64,000 nucleotides of DNA from Brucella thiophenivorans (GTDB lineage Bacteria > Pseudomonadota > Alphaproteobacteria > Rhizobiales > Rhizobiaceae): positions 1 through 64,000 of the forward strand of contig NZ_NNRJ01000061.1 in the NCBI RefSeq assembly GCF_002252445.1, written 5' to 3'. The notes beneath the pieces are model-generated. The model did not search any database. It saw only the letters and a program-made list of their open reading frames with translations, and had not been told where the DNA came from. The translations under genes were made by a program, and so were the position numbers. Below are positions 1 through 64,000 of the stretch, in pieces (positions within the stretch are counted from its first letter, which is position 1; each line of letters starts with the position of its first letter).

Positions 1-801
1 ATTGAGTGCATTGATCTGACCACGCTTGCGGGTGATGACACCGAGGGCCGTGTGCGCAGGCTCTGTGCCAAAGCGCGGCGTCCGGTGCGCGATGATATTC
101 TGGAAGCCTTGGGGCTTGGCGATGCTGGTATTACCACCGGTGCTGTCTGCGTTTATCCGACCATGGTTCCACATGCGGTCAAGGCGCTCCAAGGTTCCGG
201 CATTCCTGTCGCCTCGGTTGCCACTGGCTTTCCGGCAGGACTGACGCCTTTGCCGCTGCGATTGGCCGAGATCACCTATGCGGTCGAGCAGGGTGCCGAT
301 GAGATCGACATTGTGATTACGCGCGAGCATGTTCTGACACAGAACTGGTCAGCGCTTTATGACGAGATTGCCGCGATGCGCGAAGCCTGTGGGGAAGCGC
401 ATATGAAAGCAATTCTTGCGACCGGTGATCTCAACACGCTCACCAATGTCTATCGCGCTTCGATGGTGGCCATGCAGGCAGGATCAGACTTCATCAAGAC
501 CTCGACCGGCAAGGAAGATGTCAATGCGACGCTGCCGGTCAGTCTGACCATGGTACGGGCCTTGCGTGATTATGGCGAACTGTCCGGCCAGATCGTCGGG
601 TTCAAGCCTGCTGGTGGTCTCAAGACGGCCAAGGATGCGCTGGCCTGGCTCACTTTGATGAAGGAAGAACTCGGCAATCGCTGGCTGGAACCCGATCTGT
701 TCCGCCTCGGTGCTTCATCGATGCTTGGCGATATTGAACGACAATTGGAGCATTTTGTGACCGGACGCTATTCGAGCGCCAACCGTCACGCTGCTGCTTA
801 A
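1..801 (+). CDS. deoC: deoxyribose-phosphate aldolase (5' end outside window)
   Basis: Class I aldolase that splits 2-deoxyribose 5-phosphate into glyceraldehyde 3-phosphate and acetaldehyde in cytosolic deoxynucleoside catabolism. The frame is open from base 1, so the true start lies upstream; 266 residues are visible. The Schiff-base lysine lies in DFIKTSTGK and the second conserved lysine in VGFKPAGG, both diagnostic for DeoC. A GTG at 52 is internal and not the start. It is followed after 75 bases by a double aldehyde dehydrogenase on the same strand, which suggests that the acetaldehyde or a related aldehyde is oxidised by the next gene product. Family assignment is secure. Confidence 0.95.
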   Translation: MECIDLTTLAGDDTEGRVRRLCAKARRPVRDDILEALGLGDAGITTGAVCVYPTMVPHAVKALQGSGIPVASVATGFPAGLTPLPLRLAEITYAVEQGADEIDIVITREHVLTQNWSALYDEIAAMREACGEAHMKAILATGDLNTLTNVYRASMVAMQAGSDFIKTSTGKEDVNATLPVSLTMVRALRDYGELSGQIVGFKPAGGLKTAKDALAWLTLMKEELGNRWLEPDLFRLGASSMLGDIERQLEHFVTGRYSSANRHAAA

Positions 802-876
802 ACTTGGCTTTTACGCATTCTCCGAACGCAAAAAGCTCACGCAGTTTTGCTGGAAATGCTCGTAAGGATACTATAA

Positions 877-3276
877 ATGCGACCCATCAAGGACATTCTG
901 AAGACCATGGAATATGGACCTTCTCCTGAAGCCAACGGCGATGTGAAGCAGTGGCTGGAGCATCATGGCCGCTCGTTTGGCCATTATATCAATGGTGCTT
1001 TCGTCAAGCCGGAAGGCCATAAGACCATCATAGTTACCAATCCTGCCAATGGCGACAAGCTTGCAGAGATTGCGCTTGGCACCGCTGACGATGTCGATCA
1101 GGCGGTGAAAGCCGCACGCAACGCATTCAACAAATGGTCGAAACTTTCCGGCCATGAACGTGCCAAATATCTCTATGCCATTGCTCGTCATATCCAGAAG
1201 CGTGAGCGCTTTTTGTCGGTTCTCGAAGCCATGGACAATGGCAAGCCGCTGCGTGAAACCCGCGACATCGATATTCCATTGGCCGTGCGTCATTTTTATC
1301 ACCATGCCGGTTGGGCGGAGATGGTCGAAGATGAGTTCAGGGGCTTCTCGCCGGTTGGTGTCTGCGGACAAGTGATCCCATGGAACTTTCCGCTGCTGAT
1401 GCTGGCATGGAAGATTGCACCGGCTTTGGCTGCGGGTAACACCGTGGTGTTAAAACCCGCCGATCTCACACCTTTGACAGCGATTGCCTTTGCAGAAATC
1501 TGCCATGAAGTCGGCCTGCCTGCGGGTGTGGTCAATATCGTGCAGGGCGATGGCACTACGGGTGCGAGCGTTTGCGGCCATGACAGCATCGACAAGGTTG
1601 CCTTCACCGGCTCAACGCAGGTGGGCCGCATTATCCGCGAGCAGATTGCAGGTTCGGGCAAGAAGCTCTCGCTGGAGCTTGGCGGCAAATCGCCATTCAT
1701 CGTGTTTGAAGATGCGGATCTTGATGCCGCCGTTGAAGGCGTGGTCGATGCGATCTGGTTTAATCAGGGTGAAGTCTGCTGTGCGGGTTCACGCCTTCTG
1801 GTGCAGGAAGGCATTGCCGAGCGCTTTTATGCCAAGCTGAGAAAGCGGCTTGAGACTTTACGTGTTGGTGACCCACTCGATAAATCCACTGATGTGGGCG
1901 CGATTGTTTCGCCTGCACAGGTAAAACGGATTTCCGATCTGATCCAGAAAGGCATTGAGGAAGGCGGCCAGCTTTGGCAGACGCCAAACCCGCTGCCTGC
2001 CAAGGGTAATTATATCGCGCCCGGTTTCTTCACCGAGGTTGATCAGGCGGCAACGGTCTGTCAGGTGGAAATCTTTGGCCCGATTGCCGCTGCTACAAGT
2101 TTCCGCACGCCCGATGAAGCCGTCGCTCTCGCCAACAATACCCGTTACGGTCTGGCGGCTTCCATCTGGTCGGAAAATATCAATGTCGCGCTTGATCTTG
2201 CAGCGCGGGTGAAAGCCGGTGTTGTCTGGATCAATTGCACCAATATGCTGGATGCTGGTGCAGGTTTTGGCGGCTATCGCGAAAGCGGTTACGGTCGTGA
2301 AGGCGCACGTGAAGGCCTTTATGAATATCTCACTGCCGATTGGGAAAAAGCACTCGTCGCACCCAAAGCGACGACCGAGGCCTTTATCCCATCCGCTTTG
2401 CCATCGAGCACGGACAAGATCGTCATCAATGGCATTGACCGGACGATGAAGAACTATATTGGCGGCAAGCAGGCGCGTCCCGATAGTGGTTACAGCTATT
2501 CGGTCACCGGCAAAGGCGGTGCCGTGATTGGTCAAGCGGGCATCAGCAACCGCAAAGACATTCGCAATGCGGTTGAGGCAGCAGCCAAGGCATCAAGCTG
2601 GAGCAGTGCCACGGCCCATAACCGTGCGCAGGTGCTCTATTATCTTGGCGAAAACCTTGATGCACGTCGCAATGCCTTCATCAATGGCCTTGTTGAAAGC
2701 ACCGGCATCAGCGACAAAAAAGCCACCGAGGAAGTCGAAGCATCGCTGCGCCGCATCTTTTATTATGCAGCGCAGGCCGATAAGTTCGATGGTGCGGTGC
2801 ATGCCACCAAATCACGCCATGTGACACTCGCCATGAACGAACCATGGGGCGTGATGGGCATTGTCTGCCCGGATGAAGCGCCGCTGCTCTCGCTTATCTC
2901 GCTGGTACTGCCTGCCATTGCCATGGGCAATCGCACGGTGGTCGTGCCTTCAAGCCGTCATCCGCTGATTGCCGGCGATTTCTATCAACTGCTTGATACC
3001 TCGGATGTGCCGGGCGGTGTCATCAACATCGTCACCGGCGAGCGCGATCTGCTGACCAAGACCCTGACCGAACATGATGAAGTGGCAGCGCTTTGGTATT
3101 TTGGCTCCAAGGAAGGCAGTGGCATGGTCGAAAAAACATCGGCTGGAAACCTCAAGGCCACCTGGGTCAGCAATGGTCGTCTGCCCAACTGGAGCAACAC
3201 GCAAGAAGCGCAAGGCCGTGATTACCTGCGCAGAGCCACACAAGTCAAAAATATCTGGGTGCCTTACGGCGCATAA
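877..3276 (+). CDS. tandem-domain aldehyde dehydrogenase family protein
   Basis: NAD(P)-dependent aldehyde dehydrogenase of 799 residues, much longer than the usual ~490. Residues about 30-490 form a complete ALDH domain with the general base Glu267 in LELGGKSPF and the nucleophile Cys301 in NQGEVCCAGSR. Residues about 515-799 repeat the N-terminal cofactor-binding half of the fold (MGIVCPDEAPLLSLISL, VVVPSSRHP) but show no GQxC catalytic cysteine, so the second unit is probably structural or regulatory. The start follows AAGGATACTATAA. Its position behind deoC suggests co-transcription and a role in oxidising the aldolase product. The real substrate is not shown by the sequence. Confidence 0.9.
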   Translation: MRPIKDILKTMEYGPSPEANGDVKQWLEHHGRSFGHYINGAFVKPEGHKTIIVTNPANGDKLAEIALGTADDVDQAVKAARNAFNKWSKLSGHERAKYLYAIARHIQKRERFLSVLEAMDNGKPLRETRDIDIPLAVRHFYHHAGWAEMVEDEFRGFSPVGVCGQVIPWNFPLLMLAWKIAPALAAGNTVVLKPADLTPLTAIAFAEICHEVGLPAGVVNIVQGDGTTGASVCGHDSIDKVAFTGSTQVGRIIREQIAGSGKKLSLELGGKSPFIVFEDADLDAAVEGVVDAIWFNQGEVCCAGSRLLVQEGIAERFYAKLRKRLETLRVGDPLDKSTDVGAIVSPAQVKRISDLIQKGIEEGGQLWQTPNPLPAKGNYIAPGFFTEVDQAATVCQVEIFGPIAAATSFRTPDEAVALANNTRYGLAASIWSENINVALDLAARVKAGVVWINCTNMLDAGAGFGGYRESGYGREGAREGLYEYLTADWEKALVAPKATTEAFIPSALPSSTDKIVINGIDRTMKNYIGGKQARPDSGYSYSVTGKGGAVIGQAGISNRKDIRNAVEAAAKASSWSSATAHNRAQVLYYLGENLDARRNAFINGLVESTGISDKKATEEVEASLRRIFYYAAQADKFDGAVHATKSRHVTLAMNEPWGVMGIVCPDEAPLLSLISLVLPAIAMGNRTVVVPSSRHPLIAGDFYQLLDTSDVPGGVINIVTGERDLLTKTLTEHDEVAALWYFGSKEGSGMVEKTSAGNLKATWVSNGRLPNWSNTQEAQGRDYLRRATQVKNIWVPYGA

Positions 3277-3285
3277 ACAATAAAC

Positions 3286-3309
3286 AAAGCCCGCCAAATG
3301 GCGGGCTTT
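3286..3309 (+). terminator. rho-independent terminator after deoC-aldehyde dehydrogenase
   Basis: A perfect 10-bp stem (AAAGCCCGCC / GGCGGGCTTT) with a 4-base AAAT loop starts nine bases after the stop codon and ends in a T run within the stem. It closes the deoC-ALDH unit and separates it from the haem locus. Confidence 0.9.
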
Positions 3310-3440
3310 ACCGTGTCGTTAAAACGCCAAGTTATAAGTTGATTCCAATTATCAAGTTATTTGTTCCGGCGCAAATAACTCATGTTTAAATTGCCTTACA
3401 GCTCCCCAGCATAAGAGATTACGCATGGGGGCAGTCTTGC

Positions 3441-4799
3441 ATGATGCCAGACTTCGACATTCAGAGCTATTTTGCCAATGAAGACGGCACAAATCCGCTA
3501 AAAGATGCGTTTTCAAAACGCCGTGCGGTTATGCCGTTTCGAGGTACGTCAAAACTTGAATGCGATGATTTGCAACATGCATGGATTGATATTCTGTCAA
3601 AACCATCGGCGCGCGGCAAGCGTCTTGCCTATATCCACGTTCCATTCTGCGCCAATCACTGCCTGTTTTGTGGCTTCTACCGCAATGCCTATGTTCCCCA
3701 AACTGCGTCAGGCTATGTCGATCTGCTTATAGACGAGATATGCCGTGATGCTTCCAAGCCAGCACTGCGTGATAATCCCCTCCATGCGGTTTATCTGGGC
3801 GGCGGTACGCCCACAGCGCTTTCTGCTGACGAATTATCCCGACTACTGATCACCATACGCAAGGAACTGCCGCTTGCGCCTGACTGCGAAATTACCGTCG
3901 AGGGGCGCATCATCCATTTCACGGATGATAAGATTGATGCTGTCTTGAAGCGGGTGTGAACCGATTTTCAGTCGGTGTTCAGAGCTTTGATACCGACGTG
4001 CGGCGGCGACAAGGTCGAAAGGCCAGTCGCGAGGATGTGATCGGATTTCTGGAAGGTATTAGAGATCGTGATCAAGCAGCGCTGATCATTGATCTGATCT
4101 ATGGATTACCAGGGCAAATGCTTGATGTCTGGAGACGGGATATTGAAACAGCAGCAGAACTTTGTCCTGATGGTATCGACCTTTATGGACTCAATCTTAT
4201 TCCCGGCACTCCGCTTTTTACTGCAATTTCCGCAGGCAAATTTCCCGCAGCAGCCGGATTGGGTGACATCGGTATTCTTTATCAGACCGGCGTTGAATTT
4301 TTCCGCCGCCGCAACTGGCGGCAGCTAACCAACAATCATTGGGGACGAACCACCCGCGAGCTTAATCTCTATAATATTCTGATTAAGGAAGGTGCTGATT
4401 GCCTTACCTTTGGTTCTGGTGCCGGTGGTTCAATCGGGCCTTATATCTATGGTTTAAAAAGCGATCTGGGCAGCTATTCCGAGAGCTTCAAAGCAGGCTT
4501 TAAGCCGCTTGGCATGTTGAACAAAGCTGACGGCAATCAGCATCTGCGCAATTTTATAACGGCAAGTTTTGAAGTGGGCTTTCTCGACATTTGCTCAATT
4601 GTTGCAGCTTGCCGATCACAGGCTTTCATCGAGTGATGTTGTGCCGCTTGTCTTGCAGTCGCAGCGCGCAGGGCTGCTCACTTTTCACGATAACATTATT
4701 GAGCTCAGTGTCGCTGGACGTTTCTGGTACGCCAATCTCATTTCCGCTTTTCAGGACATTCTTCAGGGTCGGCTGATGCTTAACCGCAATGCCGCCTAA
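3441..4799 (+). pseudogene. hutW: anaerobic haem degradation radical SAM methyltransferase ChuW/HutW, two frameshifts
   Basis: Homologue of ChuW/HutW, the radical SAM enzyme that methylates and opens haem to anaerobilin without oxygen. The cluster-binding motif CANHCLFC lies in IHVPFCANHCLFCGFYRNAY, with GGGTP behind it. The reading frame breaks twice. Near 3950, AAGCGGGTG lacks one G needed to continue into NRFSVGVQSF. Near 4590, CATTTGCTC has one extra T before QLLQLADHRLSSSDV. With both corrected the product is about 450 residues, normal for the family. It is followed closely by hutX and a ChuY-type gene in the chuWXY order. Real decay or read errors cannot be separated from this sequence alone, but three neighbours are broken too. 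Confidence 0.85.
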
Positions 4800-4823
4800 C
4801 CACCTCAATGAATGGAGACAAAC

Positions 4824-5357
4824 ATGCAATCACTCAACCATGCAGAAAAAGTTCAACGTATCCGTGCAAGCATTGCTGAAAAGCCGGATGGTATTCTGGA
4901 AAGTCTCGCCACCGAATATGATGTGCCGATCCAGACTGTTATTGAATGTGTTCCGGCAGGTGGCGTCACGCGCATTGATGGCAGCCAGTTTGTCGATGTG
5001 ATGAGTGATATTGCAGAGTGGGGTGACATCACTTTCATCTGCCATTCCAAAGACGCGATTGTAGAATTTTGCGGACCTGTGCCTCACGGCAAACCCGGAC
5101 ATGGCATGTATAATCTGCAAGGCGGATCAAGCGGTCTTTCAGGCCATCTGCGCCACGAAAACTGCAAGGCGATATTCCTTGTTCGCCGTCCTTTCATGGG
5201 CGTGGACACATTGTCTGTCCAGTTTTTCAATGGCGATGGCGAGACGATTTTCAAAGTCTATGTTGGCCGCGATGAAAAACGCCAGCTAGCGCAGGATCAG
5301 GTCGAGCGCTTCAATCAACTTGCAATCCGTTTTGCATCAAGCGCGGGAAATGCCTGA
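4824..5357 (+). CDS. hutX: haem utilisation carrier protein HutX/ChuX
   Basis: Cytosolic haem-binding protein of 177 residues that in related operons passes haem to the ring-opening enzyme. The sequence has the HutX/ChuX pattern, with an N-terminal helix region (EKVQRIRASI) and the conserved core ITFICHSKDAIVEFCGPVP. The start at 4824 is chosen because TGGAG lies 8-12 bases upstream; an ATG at 4812 would overlap that site. The gene is intact between two frameshifted partners, and its stop is immediately followed by the next start at 5359, which indicates translational coupling. Haem carrier function is inferred from the family. Confidence 0.9.
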   Translation: MQSLNHAEKVQRIRASIAEKPDGILESLATEYDVPIQTVIECVPAGGVTRIDGSQFVDVMSDIAEWGDITFICHSKDAIVEFCGPVPHGKPGHGMYNLQGGSSGLSGHLRHENCKAIFLVRRPFMGVDTLSVQFFNGDGETIFKVYVGRDEKRQLAQDQVERFNQLAIRFASSAGNA

Positions 5358-5358
5358 G

Positions 5359-6035
5359 ATGTCCACGCTTCTGATTTTTGGTGCAAGCCGTGGCGTTGGA
5401 CTGGAATTGGCGCGTCACGCTTGCGCTAACGGTCGGTCCGTCGTCGCGATGGTGCGGGCAGGTTCAGATGCCACAGCACTTTCGGAAACCGGCGCGCAAA
5501 TTATTCGGGGTAACGCGTTTGCGTTGAAGATGTTGCGCGCGCCTTTGCGCAGTCTGGCGTAGAAATCGACGTGGTTTCGACATTGGGAGGGCAAGCCGAA
5601 GACGGACGCCGTGCGGATGATGACGCTAATATTAAAGCGATTGCTGCGGCAGTCGCAGGCGGGATCACGCGGCGCTTCGTGCTCACCACTTCAATTGGCT
5701 GCGGAGAAATGGCTCCATTTCGTTCGGAACGCGCAATTGTAGCATTCTGTGCCGCCGTTGATGCCAAAACGAAAGCCGAAGCCTGTCTGCGCAAATCAAA
5801 ACTGATCTGGACAATCGTTCGGCCCGGCGGGCTTGTTTCAGAGCCTGCAGCCGGCAAGGGGATTTTGTCAGACGATCCGGAAATGCATGGCTTCATTCAC
5901 CGTGACGACGTCGCGTTGCTTATACTGCGCATTTTGAGTGATCCGGCAACCATCGGCCGCGCTTTTGCAGTCGTGGATTCCGGGCGTATGCAATGTGCCA
6001 ATCCAATCACTCTCTTCGCATTGGCACTTATTTAA
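5359..6035 (+). pseudogene. chuY: ChuY-type NAD(P)H anaerobilin/biliverdin-reductase-like protein, frameshifted
   Basis: Atypical short-chain reductase of the NmrA/biliverdin reductase B fold. The N-terminus carries the nucleotide-binding motif FGASRGVGLELARHA. The first frame ends at 5562, but the second frame (from about 5524) continues as VEDVARAFAQSGVEID, then STLGGQAEDGRR and LTTSIGCGEM. Adding one G near 5523 joins both into a protein of about 225 residues. In chuWXY operons ChuY reduces anaerobilin with NADPH, and the gene order here supports this role. Without the neighbours I would only call it an NAD(P)-binding protein. Probably inactive as read. Confidence 0.75.
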
Positions 6036-6074
6036 TCAGTTTTTTCGAGCTTAAGCGCTTCAGGAGTAACCAGA

Positions 6075-6453
6075 ATGGATGCTGGTGTTGTTATGATTAT
6101 CCTGACCCTTCTTTCAGGGGGGGGCTTCAACCTTCGTCAATATCGATAAGCGTGACGAATGTTTGGAGCGATTGGAACGCATTCTCCCTGTTTTAGAAGG
6201 CGGCGAAACCAAGCTTAAAGAAGCTGGTTGTTTTTACAGTTCCGCACAGTTCGATGATTTTGATCATTCGATGCCAGAAGACCCGCCGCGATACAGTTTT
6301 CTCGTGAGCTTGGATGGGGAACGTGCACTCATCCGTAAGCATCTAAGCGTCGAAGACTGCGCAAAATCCCTTGAGCAACTGCGTAAGGCCAATGTGGGGC
6401 AGAAGAATTATTGCACCACATCGACACAGAGCCTGATCGCTCACGGCGGGTGA
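6075..6453 (+). pseudogene. small unknown protein, frame broken at an 8-G run
   Basis: An ATG at 6075 has a good ribosome site (AGGAG, 8 bases upstream) and starts MDAGVVMIILTLLSGG. The run of eight G at 6117-6124 then shifts the frame, and translation stops at 6149 after 24 codons. With seven G the frame continues through STFVNIDKRDECLERL to 6453 and gives a 125-residue protein with a hydrophobic N-terminus (signal or anchor) and a mainly polar, helical remainder containing two cysteines. I do not recognise the family. It lies between the chuY-like gene and a TonB receptor remnant, so a link to haem or iron uptake is possible. It could be decayed, misread, or switched by the G run. Confidence 0.5.
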
Positions 6454-6489
6454 GAGCGATCCATATATAAGCATAATTGGAGAGGTTAT

Positions 6490-7345
6490 ATGGCACAGAC
6501 TTCCGGTGGGACGGAGCTGAAATCGATATGCTATAAACGCATTGCAGCCTTGTTGCTTTCTGCGTCATTTATCGGCGTTCGATCAGCCTATGCGCAGGAA
6601 ACAGCGCCGATGACGTGGCTCGATAGGATTACTCTGGTCGGCACGCGAACGGAACTTGCGATCAAGGATAATCCGCGTTCTGTCGCGGTGATCGATGCAA
6701 AAGATATCGAACGTCGCCCCACTGACAGCGTTGCTGAGCTTCTGCGCGATATACCGGGTGTCGAGGTGAGCGATGAATCCGTTGCCGGAATGAAGCGTCT
6801 GCGCATTCGCGGTGAGAGGTCACGTCGCGTTACGATACTTGTCGACGGGCAGGAAATTACCGATCATAGCACCTATGGAACGCCTATTCTGGTTGATCTC
6901 TACACGATTGAGCGTATCGAGGTGGTAAAAGGACCTTCTTCCGTTCTTTATGGCGCAAAGGCAATTGGCGGTGTGGTCAATATCACGACCAAAAAAGGAG
7001 CTGATAAGCCTATTCAGGCAGAGGCCGGTGGCAGCTATTTCTCTGTAAGCAAAGGCTGGCAGAGCTGGGCTGCAGTGTCGGGAAACAAGAACGGCTTTGA
7101 TTACCGCTTGTCGGCATCGACATACAAACATGGAAATCGTGTTGTTCCAAAAGGTATCTATTCATCGACCGGAACACTGGACGATACCTCCTATAATAAT
7201 CGCGATATCTATGGTCGGTGGCAAGATTGTCTATGGCGCGAAAGCATTCAATGAGTTGGATGAAAATCCCGTGTCGCCTGCGATGCCAGACTGGTCACTG
7301 GTTCGTAAATTCGGTGGTTATGCAGCATGGGGTGAGCCGGATGGT
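6490..7345 (+). pseudogene. TonB-dependent outer-membrane receptor (haem-type) with internal deletion
   Basis: The first 254 codons encode a signal peptide (AALLLSASFIGVRSAYAQ), a region that could serve as the TonB box, and a full plug domain (SVAVIDAKDIERRPTDSVAE, RIRGERSRRVTILVDGQEI, VKGPSSVLYGAKAIGGVVNI) plus the first barrel strands. At about 7205 the frame changes abruptly into GGKIVYGAKAFNELDENP and DWSLVRKFGGYAAW, which resembles the C-terminal barrel of haem/siderophore receptors. Such receptors are usually 650-750 residues, so most of the barrel is missing and the join is out of frame. A haem substrate is inferred from the neighbouring chuWXY-like genes. Beyond 7345 I see no more receptor-like sequence. 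Confidence 0.8.
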
Positions 7346-7572
7346 GCTGGCAGGCACAGCCTTCGTCGAACTGCAATCTCGACATGTGGTTGTTCAAATA
7401 GTTGTGGCGTGCATGGGCATGATCATGCGAGCGCTTGGGGGTCGCATTTGCAGATTGCTGACCTTAAGGTTTTTTTGGCGCATTGGGGTGCGCTTGCTGG
7501 GCTGTGTGAGCTGGCGTTAGCACGGTCTCGCAAAGTCAGTGCATTCGCCTAAGATTCGGTGATCTGGCTATG

Positions 7573-7602
7573 ATGCGGTGGGAAAACCCGCCGCATTTTT
7601 TT
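7573..7602 (+). terminator. rho-independent terminator after the receptor remnant
   Basis: A 10-bp stem with one G-T pair (ATGCGGTGGG / CCCGCCGCAT), AAAA loop and seven T. It closes the haem-locus strand before the DUF1622 gene. The roughly 230 bases between 7346 and here hold no convincing gene. Confidence 0.85.
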
Positions 7603-7655
7603 AAGCTTTTCTGATTAAGCTCCCAGTTTCCGGAACGGGCGAGGGAAGCTTTAGA

Positions 7656-8048
7656 ATGAATGTTGGTGCTGAACGCGGCGAATTTGTCAGTTTGATTGCT
7701 CCAATACTGGAGCCGATGGCATCTGCTCTCGAGTTCTTTGGTGTAGCCGTGATCTTGATTGGTGTGGCGGTTGCAACGCTTGGCTATCTCAAAGACGTGT
7801 TTACGCTTTCCGGTGAAACTGCATATACACGTTACCGCGCAAATCTTGGCCGGGGCATTCTGCTTGGCCTCGAAATTCTCATTGGTGCCGATATTATTGC
7901 TACGATTATTTCCCCGCTTACATGGGAAAGCGTTGGCTTGCTGGGGCTGATCGTTCTAATCAGAACCTTTCTTAGTTTCTCTCTCGAAGCAGAAATCGAT
8001 GGCGAATGGCCATGGAAGCGCCGACGCCGTGAGCGGGGTGCCGATTAG
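7656..8048 (+). CDS. DUF1622 family inner-membrane protein
   Basis: Small membrane protein of 130 residues with three predicted membrane segments: FFGVAVILIGVAVATLGYL, ILLGLEILIGADIIATII and SVGLLGLIVLIRTFLSFSL. They are followed by a short basic tail rich in arginine. The pattern, with a charged loop (YTRYRANLGRG) before the second segment, fits DUF1622, whose function is unknown. It stands alone between a terminator and the convergent exporter pseudogene, so its context says little. The gene is intact. Confidence 0.85.
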   Translation: MNVGAERGEFVSLIAPILEPMASALEFFGVAVILIGVAVATLGYLKDVFTLSGETAYTRYRANLGRGILLGLEILIGADIIATIISPLTWESVGLLGLIVLIRTFLSFSLEAEIDGEWPWKRRRRERGAD

Positions 8049-8173
8049 CTCTGGTTTGCTATAATCTGAGCTTCAATAAATTGCCCCCACACATAGTGGG
8101 AGCAGTTCGTCTCAATACATAATCGATTGGTGGAGGATGTCATTTGGAAGAAGGTATCTCCAGCAAATAGTTC

Positions 8174-9765
8174 TTAAACAGGCTTCAGCAGAAGGCGGGC
8201 AACAGGCTGGTTGTCGCCAAGATGAAAATCGTTGATTGTGCTTTGGTTCAATTGATCGGAATGAGTGACGCGGGCATGCTGGCGCTGGTGTTCAATCCAG
8301 CTTTCGACGATAAAGGCTTCAACAACACGACCGGGAACGGCAACATCTTCCCACACATCCCACCTTATTGCGTCATCGCGGTAGCGGACTGCGCTGAACT
8401 TGCGCAAGGCTGCTGTGAATTCGACAAAGCGCTGTGGTTCGATCTTATATTCGATCTCAATCAATACCGGCCCGCGATCACCTTCAGGACGAACAGCCAT
8501 GACGGGTTCTGCACAATGGTTTGAAGGCGCGAGATCGGTTGTTGCGTCCTTTGGCAGTTGCCATATGCGAGCGAGAACCAATGAAATAACCAAGGCAATG
8601 GCAGCGACAACGAGAGCAGTTGTCACATTGAAGCGCGATGCAATCGTACCCCAAAGGATGCTGCCGCCGGTCTTTGCGCCCTGAAAGACCAGCAGATAGA
8701 CGGCGAGTGCACGTGCCTTAACTCAGCCGGGTGAAGCCATTTGGGCTGCAACTTTGAGCGAAGTCAGCATGCCGATCCGTGCAAGGCCAGCAAGGAACAA
8801 CACACCGCCTGCAATCCATGCATTTGGCACCAGAGCTAATGTGAGCGTTGCGAAAGAAAACAGCAGTGTTGCCCAGATGGAGATTGTGTTTGCCGTAACA
8901 TTCTTGCGCAGTTTTTTGAGAAGAAGTGCACCTAGAACGGCTTCCGCACCCATGCATCCAAGCAATGCGCCATAGCCAGCCGCATCAAGCCCCAATTCGC
9001 GACTACCCACGAGCGGCAATATCGCTCAAAGTGCACTGCCAAATAGAAATAATCCAGCCGAGCGGATCAGAACAAGGCGCATGGCAGCCGAGTGGCGTGC
9101 GTAGCGATAGCCAGCGCGTAGTGCGCCGAAGAGATGCTCTGGCGGGAGTGCTGATTGAAAGGGAGTGCGTTTCCAGAAAACAAGGACGATCAGAACCGCA
9201 ATTATAGAAACCGCATTGAGGGCGAAGACAGCAGGAATCCCGGCGATTGCAACAATGACACCGCCAAATGCCGGGCCGATGGCACGAGAGATATTGACGC
9301 CAAGCCTGTTCAGCATAACCGCATCGGGAAGCGCCTGTTTGTCGACGAGTTCTGGCACAATTGCCTGAAAGACCGGGGCGCTGAGTGCTGCAGATATGCC
9401 AAGCACAAAAGTGACACCGAGCGGCATCCAAGGGGGTGTCAGCCCATTGCGGTCAGCAATGCAAACGTTGCGGCAACCCTAAGCCCCAGAACCTGTGCGC
9501 TCAACAGCAGTTTTCGACGATTGACGATGTCTGCCATGGCACCTGCAGGAAGAGCGAGCAGGAACATCGGCAAGGTTGTTGCAGCTTGCACAAGTGCCAC
9601 GAACATCGGGCTTGGCGAGAGTGAGGTCATCAGCCATGCGGAGCCGACATCGTTCATCCATGTGCCGATATTGGATATGATTGTGGCTATCCAAAGCGCT
9701 CTGAAAACGTGAAAGCTCAACGGGCCGGAGGAGGCGTCCTGTTTCGGAGAAGTGGCGGCTGTCAT
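8174..9765 (-). pseudogene. MFS exporter (MFS_3/EntS-like), one frameshift and two in-frame TGA
   Basis: Four consecutive minus-strand pieces together encode a protein of about 530 residues of the MFS_3 group, with 12 membrane segments and a soluble C-terminal domain (VEAFIVESWIEHQRQHARVT). The start is MTAATSPKQDASSG at 9765. One base is missing near 9435 (expected AMGLTPPWMPLGV). TGA at 9026-9028 stands in GSAL-stop-AILPL and TGA at 8723-8725 in ASPG-stop-VKARALAVY; both sites have Trp in relatives known to me. As read the gene cannot make the full transporter. The family exports drugs or siderophores; the substrate here is unknown. Confidence 0.85.
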
Positions 9766-9840
9766 CTTGTTTCTTTCTCGAAAATCAGATGCATTGAGGG
9801 GAGGGATGCAGCGCACCTGCACATATTATGCGTGGTTTTC

Positions 9841-9849
9841 GGGGGGGGG
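9841..9849. repeat. intergenic run of nine G
   Basis: A homopolymer of nine G lies between the start of the MFS pseudogene (9765) and the end of the isochorismatase-like gene (9906). It falls in the likely promoter region of the MFS gene. Length changes could alter promoter spacing, but this is not shown by the sequence. Confidence 0.7.
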
Positions 9850-9905
9850 TGTATAGAAACACCGGGTCATGTTTGCCCGCCTGAGATGCCGGGCCTATTC
9901 ATAAT

Positions 9906-10600
9906 TTAAAGTGCTGGCTTTGGAGCAAGTCGCGGCGCATTGTGCTGGCTGCGCCAGTTTGAGCCGTGAACCATCGTATAGGCATAATCGACGCCCATGC
10001 CATAAGCACCTGAATGTTCACGCTCGATGTTCATGACGGCATCATAGGTTTCGCGGTGTGCCCAGTCGCGCTGCCACTCAAGCAGAACCTGCTGCCATGT
10101 AACAGGGATAACGCCAGCTTGAACCATGCGGTCCATCGCATAGTTATGTGCTTCAAGCGAAGTGCCACCGGATGCATCGGCAACCACATAGATTTCGTAA
10201 TCGGTATCATTCATAGCGGAAATCGCGAAAGTGGTATTGCAGACTTCAGTCCAGAGACCCGAAACGATAATCTTTTTACGGCCATCGGCTGCACCTTTTG
10301 CAAGCGCTTCGCGGACTTTTAGATCATCCCAGGAGTTCATTGAGGTACGCTCAAGAAGCGGAACATCAGGGAAGACATCAAGAAGCTCAGGATAGGTCTG
10401 ACCTGAAAAGCTATCGGTTTCGACGGTGGTGATAACGGTCGGAATATTGAAAACCTTGGCTGCTTTTGCCAGTCCGGCAGTGTTGTTTTTCAAAACCTGA
10501 CGATCATTGGACTGAACACCAAAAGCCATCTGTGCTGATGATCAATGAAGATAATCTGGCTGTTGAGTGGGGTGAGGACTTCGAGCTTGTTGAACTCAAA
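9906..10600 (-). pseudogene. isochorismatase-like cysteine hydrolase (YcaC group), frameshift near the N-terminus
   Basis: The open part from 10529 encodes 207 residues with the isochorismatase fold: GLAKAAKVFNIPTVITTVE, then the catalytic Cys in VSGLWTEVCNTTFAISAM. It resembles the YcaC-type hydrolases of unknown substrate. The conserved N-terminal strand with its catalytic Asp is found in another frame just upstream (KLEVLTPLNSQIIFIDHQ, about 10535-10590). One missing base near 10535 separates it from QMAFGVQS. The upstream frame is closed by TAG at 10601-10603 with no ATG, so the start is also lost. The ATG at 10529 would make a truncated protein lacking the catalytic Asp. Confidence 0.8.
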
Positions 10601-10618
10601 CTAGTCGGATTTATAATT

Positions 10619-10654
10619 GACAACAATTGTGACAATAATTCTTATTATATTGCG
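10619..10654 (-). promoter_or_regulatory. AT-rich element shared with the LysR/dioxygenase promoter
   Basis: This stretch (ACAACAATTGTGACAATAAT and following bases) closely resembles 12429-12466, upstream of the VOC dioxygenase gene. Both lie in the same orientation upstream of a minus-strand gene. I infer a binding region for the LysR regulator encoded at 12484. Confidence 0.55.
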
Positions 10655-10701
10655 TTATATGTAATAATGATGGAGTGGATCAAAACCGGAAATGCAAAAA
10701 G

Positions 10702-10726
10702 CCTCGATGCGCACAACGCACCGAGG
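10702..10726 (-). terminator. terminator after the esterase gene, probably bidirectional
   Basis: A 10-bp stem with one mismatch (CCTCGATGCG / CGCACCGAGG) and 5-base loop, flanked by T runs on both strands (five T on the minus strand, seven T on the plus strand at 10732). On the minus strand it closes the 10768-11376 gene. Confidence 0.8.
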
Positions 10727-10767
10727 TTTCATTTTTTTAGATTGGGCGCTTTTTATAATATGCCTGA

Positions 10768-11376
10768 TCAGGCTGAGCGCAGGAAGTTTGTAAGGCTTTC
10801 AAGCTCAGCAGGACGGATTTCGTGCCCGCCCGGTGCGATAAGCGTTTCAACCTTTGCACCTTGCGTTTTGAACCAATCGATCAGGCCTTGCGAGAGCTTG
10901 AGCGGTGAGATCGGATCGGCATGACCCGCAGTAATCAAAACCCGTTTACCGGCAAGTTCAGGCTGGGGTTCCGGTGTCCACGGGATTAGCGGGTGCATGA
11001 GTGCGGCACGGTCGAATAATCGCGGATCGCGAAACAGCATGGATGCGAGAATATTGGCTCCATTCGAATAGCCGAGAGCATAGATTTCGCGCTCCGGGTT
11101 CTGCTGACGAATGTCGCTAACAAACGCCAGCATTTTCGCGGTGCGTAAATTAAGGTCATTCATATCATAGACGCCTTCACCAGTACGTCGAAAGAAGCGG
11201 TTCGCACCGAATTCTGAAACGTTACCACGCGGTGCAACAATGCCCGCATCGGGAAGTATTTGCTGGATAAGGCCGGTGAACTGATGCTCGTTGCCGCCAG
11301 TTCCATGCAATGCGATGACAATCGAGGAGCTAGCCACACCTTCTTGTCGGAAGGTGTGATAATCGTTTCTGCTCAT
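10768..11376 (-). CDS. alpha/beta-hydrolase, carboxylesterase/phospholipase type (MhqD/YpfH-like)
   Basis: Cytosolic serine hydrolase of 202 residues. Visible features are the oxyanion region IVIALHGTGGNEHQF, the nucleophile elbow GYSNG, the Asp in AGHADPISPL and the His in APGGHEIRP, forming the usual triad. It is 48 bases downstream of a VOC-fold ring-cleaving dioxygenase on the same strand. The same pairing (MhqD with MhqO) belongs to the quinone/methylhydroquinone response in Bacillus. I infer a related quinone or catechol detoxification role; the substrate is not proven. Confidence 0.85.
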   Translation of the reverse strand: MSRNDYHTFRQEGVASSSIVIALHGTGGNEHQFTGLIQQILPDAGIVAPRGNVSEFGANRFFRRTGEGVYDMNDLNLRTAKMLAFVSDIRQQNPEREIYALGYSNGANILASMLFRDPRLFDRAALMHPLIPWTPEPQPELAGKRVLITAGHADPISPLKLSQGLIDWFKTQGAKVETLIAPGGHEIRPAELESLTNFLRSA

Positions 11377-11424
11377 GATGATCCTCCAACGGTAAAGGCC
11401 TCCGGCACAGCCGGAGGCAGCCGA

Positions 11425-12360
11425 TTATTTTTCGGTTAGAGGGATAAGATTGGCTTCGATGCGATCGCGATATGCCTCATAGCGGCTCGGCAGTTTGAGT
11501 GCTTCGCCAAGATGTGCCGTATCTTCGTCGCGGTCAAAGCCGGGCTCATTGGTGGCCACTTCAAACAACACGCCGCCCGGTGTGCGGAAATAGATCGCCC
11601 AGAAATAGTCGCGATCAATCACCGGCGTCACGTTATAGCCGGTATCCAACAGCGCTTTGCGCACTTCAAGCTGTGCGGCACGATCCGGCACCGCAAAGGC
11701 GATGTGGTGCACAGAGCCTGCGCCCTGACGTGCAGCCTGCGCCGAAGGTAAAGCTTCGAGGTCAATCGTATCGGCGCCATTACCATTCGGGATGATGAAG
11801 CGGCTGACATTGCCTTGGGTTTCAACACGTTCATAGCCCATGAATTTGAGCAGTTCTGCACTGGCATCAATATCGTGAAGACGCACGCGCGCACCGCTGA
11901 AGCCCCGGATGGCGACATCTTCAGATACGCCAGCGCTGATCCATGGCGCACGCTTGTCATCGGTCGTCTCAACAAGCGCAAAACCATCGCCATCCGGTCC
12001 CTGAAAACGCAGACGTTCAGCACCAAAGATGCTGTCTGCTTCAAGTCCGGTTACGCCATTTGCAACCAGACGGTCTTTCCAGAAACCAAGCGATCCTTTT
12101 GGTACGGAAAATTCTGTTTCGCCTACTTCGCCGACGCCCGGACGACCGCGAACGATGTTTGGGAACGGGAAATAAGTCATGACGGAGCCGGGGGTGCCGA
12201 CTTCATCGCCGTAATAAAGGTGATAGACACTTGGTTCATCGAAATTGACAGTCTTTTTCACACGACGCAGGCCGAGTGTGTCGGTAAAGAAGCTGTTGTT
12301 CTGGCGGGCATCGGCTGCCATTGATGTGACGTGGTGAAGGCCCTTGATCTGGTTGAGCAT
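11425..12360 (-). CDS. VOC-family ring-cleaving dioxygenase (MhqO/LinE-like)
   Basis: Iron-dependent extradiol-type dioxygenase of 311 residues built from two glyoxalase-fold modules. The N-terminal module starts IKGLHHVTSMAADARQN with the first metal His. The C-terminal module has SVHHIAFAV with the second His, and the metal Glu is in TPGGVLFEVATNEPGF. Relatives cleave hydroquinones. Downstream on the same strand is the MhqD-like esterase, and a LysR regulator is divergent 123 bases upstream, a typical arrangement for an aromatic-responsive regulator and its target. The gene is intact, unlike its neighbours on both sides. Confidence 0.88.
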   Translation of the reverse strand: MLNQIKGLHHVTSMAADARQNNSFFTDTLGLRRVKKTVNFDEPSVYHLYYGDEVGTPGSVMTYFPFPNIVRGRPGVGEVGETEFSVPKGSLGFWKDRLVANGVTGLEADSIFGAERLRFQGPDGDGFALVETTDDKRAPWISAGVSEDVAIRGFSGARVRLHDIDASAELLKFMGYERVETQGNVSRFIIPNGNGADTIDLEALPSAQAARQGAGSVHHIAFAVPDRAAQLEVRKALLDTGYNVTPVIDRDYFWAIYFRTPGGVLFEVATNEPGFDRDEDTAHLGEALKLPSRYEAYRDRIEANLIPLTEK

Positions 12361-12428
12361 GATATTTGCCTTTCTGCGGTATGTCCGCTTCGAAATCTTG
12401 TTGAGGCAAATCTAATAAGATTGATCGT

Positions 12429-12480
12429 TAACAACAATTGATGCAATAATTTCTATTCTATTACGCAGGATGCAATAATT
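12429..12480. promoter_or_regulatory. divergent promoter with direct repeat GATGCAATAATT
   Basis: The 12-mer GATGCAATAATT occurs exactly at 12440-12451 and 12469-12480, 29 bases apart, between the dioxygenase and LysR starts. Around the first copy the sequence matches the element at 10619-10654. The spacing suits a LysR tetramer, so I infer this is its operator. Confidence 0.6.
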
Positions 12481-12483
12481 GAT

Positions 12484-13383
12484 ATGAATGAGCTCAAGGC
12501 GCTGAAAACCTTTCTGCTGGCCGCTGAAAAGCGCAATTTTGCGCAAGTTTCACGAGAATTGGATATGACGCCCGCCTCCGTGACCCGCACGATTGCAGCA
12601 CTTGAGGAAGGGCTGGGTGTCCAGCTTTTCGTGCGGACGACAAGACAGGTTTCGTTGACGAGCGATGGTGCCGTGTTTGCGGCGCGTATCGAGCCTGCGG
12701 TCAATGCGCTGGAGGAAGCAAGACTGGAACTGATGAATGTGCACAAGGCCGATCAGGGACGGTTGCGGATCAATGCGCCTATGTCTCTTGGTCAGCAGGT
12801 TTTGCCACAAATCCTTTCTGCATTTCGAGAACTTTACCCAAGGATTGAAGTAGAGCTTTCTCTTACTGATCATATGCTTGATATTGTTGAGCAGGATTTT
12901 GATCTTGCGATCCGTATTTCAGGTGCGCCATCGGATAAGTTCACGATTTGGCGCAAGATCAGCGCGATCAAGCGTATTCTGGTGGCAGCACCCGGTACGC
13001 CTTATGTTGATGCAAGGCATCCGACCGAGCTTTCTACAGATGGCTGCCTTGGTTATAGTTCTGAAAGCAGGCGCGAAAACTGGGTGCTATCCGACGGGAA
13101 TGCGACGATTACGGTTTCAGCTGGCCGCATGATCAGTGCAAATAACGGTGAGGTGCTGGCGAACATGGCGGCCGATGGGGCAGGCGTTGCTATGTTGCCG
13201 GTGTTTATCGTAGCTGAGCATCTGCGCACTGGACGTCTGGTTCAGATATTACCGGAATGGTCGCCGCCACAACTTTGGCTCACGCTTTACTATCCGCCGT
13301 TTCAGAAATTGCCGCCGCGCATTGCAACATTTTCGGATTTCTTTGAGCAGGAAATCAAGGCAATCATCACGCGGATGATTTAG
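12484..13383 (+). CDS. LysR-family transcriptional regulator
   Basis: DNA-binding regulator of 299 residues. The N-terminal winged helix-turn-helix (NELKALKTFLLAAEKRNFAQ, VSRELDMTPASVTRTIAALE) is followed by a LysR substrate-binding domain from about residue 90 (QGRLRINAPMSLGQQVLPQI). It is divergent from the VOC dioxygenase/esterase pair and probably controls it, and perhaps also the isochorismatase-like gene, which has the same upstream element. The inducer is unknown; a quinone or catechol is plausible from the target genes. Start ATG at 12484 immediately follows the second copy of the direct repeat, so the regulator may repress its own gene. Confidence 0.9.
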   Translation: MNELKALKTFLLAAEKRNFAQVSRELDMTPASVTRTIAALEEGLGVQLFVRTTRQVSLTSDGAVFAARIEPAVNALEEARLELMNVHKADQGRLRINAPMSLGQQVLPQILSAFRELYPRIEVELSLTDHMLDIVEQDFDLAIRISGAPSDKFTIWRKISAIKRILVAAPGTPYVDARHPTELSTDGCLGYSSESRRENWVLSDGNATITVSAGRMISANNGEVLANMAADGAGVAMLPVFIVAEHLRTGRLVQILPEWSPPQLWLTLYYPPFQKLPPRIATFSDFFEQEIKAIITRMI

Positions 13384-13483
13384 CGCATGTCTGCCAAAGG
13401 TGGGAACCGGTTTTTGGAGACATGCTTAAAAACAGATGGATAGAGCGAGCGCGGTGGATACGATTAAGCGCCACGCGCTCTAG
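13384..13483. repeat. dispersed palindromic repeat (copy A)
   Basis: Contains GGGAACCGGTTTTTGGAGA followed by an AGAGCG...CGCTCT hairpin (13442-13482). It is similar to elements at about 24535 and 50680 with the core AAnCGGTTTTnG. These are short extragenic repeats of the kind common in Rhizobiales. The rest of the gap to 13668 is AT-rich and holds no gene. Confidence 0.65.
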
Positions 13484-14022
13484 CTGTTATCAAAAAGCTT
13501 GTTCCGGGCGGAAGTAAGAGTGAAGGAATAAGGTGCCTCAACCATTTTTCAACGCTTCATCGCCGATAAATATTTCTATAGTATATTTTAGAATAGAATA
13601 TTATGCCTTATTATCATTGGTGATGTAATTAATATTATCTCCGGGTTTTATCAATCTTGGAGATATTTATGGTGGGGAAATTAAATTTAAAGTCGCTGTT
13701 TTTCAGTGCTGTTGCCGCGATCACCTTTGCTGGTTCGGCCTCGGCATCTGATGCGCTCGTTAAAGCTGATTGGTTGCAGGATAATCTCAAAAGTGCGAAT
13801 GTTCGTGTCTTCGAGGTGAGCGTCGATGCAGGTGTTTATGAGCGCGGACATATTCCGGGTGCGGCTCATCTGAACTGGCACACGGACCTTGTTGATCCGG
13901 AAAAGCGCGATATCGCCACGCGTGAATCTTTTGAGAAGCTTCTTCGCGATGCAGGCGTCGATAAGGATACAACAATTGTTCTTTATGGCGACAACAATAA
14001 CTGGTTCGCGGCTTGGGGTGCA

Positions 14023-15258
14023 TCTGTGGACGCCCCCTAGAATGCAAGACAAATTTTGATTTTATGGAGTGTAGTTGAGCACTGTCATCTGTCCGGCCTC
14101 TTTGTTGGCTTTTTAGATGCCAGGGCCAATATGGGAGTTCGTGGACCAGATCCAAATCATGGATGCGTGCTTGAGCACGATGCACCAAACTGGTTTTTCT
14201 GATCCCGTCTCATCAACTGTTACGCCATATAATCCTTTGTCTGTCCTACACCCTTACGACGGCTCTAACGGTGAACGACTACTGCATCACCGCCGGAGCT
14301 TTGTAAATTTCACCCGTTGCCATCAGTGCCCAGACAATCCGAGCCATCTTGTTGGCAAGGGCTACGACAACCAGCATACGTGGTTTGCACGCAATCATGC
14401 GCGCCAGCCACGATCCCTTTGGGGCGCCCTTACGCACTGCATGCATCACCACGGTACTCGCTCCGATAATGAGCAAACGCCGCAAGGTTCGCTCCCCCAT
14501 CTTCGACGTGGCTCCCAGTCTCTGTTTACCGCCGGTCGATTTTGTAATGGCGTCAGCCCCAGCCAAGCGGCGAAGTCACGTCCCTTGGTGAAGATGGCAG
14601 GGTCAGGAGCAAGAGCCCTCAGCGTGATCCCATGATTGCAAACACAGCACGTGCGGCTTGCGGCAGCCCACTTGTGGGATCATCGACAACCGCGACAAGC
14701 CTTGCGACATGCGAAGTCCCCTGAGCAACGATCCAGCCATATTCGGCAAGCTGGCCCCGCAGCGCATTGATGAGCTGGGTGCGTTGGCGGACCAGTAAAT
14801 CCCGGGCACGGAACACGGCAGAACCGCTTGCTGTTCCTCACTCTTGACTGCAACGAAGCGCATAGTCGGTCTCTGCGCTGCCTCGCAAATCGCCTCAGCA
14901 TCTGCCATGTCATTCTTTTGGTGCTTTACAAAGGGCTTCACCTATTGAGGCGAAATCAGCTTGACGTTGTGGCCCAGTTTACCGATTTCGCGCGCCCAAT
15001 AATGCGCACCACCACACGCTTCCATAGCGACAAAACATGGCGATTGCCTGGAGAAAAACTCAAGGACTTTGTTCCGCCGAAGCTGTTTGCGCAAAACAAC
15101 AGCGCCAGCGGCATCAGCACCGTGAACCTGAAAAACATTCTTCGCCAGATCAAGACCAATTATGCTAACTTCCATTGCGGACGCCTCCTCTTCTCGTGGC
15201 TGTTTAAACACCACCCACTATGGCACATCGATGCCGCCGAGGGGCGTCAACCCCATCA
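14023..15258 (-). mobile_element. degenerate IS110-family insertion sequence
   Basis: The element of about 1236 bp sits inside the sulfurtransferase gene; deleting it restores the frame exactly (ends uncertain by about one base). Near the left end is TGTGGACGCCCCCTAG and near the right end, on the other strand, GGTTGACGCCCCTCGG, so a subterminal inverted repeat around GACGCCCC is likely, as in the IS1111 subgroup. No clear target duplication is seen, consistent with that family. The transposase gene inside is broken at several places, so the insertion is old. Confidence 0.85.
14279..15175 (-). pseudogene. IS110-family transposase, multiply disrupted
   Basis: Begins MEVSIIGLDLAKNVFQVHG at 15175, the DEDD-type N-terminus of IS110 transposases (Asp in GLDLAK). 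TAG at 14942-14944 interrupts SPQ-stop-VKPFVKHQKND, where Tyr is expected. A frameshift near 14816 leads to FRARDLLVRQRTQLINALRG, and further breaks near 14640 and 14570 lead to the C-terminal STGGKQRLGATSKMGER. An active transposase cannot be made from this copy. Confidence 0.85.
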
Positions 15259-15904
15259 TGGATATTCGAAGTCTATGGCCTTGGTGATCAGGTAAAACTG
15301 CTTGATGGTGGACGTAAGCTCTGGGAGGCAAAAGGCCTGCCGCTCGATACGGCAGCGCACGATTATGCAGATTCAACCATCGAACTTCCCGAGCGTGATA
15401 ATTCTGTGCGTGCACGGTTTGCAGATGTGGTTTCGGTTGCCGAAGGCAAAGGTGAAGCCAAGCTTGTCGATATTCGCTCGGCTGACGAATATTCCGGCAA
15501 GATATTCGCCCCGGAAGGCGTGAAGGAACTCTCTGTTCGCGCAGGGCATATACCGGGAACGGTTAACGTCCCTTGGGGCAAAATCGTCAACGAGGATGGC
15601 ACATTTAAATCGCCTGAGGAGATCAAGGTGATCTATGCCGAACAGGGCATTGATGGTTCAAAGCCGGTCATTACCTATTGCCGTATTGGTGAGCGCTCGA
15701 GCCATACATGGTTCGCACTGAAAAAGATCCTCAGTTACGATGTCCGCAACTATGATGGCTCGTGGACCGAATATGGAAATGCTGTAGGCGTGCCGGTTAC
15801 CAATCTCGCGGGCACTGTCTGGACCGGCAAGTAATTACGGTTCAATGCATCAGAATGGCTCGAAATGGACGAAGCCTTACGACTTCGTCCATCAGGCTTA
15901 TCAA

Positions 15905-17094
15905 ATGAATGGTTGTCGCATGCGCCTAGCACTCTCCCGGATGAGCGCGGTTTTTATCCTCGCAGCACTGGTTCTCTGGAGTATTTTTCTAGCAAGCGAT
16001 GCGCCCGGCAGAGCGCTGTCGTTCTCGTTGCTGGCGGGATGCGCATTTGGCATTGTACTGCAAAGAGGGCGTTTTTGCTTTCTCTGTAATTTACGCGATT
16101 TTGTAGAAGATCGTGATCCCACAGGCATTTTGTCTATCATCATAGCACTGGCTGGCGGGATAGTTCTCTATCAGATCGTGTTGGGAGCATGGGTTCCCAT
16201 TCCACAGCCAGACCGCCTGCCGCCCGGCGCGCATATCGGGCCGGTAGGGGTCGTGCTTGCTTCAGCATCACTCGTTTTCGGGCTTGGCATGGCTATATCG
16301 GGCTCATGCCTATCAGCCCATTTCTATCGACTTGGTGAGGGAGCTTTCGGTTCTATCGCAGCACTTATCGGTGCGGGTATTGGTTTTCTAATGGTTTTTT
16401 TGACGTGGAACAACCTCTACACATTGACCGTCTATAGTGACCCGGCCATCTGGCTCCCCGGCATTTTTGGCTATGTTTTTACGACGGTTATTTCTCTGGC
16501 TGTTTTGGCTTCAATCGCAATCTTTGTTCTTAAACGATCCAAGAATGACGACAGAGATCGTAGCAGCGCAAAGAATATCAGCAACGCCGAAGCCATTTTT
16601 GTGAAACGCTGGCCACCCATTATAACAGGACTGCTTGTGGCAGCTATAAGTGCATTCGCCTATTTGCGCGTTGCCCGTCTCGGTGTCACTGCAGAACTGG
16701 GAAGTCTCGTCCGAACTGCAGCTTCGTCCTCATCGCTCATACCCGAAACCCTTATTGGCCTTGATACCGTTCGTGGGTGTATCTGTGCTGTCAAAACTGC
16801 CCTGCTTTCTCCGAACGGGGTATTTGTGATTGGTCTTGTTTTGTCCAGCTTTGCTTCTGCTTTGATTGCCGGGCAATTCAGGCCGTCATGGCCATCGTTA
16901 AAAGGATTGGCAGAGCGTTTTATAGGTGAAGTCCCTATGGGCTGGGGTGCATGACTGGGTTGGGTTGCACCGTTGGCGTGCTGTTATCCGGTATTCATGC
17001 TGGTGCCTTATCGGGCTGGGTGTTTCTTGTCTTTTGCACAGCAGGTGCTTTGGCAGGTCTTCTAATGATTTCCCGCTTGAGAAAATCGGCTTGA
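15905..17094 (+). pseudogene. YeeE/YedE (sulfur transport) membrane protein, frameshift near the C-terminus
   Basis: Membrane protein of the YeeE/YedE family with about ten membrane segments. Conserved cysteine regions are visible: GIVLQRGRFCFLCNLRDF and GMAISGSCLSAHFYRLGEG. The first frame ends at 16954 after VPMGWGA. One added A near 16951 continues it as MTGLGCTVGVLLSGIHAGAL to a stop at 17094, restoring the usual C-terminal repeat and a length of about 396. YeeE/YedE proteins import thiosulfate or related sulfur compounds and often sit beside sulfurtransferases, as here. The start is uncertain (15845, 15905 or 15920); 15905 is placed just before the first membrane segment. Confidence 0.82.
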
Positions 17095-17106
17095 AAAGAA
17101 GAAAGG

Positions 17107-17871
17107 TCAGCCGACCAAAAGCGTCTTTTTGCGATGCACCGCCTGTCGAATTCTTATTTTCCACGGTGTTTCAACGCTTGTATCTTCGACCAGAGCTTTA
17201 TCGGAAAAGAAGTCGCTGACGGTTTGTTGTTTGATCGTTTTCCCACCGAGTGGCAGAATAACCGTCGCATTGCGCTCAACAAAATCCATGTCGTGACACA
17301 CCAGAATGACAATGCGCCCCGATTGTTTTTCTTCCGCAATGATCTGCTCAAGACGTTCGGTCCACCCTCTGTCCAAGCCGCGTTGAGGCTCATCAAGAAG
17401 CAATATATCCGGGCTGTTGGCTAATACGCAGGCGAGCGTCAGAAAACGACGGCTCGCATAATCGAGATCAAGTGGGTGGTGGCTTGTGAAGGATGAAAGT
17501 CCTGTTCTTTCGAGTGCCGCCGAAACTCTTGCGTCAATCTGTTGTTGTTCCAGCCCGAATTGTTTTGGTCCAAAGGCAATCTCGTCTTCAACTGTCGAAG
17601 CAAAAAGCTGTTGTTCAGGGCTTTGAAAGACAGTGCCGATATGGCGAGCAATTTCGTGTATCTTAAGTTCCGACAGATTTTTACCATCAACGTCAACATG
17701 GCCGCTTAGTGGTTTCAGAAGCCCGTTCAGCAATCGCAAAAGCGTACTTTTTCCCGCGCCGTTTCTGCCGATGATTGCCAGAACGTCTCCGGGATAGAGT
17801 GTAGCGTTAAGATCATCAAATAGTGGGGTAGAGGATGGATAGACAAACCAAAGGCGATTAATTTTTAACAT
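17107..17871 (-). CDS. ECF-type ABC transporter ATP-binding protein with degenerate signature motif
   Basis: ATPase subunit of 254 residues. Walker A is GRNGAGKST, the Q-loop GTVFQSPEQQ has the ECF-type form, and Walker B is ILLLDEPQRGLD followed by the switch His in LVCHD. The ABC signature is not LSGGQ but reads DYASRRFLTLA, an uncommon change in a transport ATPase. It overlaps the preceding ATPase gene by 14 bases and ends 12 bases from the convergent YeeE pseudogene. The start at 17871 (MLKINRLWF) matches ECF A-component N-termini better than the ATG at 17895. It would work as one half of a heterodimeric A1A2 motor with the next protein. Confidence 0.88.
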   Translation of the reverse strand: MLKINRLWFVYPSSTPLFDDLNATLYPGDVLAIIGRNGAGKSTLLRLLNGLLKPLSGHVDVDGKNLSELKIHEIARHIGTVFQSPEQQLFASTVEDEIAFGPKQFGLEQQQIDARVSAALERTGLSSFTSHHPLDLDYASRRFLTLACVLANSPDILLLDEPQRGLDRGWTERLEQIIAEEKQSGRIVILVCHDMDFVERNATVILPLGGKTIKQQTVSDFFSDKALVEDTSVETPWKIRIRQAVHRKKTLLVG

Positions 17872-18700
17872 TGCTGAGACTTTCAATGAAAGCATCGAAC
17901 TCTGCGGGTCCGATCGGAAGCGTTGTTGGGCTGGTTAATTTGTGTTTTTCGCCCAAAAAGGAAACAATCGCCTGCGTCACGGCGGGTAATCCAAGACGTT
18001 CTACAAGTTGCGGGTTGAATAAAACCTCACGCGCATTGCCTTCCGCAAAAATGGTCGAATTATCTAAAAATATGAAGCGCTCTGCAAGTGTTGCTGCGAG
18101 ACTTGGGTTGGTTTCGAGCAAGATGATTGTCAGATCGGACGACAGTCCATCAAACACATTAAGCATGGCATCACGGGATTCAGGATCGAGATTCGTAAAT
18201 GGTTCGTCCAGAACAAGTACTTGCGGTTTTAAAGCCAGAGACGCAGCGATGACAAGGCGTTGCTGCTCTCCGCCTGAAAGACTAAACGGACTGCGCTCTA
18301 ACAAATGGCCGAGATTGGTGACATCGACTGCGAAGTCAACACGTTTACGGATTTCATGGGCGGGGAGACCTAAATTCTCTGGCCCAAAAGCAATTTCTTC
18401 TTCTACCGTGAAAGCCCGGCCTGAAAGATGCTGGACCGGAATTTGCCCCACGAGTTGTATTGCTGAGGCACGTTCGGAGCTTGAATAGTCCTTCCACGGA
18501 CGTCCTTTGAAAAGTACATTTCCAGAGGTCGTAGAATTTACATTCCAGCCAGCAAGCAGGCGGCCAAGAGAAGACTTTCCAGAACCGTTGCCGCCCAAAA
18601 TTGCAAGTCGCTCAGACTTATTAATCTCGAAACTCACGTCGTGCAGAATAGTTTGATCGCCAAAAGCCAAACTCAGATCTAAAACTTCAATCAACGCCAT
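17858..18700 (-). CDS. ECF-type ABC transporter ATP-binding protein
   Basis: ATPase subunit of 280 residues with Walker A GGNGSGKSS, the canonical signature SLSGGEQQR and Walker B VLVLDEPFTNLD. The switch position reads LLETN rather than a His, so it complements the partner ATPase, which keeps the His but lacks the signature. Together they could form one complete site. Overlaps the T-component gene by 10 bases and the second ATPase by 14. Powers substrate uptake through the S and T components encoded upstream; substrate unknown. Confidence 0.9.
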   Translation of the reverse strand: MALIEVLDLSLAFGDQTILHDVSFEINKSERLAILGGNGSGKSSLGRLLAGWNVNSTTSGNVLFKGRPWKDYSSSERASAIQLVGQIPVQHLSGRAFTVEEEIAFGPENLGLPAHEIRKRVDFAVDVTNLGHLLERSPFSLSGGEQQRLVIAASLALKPQVLVLDEPFTNLDPESRDAMLNVFDGLSSDLTIILLETNPSLAATLAERFIFLDNSTIFAEGNAREVLFNPQLVERLGLPAVTQAIVSFLGEKHKLTSPTTLPIGPAEFDAFIESLSNVKN

Positions 18701-19458
18701 AATGCATAGCCAATTTGCAGGACCGATAACAGATAAAGCACACGGCGGAATTGCTTTTCACTACCGCTGTCTTTTTGGGCGTGAAGGGTTGTTCTATAGG
18801 GCAATGCGCGAAATCCGCGGGCGTTCAAAACGTCTGCGCGTTCATGGGCGTCCGAGAGTGCACTCGTGACCAAAGGCACAACCAGCATCGACAATGCATT
18901 CAGGCGCGATTTTACGCCGGATTCCGTATTCAGTCCTCTTGAACGTTGCGCGTCTTGGATGGCCTTGGCGCGCGCGCCGAACTCATCAAGAAGCAGGAGC
19001 GGGGAAGCCAGCAGATAGGAAACGCCGGGAGGAAAGCGTGCCACATCGAACGCCCGCAGTAATGTAGATGGATGTGTTGATGATACAAAAAGCAGGGAGC
19101 CCGCCAGCATCAGCGAAATGCGCCCTGAAAGCAGAGCCGCATGGGCCAATCCGTCAGCGCTGTATCTTAGATAACCAGTTGATATAAAATCATTCTGCGG
19201 GAGAATTAGTCCATGAAAAATGAAAACAGCGAGCACAAACGGCAGTGATAACAGAGCGAAGCGCTTGAGCACTTTTCCCTTAAAGCCGAACGGTATGGAC
19301 AGTGCCACCAGAATGAAGCTGGATAGCCAGAGCGCTGGCCATGACAGCACGAATGACAGCGCAATGATCCAGACAAGCAAGGCAAGCTTGGTCAATGGGT
19401 TAGCCCGGTGGAGAATGCTCTCCCCCGGGCTGAAAATAAAGGAATTATGTGAACTCAT
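18691..19458 (-). CDS. ecfT: ECF transporter transmembrane (T) component
   Basis: Membrane protein of 255 residues starting SPGESILHRANPLTKLALLV, the typical EcfT N-terminus, with four to five hydrophobic segments. The coupling-helix region with Ala-Arg-Gly pattern appears as AQRSRGL and ADVLNARGFRA. It connects the two ATPases to the substrate-binding S component encoded just upstream (overlap of 4 bases). Assignment rests on these motifs and on the operon. Confidence 0.9.
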   Translation of the reverse strand: MSSHNSFIFSPGESILHRANPLTKLALLVWIIALSFVLSWPALWLSSFILVALSIPFGFKGKVLKRFALLSLPFVLAVFIFHGLILPQNDFISTGYLRYSADGLAHAALLSGRISLMLAGSLLFVSSTHPSTLLRAFDVARFPPGVSYLLASPLLLLDEFGARAKAIQDAQRSRGLNTESGVKSRLNALSMLVVPLVTSALSDAHERADVLNARGFRALPYRTTLHAQKDSGSEKQFRRVLYLLSVLQIGYALWR

Positions 19459-20048
19459 GCTTTGCGGCTATATTTCAAATAGGAGTAGCCGGATGACAGG
19501 CGTTCGGGAAGCTTGCTGATGATGGCCCAGACCAGAAGCGCGCTGATGACCTTATCGGCGATATTGGCGGTGAATACTGTGACTGCGACCGAGCTTAACA
19601 AGGTCTGTCCGACATTTGCCAGATAGGCGATGAAGAAGTCAGCGCCTGAACCCGTCACCCCACCAAACAGATAAATACGGATAGGCACTGCAACCACGGT
19701 AAGAGCAGCGGCAATCACAACACCGGACAACGCTGCCTGCCAGAATGTTCTGAACCAGCCAGCACGAGCCAAAAGACCCGCAACAACGCCAATGACCAGT
19801 GCGACGGGTGCGAAAGCAGCAGCGACTGGTGCGAAGATCAGCCCGATTATAAGATTTGTGAGAAGACCGGTTAAGCCGCCTGCAATTGGCCCCGCCAGCA
19901 CAGCCACCAGTATGGTGCCGATGGAATCGAGGAAGATTGGCAGCCGCAGCAGATCGTTGAGCTGTCCACCGACAATATTGATCACAATCGCCACAGCGAT
20001 GAGCGCGAGTATCCGCGTATCGAAATGAGTTTTTGCTATAGCCGTCAT
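19455..20048 (-). CDS. ECF transporter substrate-binding (S) component
   Basis: Small integral membrane protein of 197 residues with about six segments. The region RLPIFLDSIGTILVAVLAGP, followed by a glycine-rich helix (GGLTGLLTNLIIGL), is typical of S components. It should define the substrate of the transporter. I cannot match it to a known S-protein such as BioY, ThiT or RibU, so the vitamin or metal is open. It is the second gene of a five-gene minus-strand operon headed by a PPC/DUF296 protein. Confidence 0.82.
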   Translation of the reverse strand: MTAIAKTHFDTRILALIAVAIVINIVGGQLNDLLRLPIFLDSIGTILVAVLAGPIAGGLTGLLTNLIIGLIFAPVAAAFAPVALVIGVVAGLLARAGWFRTFWQAALSGVVIAAALTVVAVPIRIYLFGGVTGSGADFFIAYLANVGQTLLSSVAVTVFTANIADKVISALLVWAIISKLPERLSSGYSYLKYSRKA

Positions 20049-20073
20049 CGGCTTACCCCCTGTTAAAATTTGC

Positions 20074-20514
20074 TTATTCAGATTGTTGTCTTGGTTCGAC
20101 GATCAGTTCTTCCCAGCCGGACTTTGCGCATAATTCTCGGCGGAAGCTGAGGTCTTCGAGTTCAGCCAGAATAATTTCGGCTGTGGTGTAGACGGCTGAT
20201 CCGACACCAAAATGAGCGCCGATTGTCTTGCCGGTTCGATCTGAAAGCGAAATATGAAGATGCTCCCCTTTTTCGTCGATTGTTCCGACGAGAGAGACGA
20301 TTTCGAAATGCCCGGATACCTCGGCCCAGACACCCGTATTGGCATAACGCAGAAGGGCGGTATTAAGGCTGCCGACGACAGACACAATCGATACGGCCTT
20401 TAAACCTTTCGCATCAACGAAGGCGCGCAATTCTTTAACAACGTCATCCCCCGGCTCAAGCCGAATGGCATAAAAGCGAGCCTGACTGGCTTGCGCATTC
20501 TCGAATTTTGTCAT
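20074..20514 (-). CDS. PPC/DUF296 domain protein
   Basis: Cytosolic protein of 146 residues matching the PPC (DUF296) fold: FYAIRLEPGDDVVKELRAFV at the start, then VSIVSVVGSLNTALLRYAN and GEHLHISLSDRTGKTIGAHF, ending VYTTAEIILAEL. The bacterial family forms trimers, may bind a metal through conserved His residues and has no firm function. As the first gene of the ECF operon, 25 bases before the S component, it may act on or sense the imported compound. Confidence 0.85.
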   Translation of the reverse strand: MTKFENAQASQARFYAIRLEPGDDVVKELRAFVDAKGLKAVSIVSVVGSLNTALLRYANTGVWAEVSGHFEIVSLVGTIDEKGEHLHISLSDRTGKTIGAHFGVGSAVYTTAEIILAELEDLSFRRELCAKSGWEELIVEPRQQSE

Positions 20515-21034
20515 TCACAACCTCAATTTCCGCAACAGTATCAGCCAAAAATCGATTTTGATTTTCGGGGAATATGATGCGTATATTCAATAAATTAGAG
20601 CGTCCTTCGCCCGTCCAGCAAAACGGGCGGCGCTCTGAGCGGAGCACGATGTTAGTTGATCTAAAAACCTACAAAATCGATAGATAAATTATACTAAAGA
20701 TCACGTCGCAAATAAAAGACCTTACCGCTTTTCATGCGCCAGATGGTTTAAGCTAAACACGTTTGTGATACGCTTTTTCGACGTCTGAACTGGTTTATTT
20801 GCCTTGCGGGATTGCGGGGTGATTTGGTGTATGATTGATTTAATTGATCAAAGAGATAACTTATCTGCCAAGAAAGACAGAAGCGTTTCGCTCTCTCGAA
20901 GTCTAAAAAGATGGTGAAATTAGATAATCTATCCAGAACAAATTCTTCTGAAAATTCCATCTTTCATAATGCTGTAACATAAGCAAAACATATGAAACCC
21001 GTTGAAAACAATATTTTGAACGGGGCTGATCTCA
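20515..21034. other. intergenic region between ECF and phn operons
   Basis: About 520 bases with no credible gene. It holds the divergent promoters of the ECF operon and phnD and a hairpin at 20597-20636. A 70-codon minus-strand ORF (20748-20960) has no family features. Near 20977 CTGTAAC lies in a stretch that resembles half of a Pho box, but the second half is poor. Confidence 0.6.
20597..20636. repeat. nested hairpin in the ECF-phn intergenic region
   Basis: An outer stem AGAGCG / CGCTCT encloses an inner stem CGCCCGT / ACGGGCG with loop CCAGCAAA. The outer AGAGCG...CGCTCT arms also appear in the repeat at 13442-13482, so this is probably a member of the same class of extragenic repeats rather than a riboswitch. 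Confidence 0.6.
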
Positions 21035-21991
21035 ATGAACAGAATTCTAGCAGCACTTGCGCTGTCAACGGCGATATTCTCTGTGCCGGCTTACGCAGAA
21101 TTTAAGCTCGATAGCCGCTACGTTGATGCAGACGGTGATATGGTGGCTGACATTCCAACGGATGAAAGCAAACTCGTCGATCCGGACACGCTGGTATTTG
21201 CTTATACGCCAGTGGAAGATCCTGCTGTTTATGCCGATGTGTGGAAAGGCTTCCTTGACCATCTGGCTGACAAGACAGGCAAGAAAGTTCAGTTCTTCCC
21301 CGTTCAGGAAAATGCAGCCCAGATTGAAGCGATGCGCGCTGGTCGCTTGCATGTTTCGGGCTTCAACACAGGATCAAATCCTATTGCCGTGGCCTGCGCT
21401 GGTTTCCGTCCTTTCGCTATGATGGCATCCAAAAATGGTGAGTTTGGCTATGAAATGGAAATCATCACATATCCTCAGTCCGGCATTGAAAAGATTGAAG
21501 ATATTAAGGGAAAAAAGCTCGCTTTTACCTCGGAAACATCGAATTCCGGGTTCAAGGCCCCTTCGGCTCTCCTGAAGGCCGAATACAATCTCGCCGCAGG
21601 TACTGATTTCGAACCTGTCTTCTCTGGCAAGCACGATAATTCGATCCTGGGTGTAGCCAATAAGGATTACCCGGCTGCGGCAATCGCCAATTCCGTGCTC
21701 AAGCGCATGGTCGCGCGTGATGTGGTCAAGGACGATCAGCTGGTTACGATCTTCACATCGCAGACTTTCCCAACGACTGGCTATGGCGTTGCCCATAATT
21801 TGAAGCCGGAACTGCAGGAAAAGATCAAAGAAGCATTCTTCTCCTACGACTGGGATGGGTCCGCGTTGCTTAAGGAATTCGGAACCTCAGAACCACCGCA
21901 GGAAGCCTTTATTCCGATTACGTTTAAGGAGCATTGGGCCGTTATTCGTCAGATCGACGATGCAAATGGCGTTTCCTACGCCTGCAAGTAA
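21035..21991 (+). CDS. phnD: phosphonate-type ABC transporter periplasmic binding protein
   Basis: Periplasmic binding protein of 318 residues with a signal peptide ending PAYA. The PhnD signature is clear: FAYTPVEDPAVYADVWKGFL, FFPVQENAAQIEAMRAGRLH and FTSETSNSGFKAPSALL. It binds phosphonates, phosphate esters or phosphite in the family. It is the first gene of phnD-phnC-phnE-phnE. A hairpin between phnD and phnC probably limits downstream transcription so that the binding protein is made in excess. Confidence 0.93.
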   Translation: MNRILAALALSTAIFSVPAYAEFKLDSRYVDADGDMVADIPTDESKLVDPDTLVFAYTPVEDPAVYADVWKGFLDHLADKTGKKVQFFPVQENAAQIEAMRAGRLHVSGFNTGSNPIAVACAGFRPFAMMASKNGEFGYEMEIITYPQSGIEKIEDIKGKKLAFTSETSNSGFKAPSALLKAEYNLAAGTDFEPVFSGKHDNSILGVANKDYPAAAIANSVLKRMVARDVVKDDQLVTIFTSQTFPTTGYGVAHNLKPELQEKIKEAFFSYDWDGSALLKEFGTSEPPQEAFIPITFKEHWAVIRQIDDANGVSYACK

Positions 21992-22007
21992 TTTCTCTTA
22001 ATTTTAG

Positions 22008-22046
22008 GGCACTGGATCTTTGACCCAGTGCCTCTCTTTATTTTTA
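22008..22046 (+). terminator. intercistronic attenuator between phnD and phnC
   Basis: An 8-bp stem GGCACTGG / CCAGTGCC with an 9-base loop, followed by a T-rich stretch (CTCTTTATTTTT). Located just after the phnD stop, it fits a partial terminator. Confidence 0.7.
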
Positions 22047-22059
22047 GGCGGGAACGTTA

Positions 22060-22899
22060 ATGCTCAGAATTACGGGGCTGACAAAAACATATAAGACGGG
22101 CGATAAAGCGCTCAATGGCATCAATCTGGAAATACCATCAGGACAGGTTGTCGGGCTTATCGGTCCGTCTGGTGCGGGTAAATCCAGTCTCATTCGTTGC
22201 ATTAACAGACTGATCGAACCGAGTTCCGGTCAGATATTTCTCAATGACAAGGATATTGCGGGATTATCGCGCGGTGATCTACGCCTTGCGCGGCGCAAAA
22301 TCGGAATGATTTTTCAGGAATATGCGCTCGTCGAACGCCTGACAGTTATGGAAAACGTGCTTTCAGGTCGATTGGGTTATGTTCCATTCTGGCGGAGTTT
22401 TCTGCGCCGTTATCCATCCGCATATGTTGAGAATGCGTTTGCGCTTCTTGATCGGGTGGGATTGAGCGCGCATGTTGATAAACGTGCCGATGCATTGTCG
22501 GGTGGTCAGCGTCAGCGCGTCGGCATTGCGCGCGCGCTTGAGCAGGACCCAGAATTGCTGCTGATTGATGAGCCCACTGCATCGCTTGATCCAAAAACCT
22601 CAAGACAAATCATGCGCTTGATCGTTGAAATATGCAAAGAACGGGACTTGCCGGCGATTATCAACATTCACGATGTATTGCTTGCTCAGGCTTTTGTGGA
22701 ACGCATCATCGGTCTGCGTGCGGGCGAGGTGGTTTTCGATGGCACACCGGCGGACCTGGATACAGATGCGTTAACGCGTATCTATGGCGAAGAAGATTGG
22801 GCTGCGATGCAAAAGCAAGCCGAAGAAGATGCCGATGAAGAACGCCTTGCGGCCAACGAACTGGTACAGGTTGAAAATCGCTTGGCGCGCGTTCTGTGA
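22060..22899 (+). CDS. phnC: phosphonate-type ABC transporter ATP-binding protein
   Basis: ATPase of 279 residues with Walker [11 protein letters not shown]-loop [20 protein letters not shown] (typical PhnC), signature [10 protein letters not shown], Walker [13 protein letters not shown] and the switch His in NIHD. A charged C-terminal tail of about 35 residues is rich in Glu and Ala. Overlaps the first phnE start by 4 bases (GTGATG). Confidence 0.94.
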
Positions 22900-23714
22900 T
22901 GTCTCAGGCCAGTTTTGAAACATATCCCAAGGCGTGGAAAAGACCGCCCCTATTCATCCAATCCGCGACTGTTCGCTGGCTGGTTTATGGCGTGGCGATT
23001 TTATATTTTTTAGTGGCGACCGCTTCAATCGACGTGAATTGGGCGCGTGCTTATGAAGGAATGGATAGGGGATGGCGTTTTTTACAAGGCTTTCTCGTCC
23101 CTGATTTTACAACACGTTGGCGGGATATTGCGGCCGGGCTGCAAGAGAGCCTGACGATGACGTTTTGTTCCACGATTGTTGGAATTATCGTCTCTATCCC
23201 GATCGGCGTCGGCGCTGCGCGTAACATGGCACCGGCACCGGTTTATTACATCTGTCGCTCAATAATTGCCGTATCGCGTGCGTTTCAGGAAATTATCATT
23301 GCGATCCTGCTTGTTGCGATGTTCGGTTTCGGGCCTTTCGCAGGCTTTTTGACACTTGCTTTTGCCACAATTGGTTTTATCGCCAAATTGCTTGCTGAAG
23401 CTATTGAGGAAATCGATGAGAAACAGGCCGAGGCAATCAGGTCAACCGGGGCGTCTTGGTTGCAATTGATCAATTACGCCGTCCAGCCGCAGGTTGCGCC
23501 ACGGTTGATTGGGCTTTCGCTTTATCGCTTCGACATCAATTTCCGTGAATCCGCAGTCATCGGCATCGTCGGCGCCGGCGGCATCGGTGCAACGCTGAAC
23601 ACCTCCATCGACCGTTATGAGTATGACAGCGCAGGTGCCGTGCTAATCCTTATCATCATTATTGTCATGCTCGCCGAATACGGCTCGAGCCTTATTCGCA
23701 AACGGATACAGTAA
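22896..23714 (+). CDS. phnE: phosphonate-type ABC transporter permease 1
   Basis: Inner-membrane permease of 272 residues with about six membrane segments. The coupling loop reads [20 protein letters not shown], the PhnE form of the EAA motif. The next conserved stretch is [20 protein letters not shown]. It forms the channel with the second PhnE encoded directly downstream. Confidence 0.93.
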
Positions 23715-24533
23715 ATGCCCACGACAATTCTGGCCAATGGCCGCAAGCATTGGCGAAAGCTTCAACCAAGTGCTGAACTGATCCAGTGGAGCGGCTGGTT
23801 TGTGCTCTTCGCATTCTTTGTGTTCTGCTGGCAGATCATGACGAAAGATACGATCTGGGCATTTGTTGAAGATGCGCCGCGACAAGGCGCAGATATTCTT
23901 TCGCGTGCCTTTCCGCCACGTCTTTCTTACGTTCCGGAATTGCTTGTTCCTTTGTGGGATACGTTGAATATGGCGACGCTTGGGACTGCAGCGGGCACAA
24001 TTCTTGCTGTTCCCATCGCATTTTTGGCAGCACGAAACACAACGCCAAGCCTGTTGATATTCCGGCCATTAGCACTTTTCGTGATTGTTGCCTCCCGGTC
24101 GATCAACTCGTTGATCTGGGCTCTCTTGCTTGTTGCTATTCTTGGTCCGGGTTTGCTTGCGGGCATTATTGCCATCGCTCTGCGATCCATCGGGTTCGTC
24201 GGCAAGCTTCTTTATGAAGCGATTGAAGAAGTTGATCAGAGCCAGGTAGAGGCAGTTTCTGCAACAGGAGCGAGCCGGATGCAGGTGATTGATTACGCAA
24301 TCGTGCCGCAAGTTTTGCCGTCGTTTCTCGGAATTACGGTGTTTCGCTGGGACATCAATATTCGTGAATCGGCGATTTTGGGATTGGTCGGAGCCGGTGG
24401 ACTTGGTCTTAAGCTTCAGTCATCGCTAAGCATGTTGGCTTGGCCTCAAGTCACGACTATTTTTCTGGTTATCCTATCGACAGTTGTGATTTCCGAATGG
24501 ATTTCTGCGCAAGTTCGTAAGGCGATTACTTAA
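23715..24533 (+). CDS. phnE: phosphonate-type ABC transporter permease 2
   Basis: Second permease of 272 residues, starting right after the stop of the first. It has the same coupling loop (EAIEEVDQSQVEAVSATGAS) and WDINIRESAILGLVGAGGLG, so the two arose by duplication and probably form a heterodimer. No C-P lyase, phosphonatase or phosphite dehydrogenase gene follows, so the imported compound is processed elsewhere. Confidence 0.93.
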   Translation: MPTTILANGRKHWRKLQPSAELIQWSGWFVLFAFFVFCWQIMTKDTIWAFVEDAPRQGADILSRAFPPRLSYVPELLVPLWDTLNMATLGTAAGTILAVPIAFLAARNTTPSLLIFRPLALFVIVASRSINSLIWALLLVAILGPGLLAGIIAIALRSIGFVGKLLYEAIEEVDQSQVEAVSATGASRMQVIDYAIVPQVLPSFLGITVFRWDINIRESAILGLVGAGGLGLKLQSSLSMLAWPQVTTIFLVILSTVVISEWISAQVRKAIT

Positions 24534-24534
24534 G

Positions 24535-24600
24535 AGCGCATCCCAAAAAGTGTGAAACGGTTTTTGGACAAAGATACGCGTCAAAAAAATGATTAGAGCG
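24535..24600. repeat. dispersed repeat (copy B)
   Basis: The element AAAGTGTGAAACGGTTTTTG followed by a GATACGCGTCAA stretch and TTAGAGCG lies between the convergent phnE and GMC genes. It resembles copies at about 13400 and 50690. Confidence 0.7.
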
Positions 24601-26296
24601 CTGATTTTATTAAATCAGAAATGCGCTCTGCTACCATGATGGTAGGCATGTTGGTATTTGCACATGGGATGCTTGGGAAAATTGAAGCATCGCATATGCG
24701 AAGTCCGTCTATGCCATGTACGTAGCCCTCCGGACTGGTGACGGCAAGCGGATCGGAGTTGGCACCCATGCGGCAAGTGCAGGAGGGGTGCCATGTGCCG
24801 CCAACATGTTTGCGCACAAAAGTGGTCAATGCGGCATCATCCTCCAGTAGCGAGCCTATGCTGACACCCGACGTAATTACTGCATGAACAAGTGCGGTCC
24901 GTAACGGGCCTGCCACGTCGAGCATAGCTGAAAGATTGCCGCGCTGTAGCGCGTTCCATGTTCCGGGAACCGCCACACGCGCAACGCGTGGCGTGTAGCT
25001 TGATGGAAAGACCGTGCCAGCAAAATGACGCATGTTCCGGTCGGAGAGGATAGCGGCACCTTTTCGCACCGCATCTTTTAAGCGTGCGAGATCGCGCTCG
25101 TCGCTCAACATGCGAAAATCGACATTGGGTTCATCGCTTGAATCGGATGATGCAAGCGTGACTTGACCACGTGAGAAGGATTTATTCACCCAGAAGAACA
25201 GACTGCCGATCCGATTTCCGACAGAATGCCAGCCGGACCGAGCAAGAATGGCGGCATGCATGTCACTTGGAGGTGTATCTTTTAGGCCGGATGAGTAACG
25301 CCAGATTGCCTGTTCGTGATGTTCTTTTGCATTTTTGTTCCGTGCTGCGGGTGGTAGATATGCAGCAACGGCGATGGAAGGATGCTCCATCAGATTTTGG
25401 CCAACACCGGGAAGTTCGTGAACAACAGGTATTTCGAGGCTTGTCAGGTGATCGCCGGGGCCAATGCCAGAGCGCATCAGCAAGGTTGGCGAATGAATTG
25501 CACCCGATGAAACAATGACTTCATGTGCGTTCAATTGAATATTATCGGTTTGTCCATCCGCTTTGACGATGGCGCCAGTGGCTTTTTTGCCAACAAATGT
25601 GATCTTTACGGCTGTAAAGCCGGTCATGATTTGCAGATTGGGACGCTTTCGCACTTCGTCTGTCAGATAGGCTATGGAAGTCGGTAATCGTTCGCCTTGG
25701 TCGCTGACAGCAACAGCGCCACGATAAGTGCCATCGCGCCATTCTCCGTTCTGGTCCTTGCCGATTGGCCAGCCATTTTTGTCGATTGTTTGCATGACGC
25801 GATCAACGAATGGCGAAATTCGTTCATCATCGATACGGCGGATCGAAATCGGGCCGTCATGACCATGCAGTGGTCCGTCAAAATCACGATCAGCTTCGAT
25901 CTTCCGAAAGTAGGGCAGGCAATTTTCCCAAGTCCAGCCCCGAGCACCGATTTCATGCCATTCGTCATAATCGGCAGGAGCGCCACGATTGGCCATCAGG
26001 GCATTGATCGCCGAGCCACCGCCTAGAATTTTGGCCTGCTCGTAGCGGCGGGAAGCTATACTTTCTCCGCTTTTGCCAAAATGGCCCATACGCGCCTGAA
26101 GCTTTTCCCAGATATTGCGCGTGTCGAGATAAGCGCGGCCGGGATAGCGACTGCGAATGGCATCGGGCATGTCGGACGCACTTATGTCGCGACCAGCTTC
26201 CACCAGAATAACGCGTCTGTTCGGGTCTTCGGATAGACGGGCGGCAAGGACGCAACCCGCGGAGCCACCGCCTAAAATGAGATGATCGGCAATCAT
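24593..26296 (-). CDS. GMC-family FAD oxidoreductase (choline dehydrogenase-like)
   Basis: Flavoprotein of 567 residues that oxidises an alcohol group. The N-terminal FAD-binding motif is LILGGGSAGCVLAARLSED with the acidic residue in VEAG, and GMC signature 1 is near KILGGGSAINALM. The catalytic His region GTWHPSCTCRMG and final NTNMPTIMVAERI are present. It is the last gene of a minus-strand operon with a polyamine-type ABC importer and an FAD amine oxidase, overlapping the upstream permease gene by 4 bases. The substrate is probably the imported compound or its breakdown product. Confidence 0.9.
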   Translation of the reverse strand: MIADHLILGGGSAGCVLAARLSEDPNRRVILVEAGRDISASDMPDAIRSRYPGRAYLDTRNIWEKLQARMGHFGKSGESIASRRYEQAKILGGGSAINALMANRGAPADYDEWHEIGARGWTWENCLPYFRKIEADRDFDGPLHGHDGPISIRRIDDERISPFVDRVMQTIDKNGWPIGKDQNGEWRDGTYRGAVAVSDQGERLPTSIAYLTDEVRKRPNLQIMTGFTAVKITFVGKKATGAIVKADGQTDNIQLNAHEVIVSSGAIHSPTLLMRSGIGPGDHLTSLEIPVVHELPGVGQNLMEHPSIAVAAYLPPAARNKNAKEHHEQAIWRYSSGLKDTPPSDMHAAILARSGWHSVGNRIGSLFFWVNKSFSRGQVTLASSDSSDEPNVDFRMLSDERDLARLKDAVRKGAAILSDRNMRHFAGTVFPSSYTPRVARVAVPGTWNALQRGNLSAMLDVAGPLRTALVHAVITSGVSIGSLLEDDAALTTFVRKHVGGTWHPSCTCRMGANSDPLAVTSPEGYVHGIDGLRICDASIFPSIPCANTNMPTIMVAERISDLIKSAL

Positions 26297-27087
26297 GCTG
26301 CGGCCTGATCTTTACGCTGCCTGCCTGCGCTCAGTGCTGCGAGCATAACGACGATGAAGGAGACTGCGGTCAGTAGTGAACTGATCGACGCAATCGTTGG
26401 ATCGATCTCGTCACGCAGGGCTGTAAACATGCGCTTTGTGAGCGTTTGATACTGGCCACCTGAAATGAACAATGACACTACCGTTTCATCGATTGCCGAA
26501 ATGAACGCAAACAGCAGGCCGGAAATCACGCTTGGTTTGATCTGCGGTAGCGTCACGGAAAAGAATGCGCGAAATCGGTTCATGCCGAGACTACGCGCAA
26601 CCATTTCCTGTGTCGGGTCGAATTTGCGTAAACCCACCAGAACCGATGTCACCACATAAGGAAGGCCGAGCATGATATTAGCGAGGATCAGGCCCGATAA
26701 GGTCGCCAGCAGCCCAACCTTCGCATAGACGAAGAAAACGCCAACCGCGGTAATGACGATGGGCACAACGAGCGGCAGCAACAAAACCACCTGCATGCTG
26801 CGGACAAGCCGGGAGGATGTCAGATTGAGTGCATAGGCGGCTGCGGTCCCGATGATGGTGGAAAGAATAGCGCTTGCCACCGCAACGATGAGGCTGACTT
26901 TCGTTGCCTGCATCCATGCGCTGCTGGCAAGATAGGCTTCATACCAGCGAAAAGACCAGCTTGGCGGCGGAAACGTGAGAAAGCGTGTTCCGGAAAACGA
27001 CATTGGCACGATGATCAGGATCGGAATGATCAGCCAGATCAGGATCAGTGATACGACGGTGATTAGGATTGCGCGGGATACGGACAT
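26293..27087 (-). CDS. polyamine-type ABC transporter permease (PotC-like)
   Basis: Inner-membrane permease of 264 residues with six segments. The EAA-type coupling loop is MVARSLGMNRFRAFFSVTLP. Placement after the PotB-like gene matches PotC/YdcV. I chose ATG 27087 (MSVSRAILITV) rather than 27117, since the longer form overlaps the preceding gene by 26 bases and adds a charged stretch. Confidence 0.88.
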   Translation of the reverse strand: MSVSRAILITVVSLILIWLIIPILIIVPMSFSGTRFLTFPPPSWSFRWYEAYLASSAWMQATKVSLIVAVASAILSTIIGTAAAYALNLTSSRLVRSMQVVLLLPLVVPIVITAVGVFFVYAKVGLLATLSGLILANIMLGLPYVVTSVLVGLRKFDPTQEMVARSLGMNRFRAFFSVTLPQIKPSVISGLLFAFISAIDETVVSLFISGGQYQTLTKRMFTALRDEIDPTIASISSLLTAVSFIVVMLAALSAGRQRKDQAAA

Positions 27088-27091
27088 GGTC

Positions 27092-27964
27092 TTACCTCGT
27101 TCCCATAATGCGTTCAAACGGGATCAGCAGACTGGTTAGACGGAAAATCAGGAAGACGCAGATCAGCAATACAACACTGATTGACGAAGCTGCACCCCAC
27201 TCATGATAGACCTCAATATTGCGCGAAACGAGCATGGAAACCATATAGGTTCGTCCGCCGCCGAGCAGTTCCGGCGTGATATAGAAACCCAGTGTCAGCA
27301 CGAAAACCAGCACCATGCCTGCGATCATTCCCGGCAGCGACAGCGGCAGGAAAACACGCGTGAAGACATAGAAGGGTGTTCCTCCAAGGCTCGAACCGGC
27401 CATTGAAAGTTCACGCGGAATTTTCTGCATGGTTGCGTAAAGCGGCAGCACCATGAATGGTAGCAGAATATGGATCGTCGCTACCACGGTGCCAAATTCG
27501 TTATTGACCAGCAGCAATGGCGTATCAATCAGCCCAAGCGATTTGAGTGCAGAATTGACCAATCCGGTTCGTTGTAACAGGATCAGCCATGCGTAAGCGC
27601 GCACAAGAACACTGGTCCAGAACGGCAGAATAACCATTGCCAGAATGAGAATGCTCCATTTTTGTGGAACAGTGGCTGCGAGATAAGCAATCGGGTATCC
27701 GAGCAGAAGCGCTGCAATGGTGACGATGAATGCAATCTTGAATGTTTGCAGGAACGTCATCCAGTAGACGTTGTCGGTGAGAAAGCGCTGATAATGAACG
27801 GCTGTAAAGCCGCCATCCTGCCAGACGGATTGCCATGCGAGCCAGCCAAGCGGTACGATCAGCAGAACCGTCACCACTGCAAGTGCCGGAGCCAAAAGGA
27901 ACAGCATCAGACGCATCTCTTTGCGTCGATAAAGTTCACTCGGATTTAGGGCCAGTCTGCTCAT
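27092..27964 (-). CDS. polyamine-type ABC transporter permease (PotB-like)
   Basis: Inner-membrane permease of 290 residues with six segments and the coupling loop MAGSSLGGTPFYVFTRVFLP, characteristic of the PotB/YdcU group. It pairs with the PotC-like protein encoded 4 bases downstream. The gap to the upstream binding-protein gene contains a strong hairpin that could reduce permease expression relative to the binding protein. Confidence 0.88.
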   Translation of the reverse strand: MSRLALNPSELYRRKEMRLMLFLLAPALAVVTVLLIVPLGWLAWQSVWQDGGFTAVHYQRFLTDNVYWMTFLQTFKIAFIVTIAALLLGYPIAYLAATVPQKWSILILAMVILPFWTSVLVRAYAWLILLQRTGLVNSALKSLGLIDTPLLLVNNEFGTVVATIHILLPFMVLPLYATMQKIPRELSMAGSSLGGTPFYVFTRVFLPLSLPGMIAGMVLVFVLTLGFYITPELLGGGRTYMVSMLVSRNIEVYHEWGAASSISVVLLICVFLIFRLTSLLIPFERIMGTR

Positions 27965-28022
27965 CTCATCACCATTAAAGGCTGTGACATTCAGTTAATG
28001 CCGGGCTTCGAAACTACGAAAT

Positions 28023-28049
28023 GCGCGCACGTCGTTATGACGTGCGCGC
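28023..28049 (-). terminator. intercistronic hairpin between binding protein and permeases
   Basis: A perfect 11-bp stem (GCGCGCACGTC / GACGTGCGCGC) with loop GTTAT, eight bases after the stop of the binding-protein gene on the minus strand. The downstream T run is weak, so it is more likely an RNA-stabilising or partial-termination hairpin than a full terminator. Confidence 0.7.
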
Positions 28050-28057
28050 TGCCAATT

Positions 28058-29098
28058 TTACTTCTGAATAAATTCAGCCCAACGCTTCTGAGCTTCTTCG
28101 CCTGCCGGTGAACTCCACCATTCGTCAGACACCAGAACCTGCTTTGCTGCATTGTCCGGCGAGCTTGGCATTTCGGCGGAACGCTCAGGTGTAATCTTAC
28201 CCGTTTTGTAAGCGGCAGGATTTGCAGGTCCATAATCAATATAGGCTGGGAAATTGGCCTGAATTTCAGGATCGAGCGCGGCATTGATGAACTTAACGCC
28301 GGTTTCGAGATTAGGTGCGCCTTTCAGAATGCAGAGCGATGTATATTGCAGGAAGCCCTGATTGAAAGTGTAGCCAATCGGCAGGCCTTCCTTCACCACC
28401 GCGGAAACGCGACCGTTCCATGCCATGGTCATATCGACTTCGCCATCCGCCAGAAGCTGCGCGGATTGTGCGCCCGATGTCCACCAGACGGTGACGAATG
28501 GCTTGATTTCTTCGAGCTTTTTGAAGGCGCGATCAACATCAAGCGGGTAGAGCTTATCGACAGGCACCCCATCGGCAATCAGTGCTGCTTCCAATGTTGC
28601 AAGTGGATGATTGCGCAAAGCACGGGTGCCGGGGAATTTCTTGACGTCCCAGAAATCGACCCAGGTTTTCGGTGGATTATCGCCGAACTTGTCTTTGTTA
28701 TAGGCAAGCACGCTTGAATAGAATTCGTAAGCGACAGAATAGGGCGATTTATATTCGGCTGGCATGTCTTTGACATTGGGCAGCTTTGAGAAATCGAGCT
28801 TTTCGATCATGCCCTGTTCGCCGCCGCGGATGCAGTCTTTGGCTGGCGTGTCGATAACATCCCAGACGGGCTTTCCGGTCTCTGTCTGTGTCTTGATGAC
28901 AGGCCAGGCGTCGGGCGCGCTATCCTGATTGATGGTGATGCCAAGCTTTTCTGCAACCGGGTCGAGAATGGCTTTGGTCTGTGCTTCCTGATAGGCGCCG
29001 CCCTGCGAAACGAACGTGATCTGTTCTGCAGATGCGTGGCCGTTGCCAGCGACAAGGGCTGCGGACGACATGAGAAATGCTAGAGCTGGAATGCGCAT
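28058..29098 (-). CDS. polyamine-type periplasmic binding protein (PotD-like)
   Basis: Periplasmic protein of 346 residues with signal peptide ending NGHASA. Conserved stretches are ITFVSQGGAYQEAQTKAILD, WDVIDTPAKDCIRGGEQGM and TMAWNGRVSAVV, placing it in the extracellular solute-binding family 1/PotD-YdcS group. The pattern of acidic residues that hold polyamines in PotD is not obvious, so the ligand may be another amine or a small acid. Confidence 0.88.
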   Translation of the reverse strand: MRIPALAFLMSSAALVAGNGHASAEQITFVSQGGAYQEAQTKAILDPVAEKLGITINQDSAPDAWPVIKTQTETGKPVWDVIDTPAKDCIRGGEQGMIEKLDFSKLPNVKDMPAEYKSPYSVAYEFYSSVLAYNKDKFGDNPPKTWVDFWDVKKFPGTRALRNHPLATLEAALIADGVPVDKLYPLDVDRAFKKLEEIKPFVTVWWTSGAQSAQLLADGEVDMTMAWNGRVSAVVKEGLPIGYTFNQGFLQYTSLCILKGAPNLETGVKFINAALDPEIQANFPAYIDYGPANPAAYKTGKITPERSAEMPSSPDNAAKQVLVSDEWWSSPAGEEAQKRWAEFIQK

Positions 29099-29187
29099 GT
29101 TCGTTCTCCTCTATGTGGACTTCTTGGTCCATTCTTGTCTGCCGGATCGGATTGGCAACTGCCCCGGCACGCAGCTTTCGATTTCCC

Positions 29188-30492
29188 TCAACGCCCGATG
29201 GCGTCAAGAAACTGATACCAGCCTGCAACCACACGCACCGCAGGCGCGCGCAGGCCATAAAAAGGAATTTGCTTGAGCGGGAGTTGGGTCAGCAAACCAA
29301 GATCAACAGGCTGGCCTGCAACAATTTCAGCAACATGTTTGCCGATGTAAGACGACATGGCGACGCCGGTTCCGTTATAACCAACGGCATAGATCAATCT
29401 GTCATCAATACGCCCGACATGTGGCAGACTGTCGAGCGTCATGGCGACAAGCCCTGACCAGCGATGCGTGACCTGAACCGAGGCAAGTTCTGGAAACTGC
29501 TTCGCCATCGCTTTATGCAGGGCTGCAAAAGCCGCTTCGGAATCGGTTTTTCCGAAAGCGCCGCGCCCGCCATAAATAAGTCTGTCGCCTGATTTGCGAA
29601 ACCACCGCATCATGCGGCGGGTCTCGGTATAGCTGCGTCCGTTTTGTAGGAGGTGCTCGCCTGGGGTTCCGGTGAGCGGCTCTGTCGCAATCATTGCAGA
29701 GCGGAAGGGAATGATCGATTTTCGGACAGGTGCCGTTGCCTTCGTTAGGTCGGAATAGGAATTGGTGGCAATCACCACCGTTTTGGCGCGGATAGTTGTG
29801 TTTTCTATTTCAACAACCACGCCGTTAGCATCGCGTTTGATACCTAAGACTGGCGTGTTTTCGCAAATCGTTGCGCCTTCTGCCTGCACACCACGCGCAA
29901 GACCCAAAACAAAGTTCAAGGGATGGATGATACCGCCATGGGTGTTGAGCATGCCGCCGACGAAATCATTGGATCCGGTTTCGGCTGCTACTTCTTCAGC
30001 CGATTGTATTGAGCAGGCTGTGTCGCCCAGTGCCTCGTTGAGCCATGCACATTCGGCCTTTAACGCATCAAGCGAGAGGTGATTGTGCGCGCAACGTAGC
30101 GACCCGGTCGAATGATAGTCAGCACCTTCAATCGCATAATCGCTGACAAGCTCGCCAACATGGTCTGCGGCTTCAATACTGATGTCATGCATGCGTCGGG
30201 CGACGTCGATGTCGAAACGGCTGGCAATATCGCGATATGCCAGCCGGAATTTTGCGGAAACAACGCCGCCATTGCGACCACTTGCGCCCCAACCGATACG
30301 GCTTGCTTCCAGCACAATTGAGGATAAGCCCGTGCGTGCCAGATAGCGGGCTGTTGAGAGCCCGGTATAGCCCCCTCCGATGATTGCAACATCATATTGG
30401 CCGTTGCCTGCAAGCGCTGAAAACTGAGGGCGCGACGCGGCCGTTGCCTGCCAAAGGGATTTGATGTCATCGAAGGGAGGGCGTGTCGACAT
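29188..30492 (-). CDS. FAD-dependent amine oxidase (DAO family, PuuB-like)
   Basis: Flavoprotein of 434 residues. The FAD motif is VAIIGGGYTGLSTARYLAR, followed by GASGRNGG, the hallmark of the DAO/PuuB group; the C-terminal part has RIDDRLIYAVGYNGTGVAMS. Relatives oxidise secondary or primary amines such as gamma-glutamylputrescine or N-methyl amino acids to aldehyde or ketone with release of an amine. It lies between the HAD and binding-protein genes of the operon, and probably attacks the amine taken up by the transporter. Confidence 0.88.
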   Translation of the reverse strand: MSTRPPFDDIKSLWQATAASRPQFSALAGNGQYDVAIIGGGYTGLSTARYLARTGLSSIVLEASRIGWGASGRNGGVVSAKFRLAYRDIASRFDIDVARRMHDISIEAADHVGELVSDYAIEGADYHSTGSLRCAHNHLSLDALKAECAWLNEALGDTACSIQSAEEVAAETGSNDFVGGMLNTHGGIIHPLNFVLGLARGVQAEGATICENTPVLGIKRDANGVVVEIENTTIRAKTVVIATNSYSDLTKATAPVRKSIIPFRSAMIATEPLTGTPGEHLLQNGRSYTETRRMMRWFRKSGDRLIYGGRGAFGKTDSEAAFAALHKAMAKQFPELASVQVTHRWSGLVAMTLDSLPHVGRIDDRLIYAVGYNGTGVAMSSYIGKHVAEIVAGQPVDLGLLTQLPLKQIPFYGLRAPAVRVVAGWYQFLDAIGR

Positions 30493-30512
30493 GGTGCGTG
30501 ACGTTTCCTTAC

Positions 30513-31241
30513 TTACGCTGCTTTGGCGACAGAGGCTGCAAGAAGTTCAGCATCAATCGCATCTGCAAGCTGCTTCAATGTGGAGAAGTGGAAGTCAGGC
30601 TTTGTCACACCATTCGGTGTCGGCGTGCCGCCAAAACCGTTCTGTCCCTGACGGCGTTCGATCCAGCATGTAGTGTAGCCAAGCTCCTTGGCGATGCCGA
30701 TGTCGTGATACTGGCTCTGGGCTACGTGTAAGATCTCCGAAGGCTTATAGCCAAATGCCGATTGGCGACCCTTGTTGTAAGCGAAGAAGTTCGGATTTGG
30801 TTTCGCATAGCCGGTTTCATCGCAGGTCACGCTGTCATGGAACGGGTTTTGGAGCGTTTCCGAATAAGCTGAGAACGTGGTTCGGTCGGCATTGGTCATG
30901 GCGACAAGACGGAAATTCTTACGCAGGCGCTTGAGTGCGTCGATTGAATCTTCAAAAGCAGGATGATGCAGGATCGCAAACTGGAACAGATTTGCTGAAG
31001 CCTGATCGCTATTGATGCCCAGTTCTGAAGCCATGTGAAGGTACACGTCCTTCATCGCAGATGATGAGCGTCCGTAGAACTTATCGCGACCGCGAATATA
31101 AGGGCCGAAGATTTCATCATCGTTGAGTTTGGCAGCCTTTTCGCCGCCGACCTTGCGCGTTGCATTCAAAACGCCGGTCTCAAAGTCAATCAAAGTGCCC
31201 ACGACATCGAAGGTCATCACTTTAAAATCGGTGATTTTCAT
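30513..31241 (-). CDS. HAD hydrolase, haloacid dehalogenase type II-like
   Basis: Protein of 242 residues in the HAD superfamily. Nucleophile motif FDVVGTLID (Asp then Val instead of the Asp-x-Asp of phosphatases, as in 2-haloacid dehalogenases), motif II AMTNAD and motif III lysine in GYAKPNP. The start ATG at 31241 (MKITDFKVM) follows AGGAAA; the upstream ATG at 31268 is less likely. It is placed between amine oxidase and transporter ATPase genes; a dehalogenase or phosphatase step on the imported compound is possible but unproven. Confidence 0.85.
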   Translation of the reverse strand: MKITDFKVMTFDVVGTLIDFETGVLNATRKVGGEKAAKLNDDEIFGPYIRGRDKFYGRSSSAMKDVYLHMASELGINSDQASANLFQFAILHHPAFEDSIDALKRLRKNFRLVAMTNADRTTFSAYSETLQNPFHDSVTCDETGYAKPNPNFFAYNKGRQSAFGYKPSEILHVAQSQYHDIGIAKELGYTTCWIERRQGQNGFGGTPTPNGVTKPDFHFSTLKQLADAIDAELLAASVAKAA

Positions 31242-31273
31242 TGCTGTTTTCCTCATAGTGCTAAGCATGATGG

Positions 31274-32365
31274 TTAGTTGTTTTCTGGCACGATCACCGT
31301 GTCTTCAGGGTGCAGTGCGATTTCGATTTCTTCGCCGGGGGCGCGCAGTTGCGATCGTCCGGAATGATTGGCCGGAAGGCGGAAACTTAGTGTCTCACCC
31401 GAGCTGAGCTGCATGAAAACGCGAATGCTTTCGCCTTGATAAAGCGCTTCGATCACCTTGCCGCCCAGCCGGTTTATACCGTGATCTGCGGCCTGATCGC
31501 TCACGATCAGCTTTTCTGAATGAAGCGCCAGAAAGAGTTTTTCACCTTGAGGTATCGGATAGGCAGAATGCAGTGTGGTGCCTGCAAGCTTGACACTGTT
31601 CTCGCCATCTCTTGTGACAGGAAGCAGTGTGGCTTCACCGATAAAGCTTGCAACAAAGGAATTAACCGGACGGTCATGCAACATTTCAGGCGTATCGATC
31701 TGAACGATCTTGCCCTTGTTCATAATGGCGACACGGTCGCTCATTGTGAGCGCTTCGCGCTGATCATGCGTCACATAAACAATGGTCGCTCCCAGCTTGC
31801 GATGCAGCTGCTTAAGCTCGATCTGCATATTTTCGCGCAATTGCTTGTCAAGTGCTGACAGCGGTTCGTCCATGAGGATAAGGCGTGGCTCAAAGATCAT
31901 TGCGCGCGCCAGCGCAACGCGTTGCCTTTGACCACCGGAAAGCTCGTCGATCTTGCGGTTTTCAAGTCCGGTCAATTCGACCATGGCCAGCGCATCGCGC
32001 AATTTTTCCGGCCAGTCCGCCTTTGGCAAATGTCGAGCGCGTAAAGGAAATGTGATATTATCGGCGACATTCATATGTGGGAATAGGGCATAGTTCTGAA
32101 AGACGATGCCGATGTCACGCTTGTGTGGTGGCTCCAATGTAATATCGCGGTCACCAAGCCAGATTGATCCTGACGTGGGCTGAACAAAGCCACCAAGAAT
32201 TCCCAGAAAGGTTGTCTTACCTGAGCCCGAAGGTCCAAGAATTGAAACGAATTCGCCCGGAGCGACATCAAGGCTGACATTATCAAGCGCGTGAAAAGCT
32301 CCATAGGTCTTTGTGGCTGACCGAATGGAAACGCCCACGCTTGCTGACTTTATCGCTTTAGTCAT
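31274..32365 (-). CDS. polyamine-type ABC transporter ATP-binding protein (PotA-like)
   Basis: ATPase of 363 residues with Walker A GPSGSGKTT, signature [15 protein letters not shown], Walker B LILMDEPLSALD and switch His in YVTHD. The C-terminal third forms a TOBE-type regulatory domain (RVFMQLSSGETLSFRLP). It is the first gene of the seven-gene minus-strand operon ending at 24593, with a LysR gene divergent 220 bases upstream. Confidence 0.92.
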   Translation of the reverse strand: MTKAIKSASVGVSIRSATKTYGAFHALDNVSLDVAPGEFVSILGPSGSGKTTFLGILGGFVQPTSGSIWLGDRDITLEPPHKRDIGIVFQNYALFPHMNVADNITFPLRARHLPKADWPEKLRDALAMVELTGLENRKIDELSGGQRQRVALARAMIFEPRLILMDEPLSALDKQLRENMQIELKQLHRKLGATIVYVTHDQREALTMSDRVAIMNKGKIVQIDTPEMLHDRPVNSFVASFIGEATLLPVTRDGENSVKLAGTTLHSAYPIPQGEKLFLALHSEKLIVSDQAADHGINRLGGKVIEALYQGESIRVFMQLSSGETLSFRLPANHSGRSQLRAPGEEIEIALHPEDTVIVPENN

Positions 32366-32584
32366 TTGATTCCACTAAATAAATTATCGGCTTATCGGAA
32401 GATGATTAAGCACGATTTGCTGCATTCAATGGAAAAACCAAACACTTCCTGCGCACGTAAACGCTCTAACGTTTACAGCAGCCAAATGTTTTGTTCCCCT
32501 GACGACGATGAAGGATTTTCTCCTTTCTTGATTAGCAGGAGAACAAATTACCAAGCGACAAGCAATTGAAAAAAGCTTGATACG

Positions 32585-33547
32585 ATGTTACAAAATGTAA
32601 TGACAGCTTTACGGCGCGCAATTCCCTCTATGAACGGCCTCTTCACTTTGGAGGCTGCGGCGCGGCATGGAAATTTTTCAAAGGCAGCGCAGGAACTCAA
32701 TGTAACACCGGCTGCGATCAGCCGTATGATTGGGCGATTGGAGGAGCACCTCGATGTGCAGCTTTTTATTCGCACGACCAGTGGTGTCAATCTGACCGAG
32801 TATGGCAGAATTCTGCATGACGCCATTGAGCGTGGTTTTGCGGGTATTGAGCAGGCTTTGCAGGAAATCAGCGACCGCAAGCAGGGGGTGCAGACGGTAA
32901 CGCTTTCTCTCTCAACGGGGTTTACCACCCATTGGGTTATGCCGCGCATGGCGGCTTTCAAGAAAACCTTTCCCGGCGTTGATCTGCGTTTTGAGCTGAT
33001 CATGGGGCCTTTGGCGGGCCCGGTAAACGATGTTGATCTCGGTATGCGTTTCGTCGAAGGCGCGGATGTCAATCATGAAGCAACTTTTGTTATGCCCGAA
33101 ATTCTTTTGCCGATTTGCAGTCCGACCTATCAGAGAGAACACGATGAAGGGGACGCAGTTCTCAATCAGCCTGTCACGACATTGATAAATTTAAGCGAAG
33201 CGCAACCCAACTGGCCGGATTTCTTTCTGCCCGCGCGCGGGCGGGGTACGCATGACGAAATGCTTTTCTCTGACTATGCGATTGTCGTTCAGGCGGCTTT
33301 GCTGGGGCAGGGCGTTGCAATTGGTTGGCTAAATGTTTGTGCGCATTGGTTGCGGACCAAAGCGTTGATACCGGCGCATAACCGTTTGCTTCCAACACAT
33401 CGCAAATGCCATCTTGTACGTTTGCGCGATAGGCCCGTTCGCCCCATAGTCACTCAAGTGCGTGACTGGATTATTGCAGAGCTGATGGATGACATTAATG
33501 CTATCAAAGCAATGTATCCGGCGCTGGGCCTTGATGACGCTATTTAG
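32585..33547 (+). CDS. LysR-family regulator (GcvA-like)
   Basis: Regulator of 320 residues. The helix-turn-helix region FTLEAAARHGNFSKAAQELN and VTPAAISRMIGRLEEHLDVQ is of the GcvA type. It is divergent from the PotA-like operon and its stop overlaps the end of the convergent GMC gene at 33544 by 4 bases. The likely target is the transporter/amine-oxidase operon. The start is not certain: 32600 and 32630 are alternatives in the same frame. Confidence 0.88.
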   Translation: MLQNVMTALRRAIPSMNGLFTLEAAARHGNFSKAAQELNVTPAAISRMIGRLEEHLDVQLFIRTTSGVNLTEYGRILHDAIERGFAGIEQALQEISDRKQGVQTVTLSLSTGFTTHWVMPRMAAFKKTFPGVDLRFELIMGPLAGPVNDVDLGMRFVEGADVNHEATFVMPEILLPICSPTYQREHDEGDAVLNQPVTTLINLSEAQPNWPDFFLPARGRGTHDEMLFSDYAIVVQAALLGQGVAIGWLNVCAHWLRTKALIPAHNRLLPTHRKCHLVRLRDRPVRPIVTQVRDWIIAELMDDINAIKAMYPALGLDDAI

Positions 33548-35070
33548 TTTTTAGGAAACCGAGCGGCAAAGCTTTCTGCAATCGCCAATATTGCTGCGTG
33601 AATTGGCCCCGCGGTCAGGCTCGGCATGACTGAACCGTCAACGACATAGAGATTATCCAGACCGCGTAAGCGCAAATTTGTATCAACGACCGATGTGTCG
33701 TCCTTTCCCATCCGGCAAGTCCCTGAGGGGTGATGATGGGTTATCGCTGCCTTCGCGATAAAAGCGTCGAGTTCACTTTCAGATTTGAGCGGACCCGGAA
33801 AAATCTCATGATCGCGCCACTCGTCGAGTTCTGCTCTGTGGCCAATTTCGCGCGCAGCATGTAGGGCGGTGCGGAAAAGTCGACGGTCATGTTCTGTTTG
33901 CAAGTAACAAGGATCTATATGCAAAGGATCCGTCGGTTGTGACCCGGTTATGCGAATTTTGCCCCGGCTTGTAGGATGCGTTACACCAAACAAAAAGGAA
34001 TAGGCGCTACCCAGCGCAGGTGCATCAAAACACTCTGAAACAATGGGTGCAACCCCACATCCAACGACGATTTCCGGTTGGCCATCGGCAGTAAAGTCAC
34101 CCGCGCGCATATAGGCCATGCTTTCGGAATGTTGCAAACGTGACGGTGCTACCTCTTTTCGCGCGGCATAAAGATTGCCTGCGCCGAGTAGGTGATCCAT
34201 CAGATTGCGCCCAAGTTCGGGTGATTTGATACGGCAATTTACGCCGGCCTCACGCAACACGTCTTCTCGTCCAATACCAGAGCGCATTAAAAGTGCAGGG
34301 CTTTCCAGCGATCCGGCAGAAAGGATGATTTCATCGGCTGCGATTTTGCACAAACCATCCGGCCCTGCGAGTTCCAGCGCGCTAACGCGCGTTTTGTCGA
34401 GCTTCAGATAACGTGTCAGCGTGCCGGTCATGATTGTCAGATTTGGACGCGTACGTACTTCAGGCGTAAGCCATGCCTCGGCAACGGTCACTCGGTGACC
34501 ATCTCGGATCATCAAGGAGTTGGGCGTGACACCGATCATTTGGCCGGTATTGTGGCCGCGGATGTGTGGCAGACCAAGTGCGGCACCAGCTTCGATAAAA
34601 GATCGTGCCAATGGACTGACATCCTTGTCCGGTATCCACACAGGCATTGGTCCGCCCGATCCATGTGTGCCATCGTCGCCCCATGAACGGTCTTCAATAG
34701 CTTTGAATGCTGGCAGCAATCCTTCCCAGTTCCAGCGATCGTCGCCGGTCGCCTCCGCCCAAGCAGCAAAATCAGCGGGATGGCCACGCATGTAACCCAT
34801 GGCGTGCAAAAGACTGGAGCCGCCAAGCGCCTTGCCTCGTGCCCATGCGTGAACACGTCCGGCGGTTCCCCGCTGAGGGATGGTTTTGTAGTCCCAATCA
34901 TAGTGGCGGTGCTGGATAGCAGGCCACATTCCAGGCTTTAAGATATCCGGGTCTGTTGGCTCGCCACCTGCCTCTATCAGCACGACTTTACTGGTGGGGT
35001 CTTCGCTCAAACGTGCGGCGAGAAGAGCGCCAGCAGAGCCAGCGCCAATGATTGCTACATCATAGTGTGC
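33544..35070 (-). CDS. GMC-family FAD oxidoreductase, candidate pyridine-alcohol oxidase
   Basis: Flavoprotein of 508 residues. FAD motif VAIIGAGSAGALLAARLSED, GMC signature KALGGSSLLHAMGYMRG and catalytic His in HHHPSGTCRMG; the second residue is in LTAGPIHAAILAIAE. I chose ATG 35070 because the motif begins six residues later and the gene then follows nicX by 7 bases. Pyridoxine 4-oxidase belongs to this family, and the neighbours (nicX, pyridoxamine-pyruvate aminotransferase homologue) make oxidation of a hydroxymethyl-pyridine an attractive guess. The sequence alone does not prove this substrate. Confidence 0.88.
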   Translation of the reverse strand, partial: AHYDVAIIGAGSAGALLAARLSEDPTSKVVLIEAGGEPTDPDILKPGMWPAIQHRHYDWDYKTIPQRGTAGRVHAWARGKALGGSSLLHAMGYMRGHPADFAAWAEATGDDRWNWEGLLPAFKAIEDRSWGDDGTHGSGGPMPVWIPDKDVSPLARSFIEAGAALGLPHIRGHNTGQMIGVTPNSLMIRDGHRVTVAEAWLTPEVRTRPNLTIMTGTLTRYLKLDKTRVSALELAGPDGLCKIAADEIILSAGSLESPALLMRSGIGREDVLREAGVNCRIKSPELGRNLMDHLLGAGNLYAARKEVAPSRLQHSESMAYMRAGDFTADGQPEIVVGCGVAPIVSECFDAPALGSAYSFLFGVTHPTSRGKIRITGSQPTDPLHIDPCYLQTEHDRRLFRTALHAAREIGHRAELDEWRDHEIFPGPLKSESELDAFIAKAAITHHHPSGTCRMGKDDTSVVDTNLRLRGLDNLYVVDGSVMPSLTAGPIHAAILAIAESFAARFPKN

Positions 35071-35077
35071 CATGGTC

Positions 35078-36121
35078 TTACTTCTGATCTTGCGGGATAA
35101 CCGCGCCTTCAAGTGTCATGACTTCGCCGTCGAGCGATACCGAACAATTGCGAAGCGGGATGTCGAGATGACATGGTGTATCGCGATCTCCGCCTGCCTC
35201 TGTGTTGGGACCAGACGACCAGAGGAAGTTGCCTGCAAAGGATCGCGCATCCATGCCAAGCTGTGCTTCGGGATTATAGAGGCCAAGAACGGTCCAGTTT
35301 GCACGGTTCTCAAGTCCCCAGCCGACATGTGCCATGGCGTAAGCACGCGGATCGTTGAAGCTTTCCATGAACTTGCGCATGAATTCAGCGTCGTAGCCGC
35401 CCTTGATGTCGACGATAAAGCCTTTTTCGATGGTCACGGTGATTGGTGCGCGTGCATATTTCTTGAAGGGCAGCAGAATGTCGCCTTCATCAATGACGAT
35501 TGTGCCTTCGGCACTGCCTTCATCGGGCCAGCGTGCCGAGAAACAGCTTGGCCAGTGATCCCAGCGCCCCGGTTCGTCTGCAAGGCCATATTGTGTGAGC
35601 ACCGGATATTGGCCGAGGCGACAACGAAAATTCGTGCCTGCCTTTGATGTCACATGCATTTCTTTGGCCGCGCCTATTTTCTTTGCTGCGGCAAGAACAC
35701 GCAACTTGTCTTCGGGACGCGGAATCTGGCGCATCATAATTGCAGGCGGTTCGACCGCGAGCAACATGCGTGTACCGGTTTTCAAAACCTGCTCCTGTTC
35801 TTTGGAAAACAGAAGCTGCAATGTATCAATGACAAGGTCGGATGCCTTGAGGCAGGCAAGAGCTGCCACATTGCCATCCAGAGGGGTCTTGCCGATATAG
35901 CCTGATTTGTCGGGTGAAATCGCTTTTTCGCTGTTCACTGGCGCGAGGTTTAATTCGGTGACAACTGCACCGAGATCAGAAGCCGCTAGCTTTGCAATAT
36001 ACGCGATCTGCTTATTGCTATCGTCGCTTGTGAGGATCGTTACCTGTTCGCCGGGTTTCAGGTTGCACATTTCAAGCACCTGTCTCCAGCCCTTCAAGAA
36101 CTGCGCGTCACTGATAGACAT
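35078..36121 (-). CDS. nicX: 2,5-dihydroxypyridine 5,6-dioxygenase (NicX-like)
   Basis: Non-haem iron ring-cleaving enzyme of 347 residues, a member of the M29-peptidase-like fold. With ATG 36121 as start, the iron ligands recalled for Pseudomonas putida NicX fall at identical numbers: His265 in AHVGWGL, His318 and Asp320 in TPCHLDIPLRNC. Long stretches such as KTGTRMLLAVEPP and YGLADEPGRWDHWPS also match. NicX opens 2,5-dihydroxypyridine to N-formylmaleamate in nicotinate breakdown. Here none of the other nic genes is recognised, and the neighbours are HpaB-type monooxygenase, flavin reductase and amidases, so the true substrate may be a substituted dihydroxypyridine. Confidence 0.88.
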   Translation of the reverse strand: MSISDAQFLKGWRQVLEMCNLKPGEQVTILTSDDSNKQIAYIAKLAASDLGAVVTELNLAPVNSEKAISPDKSGYIGKTPLDGNVAALACLKASDLVIDTLQLLFSKEQEQVLKTGTRMLLAVEPPAIMMRQIPRPEDKLRVLAAAKKIGAAKEMHVTSKAGTNFRCRLGQYPVLTQYGLADEPGRWDHWPSCFSARWPDEGSAEGTIVIDEGDILLPFKKYARAPITVTIEKGFIVDIKGGYDAEFMRKFMESFNDPRAYAMAHVGWGLENRANWTVLGLYNPEAQLGMDARSFAGNFLWSSGPNTEAGGDRDTPCHLDIPLRNCSVSLDGEVMTLEGAVIPQDQK

Positions 36122-36245
36122 ATTATTACCTCCGTGGGGCAATGCCCGCTTGTATGTGGCTGCGACCGGAAGAGCTTCGGTTCAATTCAACGTGCTCTTT
36201 CTATTTAATATGCGGCGCAGGCGTTTCCCTCTGATTTTGATGTTT

Positions 36246-36761
36246 CTATAGCGCGGTCTGATTGGCCAGCGTGAAGAAGTTCCGATTGTAATGCAGCAGT
36301 GGCGATGTTTCTGGACCAAAGCGGATGGCCATTACTTTGCCAATGAAAATCGAATGACTTTCCGTTTCTGAAACAGATGCAATTTCACAGTCGAGATTTG
36401 CCATTGCATGATCAAGAGCGGGGGCGCCGGTCGCGAGATTCGTCCAGCCATAGGGTGAAAACTTATCTTCACCCAGCTCCCCAATCTGGCCTGCAAAACG
36501 CAGCGCAATTTCGCGCTGGGCATCGGCGAGGATGTTGACGCAAAAGCTTCCGGCAGAGGTAATTGCTTTATGTGCTTCACCGAAACGATTGACGCATACA
36601 AGCATTGAAGGCGGCGTGATCGACATTGAACAGACGGCAGTCGCCGTTAGTCCGCGACGGTTGTTGCCTTCGCCTGCGGTGATGATATTGACCGTCGCAG
36701 CAAGTTGGCGCATCGCAGTACGAAAATCATCGGTGAGTTGATCCGTTGCGGGCTGGGTCAC
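36246..36761 (-). CDS. flavin reductase (HpaC-type)
   Basis: NAD(P)H:flavin reductase of 171 residues. It has the FMN-binding pattern AVCSMSITPPSMLVCVNRFG and FCVNILADAQREIALRF. It supplies reduced flavin to two-component monooxygenases; the HpaB-type enzyme encoded at 39943 is the obvious partner in the same operon. Overlaps the end of the first amidase gene by 4 bases. A gap of about 125 bases to nicX holds no gene. Confidence 0.9.
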   Translation of the reverse strand: MTQPATDQLTDDFRTAMRQLAATVNIITAGEGNNRRGLTATAVCSMSITPPSMLVCVNRFGEAHKAITSAGSFCVNILADAQREIALRFAGQIGELGEDKFSPYGWTNLATGAPALDHAMANLDCEIASVSETESHSIFIGKVMAIRFGPETSPLLHYNRNFFTLANQTAL

Positions 36762-38056
36762 AGGGTGCCTCCTTTTGCAGCGATCACGTTTTCGAGGAAG
36801 AGAGCAGCGTTACCAAGGCGCAGGTCTGCGCCACGCGCACCTACGAGCTGAACGCCGACCGGCAAGCCTTTTGCCCCCTTTGAAACAGGCAGGCAGATCA
36901 GCGGAACTTGCAATACGCTCCAGAGCCTGTTGAAGATCGGATCGCCTGTTGCCATGCCTTCAGGCGCTTCACCGGGAGCAGCCAATGTCAAAACAGCATC
37001 GAAGCGTGACAGGATCGAATCCATCAGATGGCGAATGCCGTGAATTTCGGTCATGGCTGCGCGATAGCGCGGTTCATCAATGCGGCCCTGGTCATCCAGC
37101 ATGGTGCGGGTGACAGGTGTCAGTTCATTCCAGTGATGGCTGATTTCTGATGCAAGTGACTGGGTGACTTCCCAGCCCATAACGGCTTCATGAAGCTCAA
37201 AAATGCCGTCATACCACGCTGGTGCTGGGATAATCGTGACCTCGGCACCAGCAGCCTCAGCAGCCAATGCCAGACGATTGACCGCTTCAATCGCATAGGC
37301 TTCGGCTTTTTCGAGGCGGGTTCCCAAAAGCACGCCAATGCGCGACCGCGTTGGTGGTGTCAACGCGGCAAGTTCGGATTGACCGCTGAGTGTGGCGACA
37401 CAATAGGCAGCATCGCCAATGTTGCGGGCAATCACACCAAGCGTATCAAGTCCATGGCACAGGACCTTGATGCCGACAGTGTTGATTGACCCAAAGGTTG
37501 GTTTGAAGGCGGTGACGCCGCAAAAACTGGCCGGGCGGATAACGGAACCAGATGTTTGTGTGCCTAATGCCAGCGGAACCATTCCGGCTGCAACTGCCGC
37601 ACACGAGCCTGACGACGAGCCGCCCGGTGTATGTGCAGGGTTGTGGGGGTTGCGGGTCTTGTTGGGGCTTGCCATCGCAAGTTCTGTGCTGACTGTCTTG
37701 CCTAAAATCAGAGCGCCCGAATTCTTTGCGATTTGTACCGCTGGCGCATCCCATGGCGGCTGAAACCCTTCATAGATCGGAGTTCCATAGCCAGTTGGCA
37801 TATCGCTCGTATCGATTACATCTTTGACACCGATGGGGATGCCTGCAAGCGCTCCCTTGGCACCGTTCTTATCCATAGCATCGGCATTCTTGCGTGCTTG
37901 CTCGATGTTGAGATATTGCCATGCCTTGATCGGCCCGTCAGTCTGCGCGATCCGTTCCAGATAGGCTTCTGTGACTGCGCGCACGCTCAATTGCTTAGTT
38001 TCGACGACGGAAGCGATTTCGCGAGTAGTCAGGGCAAGGATTTCCGTATTCTTCAT
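36758..38056 (-). CDS. amidase signature-family hydrolase 1
   Basis: Ser-cisSer-Lys amidase of 432 residues. The catalytic Lys is in IPIGVKDVIDTSD, the cis-Ser in PGGSSSGSCAAVAAG and the nucleophile Ser in GTQTSGSVIRPASFCG. The start at 38056 has AAGGAAAA upstream. In ring-degradation pathways amidases release ammonia or formate from the opened ring (for example from maleamate or N-formyl amides). It lies between flavin reductase and a second amidase, both coupled by overlap or short gaps. Confidence 0.9.
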   Translation of the reverse strand: MKNTEILALTTREIASVVETKQLSVRAVTEAYLERIAQTDGPIKAWQYLNIEQARKNADAMDKNGAKGALAGIPIGVKDVIDTSDMPTGYGTPIYEGFQPPWDAPAVQIAKNSGALILGKTVSTELAMASPNKTRNPHNPAHTPGGSSSGSCAAVAAGMVPLALGTQTSGSVIRPASFCGVTAFKPTFGSINTVGIKVLCHGLDTLGVIARNIGDAAYCVATLSGQSELAALTPPTRSRIGVLLGTRLEKAEAYAIEAVNRLALAAEAAGAEVTIIPAPAWYDGIFELHEAVMGWEVTQSLASEISHHWNELTPVTRTMLDDQGRIDEPRYRAAMTEIHGIRHLMDSILSRFDAVLTLAAPGEAPEGMATGDPIFNRLWSVLQVPLICLPVSKGAKGLPVGVQLVGARGADLRLGNAALFLENVIAAKGGTL

Positions 38057-38066
38057 AGAGTTTTCC

Positions 38067-39485
38067 TTAGCCAAAAACCGGTGGACGGCGGTTTATCCAT
38101 GGGACTGCACGTTCGAGTTCTGCGGCCAGCGCAAAAAGCAATGCATCGTTGCCAAAGCCAGCCCCCATGTGCGAGCCAATAGGCAGACCTGTCGGGCTCA
38201 TGCCGAGCGGAACCGACATTGCAGGACAGCCCGACGTGTTGAACACAGCCGTGAACGGCGAATGCGACCAGAACAGATCGTAAAATTCATCAAGCGATTT
38301 GTCTTTACCTGCTAGCTTGCCCAAAAGCGGCGCCGGTTCAGCGGCGGCAGGCGTGAGCATGATGTCATATTGGGTGAAGAATTTCCCCAATGCACGGGAT
38401 GAGGCATGAAGCTGATTGATCGCCCAAAGATAACGCGTGCCGGAAACTTCCAGCGCTTCGCGGACCCATTGCTGATTGACGGGTTCGAGCTTTGCGGTAT
38501 TGGCAGAAGCGGCATCGCCACCAGTCACCCCAAGCGCAACATTGACCCCAACAACGATACGCCACGCAGTTTTGATAGCTTCCGCATCATAGCCTGCATC
38601 TGCGACCTCTTCGACATAATGTCCCAGAGCTTCCAGTAGTTTCGCTGTTTCGCGAATGCTTGCGATCATTTCCGGCGCAATGGCACTGCCGTCTGGTGCG
38701 CCAAGGATCATAGCCACTTTGAGGGGGGGCGGGGTCTTTTCGAGTGCTGAAAGATAGCTGCCAAAAGTAGCAGGAGCAGCCCACGGATCGCCCAGATCGC
38801 TGCCGCGCGAAATATCGAGCATCGCTGCATTGTCGCGAACCGACCATGTCACAGCATGCGGCGTCGACATTCCGCCAATCGCTTCGGCAACGGTGGGGCC
38901 AACAGGATTAACCAGCCGCGATGGTTTGAAACCGAACAGTCCGCAATGGCTTGCGGGAAGTCTTGTAGAACCCGCTCCATCGGAACTGTTCGCAAGAGGA
39001 ACCATGCCGCTTGCCACTGCTGCGGTGGAGCCGCCGGACGATCCACCAGCCGAACGATTCAGGTCCCACGGATTGCGCGTTGGGCCGAAAGCCACGGATT
39101 CGGTTGTGAAACTCAGCGCAAATTCCGGCGTGTTGGATTTACCTACAATCACCATGCCTGCGGATTTATAGCGTGCGGTAATGGTGGAATCGCGTTTGCT
39201 GACTGCATTGCGTAAGAGTTCAGAGCCGCTCGATAGGATCATGCCTTCGGCTTCAAAGCCGGTGTTTTTAAGAAGCATAGGCACGCCGGAAAGTGGGCTT
39301 TTTGCCAATCCATTTTTGATTTGTTGTCGCGCGAGATCAAAATGCGCATGCACAACAGCATTCAGTTGAGGGTTCAGGCGTTCTATTCGTGTGATGCTCG
39401 TTTCAAGCACTTCGGTTACGCTGATTTCACCTTTTGAAATCAGTTCGCCGATTGCGATGCCATCTTTTTTTGCCAGATCGTCCAT
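38067..39485 (-). CDS. amidase signature-family hydrolase 2
   Basis: Second amidase of 472 residues. Catalytic Lys in GVPMLLKNTGFEAEG, cis-Ser in AGGSSGGSTAAVASG and nucleophile Ser in GAGSTRLPASHCGLFG. It shares little with amidase 1 outside these motifs, so the two probably act on different bonds or different intermediates. A run of seven G (38723-38729 region) does not disturb the frame. Followed by amidase 1 after 10 bases. Confidence 0.9.
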   Translation of the reverse strand: MDDLAKKDGIAIGELISKGEISVTEVLETSITRIERLNPQLNAVVHAHFDLARQQIKNGLAKSPLSGVPMLLKNTGFEAEGMILSSGSELLRNAVSKRDSTITARYKSAGMVIVGKSNTPEFALSFTTESVAFGPTRNPWDLNRSAGGSSGGSTAAVASGMVPLANSSDGAGSTRLPASHCGLFGFKPSRLVNPVGPTVAEAIGGMSTPHAVTWSVRDNAAMLDISRGSDLGDPWAAPATFGSYLSALEKTPPPLKVAMILGAPDGSAIAPEMIASIRETAKLLEALGHYVEEVADAGYDAEAIKTAWRIVVGVNVALGVTGGDAASANTAKLEPVNQQWVREALEVSGTRYLWAINQLHASSRALGKFFTQYDIMLTPAAAEPAPLLGKLAGKDKSLDEFYDLFWSHSPFTAVFNTSGCPAMSVPLGMSPTGLPIGSHMGAGFGNDALLFALAAELERAVPWINRRPPVFG

Positions 39486-39488
39486 CGC

Positions 39489-39878
39489 TTAGCTCATCTG
39501 CGCTTTGAAGAGATCAATATCCCACATATCTTTTGTGCCGGTCAGAAGACCATCCTTGATTTCAAAGATATGCAGGCCATCAAGCGCAATCTTGCGCGGC
39601 GTTGCATTTTCCTCGCGCGGCTTGCAGGTCGCGGTCATAAAATAAGGAATAGCAACCTGATTGGCCGCACGGATATAGCCACGACGTTCCCATGCAACAT
39701 CAGGCAGCATGCGCCAGAAACCGACAAGCCCTTCGGCGAGCGCTGCATGGCCTGCGCGACGCTTACCCATAGCGACTTCTTCATGCCAGCCATCGGTATG
39801 ATAAAGGGCAGCAGCAGCGTCCGCATTGCGTGATGCATAGGCTTTATAGAATTGGTCGATGAGCGTGGCGTAATCCAT
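39489..39878 (-). CDS. SnoaL/NTF2-like fold protein
   Basis: Small cytosolic protein of 129 residues with an NTF2-like pattern: LIDQFYKAYASRNADAAAAL at the start, WHEEVAMGKRRAGHAALAEG and a C-terminal HIFEIKDGLLTGTKDMWD. The family includes isomerases, hydrolases and ligand-binding proteins. ATG 39878 has TGGAG upstream and is preferred over 39959, which lies inside the monooxygenase gene. Its place directly between the monooxygenase and amidase genes suggests a step on a ring or opened-ring intermediate. Confidence 0.82.
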   Translation of the reverse strand: MDYATLIDQFYKAYASRNADAAAALYHTDGWHEEVAMGKRRAGHAALAEGLVGFWRMLPDVAWERRGYIRAANQVAIPYFMTATCKPREENATPRKIALDGLHIFEIKDGLLTGTKDMWDIDLFKAQMS

Positions 39879-39942
39879 CGCATTCTCCAGATCATCCCGA
39901 AAAGAACCCCGTCCGATTTTGGCCAGACGGGGCAGGCGGGGT

Positions 39943-41430
39943 CTATTCGATGCCGGCAATCTTCTTCACCTGGGCAACATATCCGTCACGTTTGACTTCA
40001 TTATAAAGTCTTGCGCGAAGGGCAGGCGCAGGGGTTGCATTGACGTTTTCAAACAGTGCAACGCGACCAGCCAGCGAACCGGATGTCATATCCCAGATGA
40101 AGTTCATCAGCTGCTCCTTGACCATGGCTGAAACACCATGACCCGGAAGCAGTTCATGCAGAAAATGCCCGACTTCCGGATTATCGAACGCCTTTTTGCC
40201 AAAGCGCATAACGAGCCCCTGGCCACACAATTCCTGAAGGATATGGATGATCTTCGGATAGTTTTCGATAGAGTAGAGCCGACCGGCTGTCAGCATACCG
40301 ACATCGGGACGCATCACATCGCCTTCGGTCGGAACGGCAAGTGCTTCAGCTGCCGTAACGAAAGCACGAAGCGTCTGTGCATATTCGACAAGCTGTCCAA
40401 GCATCATCTGAACGGCAGGGATTTTACCCGTGCCAAGATAATCCAGCACCATCTGACCGGCACCAACAAACAGTTCGGCCTTGACCGCAAGACGTGTCAG
40501 AACGTGCCAGTGGGCAAACACGCAGACCGGGCCGTAATAGCTCATTGCTGTCGGATCACCGAGATTGAACAGACGTTCTTTCGGTACAAAAACATTATCG
40601 AAAACAATGAACTGGTCAGCTTCTTCGCCAAGGCTTGCAACTGGATGATCGAACTTGCTCGACAATGGCTGTGAGACCATTTCGCGCGAGATCATCTTGA
40701 TTCCAGGAGTGTCGATAGGCACAGAACCCCAGATACAGGCATCGGCCGGTGTTTCCTGAATGCCGCCAAGATTGGTGAAGAAAATATCGTTGGCCTGTGC
40801 AGCAATCGAGCCTACGGTTTTCGCACCATAGATATAGACGCCGTCTTTGGTGACCTTGCGTGCTTTGAGAAGCGAAGCTTCCGAAGCCTTTGGCGACGAA
40901 CGATCAGCCTGCGGTCCGGCTAGACTTTCGGATGCAGTCAGATTGTTGTTCTGGCCATATTCCATATAACGTTCGATATTTTCCGCAAAATCCGGATCGA
41001 TGCCTTCAATAAGCGACTTCTTCTTCTTGAAGGTGGGGAGATAGGCATAGAGACCAACAACGATCGATGGAGCAAGATCCGGTGGACGACCAAACGTACC
41101 GGCGGTCTTAAGCGATGTGTATTCAATCATCCGGCGACGGGCAGCGAGATCTTCCTTTGTGCGCGGAATCTGCCATGAACGGCTCAGAACTGCACCGGCC
41201 TTTTCGTCGTAATAGGTGGTGGCGTCGGCATGTTCATCGGTAAACTGGTCATCGAACATCGACGCGAGAAGATCGATGCCCTTGGCGAGCGCCGGTTCGT
41301 CATAAACGGAATTCAGCTTTTGTCCGCCGACCCAGATCTGACGGTTGTCTTTGAGCGATTCTTTATATTGTTCGCCGGTTTTCAGCCGGTGTGGCTTACT
41401 CGCCAGTTTCGTTGCTGTTCCCTGTGTCAC
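39943..41430 (-). CDS. HpaB-type flavin-dependent monooxygenase
   Basis: Large component of a two-component FADH2-dependent hydroxylase, 495 residues, of the 4-hydroxyphenylacetate 3-hydroxylase (HpaB) family. Features include the N-terminal TGEQYKESLKDNRQIWVGG and the flavin-proximal region CIWGSVPIDTPGIKMISREM. The C-terminal domain has HILQELCGQGLVMRFGKKAF. With the flavin reductase in the same operon it would hydroxylate an aromatic ring. Next to NicX I infer that it makes the dihydroxypyridine that NicX opens, which would differ from the molybdenum and FAD enzymes of the known nicotinate pathway. Confidence 0.88.
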   Translation of the reverse strand: MTQGTATKLASKPHRLKTGEQYKESLKDNRQIWVGGQKLNSVYDEPALAKGIDLLASMFDDQFTDEHADATTYYDEKAGAVLSRSWQIPRTKEDLAARRRMIEYTSLKTAGTFGRPPDLAPSIVVGLYAYLPTFKKKKSLIEGIDPDFAENIERYMEYGQNNNLTASESLAGPQADRSSPKASEASLLKARKVTKDGVYIYGAKTVGSIAAQANDIFFTNLGGIQETPADACIWGSVPIDTPGIKMISREMVSQPLSSKFDHPVASLGEEADQFIVFDNVFVPKERLFNLGDPTAMSYYGPVCVFAHWHVLTRLAVKAELFVGAGQMVLDYLGTGKIPAVQMMLGQLVEYAQTLRAFVTAAEALAVPTEGDVMRPDVGMLTAGRLYSIENYPKIIHILQELCGQGLVMRFGKKAFDNPEVGHFLHELLPGHGVSAMVKEQLMNFIWDMTSGSLAGRVALFENVNATPAPALRARLYNEVKRDGYVAQVKKIAGIE

Positions 41431-41501
41431 ATGGGCCTCCTATTACAATTGGAATCGCGGGTGTTCCCCGAATTATTATTGAGCGTTTCCGGTATTAAAG
41501 A

Positions 41502-41912
41502 TCAGGCGCTTTCAGCCTTTTCGTCACGCATCTGGCGGATGACTTCGGTGGCAACGCGCATTGAATCAAGTGCTGCTGGCACACCGCAATAGATTGCCGC
41601 CTGAAGAATAACTTCGACGATTTCTTCTTCTGTGACGCCGTTGTTCAGCGCACCGCGAACATGTATTTTGACTTCATGCGGACGGTTCAATGCGGTCAGC
41701 ATGGCAAGGTTTAGAAAACTGCGGGTTTTGCGTTCCAGTCCGGGACGGGTCCAGATTTCTCCCCAACACCATTCTGTCACCAGTTTTTGCAACGGGGCCG
41801 TCAGGTCATCGGCGTTTGCAAGTGAAGGCGCAACATAGCCGTCACCGAGAACCTCGCGTCTAACCTTCAACCCTTTCTGGAATTGTTCACCGCTGAATTC
41901 AGGACGAGTCAT
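41502..41912 (-). CDS. carboxymuconolactone decarboxylase-family protein
   Basis: Protein of 136 residues of the CMD/AhpD-like fold. The core is TRPGLERKTRSFLNLAMLTA and NNGVTEEEIVEVILQAAIYC with a single Cys. Members decarboxylate gamma-lactones or act on peroxides. ATG 41912 has GGAGAG nearby and is preferred over 41981. It is the first gene of the minus-strand half of the cluster and faces the MBL-fold gene across the shared promoter. Confidence 0.87.
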   Translation of the reverse strand: MTRPEFSGEQFQKGLKVRREVLGDGYVAPSLANADDLTAPLQKLVTEWCWGEIWTRPGLERKTRSFLNLAMLTALNRPHEVKIHVRGALNNGVTEEEIVEVILQAAIYCGVPAALDSMRVATEVIRQMRDEKAESA

Positions 41913-41986
41913 GCATCTCTCCATTAAGGTAGGAAGTTCGGTAGCTTGGCCCCTCTGGCTTTGCTGTTCTGATTGTCTCAAGGTTA

Positions 41987-42039
41987 GACATGTCGGACTT
42001 GACCTGTCAATAGATTGTATGACAAGATTACGGTCATAC
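41987..42039. promoter_or_regulatory. divergent promoter with palindromes and a predicted GntR site
   Basis: Between the divergent genes are GACATGTC (41987-41994), TTGACCTGTCAA (41999-42010), TTGTATGACAA (42015-42025, fits the FadR/GntR pattern TnGTnnnACnA) and the 15-mer AGATTACGGTCATAC (42025-42039). GTATGAC and GTCATAC also form an inverted repeat with a 9-base spacer. The 15-mer resembles sites before the GntR gene and before the SDR gene at 48861. Confidence 0.6.
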
Positions 42040-42116
42040 TGAAAACTTCAGGCGAGATTGTTCTTTCAGCCAGGTCGGATTTGTTTCAGCAGACAAAGGT
42101 GCAAAGCAGGGGAATC

Positions 42117-42965
42117 ATGGCGGGTCCGGCATCAGACATCGATGAGAAAATAGCACCGTTTGAGCTTTATGCCCTGCGTTATGCTACCCATCAGGGACGG
42201 AAGGCGAAAGACAATTTTCTTTATGCCGATCCGCATGAACAGGGTGAAAATCTCGATTATTTCATTTGGCTAGCCCGTCGGGGTGACGAGGTTTTCGTTA
42301 TCGATACGGGTTTTGGTCAAGAAGCTGCCGATGCCCGTGGACGCACATTGTTACGCCGTCCTGTGGATGCACTCGCTTTGTTGGATGTCGATGCAAAGAA
42401 CGTGTGTCAGGTGATTCTGACCCATCTCCATTATGATCATGCAGGCACGCTCGGAGAGTTTCCGGCAGCGCATTTTCATCTTCAGGTCGATGAAGCAGGC
42501 CATGCGACCGGGCCTTGTATGTGCGATACAAAGGCGCGTGCGCCCTTCGATGTAGAAAACATCGTAGCTTATATCCGCAATCTTTATGCCGGTAGAATTG
42601 AGTTTTATCGCGGCGACAAAGAATTGGTACCCGGCTTATGGCTGCATTCCGTGCCGGGCCACAGCGCAGGCTTGCAGGTCGTTCGCGCTTATACTGCGCG
42701 TGGCTGGGTGGTTATCGCATCTGATGCCACGCATTTTTATGCCAATATGGAGCGGGAAAATCCATTTCCAGTGTTGTTTGATGAAGCTGCGCTGATCCGG
42801 GGCTATGCGCGATTGATTGAGCTTGCGCCAAGCCTTGATCATATCGTGCCGGGACATGATCCAGCAGTCATGCGAGCCTATCCTGCCTTGTCACCAGCAT
42901 TGGAAGGCATCGTGGCAAGGCTGGATGTTGCGCCGATGTTAAGCTGGCAGGAGCTTGCGCGATGA
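42117..42965 (+). CDS. metallo-beta-lactamase-fold hydrolase (lactonase-like)
   Basis: Zinc hydrolase of 282 residues with HLHYDH (His103, His105, Asp107, His108 from the chosen start), the third-ligand His in VPGHSAGL, the bridging Asp in ASDATHF and the last His in VPGHDP. This is the arrangement of N-acyl homoserine lactonases and 4-pyridoxolactonase. ATG 42117 has AGGGG five bases upstream; ATG 42015 would start inside the predicted operator. Heading the plus-strand half of the cluster, it probably opens a lactone or cyclic amide intermediate. Confidence 0.87.
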   Translation: MAGPASDIDEKIAPFELYALRYATHQGRKAKDNFLYADPHEQGENLDYFIWLARRGDEVFVIDTGFGQEAADARGRTLLRRPVDALALLDVDAKNVCQVILTHLHYDHAGTLGEFPAAHFHLQVDEAGHATGPCMCDTKARAPFDVENIVAYIRNLYAGRIEFYRGDKELVPGLWLHSVPGHSAGLQVVRAYTARGWVVIASDATHFYANMERENPFPVLFDEAALIRGYARLIELAPSLDHIVPGHDPAVMRAYPALSPALEGIVARLDVAPMLSWQELAR

Positions 42966-43744
42966 GCAATGGCGGGGGACGCGGCGTTCTAATCACAGGT
43001 TCAGCACTTGGATTGGGGTTGGAACTTGCGCGGGTCTTTGCAAAAGCTGGTGATCGGGTGTTTCTGAGCGATATTCGTTCTGATGTGCGCGATGCTGCAC
43101 TGGTTTTGGCTGAAGAAACAGGTCAGCCTGTCGGTTCGCTTGAAACTGATTTATCCAAAGAAGGCGCTTCTGATCGGCTTGTTGCTCATGCAAGAGAGCA
43201 TCTTGGTTCGGTCGATATTCTCATAAACAATGCTGTCATTCGCAAAATGTCCCCGGTGCAATCGCTTGCCGATTTGGATTGGGATCGCGCGATGGAGGTC
43301 AATCTGTCCGCGCCGTTCCGGCTGATCCGTGCATGTCTGCCGCAAATGCAGGCGCGGGGCTGGGGGCGGATCATCAATATGGCTTCTGTCTATAGTTTGA
43401 TCGCGCTTGCGGGACGGGTGGATTACGTTACCACCAAACATGCGATGATCGGGCTGACACGCACGGTGGCGCTGGAGCTTGCTGCCACATCGATTACCTG
43501 TAATGCGATTTGTCCGGGACTGATGGCGACAGATTCAGCGCTTGGCCGCATTGAAACGCTGGCCACTGAAAACGGCTTAAGCTTTGATGAGGCAACGCAG
43601 CTTTTCCTTTCCTCCCGTCAGCCGGGTGGCAAATTTATTCCAGTGGAGACGGTGACGGCGCTCGCGCTGTTCCTTTGCGGCGCTGCCAGCGAAGGCATCA
43701 ATGGTGCGGCTATCCCGGTAGATAATGGCTGGTCCTTCGCTTGA
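42962..43744 (+). CDS. short-chain dehydrogenase/reductase
   Basis: NAD(P)-dependent oxidoreductase of 260 residues with TGSALGLGLELARVF, NNAV, the catalytic Ser in NMASVYS and Tyr-Lys in YVTTK. It looks like 3-hydroxybutyrate dehydrogenase-type SDRs; pyridoxal 4-dehydrogenase of the vitamin B6 pathway is also an SDR. Its start overlaps the MBL gene by 4 bases (ATGA), so the two are translationally coupled and may act in sequence on an alcohol or aldehyde and its lactone. Confidence 0.9.
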   Translation: MSNGGGRGVLITGSALGLGLELARVFAKAGDRVFLSDIRSDVRDAALVLAEETGQPVGSLETDLSKEGASDRLVAHAREHLGSVDILINNAVIRKMSPVQSLADLDWDRAMEVNLSAPFRLIRACLPQMQARGWGRIINMASVYSLIALAGRVDYVTTKHAMIGLTRTVALELAATSITCNAICPGLMATDSALGRIETLATENGLSFDEATQLFLSSRQPGGKFIPVETVTALALFLCGAASEGINGAAIPVDNGWSFA

Positions 43745-43773
43745 AAGCGGGGCCACGATAACAGGAGAGTGGA

Positions 43774-44670
43774 ATGAGCGAAGTCGGTTTTGTGGGCCTT
43801 GGCAATATGGGGCGTCCGATGGCGGAACGCATGATCGGCGCGGGCTATAAGCTTGTCGTTAATGATCGGGCCCAAGCAGCGGTTGCGGCGCTGACCTCAG
43901 CGGGTGCTGAGGAAGCCTCTAGCCTTGATGAACTGGCAACCCGGGTTGAAACCATTTTCCTTTCATTGCCAACGCCTGATGTGGTGCTGGCTGTCGGGCG
44001 AAGTATTGCTGCAAATCCCGGTGTTGTGAAACGCGTTGTCGATCTGTCGACGACCGGACCAAAAGCTGAGATGGATCTGGCGGAGATATTGTCTGCTGCC
44101 AGCGTTTCCTTGATCGATAGTCCCGTATCGGGCGGTGTTGCAGGTGCTAAAAAGGGGACACTGGCTTTGATGGCCGCTGGTCCATCTGTGGATTTTGCCA
44201 TTGTCGAGCCGATGCTTCTGACGCTTGGAAAAGTGATCCGCGTTGCGGAAGAGCCGGGCAAGGCACAGGTGATGAAGCTAATCAATAATATCTGCTCGGC
44301 GGCAGCCCTCGCAATCACATCGGAAGCAATGGTCATGGGTGCCAAAGCAGGCCTTGATGCAGATGTGATGATTGAAGTGCTCAATGCCGGATCAGGTCGC
44401 ACATCGGCCAGTTTCGACAAGATTCCGCGTTTTGTCTTGCCGCGTGGCTTTGATTTTGGTTTTGCGATTTCGTTGTCACTCAAGGATATTCGGCTTTGCC
44501 TTGAGGAGGCCGAGCGTCTTGGCGTTCCGATGATGGTCGGTAACGCCGTTCGCATGCTCTTTTCGATTACCAAGGCCGAACTTGGACCGGATGCGGATAT
44601 GACCGCAATTATCCGGCCTCTGGAACAATGGGCGGAGACGGAAGTGCGTGGCAAAGCTGCTGGCGTCTGA
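43774..44670 (+). CDS. 3-hydroxyisobutyrate dehydrogenase-family oxidoreductase
   Basis: Beta-hydroxyacid dehydrogenase of 298 residues. Cofactor motif GFVGLGNMGRPMAERMI, substrate motif DSPVSGGVAGAKKGTL and catalytic Lys in KLINNICSAA. The family oxidises 3-hydroxy acids or reduces semialdehydes (tartronate, succinate). In this cluster it likely handles an aliphatic product after ring opening. Follows the SDR by 29 bases with AGGAG upstream. Confidence 0.9.
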   Translation: MSEVGFVGLGNMGRPMAERMIGAGYKLVVNDRAQAAVAALTSAGAEEASSLDELATRVETIFLSLPTPDVVLAVGRSIAANPGVVKRVVDLSTTGPKAEMDLAEILSAASVSLIDSPVSGGVAGAKKGTLALMAAGPSVDFAIVEPMLLTLGKVIRVAEEPGKAQVMKLINNICSAAALAITSEAMVMGAKAGLDADVMIEVLNAGSGRTSASFDKIPRFVLPRGFDFGFAISLSLKDIRLCLEEAERLGVPMMVGNAVRMLFSITKAELGPDADMTAIIRPLEQWAETEVRGKAAGV

Positions 44671-44671
44671 C

Positions 44672-46030
44672 ATGGCGGGTTTGAGCACATTCATTGCTGA
44701 ATTTGTGCATGCGTCGCCGCAACTGCCCGAAGCGGTGCGTGCCGCCGGGCGTCGCTCCTTGCTCAATATGGTCGGCACGGCGATAGGCGGCTCGAATGAG
44801 GCTACAATTGAAAAACTGGTGGCAATGTTGCCAGCTTTTTCCGGTCCTGCAACTACGACGATCATTGGCCGTTCTGAACGTGCCGACATGCTCTGGGCTG
44901 CTTATATCAATGCGGCGTCGGCCAATATCTTTGATTATGATGACACGCATGTACCGACAGTTATTCATCCTTCGGCCCCTGTCGCACCGGCTGTTCTGGC
45001 GCTGGCTGAGACAATGGTTCTGGAAGGCCGCCCCGTGTCGGGGCAGGCGCTGATCGAAGCTTTTGTTCTGGGTGCAGAAATCACTTGCCGACTGGGTAAC
45101 GCTCTGCATCCGGTGCATTATGCGCGTGGCTGGCATATTACTTCGACCTGCGGAACATTTGGAGCAGCGCTCGCAGCAGGCAGACTTTTGAAGCTTACGC
45201 CTTCGCAGCTTGTGGACGCGCTGGGACACGCGCTGGCGCAAGCCTCCGGCTCCGTTGAAACATTGGGTACAATGTCGAAAAGCCTATCCGTGGGGCAGGC
45301 TGCACGCGCCGGATTGATGTCTGCGCTGCTTGCAGCCAATGGCTATACCGGACCGCAAGCGCCGATTGAGGGTTCGCGTGGTTTCCTTGCGCTTCACGCC
45401 GAGGCCCCCGACGTTTCGGCACTGACTGAAGGGTTGGGTGAGCGTTGGGAGATACTGAAAAATACGTTCAAGCCTTACCCATGCGGCGTGGTGCTGAACC
45501 CGGTCATTGAAGCCTGCCTTGCACTTCAGGCTGAAGCGAGTTTCGTTGCGGACGATATTGCATCCATAACTCTCACTGGACATCCGCTTTTACGCCAACG
45601 TACGGATCGGCCTGATGTTGCCACTGGCAGATTATCGCAAGTCAGTGCGCAGCACGCCGTGGCGGTCAGTCTGCTATGGGGCAGGGCAGATAGGGAAGCT
45701 TTCTCCGATCAGGCTGTTATTGATCCGCATATCAGGGCACTGGGTAGCAAGCTGTCATTTTTAGATGATCATTCCTTTACATTCGAAGCTGCTGAAGTTT
45801 GTCTGACCCTTCAGGATGGGCGCAGGCTGTTGCGAAGGGTAGATGCTGCCAAAGGCGGATTGATTTATCCGATGACCGATGCCGATCTGGCGACGAAGTT
45901 TCGCGCGCAGGTTAGATGGCGCAGTATTGAACTCAAAAGTGATGCGCTGATCGCTTCGCTTGAGACGATTGAAGATGCGGTGGATGGAACTGCTTTTCTC
46001 GCTATGACGCGAGATAATAGGAATAGCTAA
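44672..46030 (+). CDS. MmgE/PrpD-family protein
   Basis: Protein of 452 residues in the 2-methylcitrate dehydratase-like family. Typical stretches are FDYDDTHVPTVIHPSAPVAP, RGWHITSTCGTFGAALAAGR and KPYPCGVVLNPVIEA. Members dehydrate or isomerise branched di- and tricarboxylic acids. ATG 44672 lies one base after the previous stop; GTG 44648 is an alternative with a ribosome-site-like GGAG and would overlap that gene. Expected to act on a dicarboxylate derived from the opened ring. Confidence 0.88.
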   Translation: MAGLSTFIAEFVHASPQLPEAVRAAGRRSLLNMVGTAIGGSNEATIEKLVAMLPAFSGPATTTIIGRSERADMLWAAYINAASANIFDYDDTHVPTVIHPSAPVAPAVLALAETMVLEGRPVSGQALIEAFVLGAEITCRLGNALHPVHYARGWHITSTCGTFGAALAAGRLLKLTPSQLVDALGHALAQASGSVETLGTMSKSLSVGQAARAGLMSALLAANGYTGPQAPIEGSRGFLALHAEAPDVSALTEGLGERWEILKNTFKPYPCGVVLNPVIEACLALQAEASFVADDIASITLTGHPLLRQRTDRPDVATGRLSQVSAQHAVAVSLLWGRADREAFSDQAVIDPHIRALGSKLSFLDDHSFTFEAAEVCLTLQDGRRLLRRVDAAKGGLIYPMTDADLATKFRAQVRWRSIELKSDALIASLETIEDAVDGTAFLAMTRDNRNS

Positions 46031-46041
46031 GGGAGAGTGCT

Positions 46042-47220
46042 ATGAGCCACGGGAAAATTGCCGATCCAATATTCACTTTGACCACAGGACCGGTCGATGC
46101 TTATCCGTCCGTGCTGCGCGCGCTGTCGCGACCTGTGCTTTATGATTATGATCCGGCATTTCTTGCGTTTTATGAATCGGTCAATGCCAAGGTGCAGCAC
46201 GTGTTTCACACCTCTACACCGCCTGTCATTCTTCAGGGCGAACCTGTTTTAGGATTAGAAGCTGCCGCAGCCTCGCTGATTACCAAAAATGATGTCGTCC
46301 TTAATCTGGTATCTGGCGTCTACGGCAAAGGCTTTGGTTCTTGGGCTGCACGCTATGCAAAGGACGTTGTTGAACTTGCAGTGCCTTATAATGAAGTGCT
46401 CACGGCTCAAGCGGTTGCTGACTTTCTAAAAAAGCGTCCTGACATTGCAGTTGTCTCGATCTGCCATCACGATACGCCGTCCGGTACGGTTAATCCGGTG
46501 GCTGAAATTGGTGCCGTCGTGAGGGACGCGGGAAAGCTGTTCATTGTGGATTCTGTTTCGGCTTTCGGCGGAATGGATGTGTTGCCCGAAACTTCTTGTG
46601 CCGATATTTTTGTGACCGGCCCGAATAAATGTCTGGGTTGCCCGCCCGGATTGACGCTTTTGCATGTGAGCGAAGCCGCGTGGGAAAAAATGACAGCAAA
46701 TCCGGACGCGCCAAAGGCTTCCATCCTCTCGATTGTTGACTGGAAAGAGGCGCATAGGGCTGATCGGCCGTTTCCTTTCACGCCATCGGTTTCCGAAATC
46801 AATGCGCTGGATGCAGCGCTTGATATTTATCTCGAAGAAGGTGAGCAGGCTGTTTGGGCACGTCATGCGCTGACGGCAAAAGCCTGTCGCGCAGGTGTGC
46901 AGGCCGCAGGTCTAAAACTCTGGGCGGCACGCGAAGAAATTGCATCTGCGACCTGTACCGCCGTAGCTATTCCCGATGGAATAGATGAAGCAAAATTGCG
47001 TGCGTCCATTCGCGAGCGTTACGGCGTAGTCTTTTCGTCAGGTCGCGGCGTGACGCTGGGTAAGCTCACGCGGATCGGGCATATGGGACCAACAGCACGC
47101 CCGACTTATTCGCTTATATCCGTTGCAGCGATTGCTGGTGGATTGCAGGCTGCGGGTATCAAGGGGATCGATATTGGTGCAGGCGTTGCCGCCACGATGT
47201 CGATTATAGATGCGGCATAA
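46042..47220 (+). CDS. pyridoxamine-pyruvate aminotransferase homologue
   Basis: PLP-fold aminotransferase of 392 residues. It matches, over nearly its whole length, the pyridoxamine-pyruvate aminotransferase of Mesorhizobium loti as I remember it: LYDYDPAFLAFYE, NLVSGVYGKGFGSWAARY, VSICHHDTPSGT, TGPNKCLGCPPGLTLL with the conserved Lys, and GVVFSSGRGVTLGKLTRIGH. That enzyme converts pyridoxamine plus pyruvate to pyridoxal plus alanine without bound PLP. It is the strongest hint that the cluster degrades a B6-like aminomethyl-pyridine. Alternative: an alanine-glyoxylate type transaminase of another specificity. Confidence 0.85.
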   Translation: MSHGKIADPIFTLTTGPVDAYPSVLRALSRPVLYDYDPAFLAFYESVNAKVQHVFHTSTPPVILQGEPVLGLEAAAASLITKNDVVLNLVSGVYGKGFGSWAARYAKDVVELAVPYNEVLTAQAVADFLKKRPDIAVVSICHHDTPSGTVNPVAEIGAVVRDAGKLFIVDSVSAFGGMDVLPETSCADIFVTGPNKCLGCPPGLTLLHVSEAAWEKMTANPDAPKASILSIVDWKEAHRADRPFPFTPSVSEINALDAALDIYLEEGEQAVWARHALTAKACRAGVQAAGLKLWAAREEIASATCTAVAIPDGIDEAKLRASIRERYGVVFSSGRGVTLGKLTRIGHMGPTARPTYSLISVAAIAGGLQAAGIKGIDIGAGVAATMSIIDAA

Positions 47221-47290
47221 GACTAAGGTTTTGCACCTAAAACAGGCAGGGCGGTAATCTGGTGCTTTCAAAACAAGCAATTAGCGTATA

Positions 47291-47305
47291 GTAATACGGT
47301 AATAC
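47291..47305 (+). promoter_or_regulatory. predicted GntR operator before its own gene
   Basis: GTAATACGGTAATAC, two copies of the palindromic heptamer GTAATAC separated by one G, 31 bases before the start of the GntR gene. Similar 15-mers occur at 42025 and 48970. Confidence 0.6.
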
Positions 47306-47336
47306 CGATCCCCATAAACCGACGGGGTACAAATTT

Positions 47337-48053
47337 ATGGCTGTATCTATGAACGGACGAACTCCGCCGATTGATTTTAAAGTGGTAAAAGCTGCCGCTC
47401 CCGTGCGTCATAGCGTGACGGAGAGTATCCGTAATTCGATTGCGGTTGGGTATTTTACCGCGGGACAGCGTATCACGGAACGTGACTTGTGCGAGATGAC
47501 CGGTGTCAGCCGTACGGCTGTGCGCGAGGCACTTCGGCAGCTTGAAAGTGAAGGTCTGGTTGAGGTTGTGCCGCATCGTGGACCGATTGTGGCACGTCTG
47601 AAGCCGGAGCAGGCGGAAGGCATCTATCAGGTCCGTATTGAGCTTGAAGGGCTGGCATGCGAATTGTTTGCCCGCAATGCAACTGACGAAGATATTGACG
47701 CGCTTAAAGCCGCTTTTGAAGTGCTAAAGCAAGGCGACAAAGTCACCGATCCGCTCGAGCGCCTGCAAGCCAAGAATGCGTTTTATGATTGCCTGATTTT
47801 TGGTGCACATAACGAAGCGCTTGGCCATACGCTTTCTTCGCTGAATGCGCGCGTCATGGTCTTGCGTGCGACGTCGTTGGGCGCGCCGGGGCGTACGCGT
47901 GAAAGCCTTGCTGAACTTGAAGAAGTTGTCGGACACCTAGCCGCCAGACGTGGCAAGGAAGCGCGCAAGGCAGCCGCCCATCACGTCATGAATGCAGGCA
48001 AGGTCGCCATCGCCATCCTGCGCGAGCGGTTGGCCGAAGAAGCGGACGCTTAA
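47337..48053 (+). CDS. GntR-family regulator with FCD domain
   Basis: Transcription factor of 238 residues of the FadR subgroup. The winged helix is RITERDLCEMTGVSRTAVRE followed by ALRQLESEGLVEVVPHRG. The FCD ligand domain spans about residues 90-225, with the metal/ligand His and Asp in YDCLIFGAHNEAL and EEVVGHLAARRGKEARKAAAHH. It stands at the end of the plus-strand half of the pyridine-type cluster and most likely controls it, sensing a carboxylate intermediate. ATG 47349 is an alternative start. Confidence 0.9.
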   Translation: MAVSMNGRTPPIDFKVVKAAAPVRHSVTESIRNSIAVGYFTAGQRITERDLCEMTGVSRTAVREALRQLESEGLVEVVPHRGPIVARLKPEQAEGIYQVRIELEGLACELFARNATDEDIDALKAAFEVLKQGDKVTDPLERLQAKNAFYDCLIFGAHNEALGHTLSSLNARVMVLRATSLGAPGRTRESLAELEEVVGHLAARRGKEARKAAAHHVMNAGKVAIAILRERLAEEADA

Positions 48054-48060
48054 TTTTGAT

Positions 48061-48080
48061 GCCGGGGATTTGTCCCCGGC
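48061..48080. terminator. bidirectional terminator between GntR and SDR genes
   Basis: A perfect 8-bp stem GCCGGGGA / TCCCCGGC with loop TTTG, between the convergent genes ending at 48053 (+) and 48094 (-). Flanks are T-rich on the plus side and AT-rich on the other. Confidence 0.8.
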
Positions 48081-48093
48081 GTTTATGTTTGAA

Positions 48094-48861
48094 TTATATT
48101 CCCGGCGTTGCGCCACCATCGACATTGATGACCGTACCATGCACGTAAGCTGCGGCAGGACTGCATAAAAAGCGGACAACGTCGGCCACTTCTTCAGCCT
48201 CACCATAGCGTTGTATGCCCTGTGCTTCACGGATTTCCTCACGCGCCGCTTCAATGGAAATATTACGCTCTTTCGCAAGCACTTCGATGCGACGGTTCAA
48301 GCGGTCGGTTAGGATATGGCCGGGGCAGAGCGTGTTGATCCGCATGCCTGTGCCTTGAGCGCGTTTGGAAATAGCCTTTGTAAAATTGATGAGCGCGGAA
48401 TTGACCGAGCCGCCAATTGTAAAATCTGGTTCAGGTGTATGCGCGCCGACACCCGATATATTGACGATTACGCCTTTGCTGTCCGTCAAAGACTGCCAGG
48501 CTGCTCTGCAGAAGCGCACTGTTGCATGGAATTTGAGCGCAAAACCCTCCTGAAAGTCCTCGTCTGTCAGTGATAAAAAATCACCGCGTTTGGTTGCGCC
48601 AGCATTATTGATGAGCGCATCAATCTGTCCGGTCGCGGCAAGCGTCTCGGAGATGACTTTTTCGGCTGCGCCAACTTGCGACAAATCGGCTGCAATGATG
48701 ATAACTTGTGGTGAGCCTGCTGCGCGAGCAAGCTCGGCAGTCTCTTTGAGTGCGTCTGCATCGCGGGCACAAAGGCTTAGCGCGAATCCGTCTTTTGCCA
48801 GTGCGAGGGCGAAGGCTCTACCCAATCCACGACTGGCTCCAGTGACAATTGCTGTGCGCAT
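48094..48861 (-). CDS. SDR-fold protein lacking the YxxxK catalytic motif
   Basis: Protein of 255 residues with the SDR cofactor motif TGASRGLGRAFALALA, NNAG and the catalytic-position Ser in VNISGVG. At the place of Tyr-x-x-x-Lys the sequence reads FTIGGSVNSALINFT, so both Tyr and Lys appear to be missing while the following helix is normal. It may use another mechanism, or act as a binding protein. A predicted GntR site lies about 110 bases upstream of its start, linking it to the cluster on the other side of the terminator. Confidence 0.85.
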   Translation of the reverse strand: MRTAIVTGASRGLGRAFALALAKDGFALSLCARDADALKETAELARAAGSPQVIIIAADLSQVGAAEKVISETLAATGQIDALINNAGATKRGDFLSLTDEDFQEGFALKFHATVRFCRAAWQSLTDSKGVIVNISGVGAHTPEPDFTIGGSVNSALINFTKAISKRAQGTGMRINTLCPGHILTDRLNRRIEVLAKERNISIEAAREEIREAQGIQRYGEAEEVADVVRFLCSPAAAYVHGTVINVDGGATPGI

Positions 48862-48969
48862 TTTAACTCTCTCGCGAACGCTAACTGGGACTATTTTAGA
48901 TTTTTCCCTTATTATCCAGTAGGATAAAAGATTTTTCCGAAATTTTCCAACAGTTGATTTTTCATTATT

Positions 48970-48984
48970 GTATTACGGTATGAT
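48970..48984 (-). promoter_or_regulatory. predicted GntR operator upstream of the SDR gene
   Basis: GTATTACGGTATGAT, related to GTAATACGGTAATAC at 47291 and AGATTACGGTCATAC at 42025. It lies in the AT-rich promoter region of the minus-strand SDR gene; the region 48862-49133 has no gene. Confidence 0.5.
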
Positions 48985-49133
48985 CATGCTATCGTATTCT
49001 CGCACTGTCAATCGGGGTTATGGTTTTATGAGCCGCAGATCTCTCGGTGATCTTCCTCATAGAGCGACCCTTCCGAACGGAGGCGTCAGATGCAAGGCTG
49101 TAAGGGATTTAAAATCAGCTTGATTGAACGCTG

Positions 49134-49538
49134 CTATTTTGCAGCGCATCGGGTTGTCTTTACATCTGCTGCACAGCGCAGGCGGACAGGTTTTGGACTT
49201 ACTCCGGCGCGGCGTTCCATTGGAATTTCTGCACGCGTGGCCCAATCATTGCCTTTATGCCCACACCAGACCCGCTGCACTGCCATCTCGTCGCCAACCG
49301 AATTTAATTGGAAGACTTTGCCCGATTTTACATCGACGCCAAAGCTGAAGGAACGGCTTGCACCGGGAGTGACCTCGCCAAGATCGGCAGAAAACCAATG
49401 CGCAATTGAAGCAGAGCAGACCAACGGCGTCTTGCCGCTGTTCTCAATCGTGATGTCAAATGATTGGTTGTTAACAGACGCTGATGCAGTGTTAAGACCA
49501 AGAAATGCTGTAGCAAGAAAGGCGATGTGAATTTGCAT
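49134..49538 (-). CDS. secreted hypothetical protein
   Basis: Protein of 134 residues with a signal peptide (IAFLATAFLGLNTASA) and a beta-rich mature part: SFDITIENSGKTPLVCSASI, PGASRSFSFGVDVKSGKVFQ. Four cysteines in the mature part could form two disulfides in the periplasm. I do not recognise a named family, though similar exported proteins are common in Brucellaceae. It is divergent from the BMP gene, 87 bases away, with no further partner. Confidence 0.7.
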   Translation of the reverse strand: MQIHIAFLATAFLGLNTASASVNNQSFDITIENSGKTPLVCSASIAHWFSADLGEVTPGASRSFSFGVDVKSGKVFQLNSVGDEMAVQRVWCGHKGNDWATRAEIPMERRAGVSPKPVRLRCAADVKTTRCAAK

Positions 49539-49625
49539 TTTGAAACATTGCTCCCGGTTTCTACTTCAAAAATCATCCGGGACTGAGTAAATAGTCAACA
49601 AAAATCTATAAGAGGGAACAATAAA

Positions 49626-50660
49626 ATGAAAAAAAGAACAATTAGTAGTGCTGTCATTGCATTTGCCCTAAGTGGCATGATGGCCAGCACTGCTTTGGCG
49701 GCAGACATTGAATCCATCGCCATTCTGGCACCTGAAATGGGAACCGACATGGGTTGGAATCAGCAGGGTGTCGATGCTGCAAAGGCCGCGGGAGAGGCTG
49801 CTGGAGTCAAGGTTATCGTTGCCGAAAACCTTGGCTATGGCGATGTGCGCCCAACATTGCGCGAACTCGCTGAAGATGGTGCCGGTCTGCTGATTGCGCA
49901 CGCTTCCGGTTATAATACCTCTGCGCCAGAAATCGGCGAAGAAATGAAAGTTCCTGTCGCTATTGTCGATAGCCCTGACAAGTTGTCTCCTGGCAAAGTT
50001 GCCGATTACACGGCTGCGGGTAGTGATGGTGCTTATCTCGCAGGCCGCCTTGCTGCCAAAATGAGCCGCACTAAGGTTGTGGGTATTGTCGTTTCGGGTG
50101 AGCCGCCATCGTGGAACAATATGTCGGTTGCTTTTGCACAGGGCGTGAAGGCGGAGAACCCAGAAGTTGATGTGCGTTATGCGGTGATCGGACCTGCTGC
50201 TTATGCGGATGCTGCGGGCGGAAAGCGTGTGACCGAAACGGTTATTGCGTCGGGTGCTGATATTATTTTCGGACAGGGCAACGGTTCGAGCTTCGGCATG
50301 TTGCAGGCGGTTGAAACCACACCAGCGACTGATGGCGGGAAAGCGTATTTCATTGATGTTATAGGCGATAAAACATCCATCGATAAGGGGCATCTGCTGT
50401 CGTCTGTCATCTGGGATCTGACGCCTGTTTATTCCGCGATGATCAAGGATGTGAAAGACGGAAAATACGGTGATCAGAACTATAACATCAAGCTCAGCGA
50501 CGGCAGCCTTCGACTGTTGAAGACGAAGAACATACCGGATGATGTCTGGAAAGCGATCGAGGACCTTCAGGCCGAGATTGTTTCCGGTGCGATCAAGGTT
50601 GAGCCGAAGTTTGATGCGGCCAGCGTTCATGAGCTGGTGAAGACTGTCGCAGCCAAGTGA
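49626..50660 (+). CDS. BMP-family ABC transporter periplasmic binding protein
   Basis: Binding protein of 344 residues with signal peptide ending TALAAD and the BMP/Med fold: ILAPEMGTDMGWNQQGVDAA, ELAEDGAGLLIAHASGYNTS, GSDGAYLAGRLAAKMS. BMP proteins bind nucleosides in several bacteria and riboflavin in Treponema (RfuA). The ATPase and both permeases follow, then a RibF-like gene, so a flavin or flavin-like ligand is a serious option. Confidence 0.9.
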   Translation: MKKRTISSAVIAFALSGMMASTALAADIESIAILAPEMGTDMGWNQQGVDAAKAAGEAAGVKVIVAENLGYGDVRPTLRELAEDGAGLLIAHASGYNTSAPEIGEEMKVPVAIVDSPDKLSPGKVADYTAAGSDGAYLAGRLAAKMSRTKVVGIVVSGEPPSWNNMSVAFAQGVKAENPEVDVRYAVIGPAAYADAAGGKRVTETVIASGADIIFGQGNGSSFGMLQAVETTPATDGGKAYFIDVIGDKTSIDKGHLLSSVIWDLTPVYSAMIKDVKDGKYGDQNYNIKLSDGSLRLLKTKNIPDDVWKAIEDLQAEIVSGAIKVEPKFDAASVHELVKTVAAK

Positions 50661-50679
50661 GTTAGCCTGCTCACAGTAT

Positions 50680-50780
50680 TTCCAGCAAAAGTGCGAAACG
50701 GTTTTGCGTAGGATAATGCGTCAATAACAAGTTAGAGCGGTTCCAATGGCTCCGTTTTAACTGGAACCGCTCGAACCCGT
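50680..50780. repeat. dispersed repeat (copy C)
   Basis: The element AAAAGTGCGAAACGGTTTTG followed by GGATAATGCGTCAATAA and a GAGCGGTTCCA / TGGAACCGCTC hairpin, between the BMP gene and the ATPase gene. The hairpin may lower downstream expression. Related to copies at about 13400 and 24540. Confidence 0.75.
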
Positions 50781-50916
50781 CTCGTCGCTTTCGATTGTGC
50801 CACCGCTTTAGGTGATCGCATATCAATGTGAATGGTTCCAGGTAGATTGTGATGGATCGCACTTTGTAGCGATCTATCACAATGCGACGAGACGGATTTG
50901 CATGAAGGATAGTAAG

Positions 50917-52488
50917 ATGCAGGCGACAACTGAAAAAGTAGCCTTTTCATCAAATTCCACGACCAAGCCTTTTCTCGGTCTGCGTGGCATAACCAAGCGT
51001 TTTCCCGGTGTGATTGCCAATAACAATGTCAGCACGGATATCTGGCCCGGCGAAGTCCATGTGCTTCTTGGCGAGAATGGCGCTGGCAAATCCACACTCG
51101 TTGGGATGCTTTCGGGACTGCAACAGCCCGATGACGGATGGATTGAAATTGACGGCTCGAAGGTTAGCGTGACATCGCCGCGCCATGCTTTGACATTGGG
51201 CATTGGAACCGTTTTCCAGCATTCCATGCTGGTGCCAAATTTGACGGTTGTTGATAATTTTACGCTGGGCGGCGTCTGGTGGCGCAAGCCTGACCGCAGA
51301 GGTCTCGCAAAACGCATCAATGAAACTGCAAGCCGGGTTGGTTTGCGGGTTGATCCGTTTGCACTGGTTTCCACCCTTTCGCTTGGTGAACGCCAACAGG
51401 TCGAAATATTGCGCGCGTTGATGCGCGGTAGTCGTTGCCTCATCCTTGATGAAGCGACTGCAATGCTCACCCCAAACGAAGCTGTTTCGCTTGGGGAATT
51501 GATGCGGCGTCTGGTTGCGGAAGGGCTTGCGGTCATCTTTATCACGCATAAGCTGAATGAAGCCCTTGCCTGTGGGGACCGGATTTCTGTTTTGCGGCTT
51601 GGCAAAAATGCTGGGGCCATCGCGCCTGATGAACTTCATGCCAATAGCGACGAGGAAAACACGGCCAATATTATTCGGCTTATGTTTGGACAGTCGGCAA
51701 CCGGTGAAGATGCAAGCGCATTTCTTGGCAATCGTGAGCTGGGACCAGTCGTTCTGGAAGTGTCGAAACTCAATTCCAATGCAGGTCGAATTCCTGTTCG
51801 CGATGTTTCAATCGTCCTTAAATCGAAGGAAGTGCTGGGCATTGCCGGTATTGATGGCAACGGCCAGAAAGAACTGGCGGAAGCATTGGCAGGACAGTCT
51901 CCTTCTTCGGGAAGTGTAAAACTGCATGGTGCCGAGATTGCGCATTGCTCCGTCGGTGAGCGCCGTATTGCCGGTTTGCGATATGTCACAGACGATCGGC
52001 TGGGTGAAGGAACCGTAGGAGCTTTTGCCGTCGCAACTAATTTTCTGCTCAAAGATATTGGCTCATCGCCTTTCTGGCGCAATGGTCTCGAAAAGCCGAA
52101 ATCCATTCGCTCGCAGGCGCAAGAGCATGTTCGAAATTTTGATATTCGCACACCGGATGTTCAGACCCCGGTTGGAACCCTTTCGGGTGGCAATATACAG
52201 AAGGTTCTGCTGGCACGCGAGCTCACGGGGGCATCAGAAGCTGTGATTTTTGCAAAGCCTACCTATGGGCTTGATGTGAAAAATATTCGCGCCACCCGGC
52301 AGCGTATTCGTGATGCGGCTGATGCTGGTAAGGCGGTCTTACTGATCTCAACCGATCTCGATGAGCTTCTGGAGCTTGCTGACAGGATCGCTGTCATCGA
52401 CCAGGGCAGAATAGTTGGTACCGTTCAAAATGGTTCGGGCGCGCGCGATGCAATCGGTCGCCTGATGAGTGCCGGAGAAGAAGAATGA
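50917..52488 (+). CDS. BMP-type ABC transporter ATPase (two ATPase domains)
   Basis: ATPase of 523 residues with two cassette domains. The first has Walker A GENGAGKST, signature LSLGERQQV and Walker B LILDEATAML. The second has a degenerate Walker A (GIDGNGQKE), signature LSGGNIQKVLLAREL and Walker B IFAKPTYGLD with Lys where the usual Glu would be. ATG 50917 has AAGGA upstream; 50902 and 50812 are alternatives. The stop overlaps the first permease by 4 bases. Confidence 0.92.
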   Translation: MQATTEKVAFSSNSTTKPFLGLRGITKRFPGVIANNNVSTDIWPGEVHVLLGENGAGKSTLVGMLSGLQQPDDGWIEIDGSKVSVTSPRHALTLGIGTVFQHSMLVPNLTVVDNFTLGGVWWRKPDRRGLAKRINETASRVGLRVDPFALVSTLSLGERQQVEILRALMRGSRCLILDEATAMLTPNEAVSLGELMRRLVAEGLAVIFITHKLNEALACGDRISVLRLGKNAGAIAPDELHANSDEENTANIIRLMFGQSATGEDASAFLGNRELGPVVLEVSKLNSNAGRIPVRDVSIVLKSKEVLGIAGIDGNGQKELAEALAGQSPSSGSVKLHGAEIAHCSVGERRIAGLRYVTDDRLGEGTVGAFAVATNFLLKDIGSSPFWRNGLEKPKSIRSQAQEHVRNFDIRTPDVQTPVGTLSGGNIQKVLLARELTGASEAVIFAKPTYGLDVKNIRATRQRIRDAADAGKAVLLISTDLDELLELADRIAVIDQGRIVGTVQNGSGARDAIGRLMSAGEEE

Positions 52489-53576
52489 GTGATCAACAAG
52501 CCAGCACGGCTGGAGTGGCGAGTGCCACAATGAGATCCCCTTTTTCGGCTTGGAGCAAAATATTCGCCGTCAGCGTCGGGCCACTGGTCGCGGCACTGGT
52601 ACTGGGAGGCTTGATCCTTCTCGCAATGGGCGTCAATCCGCTGAACTATTATGGCTACGTCGTGGAACGCGCAATATTGTCGCCATCAGGGTTGTCCGCA
52701 ACACTCACCCGCATGGGACCGTTTCTGCTTATCGCAGCCAGCCTGATCGTGGCTTTTCGCGCTGGCATCTGGAATCTCGGCGGCGATGGGCAGTTTTTGC
52801 TTGCTGCGGTGATTGTTGCTGCCACCACGCCCTTGATGCATCAGGCTGGTTTGCCGATCTGGCTTAACCTTGCCATTGGTTTGGTGATAGGCCTGATTAT
52901 TGGCGCGCTTTGGGGGCTGCTGCCTGCAATGCTGAAAGCTTGGCACGGTATCAATGAAATCATCACAACGCTGATGATGAGTTTCCTGGGCGTTTCGCTC
53001 GCCAATGTGCTTGTGAAGCTCGCATTTCTGGACCCTGCAACCACCACGCCCCAGACCCGTACGTTGCCTGTTGATGCGCGATTGCCGAAGCTGTTCGATA
53101 CAACGATTTCGTCGGGCCTTATCATCGGACTGGTCGTTATCATTGCCATGCATCTGATGATGACGCGCACGTCGTTTGGCATGAAACTGCGTCTGGTGGG
53201 TGCTAATCCTCGTGCGGCGGTTCATGCCGGACTTTCGGTTCCAAAACTAACTATCGCGGTGTTTGCAATTTCTGCCGGTCTTGCCGGTCTTTCCGGTGCA
53301 GTGGATATTCTTGGAACACAGGGCAATGTGCGTGCCGATTGGAACCCCGCTTACAGTCTTACGGTCGTGCCGCTGGTTTTCCTCGCCCGTTTAAACGGGT
53401 TTGGCTCAATCGCTTATGTGTTTTTGTTTTCAGCACTCACAATCGGCGGTGAGAGTGCCGCTCGTCGCCTTGGTGTGCCGAGCTTCTTCTCGCTGGTCAT
53501 TGTGGCACTCCTGCTGATCACACTGGCACTGGCTGAATATATCGACAAGCATCGTCAATATCGTGCGAAGTTCTGA
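52485..53576 (+). CDS. BMP-type ABC transporter permease 1
   Basis: Membrane permease of 363 residues of the branched-chain/ribose (BPD_transp_2) family. About nine segments, with characteristic FRAGIWNLGGDGQFLLAAVI and GINEIITTLMMSFLG. It forms the heteromeric channel with permease 2, as in Rfu and nucleoside (YufPQ/RnsCD) systems. Confidence 0.92.
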   Translation: MSDQQASTAGVASATMRSPFSAWSKIFAVSVGPLVAALVLGGLILLAMGVNPLNYYGYVVERAILSPSGLSATLTRMGPFLLIAASLIVAFRAGIWNLGGDGQFLLAAVIVAATTPLMHQAGLPIWLNLAIGLVIGLIIGALWGLLPAMLKAWHGINEIITTLMMSFLGVSLANVLVKLAFLDPATTTPQTRTLPVDARLPKLFDTTISSGLIIGLVVIIAMHLMMTRTSFGMKLRLVGANPRAAVHAGLSVPKLTIAVFAISAGLAGLSGAVDILGTQGNVRADWNPAYSLTVVPLVFLARLNGFGSIAYVFLFSALTIGGESAARRLGVPSFFSLVIVALLLITLALAEYIDKHRQYRAKF

Positions 53577-53586
53577 GGAATAAAAA

Positions 53587-54519
53587 ATGTCACTTTTTAC
53601 AGAAAGTTTCATCATCACTTTGTTTCTTGGGGCAATCGCTGCTGGAACGCCCTTGTTGCTTGCAGGATTGGGAGAGCAGCTTTCCGAGAAAGCAGGCGTT
53701 CTCAATATCGGACTTGAAGGCATGATCCTGGCTGGTGCTTATGCGGGGTTTCTGACCGCGTGGAGCACGGGCAATATGGGGCTGGGCTTTGTTGGCGGTG
53801 CAGCGGCCGGTGCTTTTGTTGCAGCCTTCATGGCTTTGCTATGCGTACGGCTGGGCCTCAATCAGATCGTCATCGGCATTGCGCTGACTTTGGCTGTTCA
53901 GGGTCTGACCGCGCTTTTGCATTTTGTACAGTTTTCGCGCAGCTATCCGCGTCTGGATGGCGCATCCAAATGGCCGATCTGGCCATTATCGGAAATTCCG
54001 ATTTTGGGGCCGATCCTGTTTAATCACAATCCAATCGTTTATCTGGCAATCGTTCTTGTTGCCGTATTCGCATGGATTTACCGGATGACACATTGGGGCA
54101 CGGCATTGCAGGCAGCGGGTGATAAGCCAGCGGCATTGGATGCAACGGGTGTCGACGTTGTTCGCACACGAAGCATCGCCGTGTTGATCACCGGTGCGCT
54201 GGCAGGACTTGGCGGTGCATTTATGTCGGTGGCAGTGGCTGGCGTTTTTATTCCTTTCATGAGTCACGGCAATGGCTTTATCGCGATTGTTCTTGCCATG
54301 CTCGCGCGCGGGCGACCTATATGGGTTCTCGGCGGCGCGTTGCTCTTTGGTGCAAGCCTTTCTCTGGCGACCGCCTTGCAGGTGGCAGGCGTCAATGTGC
54401 CGACCGACATCATCCAGATGCTGCCATTTGTGATGGTGATGCTGGTACTTCTGATCGCAGGCCGAAAAGCCAGCCTGCCGCAGGCATTGGGCGAAAGCTT
54501 TGTGCGTGGCGCGAGATAG
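53587..54519 (+). CDS. BMP-type ABC transporter permease 2
   Basis: Membrane permease of 310 residues with GEQLSEKAGVLNIGLEGMIL, the standard motif of the second permease in BMP systems, and LNQIVIGIALTLAVQGLTAL. Eight to nine segments. The RibF-like gene starts 16 bases downstream, so the four transporter genes and this enzyme probably form one transcript. Confidence 0.92.
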   Translation: MSLFTESFIITLFLGAIAAGTPLLLAGLGEQLSEKAGVLNIGLEGMILAGAYAGFLTAWSTGNMGLGFVGGAAAGAFVAAFMALLCVRLGLNQIVIGIALTLAVQGLTALLHFVQFSRSYPRLDGASKWPIWPLSEIPILGPILFNHNPIVYLAIVLVAVFAWIYRMTHWGTALQAAGDKPAALDATGVDVVRTRSIAVLITGALAGLGGAFMSVAVAGVFIPFMSHGNGFIAIVLAMLARGRPIWVLGGALLFGASLSLATALQVAGVNVPTDIIQMLPFVMVMLVLLIAGRKASLPQALGESFVRGAR

Positions 54520-54534
54520 CAACAGGGGGAGAGC

Positions 54535-55326
54535 ATGATTATTGAACGTATTTCTGCTTCATCTCCCGCAGTTGTTAAACCTGTTGAGATCGTACGGACT
54601 GGTATTCGGACAGATACCAGTCTGGCGGGGGCGGTGATTGCGTTGGGTAATTTTGATGGCTTTCACTTGGGCCATCAGTTCCTGATCAAAAAGGCGCATC
54701 AGATTGCACGCGGAATGCGCCCCGTTGCCATCATGTCGGTTGAGCCGCATCCGCGTCAGTTCTTTAATCCTGACACTCTGATTGAAAGACTGGCTCTGCC
54801 CGAACAAAAACACCGAACGGCTGCAACGCTGTGGCTTGATTTTATCTTTGAGCCGACATTTGACCGGGAATTTGCATCGCTGACGCCGCAGGCATTTATC
54901 ATCGATATTCTGCATGGCAAGCTCGATGTTTCGCATATAATTGTTGGTGAAAATTTTCGCTTCGGCGCAGGCCGTAAAGGCGATTGCACATCGCTTGTTG
55001 AACTTGCAGGCAGTGTTGGCATTGGTGTTGATATTATCCCGCTACAGCGAGAATTTTCGTCCACTCGTGTTCGCGAGGCATTGATTGCAGGAGATGTGCG
55101 TCTGGCACAGAAATGTCTGGGCCGGGCATGGGAAGCAGATGTTATCTGGCGGGATAACGATTATCGTCTGGCCGAAGGACTTATCCGGCCTAAAGAAGGC
55201 CACTATGTTCTGGGCGATCCAATAGACGGGCATGTTTTCGTCGCGCATCTAACCGAGGACGGCAGAATTACGTCTTCCGTTTCCTGTCCGAATAAGGTTT
55301 CGTTTCTGACGCGCTTAGCCGAGTAG
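54535..55326 (+). CDS. RibF-like FAD synthetase-family protein without a normal kinase domain
   Basis: Protein of 263 residues. Residues about 30-185 form the nucleotidyltransferase domain of FAD synthetases: VIALGNFDGFHLGHQFLIKK with the HxGH motif, MSVEPHPRQFFNP, VGENFRFGAGRKGD and SSTRVREAL. The C-terminal 75 residues keep only a trace of the riboflavin kinase barrel (LGRAWEAD, GHYVLG), clearly shorter than the usual 120. A full housekeeping RibF is expected elsewhere. Coupled to a BMP-type importer it may adenylylate an imported flavin mononucleotide or another flavin-like compound. The substrate is unproven. Confidence 0.85.
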   Translation: MIIERISASSPAVVKPVEIVRTGIRTDTSLAGAVIALGNFDGFHLGHQFLIKKAHQIARGMRPVAIMSVEPHPRQFFNPDTLIERLALPEQKHRTAATLWLDFIFEPTFDREFASLTPQAFIIDILHGKLDVSHIIVGENFRFGAGRKGDCTSLVELAGSVGIGVDIIPLQREFSSTRVREALIAGDVRLAQKCLGRAWEADVIWRDNDYRLAEGLIRPKEGHYVLGDPIDGHVFVAHLTEDGRITSSVSCPNKVSFLTRLAE

Positions 55327-55451
55327 TGGTGCGAAGCCTGAAAACTCCCGCCTTCGAAAATGGAAAAGTCAAAAATTATACGATTGCTTAAGATTTCTGT
55401 TGCAGAAAATCGATTTTTCCACCAAGCTGATCAAGCTTTGTGGGAGGAGCT

Positions 55452-56477
55452 ATGACTAGGAATATAATTCTCGTGGATCCGTTGCCGCGGACTCTGGACT
55501 TGATTATGCGTCCGGATGTGAGGGCTCGGCTTGAGGCGCTTGGTGAACTTGTCATCAGCGAAGACAAGCCGATGGATGACGATGTCATCGAGCAATATTT
55601 GCCTGATACGGTTCTTCTGATTGGCCAGACGGCCATGCCGAAAGAGCGGCTTGATCGCGCACCAAAGCTCAAGGGCATCTTCAACGTCGAAACGAATTTT
55701 CTGCCCAACATTGATTACCAGGCTTGCGTTGAGCGCGGCATATGGGTGCTTACGCCCGCCTCTGCTTTTGCTGGTCCGGTCGCCGAATCTGCCCTTGCTA
55801 TGGCGCTTGATCTGGCACGCGGGATTACCACTGCCGACCGTGAAGTTCGTGCAGGCACAGAACAATATGGTCTTGAGGGCAATGTTGATACCGTCCGTTT
55901 TATGGGCGCAACGGTCGGCATAATCGGCTTTGGTGACCTTGGACGACAGTTCCGCGATCTGATCCGTCCGTTTCGCAACAAGACACTGGTTTATGATCCA
56001 TGGCTGCCGACTGAAATTATCGAGCGGGCTGACTGTATCCCGGCATCGCTTGATGAGGTCGTGAAGGAAAGTCAGTTCATTCTGGTTTTTGCCAGCGTCA
56101 CGAGCGAAAATCAGGGGCTGATTGGTGCGCGTGAACTTGCGATGATGCAGAAGGGCACAAAGTTTCTGCTGATGAGCCGTGCTGCTGTCGTCGACTTTCC
56201 GGCCATGCTTGAAGCCATTCAATCAGGTCACATTCAGGCTGCAACCGATGTATTTCCCGATGAGCCAGTTGCCGCCAATGATCCCGTGCGCTCTATCGAC
56301 GGACTTCTGCTTTCGGCACATCGCACGGGCGGAACCCGCGATGCCTTTTATGAAATTGGTTCGATGACCGTCGCAGACGCAGAACTGATCATGAAAGGTT
56401 TGCCGCCGCAATTATGCCGCCGGGCCGATCCGGCAACGGCTGCGAAACTCCGGTCTAAGCCGGTATCTATTTCATAA
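55452..56477 (+). CDS. D-2-hydroxyacid dehydrogenase family protein
   Basis: NAD-dependent dehydrogenase of 341 residues. The Rossmann motif is VGIIGFGDLGRQFRD, the hinge SAFAGPVAESALAMALDLAR, and the catalytic region LLSAHRTGGTRDAFYE with His. Usual Arg and Glu of the triad appear as MSRAA and DVFPDEP. ATG 55452 follows GGAGGAG. It is 44 bases before the allose-type operon; it may belong to sugar-acid metabolism there or be the end of the preceding flavin-related unit. Confidence 0.88.
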   Translation: MTRNIILVDPLPRTLDLIMRPDVRARLEALGELVISEDKPMDDDVIEQYLPDTVLLIGQTAMPKERLDRAPKLKGIFNVETNFLPNIDYQACVERGIWVLTPASAFAGPVAESALAMALDLARGITTADREVRAGTEQYGLEGNVDTVRFMGATVGIIGFGDLGRQFRDLIRPFRNKTLVYDPWLPTEIIERADCIPASLDEVVKESQFILVFASVTSENQGLIGARELAMMQKGTKFLLMSRAAVVDFPAMLEAIQSGHIQAATDVFPDEPVAANDPVRSIDGLLLSAHRTGGTRDAFYEIGSMTVADAELIMKGLPPQLCRRADPATAAKLRSKPVSIS

Positions 56478-56521
56478 ACATAAAACAAGCCTACCAATAT
56501 TTTCACGTTCTATGGAGGATA

Positions 56522-57472
56522 ATGAACATGAAAGCCGGTAAATCACTCTTGTTGTCAGCTGTTTTTGCCGTCGGTGCGTTGATCAACGCATCTGCCGTTC
56601 AAGCTGCTGATTATGCTGTTATTCTGAAAACCCTTTCCAACCCGTTCTGGCAGTCGATGAAGCAGGGGATCGAGGATAAGGCCAAAGAACTCAACGTCGA
56701 AGTCGATATTTTTGCCTCACCCACCGAAGACGACACGCAGGCACAGCTTCAATTGTTTGAGGACGTGCTGAACCGCGATTATAAGGCGATCATGTTTGCA
56801 CCGATTTCTCCGGTCAATCTGGTTCAGCCCGCGGCCCAAGCCTATAAAAAGAATATTCCGCTGATCAATATCGACGAGAAGGTCGATCTGGCTGCGCTTA
56901 AGCAGGCAGGCGCGAATATTCAGGCCTTCATAACTACCGATAACAAGGCCGTTGGTGCCAATGGTGCCAATTTCATCATTGAGAAGCTTGGTGCTGATGG
57001 TGGTGAAGTTGCGATCATTGAAGGCAAGGCAGGCGTTGCATCCGGTGAAGACCGCAAGGCCGGTGCCACTGATGCCTTCAGCAAGGCATCCAATATCAAG
57101 CTGGTTGCCAGTCAGCCTGCGGATTGGGATCGTCTGAAGGCGCTCGATGTTGCAGCCAATATTCTGCAATCTTCGCCTGATCTCAAAGCCTTCTATTGCG
57201 CCAATGATACAATGGCGCTCGGCGTTGTTCAGGCCGTGCAGAATGCAGGCAAAACCGGCGAAGTGATTGTTGTTGGCACCGATGGTGCACCGGAAGCGCG
57301 TGAATCGGTCAAGGCCGGACGTCTTGATGCGACGGTTGCCCAAAATCCTGCTACAATTGGTGCAGATGCGCTGGTTGCTGCTGTTGAAGCTGTTAAATCT
57401 GGTAAGCTGATTGCACCGGATGCCGAAGCACCACAGGTCAATATTGAATCGGTGCTTGTGACCAAGGAATAG
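56522..57472 (+). CDS. alsB: D-allose-type ABC transporter periplasmic binding protein
   Basis: Binding protein of 316 residues with signal peptide ending SAVQA. It resembles E. coli AlsB closely: YAVILKTLSNPFWQSMKQGI, VDIFASPTEDDTQAQLQLFE, VASQPADWDRLKALDVAANI and FYCANDTMALGVVQAV. The ligand should be D-allose or a close rare sugar. ATPase and permease genes follow in the order alsB-alsA-alsC. Confidence 0.9.
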   Translation: MNMKAGKSLLLSAVFAVGALINASAVQAADYAVILKTLSNPFWQSMKQGIEDKAKELNVEVDIFASPTEDDTQAQLQLFEDVLNRDYKAIMFAPISPVNLVQPAAQAYKKNIPLINIDEKVDLAALKQAGANIQAFITTDNKAVGANGANFIIEKLGADGGEVAIIEGKAGVASGEDRKAGATDAFSKASNIKLVASQPADWDRLKALDVAANILQSSPDLKAFYCANDTMALGVVQAVQNAGKTGEVIVVGTDGAPEARESVKAGRLDATVAQNPATIGADALVAAVEAVKSGKLIAPDAEAPQVNIESVLVTKE

Positions 57473-57546
57473 GAATGCGGGGTGCGGTGTAAATCATTTG
57501 ACCACCGCACCCAAATTCACAACAAAGCCTAAACCGGGAGAGTCTT

Positions 57547-59094
57547 ATGCCGGATTCTGGCCACGAATTGTCACGTCCTCTTATCGAGATGCGCAACATT
57601 GCGAAGTCGTTTGGCGGCATTCAGGCATTGAAAGGCGTCGATCTCGATATTCATGCCGGCGAAGTTCACGTGCTTCTCGGTGAAAATGGTGCGGGCAAAT
57701 CCACCCTGATGAAAGTTCTGTCGGGTATTTTTGCGCCGACAAGCGGTGACATCACCATCGGTGATGAAACGCATACGCGCCTCACGCCTGGTCAGGCGGC
57801 ACAGGCCGGCATTTCGATTATCTATCAGGAACTCAGCATTATTGATGAGCTTTCCGCGCTCGAAAATTTGTTCGTCGGCAATCTGCCGGTCAAGCGAACG
57901 CTGCTTTTGACCAAGATCGACTGGGCGCAGATGCGTGAACGCGCGAAGTCCATTCTTGCCAAGCTCAAGATCAATATCAATCTTGATCGGCGGGCAGGGG
58001 ATCTACCGATTGCACATAAGCAAATTCTTGAAATCGCTAAAGCGCTGATGGGGAATGTCAAAGTTCTGGTGATGGATGAGCCGACGTCGTCGCTGACGCG
58101 CGTCGAGATTGAAAGCCTTCTGCAACTGGTGAACCAGCTTCGGCAAGAGGGAATGGCAATCTTGTTCATTTCGCACAAGTTCGACGAAGTGCGCCAGATT
58201 GGCGACCGCTTTACGGTACTCAAAGACGGCAGTTCCAACGGCACCGGCATGATTGGGGATTACACCAATGATGAGTTGGTGCAGATGATGGTGGGTCGTG
58301 CGCTCATTCACAATTATACGAATCCGGCGCTTGATGATTTATCGCCGGTGGTGCTCAAAGTCAGCAATGTCAGCTCCGCCACCAATGATCGCGTGCGCGA
58401 TGTGAGTTTTGAGGTGCGTGATGGCGAGGTATTCGGTTTTGCGGGGCTTATTGGTTCGGGCCGTACGGAATTGATGGAATGTCTTTTTGGTGCGGACAAG
58501 CGCTCATCTGGCAAAATCGAACTGAATGGCCGTGATATTACGCCCAGTTCGCCGTCCCAGGCTTTGAAGAACGGGATGGCCCTCATCACTGAAAACCGCA
58601 GGAAAACCGGATTCTTTCAGAATTTCACTATTTTGGAAAATATCATCATTTCCAAGCGTGTGAAGGATGCGCCGCTGGGCGGAATGGGTGCGGTGGTCAA
58701 CAGACGCGATGATCGCAGACTTGCTGAAATCGAACGCAAGAAGCTGGCGGTCAAAAGCTCTTCCGTTGATCAGATGGTGACGGAACTTTCCGGCGGCAAC
58801 CAGCAAAAGGTGATTGTTGCCAAATGGATGGCGACCGAGCCCGATCTCATCATCTTTGACGAGCCGACACGCGGTATCGATGTGGGTGCTAAAGCTGAAA
58901 TCTACGCCATTATCCGACAACTGGCTTTGCAGGGCAAAGCGATCATCGTCGTTTCGTCAGAACTCGCGGAGGTGCTCGGTGTCTGTGACCGTATTGCGGT
59001 CTATCGCGATGGCGGCATTGCCACAATCGTCGACGGACACAGCGCAACCGAAGAAACACTTTTAAGCCACGCGATTGGTGGAGCAGCAGCATGA
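57547..59094 (+). CDS. alsA: D-allose-type ABC transporter ATPase (two ATPase domains)
   Basis: Sugar-transport ATPase of 515 residues with two domains. The first has Walker A GENGAGKST and Walker B VLVMDEPTSSL. The second has a weakened Walker A (GLIGSGRTE), signature LSGGNQQKVIVAKW and Walker B LIIFDEPTRGIDVG. It overlaps alsC by 4 bases. Normal length for AlsA/RbsA. Confidence 0.92.
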   Translation: MPDSGHELSRPLIEMRNIAKSFGGIQALKGVDLDIHAGEVHVLLGENGAGKSTLMKVLSGIFAPTSGDITIGDETHTRLTPGQAAQAGISIIYQELSIIDELSALENLFVGNLPVKRTLLLTKIDWAQMRERAKSILAKLKININLDRRAGDLPIAHKQILEIAKALMGNVKVLVMDEPTSSLTRVEIESLLQLVNQLRQEGMAILFISHKFDEVRQIGDRFTVLKDGSSNGTGMIGDYTNDELVQMMVGRALIHNYTNPALDDLSPVVLKVSNVSSATNDRVRDVSFEVRDGEVFGFAGLIGSGRTELMECLFGADKRSSGKIELNGRDITPSSPSQALKNGMALITENRRKTGFFQNFTILENIIISKRVKDAPLGGMGAVVNRRDDRRLAEIERKKLAVKSSSVDQMVTELSGGNQQKVIVAKWMATEPDLIIFDEPTRGIDVGAKAEIYAIIRQLALQGKAIIVVSSELAEVLGVCDRIAVYRDGGIATIVDGHSATEETLLSHAIGGAAA

Positions 59095-60032
59095 AAAAGT
59101 TTCAGGAAAACTGGGACAGATACGGCACTTTGTGCATTCTAGTCGTCATTCTCGTTCTGTTCAGTGTCCTTTCACCTGAATATTTCTTGCGTCGTCAGAA
59201 CCTTGTTCAGATTATGCTGCAAAGCTCGATTACCATACTTTTGGCATTGGGTGAGTTCTTCCCAATCCTGATTGCGGGTATCGATCTTTCCGTTGGCTCC
59301 ATTCTGGCGCTTGCCGGTATTGTGACCGGCAAACTGTTGCTTGCAGGCTTTGATCCTTATAGTGCGGCACTCATTGGCGGCGCTGGTGTCGGGCTGGCAC
59401 TTGGTGCCTTCAACGGCCTTTTGGTCAATTTTACCGGCCTTCATCCCTTCATTATCACTTTGGGCACGAATGCCATTTTCCGCGGCATTACGCTGATTAT
59501 TTCCGGTGCGAGCCCTGTCTTTGGCTTTCCCTATAGTTTCACAGAGACTTTTGCGGGAACGATTTTCTGGGTTCCAGTTCCGGTGATTGTGGCTTTCGGT
59601 ATGGCCGCAGTTCTGTGGTATCTCACGCAACAGACGCGACTTGGCCGAAACATTTATGCAATCGGTGGCAATCGTGAAGCGGCGTTTTTCTCTGGCATCA
59701 ATGTCAAGCGCCACACGCTGATTGTATTCATGATTTCAGGCCTTTGTGCGGGACTAGCAGGCGTGTTGAGTACGGCACGTCTGGGGGCAGCAGAACCCGC
59801 CGCAGGCACCGGCTTTGAAACCTTCGCGATTGCATCGGCCATCATCGGTGGAACCAGCTTCTTTGGCGGCAAGGGCCGTATTCCATCCGTGGTGATTGGT
59901 GGTCTTATCATTGGTACGATCAGCAATGGTCTTAATCTGATGCGGGTTCCAACGTTCTATCAATTGGTTGTCATGGGCGGTCTCATCATTGTAGCGGTTA
60001 CGCTTGATCGATTGATTGCTACCAAAAAGTGA
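59091..60032 (+). CDS. alsC: D-allose-type ABC transporter permease
   Basis: Permease of 313 residues of the RbsC/AlsC group with ALGEFFPILIAGIDLSVGSI, GLHPFIITLGTNAIFRGITL and GRNIYAIGGNREAAFFSGI. About nine membrane segments. The single permease forms a homodimer in this class. Confidence 0.92.
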   Translation: MKKFQENWDRYGTLCILVVILVLFSVLSPEYFLRRQNLVQIMLQSSITILLALGEFFPILIAGIDLSVGSILALAGIVTGKLLLAGFDPYSAALIGGAGVGLALGAFNGLLVNFTGLHPFIITLGTNAIFRGITLIISGASPVFGFPYSFTETFAGTIFWVPVPVIVAFGMAAVLWYLTQQTRLGRNIYAIGGNREAAFFSGINVKRHTLIVFMISGLCAGLAGVLSTARLGAAEPAAGTGFETFAIASAIIGGTSFFGGKGRIPSVVIGGLIIGTISNGLNLMRVPTFYQLVVMGGLIIVAVTLDRLIATKK

Positions 60033-60054
60033 ACAGGAGCGTTTGCCTGCCATC

Positions 60055-61107
60055 ATGACTCGACAGTCCCCCCCAGATAACACGAAACCGGTCACTATTC
60101 AGGATGTGGCAAAGCATGCCGGTGTTGCCCCAAGCACTGTTTCCAATGTGCTGACCGGACGAAAGTTCGTGCATCAAAATCTCAGAAAAACGGTTCTCGC
60201 AGCCGTAGAGGAGATGAACTATAAGCCGAATTTTGTGGCTTCCAGTCTGCGGCAGGGACGCACCAATTCCATTGGGATTATCGTGCCCGATATTACCAAT
60301 CCGTTCTTCTCGGAATTTGTGCAGCGTGCTGGCACGGTGGCAATGCAGGATGGAATGCAGCTGTTGCTGATGAACAGCAACGAGCTTCTGGCAACGCAGG
60401 CTGATCTGATTAATACCTTGATTGCAAGGCAGGTGGACGGCATGATTGTTTTCCTCAGCGACGAAGAAATTTCATCAAGCGGTGGTTCGCTTATCCGCTC
60501 CGTTCCCACTGTCCTTGTGGATCGTGGTGCAGAACTTCCCGATTTTGATACGGTTGCCATTGATAATATCGCGGCAACCCATGCCGGTACGTCCCATCTC
60601 GTTGAAATGGGACATCGCGACATCACCTTTGTCGCAACGCGTGATAGTCTGGTTCATATGAAACAGCGCGTTGAAGGCTATCAACGTGCCATGGCGGAAG
60701 CTGGTCTTTCGGATCACGTCCGGGTCATTTATGCAGGTGTGACGATAGAGGAATGCCGACATTCCTTACAGCATCAGGTTTTCAACCAAAAGCCGCCGAC
60801 GGCCTTGTTTGCATCTGCCTATATCGTCACGCTTGGGGCGATTAAGGCGGCAAGACAGGCAGGGCTGGAAATCCCACGTGATCTGTCTTTGCTGGGTTTT
60901 GACGATTCCGACTGGATGACGGTTTTAACACCGACCATCAGCACGGTTGCTCAGCCGATTTATGCGATGGTCGATAGCGCATGGCAGCTTCTTATGCAGA
61001 GAATTGGCGAGCCGGATCGATCACTTTCACATGTTACACATATGACGGAGATGCGTGTTCGGGAATCCGTTGTTTCATGCAACAGCTCTAAATCCCAAAC
61101 AGTTTGA
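60055..61107 (+). CDS. LacI-family regulator
   Basis: Repressor of 350 residues. The helix-turn-helix TIQDVAKHAGVAPSTVSNVL is followed by a hinge helix and a periplasmic-binding-like ligand domain (IGIIVPDITNPFFSEFV). It lies between alsC and the sugar oxidoreductase gene in the same direction, so it should control this operon in response to the sugar. ATG 60055 is preferred; TTG 60043, with AGGAG five bases upstream, is a real alternative. Confidence 0.9.
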   Translation: MTRQSPPDNTKPVTIQDVAKHAGVAPSTVSNVLTGRKFVHQNLRKTVLAAVEEMNYKPNFVASSLRQGRTNSIGIIVPDITNPFFSEFVQRAGTVAMQDGMQLLLMNSNELLATQADLINTLIARQVDGMIVFLSDEEISSSGGSLIRSVPTVLVDRGAELPDFDTVAIDNIAATHAGTSHLVEMGHRDITFVATRDSLVHMKQRVEGYQRAMAEAGLSDHVRVIYAGVTIEECRHSLQHQVFNQKPPTALFASAYIVTLGAIKAARQAGLEIPRDLSLLGFDDSDWMTVLTPTISTVAQPIYAMVDSAWQLLMQRIGEPDRSLSHVTHMTEMRVRESVVSCNSSKSQTV

Positions 61108-61120
61108 CCGGGAGGAAACT

Positions 61121-62284
61121 ATGCAAAAAATTCGATTGGCGATGATTGGTGGTGGCGAAGGTGCTCTTATCGGCAATGTCCACCGCATAGCTGCACGTCT
61201 CGATAATGAGTTTGAACTGGTCGCGGGTGATTTCAGTTCCTATCCTGAACGCAATTTGAAGTCCGCAGCTTCATTGGGCGTTGCCCAAGACCGTGTTTAT
61301 GACACGGTGGAAGATCTGATCAAAGGCGAGAAAAACCGACCTGACGGTGCAGAAGTCGTGGCAATCGTGACGCCAAATCATCTGCATTTTGAAGCAGTCA
61401 AAACCTGTTTGCAGGGCGGCTTTCACGTCATCTGCGACAAGCCGGTGACGTCCACCTTGGAAGATGCTGTCGCGCTTGTCGATATTGTCCGAAACGCGCC
61501 GGGATTGTTCTTCCTGACGCATAACTATACCGGCAATGCCATGGTTCGGCAGATGCGGGACATGGTGCTTTCCGGTGAATTGGGCGAGATACGGTTCGTC
61601 AATTGCGAATATGTGCAGGACTGGCTGAGCGAACCTGTCGAACTGCATGGCTCAAAAGCTGCCGAATGGCGCACTGATCCGTCAAAGGCCGGCGCGGGTG
61701 GTTCAATCGGAGATATTGGGACCCATGCCTATAATCTTGCATCCTATGTGACGGGGCTGACACCCGGTCAGCTTTGCGCTGATCTCACGTCCTTTATCAA
61801 GGGGCGTAGGGTCGATGATAATGCCTCGATCCTGCTGCGTTATGATAATGGTGCCAAAGGGCAATTCTGGATCAGTCAGGTTGCTATCGGCAATGAAAAC
61901 CGGCTGAACTGCCGTATCTTTGGCACCAAAGGCTCGCTTGAATGGTCGCAAGAAGACCCGAACCGGCTCTGGTATTGTAAAGCTGGCCAACCGCGCAGTG
62001 TTCTCACACGCGCAGGCACTGGTGCGACCTATGGTAATACGCATTCCGCACGTGTTCCACCCGGTCATCCGGAAGGTTTTCTTGAAGCCTTTGGGAATAT
62101 TTATAAATCCGCAGCCACTGCCATTCGCTGTCATCAGCAACGCGTGAGCGATCCGCGCAAGATCGCCTATCCGACAATCGAAGATGGCCTGAATGGTCTT
62201 TATTTTATTGATGCCTGCATCCGCTCCAATCAGGCCGCAAACGGTTGGGTCGATGTGGAAACGTGTGCGAGGGAGAACGCATAA
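61121..62284 (+). CDS. Gfo/Idh/MocA-family oxidoreductase
   Basis: NAD(P)-dependent sugar oxidoreductase of 387 residues. The cofactor motif is MIGGGEGALIGNVHRIA, the catalytic Lys is in HVICDKPVTSTLEDA (the EKP-type motif as DKP), and the substrate domain has GGSIGDIGTHAYNLA. It would oxidise or epimerise the imported sugar. ATG 61121 has GGGAGG upstream. The stop overlaps the next start by one base (TAATG). Confidence 0.9.
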   Translation: MQKIRLAMIGGGEGALIGNVHRIAARLDNEFELVAGDFSSYPERNLKSAASLGVAQDRVYDTVEDLIKGEKNRPDGAEVVAIVTPNHLHFEAVKTCLQGGFHVICDKPVTSTLEDAVALVDIVRNAPGLFFLTHNYTGNAMVRQMRDMVLSGELGEIRFVNCEYVQDWLSEPVELHGSKAAEWRTDPSKAGAGGSIGDIGTHAYNLASYVTGLTPGQLCADLTSFIKGRRVDDNASILLRYDNGAKGQFWISQVAIGNENRLNCRIFGTKGSLEWSQEDPNRLWYCKAGQPRSVLTRAGTGATYGNTHSARVPPGHPEGFLEAFGNIYKSAATAIRCHQQRVSDPRKIAYPTIEDGLNGLYFIDACIRSNQAANGWVDVETCARENA

Positions 62285-63150
62285 TGAATAACTATGACAA
62301 TCTGATCGGCGTTCATGCACTGGTCTGGACCGGCGACACGTCCAAAGCTTCAATTGAGCTTGCTGCAAAGCGCAGTGTGGAAGCCGGCTATGATCTGCTT
62401 GAGCTTTCGCTGCATGATCTCGATAATCTCGATGTTGAACATGCACGCTCTGTTTTAAGTGCTTCTGATCTTTCGATTGTCTGTTCGCGTGGACTGGCTT
62501 TTGATGCCGATGTTTCAAGCGATGACACCGCCGTTGTGCGCAAAGGTGCAGAACTCCTGCATCAGTCGCTGATTGCAACTCATGGGCTTGGCGGAAAGCT
62601 GCTCACTGGCGCGCTTTACAGTGCATTGGGCAAATATGGCAAACCGGCCAGCGCCAAAGGGCGTGAGAATGCCGTTGCGGTTATCAAGGATCTGGCCAAT
62701 GAAGCCAGCAAGCTTGGCATTACGCTGGGTCTGGAAGTCTGCAACCGTTACGAAACACACCTCATCAATACGGCGCGGCAGGCATTGTCATTGGCTGATG
62801 ATATTGGTGCCGATAACACGGCTATTCATCTTGATACGTACCATATGAATATCGAGGAGGACAATCTGATCCGTCCGTTGCATGAGGTCGGTGATCGGTT
62901 GGGCTATATCCACATTGGCGAAAACCATCGCGGCTATCTTGGTTCAGGCCATATTGATTTCACGGGCTTTTTCCACGCGCTGGTTGATATTGGGTATAAA
63001 GGACCGATAACATTCGAGTCCTTCTCGTCCGCAGTGATTGCGGAAGGCTTATCAAACGATCTCGCCATTTGGCGCGATACATGGTCCGATGGGTTTGAAC
63101 TGGCGCGGCACGCACGCTCGTTTGTCGATAACCATCTTTCTGTAGCCTAA
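62284..63150 (+). CDS. TIM-barrel sugar isomerase/epimerase
   Basis: Protein of 288 residues of the xylose-isomerase-like TIM barrel family, similar to D-allulose/tagatose 3-epimerases. Metal-ligand regions are GLEVCNRYETHLINT with Glu, HLDTYHMNIEEDN with Asp and His, IHIGENHRGYLGSGHIDF and the final Glu in ITFESFS. With an allose-type importer and a sugar dehydrogenase, 3-epimerisation of a keto-sugar such as allulose is a reasonable role. Confidence 0.88.
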   Translation: MNNYDNLIGVHALVWTGDTSKASIELAAKRSVEAGYDLLELSLHDLDNLDVEHARSVLSASDLSIVCSRGLAFDADVSSDDTAVVRKGAELLHQSLIATHGLGGKLLTGALYSALGKYGKPASAKGRENAVAVIKDLANEASKLGITLGLEVCNRYETHLINTARQALSLADDIGADNTAIHLDTYHMNIEEDNLIRPLHEVGDRLGYIHIGENHRGYLGSGHIDFTGFFHALVDIGYKGPITFESFSSAVIAEGLSNDLAIWRDTWSDGFELARHARSFVDNHLSVA

Positions 63151-63355
63151 CCGCTTTTTGGATAAGTTGGCTCATAAATTTTAAGGGTTCCGCAGCTTAA
63201 TCAGTTGATAGATTAGCGGGACTCTGATCATCCTCCATAAAGTAGGGATTTGGCGCATAACCTGAGAATGTGAAATAGTTTTCTTTTTATGTGCCAAAAC
63301 AAGAAAAATAAGACGTGCCGATATGATCAGTACGTTTTCAGGAGGAGATCGCCAA

Positions 63356-64000
63356 ATGTCAGCAGTGCCCGAATTGCGTGCCGATACGATACTTTATAAC
63401 GGTACTATCTGGTGTGGATATGAAGAGGACATAGTTGACGCTCTGGCTATCTGGCAGGGCAAGGTTCTTGCAGCAGGCACGAAGGACCAGATTTGGTCGT
63501 TCAAAGGTGAAAACACGCGGCTGATTAATCTTGAAGGGCAGTTTGCCACTCCCGGCTTAAATGATGCGCATCTTCATCTCATATCCGTTGGGCTGACGCT
63601 CAACTGGATTGATGCGACGCCGCAAGCGGCGCCCACATTGGAAAAACTGCTTGACGCAATACGCCAACAAGCGGCTTTAGTGCCTGCCGGTACATGGATC
63701 AAAGCGCGCGGCTACGATCAAACCAAACTCGATATTGGTCGCCATCCGCATAAGTCCGAGCTTGATGCGGCTGCTCCAGATCATCCGGTTATGCTGGTGA
63801 GGGCCTGCGGTCACGTTTCGATTTTCAATTCTAAAGCTTTTGAGCTCGCCGGGATCGACGAAAAGTCGCCGGTGCCGGATGGCGGTTTGATCGAACAACA
63901 AAACGGTGTACTGACCGGCATGGTTGCCGAAAATGCACAAGGCGTTGTGCGTCAGGCTATCCCGACGGCAACCACGGAAGAAATGATCGAAGCGATTGAA
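63356..64000 (+). CDS. amidohydrolase family protein (YtcJ-like), 3' end outside window
   Basis: The frame is open from ATG 63356 (AGGAGG 11-16 bases upstream) to the last base, giving 215 residues. It starts ADTILYNGTIWCGYEED, has the metal-binding HxH in LNDAHLHLIS and RGYDQTKLD, matching the YtcJ branch of amidohydrolases (Amidohydro_3). The family cleaves amide bonds of varied small molecules. The 205-base gap before it has no gene, so it probably begins a new transcription unit. Confidence 0.88.
   Translation, partial: MSAVPELRADTILYNGTIWCGYEEDIVDALAIWQGKVLAAGTKDQIWSFKGENTRLINLEGQFATPGLNDAHLHLISVGLTLNWIDATPQAAPTLEKLLDAIRQQAALVPAGTWIKARGYDQTKLDIGRHPHKSELDAAAPDHPVMLVRACGHVSIFNSKAFELAGIDEKSPVPDGGLIEQQNGVLTGMVAENAQGVVRQAIPTATTEEMIEAIE

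What the first reader, a model, noticed from the sequence alone, without database searches (positions are those of the whole stretch)
33544..48861. Candidate undescribed pyridine-ring catabolic cluster joining NicX, HpaB-type monooxygenase and a B6-type aminotransferase
Seen: a two-sided cluster (minus 33544-41912, plus 42117-48053, SDR to 48861) with NicX-like dioxygenase, HpaB-type oxygenase plus flavin reductase, two amidases, GMC oxidase, lactonase-like MBL hydrolase, SDR, hydroxyisobutyrate-type dehydrogenase, MmgE/PrpD, PPAT-like aminotransferase and GntR. Known: NicX belongs to nicotinate/picolinate breakdown; PPAT, a GMC oxidase, an SDR and an MBL lactonase belong to vitamin B6 pathway I, which uses an FAD ring oxygenase not seen here. 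Inference: transamination/oxidation of a side chain, lactone opening, HpaB-type hydroxylation, NicX ring opening, amidase release of nitrogen. This mixture matches no pathway I know.
Basis: partly seen in the sequence, partly recalled or inferred. Interest (0 to 1): 0.85.

Follow-up and report, generated by a model that had tools for sequence, protein, structure and literature searches.

The report
Third route for vitamin B6 breakdown
This gene cluster very probably lets bacteria take up and break down vitamin B6 with a ring-opening chemistry different from the two routes described so far, a prediction that can be tested directly with purified enzymes.

Summary
The reported genes are real, and the cluster is larger than reported: it includes a complete "putative B6" ABC transporter (49626-54519). 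The GMC protein is a pyridoxine 4-oxidase orthologue (775 bits; next enzyme 276). The aminotransferase passes NCBIfam's pyridoxamine-pyruvate transaminase (PPAT) cut-off. Both make pyridoxal, so the substrate is almost certainly vitamin B6.

The ring-opening part is not that of B6 pathway I. The own genome has no match to the MHPCO ring oxygenase, and no 4-pyridoxolactonase or pyridoxal dehydrogenase over cut-off. Instead there is an HpaB monooxygenase with flavin reductase, a NicX dioxygenase and two amidases.

Of 43 long HpaB loci, 41 carry PPAT, pyridoxine oxidase and NicX. In 347 genomes of the order the HpaB clade occurs in 8, all among the 24 with PPAT, none with an MHPCO orthologue. NicX keeps its iron ligands, but substrate-contact Glu177 is Gln in all 45 loci of this kind examined.

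Likely mechanism: HpaB hydroxylates C6, NicX cleaves C2-C3 to an N-acetylmaleamate analogue, and the amidases free acetate and ammonia. Nothing was tested biochemically. Ten searches of open-licence papers listed no description of it.

The parts
33544..35112 (-). Pyridoxine 4-oxidase (GMC family), pyridoxine to pyridoxal
   Evidence: PDB 4ha6 'Pyridoxine 4-oxidase' 775 bits, next enzyme 276; present in 41 of 41 PPAT-linked long HpaB loci
35078..36142 (-). NicX-type Fe(II) ring-cleaving dioxygenase (likely start ATG near 36121)
   Evidence: PDB 7cn3 398 bits; H265, S302, H318, D320 equivalents kept, E177 is Q, H105 is F
36246..36761 (-). Flavin reductase (HpaC/RutF-like), partner of HpaB
   Evidence: PF01613; NCBIfam RutF/HpaC below cut-off; 37 of 41 loci
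36758..38074 (-). Amidase A (amidase-signature family, malonamidase-like)
   Evidence: PF01425; PDB malonamidase E2 282 bits; 39 of 41 loci
38067..39485 (-). Amidase B (amidase-signature family)
   Evidence: PF01425; PDB 6-aminohexanoate cyclic-dimer hydrolase 273 bits; 39 of 41 loci
39489..39959 (-). SnoaL/NTF2-like protein, role unknown
   Evidence: PF12680; 39 of 41 loci
39943..41430 (-). HpaB-type FADH2-dependent monooxygenase, proposed ring hydroxylase
   Evidence: PF11794/PF03241; six nearest solved chains 201-215 bits: one named 4-hydroxyphenylacetate 3-hydroxylase (7dbw), one 4-nitrophenol 4-monooxygenase (9j9j), four chlorophenol monooxygenases
41502..41981 (-). Carboxymuconolactone-decarboxylase-like protein
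   Evidence: PF02627; PcaC model 148.2 against cut-off 155.7
42015..42965 (+). Metallo-beta-lactamase-fold hydrolase, proposed lactonase (start probably near 42117)
   Evidence: PF00753, HxHxDH; 4-pyridoxolactonase model 38.8 against 325; PDB nearest a glyoxylase-like protein (64 bits) and AiiA lactonases (about 40 bits)
42962..43744 (+). SDR1, short-chain dehydrogenase with YxxxK
   Evidence: PF00106; pyridoxal 4-dehydrogenase model 130.7 against 325; motif
43774..44670 (+). Beta-hydroxyacid (hydroxyisobutyrate-type) dehydrogenase
   Evidence: NCBIfam 2-hydroxy-3-oxopropionate reductase/HIBADH below cut-off
44648..46030 (+). MmgE/PrpD-family protein, possible decarboxylase or isomerase
   Evidence: PDB IDS-epimerase 162 bits, cis-aconitate decarboxylase and IRG1 109-136 bits
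46042..47220 (+). Pyridoxamine-pyruvate aminotransferase (PPAT), pyridoxamine to pyridoxal
   Evidence: NF046070 647.6 against cut-off 600; PDB 2z9u 554 bits
47337..48053 (+). GntR-family regulator
   Evidence: GntR-family models; 17 of 17 window-type loci
48094..48861 (-). SDR2, dehydrogenase-fold protein without the YxxxK motif
   Evidence: SDR models; motif absent; 17 of 17 window-type loci (its presence is part of how I defined that group)
42025..42039 (.). Palindromic operator-like site (GTATTAC-N-GTAATAC, 3 mismatches) between the two divergent operons
   Evidence: same place in 9 of 13 window-type loci examined
47291..47305 (.). Operator-like site (1 mismatch) in front of the GntR gene
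   Evidence: same place in 7 of 13 window-type loci examined
48970..48984 (.). Operator-like site (3 mismatches) in front of SDR2
   Evidence: same place in 10 of 13 window-type loci examined
49626..50660 (+). B6 ABC transporter, substrate-binding protein
   Evidence: NF047927 478 against 400
50812..52488 (+). B6 ABC transporter, ATPase
   Evidence: NF047930 732.7 against 670
52485..53576 (+). B6 ABC transporter, permease 2
   Evidence: NF047929 520 against 400
53587..54519 (+). B6 ABC transporter, permease 1
   Evidence: NF047928 477.6 against 465
54535..55326 (+). FAD-synthetase-domain protein, possible FAD supply for the monooxygenase; membership uncertain
   Evidence: PF06574, 15-base gap to the transporter; similar genes beside HpaB/NicX in L045, L068, L069, L070; not next to the transporter in Rhizobium daejeonense

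Best explanation
The locus encodes uptake and breakdown of vitamin B6 by a route that shares its first steps with B6 pathway I but opens the ring differently. Shown by sequence: a B6-type ABC transporter, a pyridoxine 4-oxidase orthologue and PPAT, so pyridoxine and pyridoxamine both become pyridoxal (probability about 0.9). Inferred: the HpaB/flavin-reductase pair hydroxylates C6 of the ring, para to the 3-hydroxyl, giving a substituted 2,5-dihydroxypyridine (about 0.65). NicX then cleaves the C2-C3 bond, the equivalent of its known C5-C6 cleavage, giving an N-acetyl analogue of N-formylmaleamate. The two amidases then release acetate and ammonia (about 0.6). The remaining six-carbon acid is handled in window-type clusters by the decarboxylase-like, lactonase-like, dehydrogenase and MmgE/PrpD proteins. 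Whether HpaB acts on pyridoxal itself (about 0.5) or on 4-pyridoxic acid made first by SDR1 and the MBL protein (about 0.35) is open.
For: Pyridoxine 4-oxidase and PPAT orthology and all four transporter genes over their NCBIfam B6 cut-offs. Conserved core: of 43 HpaB loci of at least 17 kb (47 found, 4 short), 41 carry PPAT; in these 41, pyridoxine oxidase and NicX are found in 41 each, amidases A and B in 39 each, SnoaL in 39, flavin reductase in 37, B6 binding protein in 40. Unbiased sample: HpaB clade (E at most 1e-80) in 8 of 347 genomes of the order, all 8 among the 24 with PPAT and the only 8 with NicX at 62% identity or more; chance of the PPAT overlap 1.5e-10 if genomes were independent. 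Replacement: lactonase and pyridoxal dehydrogenase over cut-off in the same 10 of 24 PPAT genomes, 0 of 8 HpaB genomes; MHPCO orthologue (86-100% identity) in 5 of 24, 0 of 8 HpaB genomes; in the genomes of the 47 HpaB loci no orthologue at E 1e-40, only 36-40% relatives in 6. NicX iron ligands kept in all rows; Glu177 is Gln in 45 of 45 loci of the two cluster types (43 with PPAT in the stretch, 2 cut short). HpaB's nearest solved relatives include chlorophenol monooxygenases (6jhm, 7e8q; recalled to be HadA), and HadA hydroxylates phenols lacking a para substituent at that position (PMC6180312, passages). NicX cleaves C5-C6 of 2,5-dihydroxypyridine (PMC7910607, passages).
Against: No biochemistry. 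HpaB is only distantly related to enzymes of known function (at most 215 bits), its top PDB match is named a 4-hydroxyphenylacetate 3-hydroxylase, and so its hydroxylation site is an analogy. Two Neorhizobium loci (L018, L019) lack both amidases and the flavin reductase within 10 kb, and 4 of 41 loci lack a detectable flavin reductase. Two of the 43 long loci (L044, L045), one short one (L048) and three plasmid loci (L068-L070) carry HpaB relatives and NicX without a detected PPAT, so the pair is not exclusive to B6. Gln177 is no B6 mark either: 5 of those 6 NicX proteins also have it, so it goes with HpaB coupling. Of 16 plasmid records with an HpaB relative I looked at 5. The MHPCO/HpaB exclusion within 24 genomes is not significant alone (Fisher p = 0.13). 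Six of 10 lactonase-bearing genomes also lack MHPCO orthologues, so lack of MHPCO does not by itself imply the HpaB route. One canonical place (L104) has a distant HpaB relative (26%), flavin reductase and amidase beside it, without NicX. Genomes share ancestry, so the overlap probability is optimistic.
Confidence: 0.72

Rival explanations
1. The pathway runs through 4-pyridoxic acid as in pathway I: SDR1 makes 4-pyridoxolactone, the MBL protein opens it, and only then do HpaB and NicX act. Only the ring-opening half is new.
For: SDR1 and MBL overlap by 4 bases and precede PPAT on the same strand with short gaps; 17 of 17 window-type loci keep both (MBL is part of how I defined that group); MBL has HxHxDH and SDR1 YxxxK.
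Against: Both score far below the curated cut-offs for 4-pyridoxolactonase and pyridoxal 4-dehydrogenase. 0 of 24 second-group loci have either, and 0 of 8 HpaB genomes of the order sample hold the canonical enzymes over cut-off.
Confidence: 0.3
2. The cluster degrades a different pyridine that resembles B6, such as a B6 antivitamin or a plant or microbial 3-hydroxypyridine, and pyridoxine oxidase and PPAT act on its side chain.
For: HpaB relatives with NicX also occur without a detected PPAT in other organisms (L044, L045, L048, L068, L069, L070), so the ring-opening set can serve other substrates.
Against: PPAT passes a curated equivalog cut-off, the GMC protein matches pyridoxine 4-oxidase by a wide margin, and a homologous transporter stands in clusters with canonical B6 enzymes.
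Confidence: 0.08
3. It is pathway II of B6 degradation (oxidation at the 5-side, through 5-pyridoxolactone and 5-pyridoxic acid; details recalled).
For: A lactonase-like and an SDR protein are present; the end product of pathway II, 2-(hydroxymethyl)-4-oxobutanoate (PMC3538738, passages), is also a plausible product here (inference).
Against: No single-component FAD ring oxygenase was seen in the cluster, and pyridoxine 4-oxidase and PPAT act on the 4-side. I had no 5-pyridoxate oxygenase sequence to search with, so its absence from the genome was not tested.
Confidence: 0.05
4. Two unrelated gene sets, a B6 set and a nicotinate-type 2,5-dihydroxypyridine set, happen to be neighbours.
For: NicX is named for the nicotinate pathway, where it acts on unsubstituted 2,5-dihydroxypyridine.
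Against: 41 of 43 long loci keep the neighbours together across many genera and in differing gene orders; 8 of 8 HpaB genomes have PPAT; NicX residue 177 differs from the nicotinate enzyme.
Confidence: 0.03

Closest known systems
Vitamin B6 degradation pathway I (Mesorhizobium loti, Pseudomonas sp. MA-1)
   Same: Pyridoxine 4-oxidase and PPAT orthologues; a homologous ABC transporter (49-70% identity) stands beside PPAT in canonical clusters.
   Different: No MHPCO match, no 4-pyridoxolactonase or pyridoxal 4-dehydrogenase over cut-off in the own genome. HpaB, flavin reductase, NicX and two amidases stand instead.
Nicotinate pathway ring cleavage (NicX of Pseudomonas putida KT2440)
   Same: Full-length homology, 52% identity, all four iron ligands, His189 and Leu104 kept.
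   Different: Glu177 is Gln, His105 is Phe, Cys76 is Ile; both deacylation steps are assigned to amidase-signature enzymes (inference).
Two-component para-hydroxylating phenol monooxygenases (recalled names HadA, TcpA, TftD; 4-nitrophenol 4-monooxygenase)
   Same: Among the closest solved relatives of the HpaB protein; GR-x-PD stretch present.
   Different: Only 201-215 bits; the clade is tied to PPAT and NicX.
B6 degradation pathway II (Pseudomonas sp. IA, Arthrobacter Cr-7)
   Same: Could end in a related hydroxymethyl four-carbon acid (inference).
   Different: Enters from the 5-side (recalled); no corresponding ring oxygenase seen in the cluster.

Membership tests
Vitamin B6 degradation pathway I | Pyridoxine 4-oxidase and/or PPAT making pyridoxal | tested here: met
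   PDB 4ha6 775 bits; NF046070 647.6 against 600
Vitamin B6 degradation pathway I | Pyridoxal 4-dehydrogenase (SDR type, NF047923) | tested here: not met
   SDR1 130.7 against 325; best in own genome 212 bits, below cut-off. Other types of pyridoxal dehydrogenase were not searched.
Vitamin B6 degradation pathway I | 4-pyridoxolactonase (NF047925) | tested here: not met
   MBL protein 38.8 against 325; own genome no match at 1e-15
Vitamin B6 degradation pathway I | MHPCO flavin ring-opening oxygenase | tested here: not met
   Query L096:4683-5819 is MHPCO (PDB 3alj 838 bits); own genome no match at 1e-10; the assembly is 98.5% complete in 77 contigs
Vitamin B6 degradation pathway I | Later pathway I enzymes (4-pyridoxate dehydrogenase, decarboxylase, AAMS hydrolase) | not tested
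   Candidates, named from recall, lie in L096 but were not searched in the own genome
NicX 2,5-dihydroxypyridine dioxygenase | Full-length homology and the four Fe(II) ligands | tested here: met
   398 bits; H265, S302, H318, D320 kept
NicX 2,5-dihydroxypyridine dioxygenase | Substrate contacts Glu177, His189, Leu104, His105 | tested here: inconclusive
   His189 and Leu104 kept, Glu177 is Gln and His105 is Phe; in P. putida NicX H105F is reported active, H105A inactive, and the E177A/H189A double change inactive
NicX 2,5-dihydroxypyridine dioxygenase | Converts 2,5-dihydroxypyridine to N-formylmaleamate | not testable with these tools
   needs enzyme assay
HpaB-type two-component monooxygenase | HpaB_N and HpaB domains with a flavin reductase partner | tested here: met
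   PF11794, PF03241, PF01613; partner gene on the same strand in the same run of genes
HpaB-type two-component monooxygenase | 4-hydroxyphenylacetate 3-monooxygenase proper | tested here: not met
   TIGR02309 221.8 against 480.2 and TIGR02310 123.6 against 885.2
Putative B6 ABC transporter | All four subunits over NCBIfam cut-offs | tested here: met
   transport itself not tested, and NCBIfam calls the family putative

The most novel reading that the evidence does not exclude
A third vitamin B6 degradation pathway, widespread in Alphaproteobacteria, in which pyridoxal itself is hydroxylated at C6 by an HpaB-type monooxygenase and the ring is opened between C2 and C3 by a NicX dioxygenase with a re-tuned substrate pocket. 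Two amidases then release acetate and ammonia, bypassing 4-pyridoxic acid. The ring-opening module has been exchanged with the classical one behind the same uptake and entry genes.
Probability: 0.5. Interest if true: 0.8.

Novelty: new variant of a known kind. Interest (0 to 1): 0.72.

Why it matters
Vitamin B6 breakdown is described as the best understood cofactor catabolism, with two known routes (PMC3538738, passages). A third route with a different oxygen chemistry would give a function to a conserved HpaB/NicX set that is now annotated as 4-hydroxyphenylacetate 3-hydroxylase and 2,5-dihydroxypyridine 5,6-dioxygenase (for example in Rhizobium daejeonense). It would also be a clear case of swapping a ring-opening module behind a shared entry module. 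It bears on how soil, plant-associated and marine bacteria use a vitamin as food, and it is testable with a handful of purified enzymes.

Tried and rejected
Considered and rejected: simple nicotinate or nicotine catabolism (pyridoxine oxidase, PPAT and the B6 transporter are conserved partners; NicX Glu177 is changed). Chance neighbourhood. The MBL and SDR1 proteins as members of the curated 4-pyridoxolactonase and pyridoxal 4-dehydrogenase families. The third operator site as a control element of the transporter: it lies about 110 bases in front of SDR2 and some 640 bases from the transporter gene, so I do not claim that link. F105 as a mark of the B6 type: the same Phe is found in all 9 NicX relatives of the order that have Glu177. 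Q177 as a mark of B6: 5 of 6 HpaB-linked NicX proteins without a detected PPAT have it too, and so does one unlinked relative (L152).

Led nowhere: two blind guesses of NCBIfam accessions for B6 enzymes turned out to be unrelated families and found nothing. The tree of PPAT used the quick method and 49 rows that I picked from the loci. It keeps the window type together (support 93) and puts the other HpaB-linked rows in several places among canonical ones; it suggests, but does not prove, repeated exchange of modules. A conserved ORF of about 186 aa between the transporter and HpaB in second-group loci had no Pfam match and may be spurious. Structure prediction and fold search were not used. 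Literature: 10 searches were answered over open-licence PubMed Central papers only, with capped lists (20 of 24, 5 of 6, 30 of 41, 8 of 13,517, 40 of 78; the others listed all). No listed title or abstract start joins B6 degradation with HpaB or NicX. Subscription papers were not searched.

Full report
What is there. The left half, on the minus strand, is pyridoxine 4-oxidase, NicX, flavin reductase, amidase A, amidase B, SnoaL-like, HpaB and a carboxymuconolactone-decarboxylase-like gene. The right half, on the plus strand, is an MBL hydrolase, SDR1, a beta-hydroxyacid dehydrogenase, MmgE/PrpD, PPAT and a GntR regulator, followed by SDR2 on the minus strand. Many junctions overlap or nearly touch (flavin reductase/amidase A -4, amidase A/B -8, MBL/SDR1 -4, dehydrogenase/PrpD -23, PrpD/PPAT 11 bases), as in operons. 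A FAD-synthetase-domain gene follows 15 bases downstream.

Why the substrate is vitamin B6. The GMC protein matches PDB entries 3t37 and 4ha6 (the latter named pyridoxine 4-oxidase) at 775 bits, while the next enzyme, a choline dehydrogenase, scores 276. The aminotransferase scores 647.6 against the PPAT equivalog cut-off of 600 and 554 bits to PDB 2z9u, against 141 for the next chain (that 2z9u is the M. loti PPAT structure is recalled, the record calls it aspartate aminotransferase). A PPAT over the cut-off is rare: 8 of 385 genomes sampled from the class (a ninth match lies below it) and 24 of 347 from the order. Both enzymes produce pyridoxal.

Why the ring opening differs from pathway I. 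I identified MHPCO in a full-looking pathway I cluster of a relative (L096:4683-5819; 838 bits to PDB 3alj). The window's own genome (98.5% complete) has no match to it at 1e-10. Of the 24 order genomes with PPAT, 5 have an orthologue (86-100% identity, the 100% being the source of the query; G628, G689, G645, G427, G666) and 8 have the HpaB clade (74-100%; G000, G468, G466, G721, G440, G646, G535, G394); none has both. The exclusion is not significant alone (Fisher p = 0.13). The canonical 4-pyridoxolactonase and pyridoxal 4-dehydrogenase pass their cut-offs in the same 10 of 24 genomes and in none of the 8 HpaB genomes. Around the 25 PPAT places, about 10 kb each side where the contig allows, 10 have the canonical pair, 8 have the HpaB clade, 7 have neither, and none has both (Fisher p = 0.008). 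One of the 10 canonical places (L104) does have a distant HpaB relative (26%), a flavin reductase, an amidase, a cupin and a MarR regulator beside it, but no NicX; it may be a 4-hydroxyphenylacetate-type set or another variant, and I did not count it as the HpaB clade. In the genomes of the 47 HpaB loci, no MHPCO orthologue was found at E 1e-40; 6 have a 36-40% relative.

How conserved the cluster is. One protein query, HpaB, gave 47 loci in species-representative genomes; that search reaches close relatives only. Of the 43 that are at least 17 kb long, 41 carry PPAT. Seventeen have the window's arrangement (Brucella/Ochrobactrum, Rhizobium, Ciceribacter, Paracoccus, Pseudogemmobacter, Metarhizobium, a Mesorhizobium MAG and others). 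Twenty-four share the core in other arrangements (Neorhizobium, Rhizobium, Ancylobacter, Labrenzia and Roseibium, Celeribacter, Sinirhodobacter, Actibacterium, Siculibacillus, Chthonobacter and two MAGs), without MBL, SDR1 or PrpD. Over the 41: pyridoxine oxidase 41, PPAT 41, NicX 41, amidase A 39, amidase B 39, SnoaL 39, flavin reductase 37, B6 binding protein 40, canonical dehydrogenase or lactonase 0 (identity thresholds were set by me per gene). The exceptions are L018 and L019 (no amidases or flavin reductase), L024 and L029 (no flavin reductase), L029 and L031 (no SnoaL) and L004 (no binding protein within the locus). All 24 second-group loci hold the whole transporter. In the 17 window-type loci the fetched stretch mostly ends inside it (ATPase seen in 11, permeases in none), but the annotated Rhizobium daejeonense plasmid shows it complete. 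In the unbiased order sample the HpaB clade (E at most 1e-80) is in 8 of 347 genomes, each of a different genus, all 8 among the 24 PPAT genomes, and they are the only 8 with NicX at 62% identity or more, although 54 of 347 have some NicX-family protein at 1e-40. If genomes were independent this PPAT overlap would have probability 1.5e-10 (2.2e-9 without the own genome); shared ancestry makes the true figure larger. More distant HpaB relatives (49-65% identity) with NicX occur without a detected PPAT (L044, L045, L048, L068, L069, L070), so the link to B6 holds for the close clade only.

NicX. In P. putida NicX the iron is held by His265, Ser302, His318 and Asp320; Glu177 and His189 hold N1 and O1 of the substrate, and Leu104 and His105 guide it; cleavage is between C5 and C6 (PMC7910607, abstract and passages). 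The window protein keeps all four iron ligands, His189 and Leu104, but has Gln at 177, Phe at 105 and Ile at 76. Gln177 and Phe105 occur in 45 of 45 loci of the two cluster types (43 with PPAT in the stretch, 2 cut short). Among 22 other NicX relatives of the order examined (30 loci were fetched for 58 matches; 8 of the 30 are the HpaB-linked ones, the window's own among them), residue 177 is Glu in 9, Val in 12 and Gln in 1. Against a B6-specific reading, 5 of 6 NicX proteins that are HpaB-linked without a detected PPAT also have Gln177. So the catalytic iron site is intact while the part that reads the substrate is changed wherever NicX works with HpaB in all but one case seen. That fits a substituted 2,5-dihydroxypyridine, which is inference.

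HpaB. It is far below the cut-offs for 4-hydroxyphenylacetate 3-monooxygenase. Its six best solved matches, 201-215 bits, are a chain named 4-hydroxyphenylacetate 3-hydroxylase (7dbw), a 4-nitrophenol 4-monooxygenase (9j9j; the two align letter for letter alike) and four chlorophenol monooxygenases (3hwc, 4g5e, 7e8q, 6jhm); further 4-hydroxyphenylacetate hydroxylases score 172, 171, 156 and 125 or less, and one more chlorophenol enzyme 145. That 6jhm and 7e8q are HadA is recalled. HadA hydroxylates phenols without a para substituent at the para position, giving hydroquinones (PMC6180312, passages). In pyridoxal and 4-pyridoxic acid the position para to the 3-hydroxyl is C6, which carries hydrogen. 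Hydroxylation there gives exactly the 2,5-dihydroxypyridine pattern that NicX needs. This fit between the two enzymes is the core of the proposed mechanism.

Chemistry proposed (inference). NicX's C5-C6 bond corresponds to C3-C2 of B6, and C2 carries the methyl group. The product would be an N-acetyl, not N-formyl, maleamic acid. The imide has two C-N bonds, and the cluster has two amidases. Amidase B's nearest solved relative hydrolyses a cyclic amide, and amidase A's is malonamidase E2, which acts on the amide of a dicarboxylic acid (recalled). One could release acetate and the other ammonia; which does which is unknown. The residual acid bears a hydroxymethyl group and a carboxyl or formyl group. 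In window-type clusters the decarboxylase-like protein, the MmgE/PrpD protein (nearest solved relatives IDS-epimerase and cis-aconitate decarboxylase), the lactonase-like MBL protein and the hydroxyacid dehydrogenase suit such a compound. In the second group these genes are missing or partly replaced (8 of 24 have CMD-, GntR- and hydroxyacid-dehydrogenase-like genes), which argues that they work downstream and that the core is transporter to amidases.

Regulation. A 15-base palindrome, GTATTAC-N-GTAATAC, occurs with at most 3 mismatches three times in the window, where 0.95 are expected from 20 first-order Markov sequences: between the divergent operons (42025), before gntR (47291) and before SDR2 (48970). 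I drew the consensus from these sites by eye, so the window count is circular. The independent part is that, in 13 window-type loci scanned (two of them from the same species, L041 and L066), every hit lies at one of these three places: 16-97 bases from the MBL start in 9, 123-141 bases before SDR2 in 10, and 32-36 bases before gntR in 7. None of the eight other loci scanned (seven second-group, one canonical) has such an array; L020 and L021 have one stray hit each. It suggests one GntR regulon.

Evolution. A quick tree of 49 PPAT proteins picked from the loci (L096 was dropped as too short) puts the window type on one branch (support 93), splits the second group into several branches, and interleaves canonical clusters. 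The same entry module appears to have been combined with different ring-opening modules more than once; the method and support do not allow more.

Known and new. [quoted passage not shown] None of the ten answered literature searches listed a paper that links B6 degradation with HpaB or NicX, but only open-licence papers were searched and several lists were capped. I therefore file the locus as a new variant of a known kind: B6 degradation with pathway I's entry and a different ring opening. It is not a member of pathway I, since three defining enzymes were tested and not found.

Host. The nearest relatives of the cluster are Brucella rhizosphaerae and Ochrobactrum (PPAT 92% in B. rhizosphaerae), so the window probably belongs to an Ochrobactrum-type member of the Brucellaceae; bench tests are proposed only with other genera.

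Noticed in passing
48094-48861: SDR2 has the dehydrogenase fold signature but no YxxxK catalytic motif, yet it is kept in all 17 window-type loci. It may be a non-catalytic or unusual member.
   Followed up: partly
54535-55326; L045, L068, L069, L070: A FAD-synthetase-domain gene recurs beside HpaB/NicX systems in several unrelated organisms, perhaps to supply FAD to the monooxygenase.
   Followed up: partly
L104:2773-7323: Beside a canonical PPAT/lactonase/dehydrogenase cluster whose genome lacks an MHPCO orthologue lie an HpaB-family protein (26% to the window's), flavin reductase, amidase, cupin and MarR genes, without NicX. It may be a 4-hydroxyphenylacetate set or yet another B6 variant.
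   Followed up: partly
L070: A Peribacillus plasmid carries two HpaB genes, NicX with Glu177 kept, Asp/Glu racemases, isochorismatases, alpha/beta hydrolase and FAD synthetase: possibly a different hydroxypyridine pathway with HpaB.
   Followed up: no
L068: A Thioclava plasmid joins a transporter homologous to the B6 one (50-56% identity) with an HpaB relative, NicX, two amidases and an isochorismatase, without a detected PPAT or pyridoxine oxidase in the stretch.
   Followed up: no
G589, G500, G511, G399, G561, G606: Six of 10 genomes with canonical pyridoxal dehydrogenase and 4-pyridoxolactonase lack an MHPCO orthologue. How, or whether, they open the ring is unexplained.
   Followed up: no
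G516:C1:3238821-3239308: Next to a PPAT gene lie two pieces of a 4-pyridoxolactonase gene with a stop inside, that is, a decayed lactonase. Described only.
   Followed up: no
56522-63147: Ordinary sugar locus downstream: D-allose-type ABC transporter, LacI-family regulator, GFO/IDH/MocA oxidoreductase and xylose-isomerase-like protein.
   Followed up: no
29188-32365: Left flank: DAO-family oxidase, type II haloacid-dehalogenase-like protein and a polyamine-type ABC ATPase; not found beside the cluster in the related loci apart from scattered ATPase matches.
   Followed up: no
49134-49538: A short minus-strand frame with a possible signal sequence lies between SDR2 and the transporter; the Rhizobium daejeonense cluster has an annotated hypothetical protein at the same place.
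   Followed up: no
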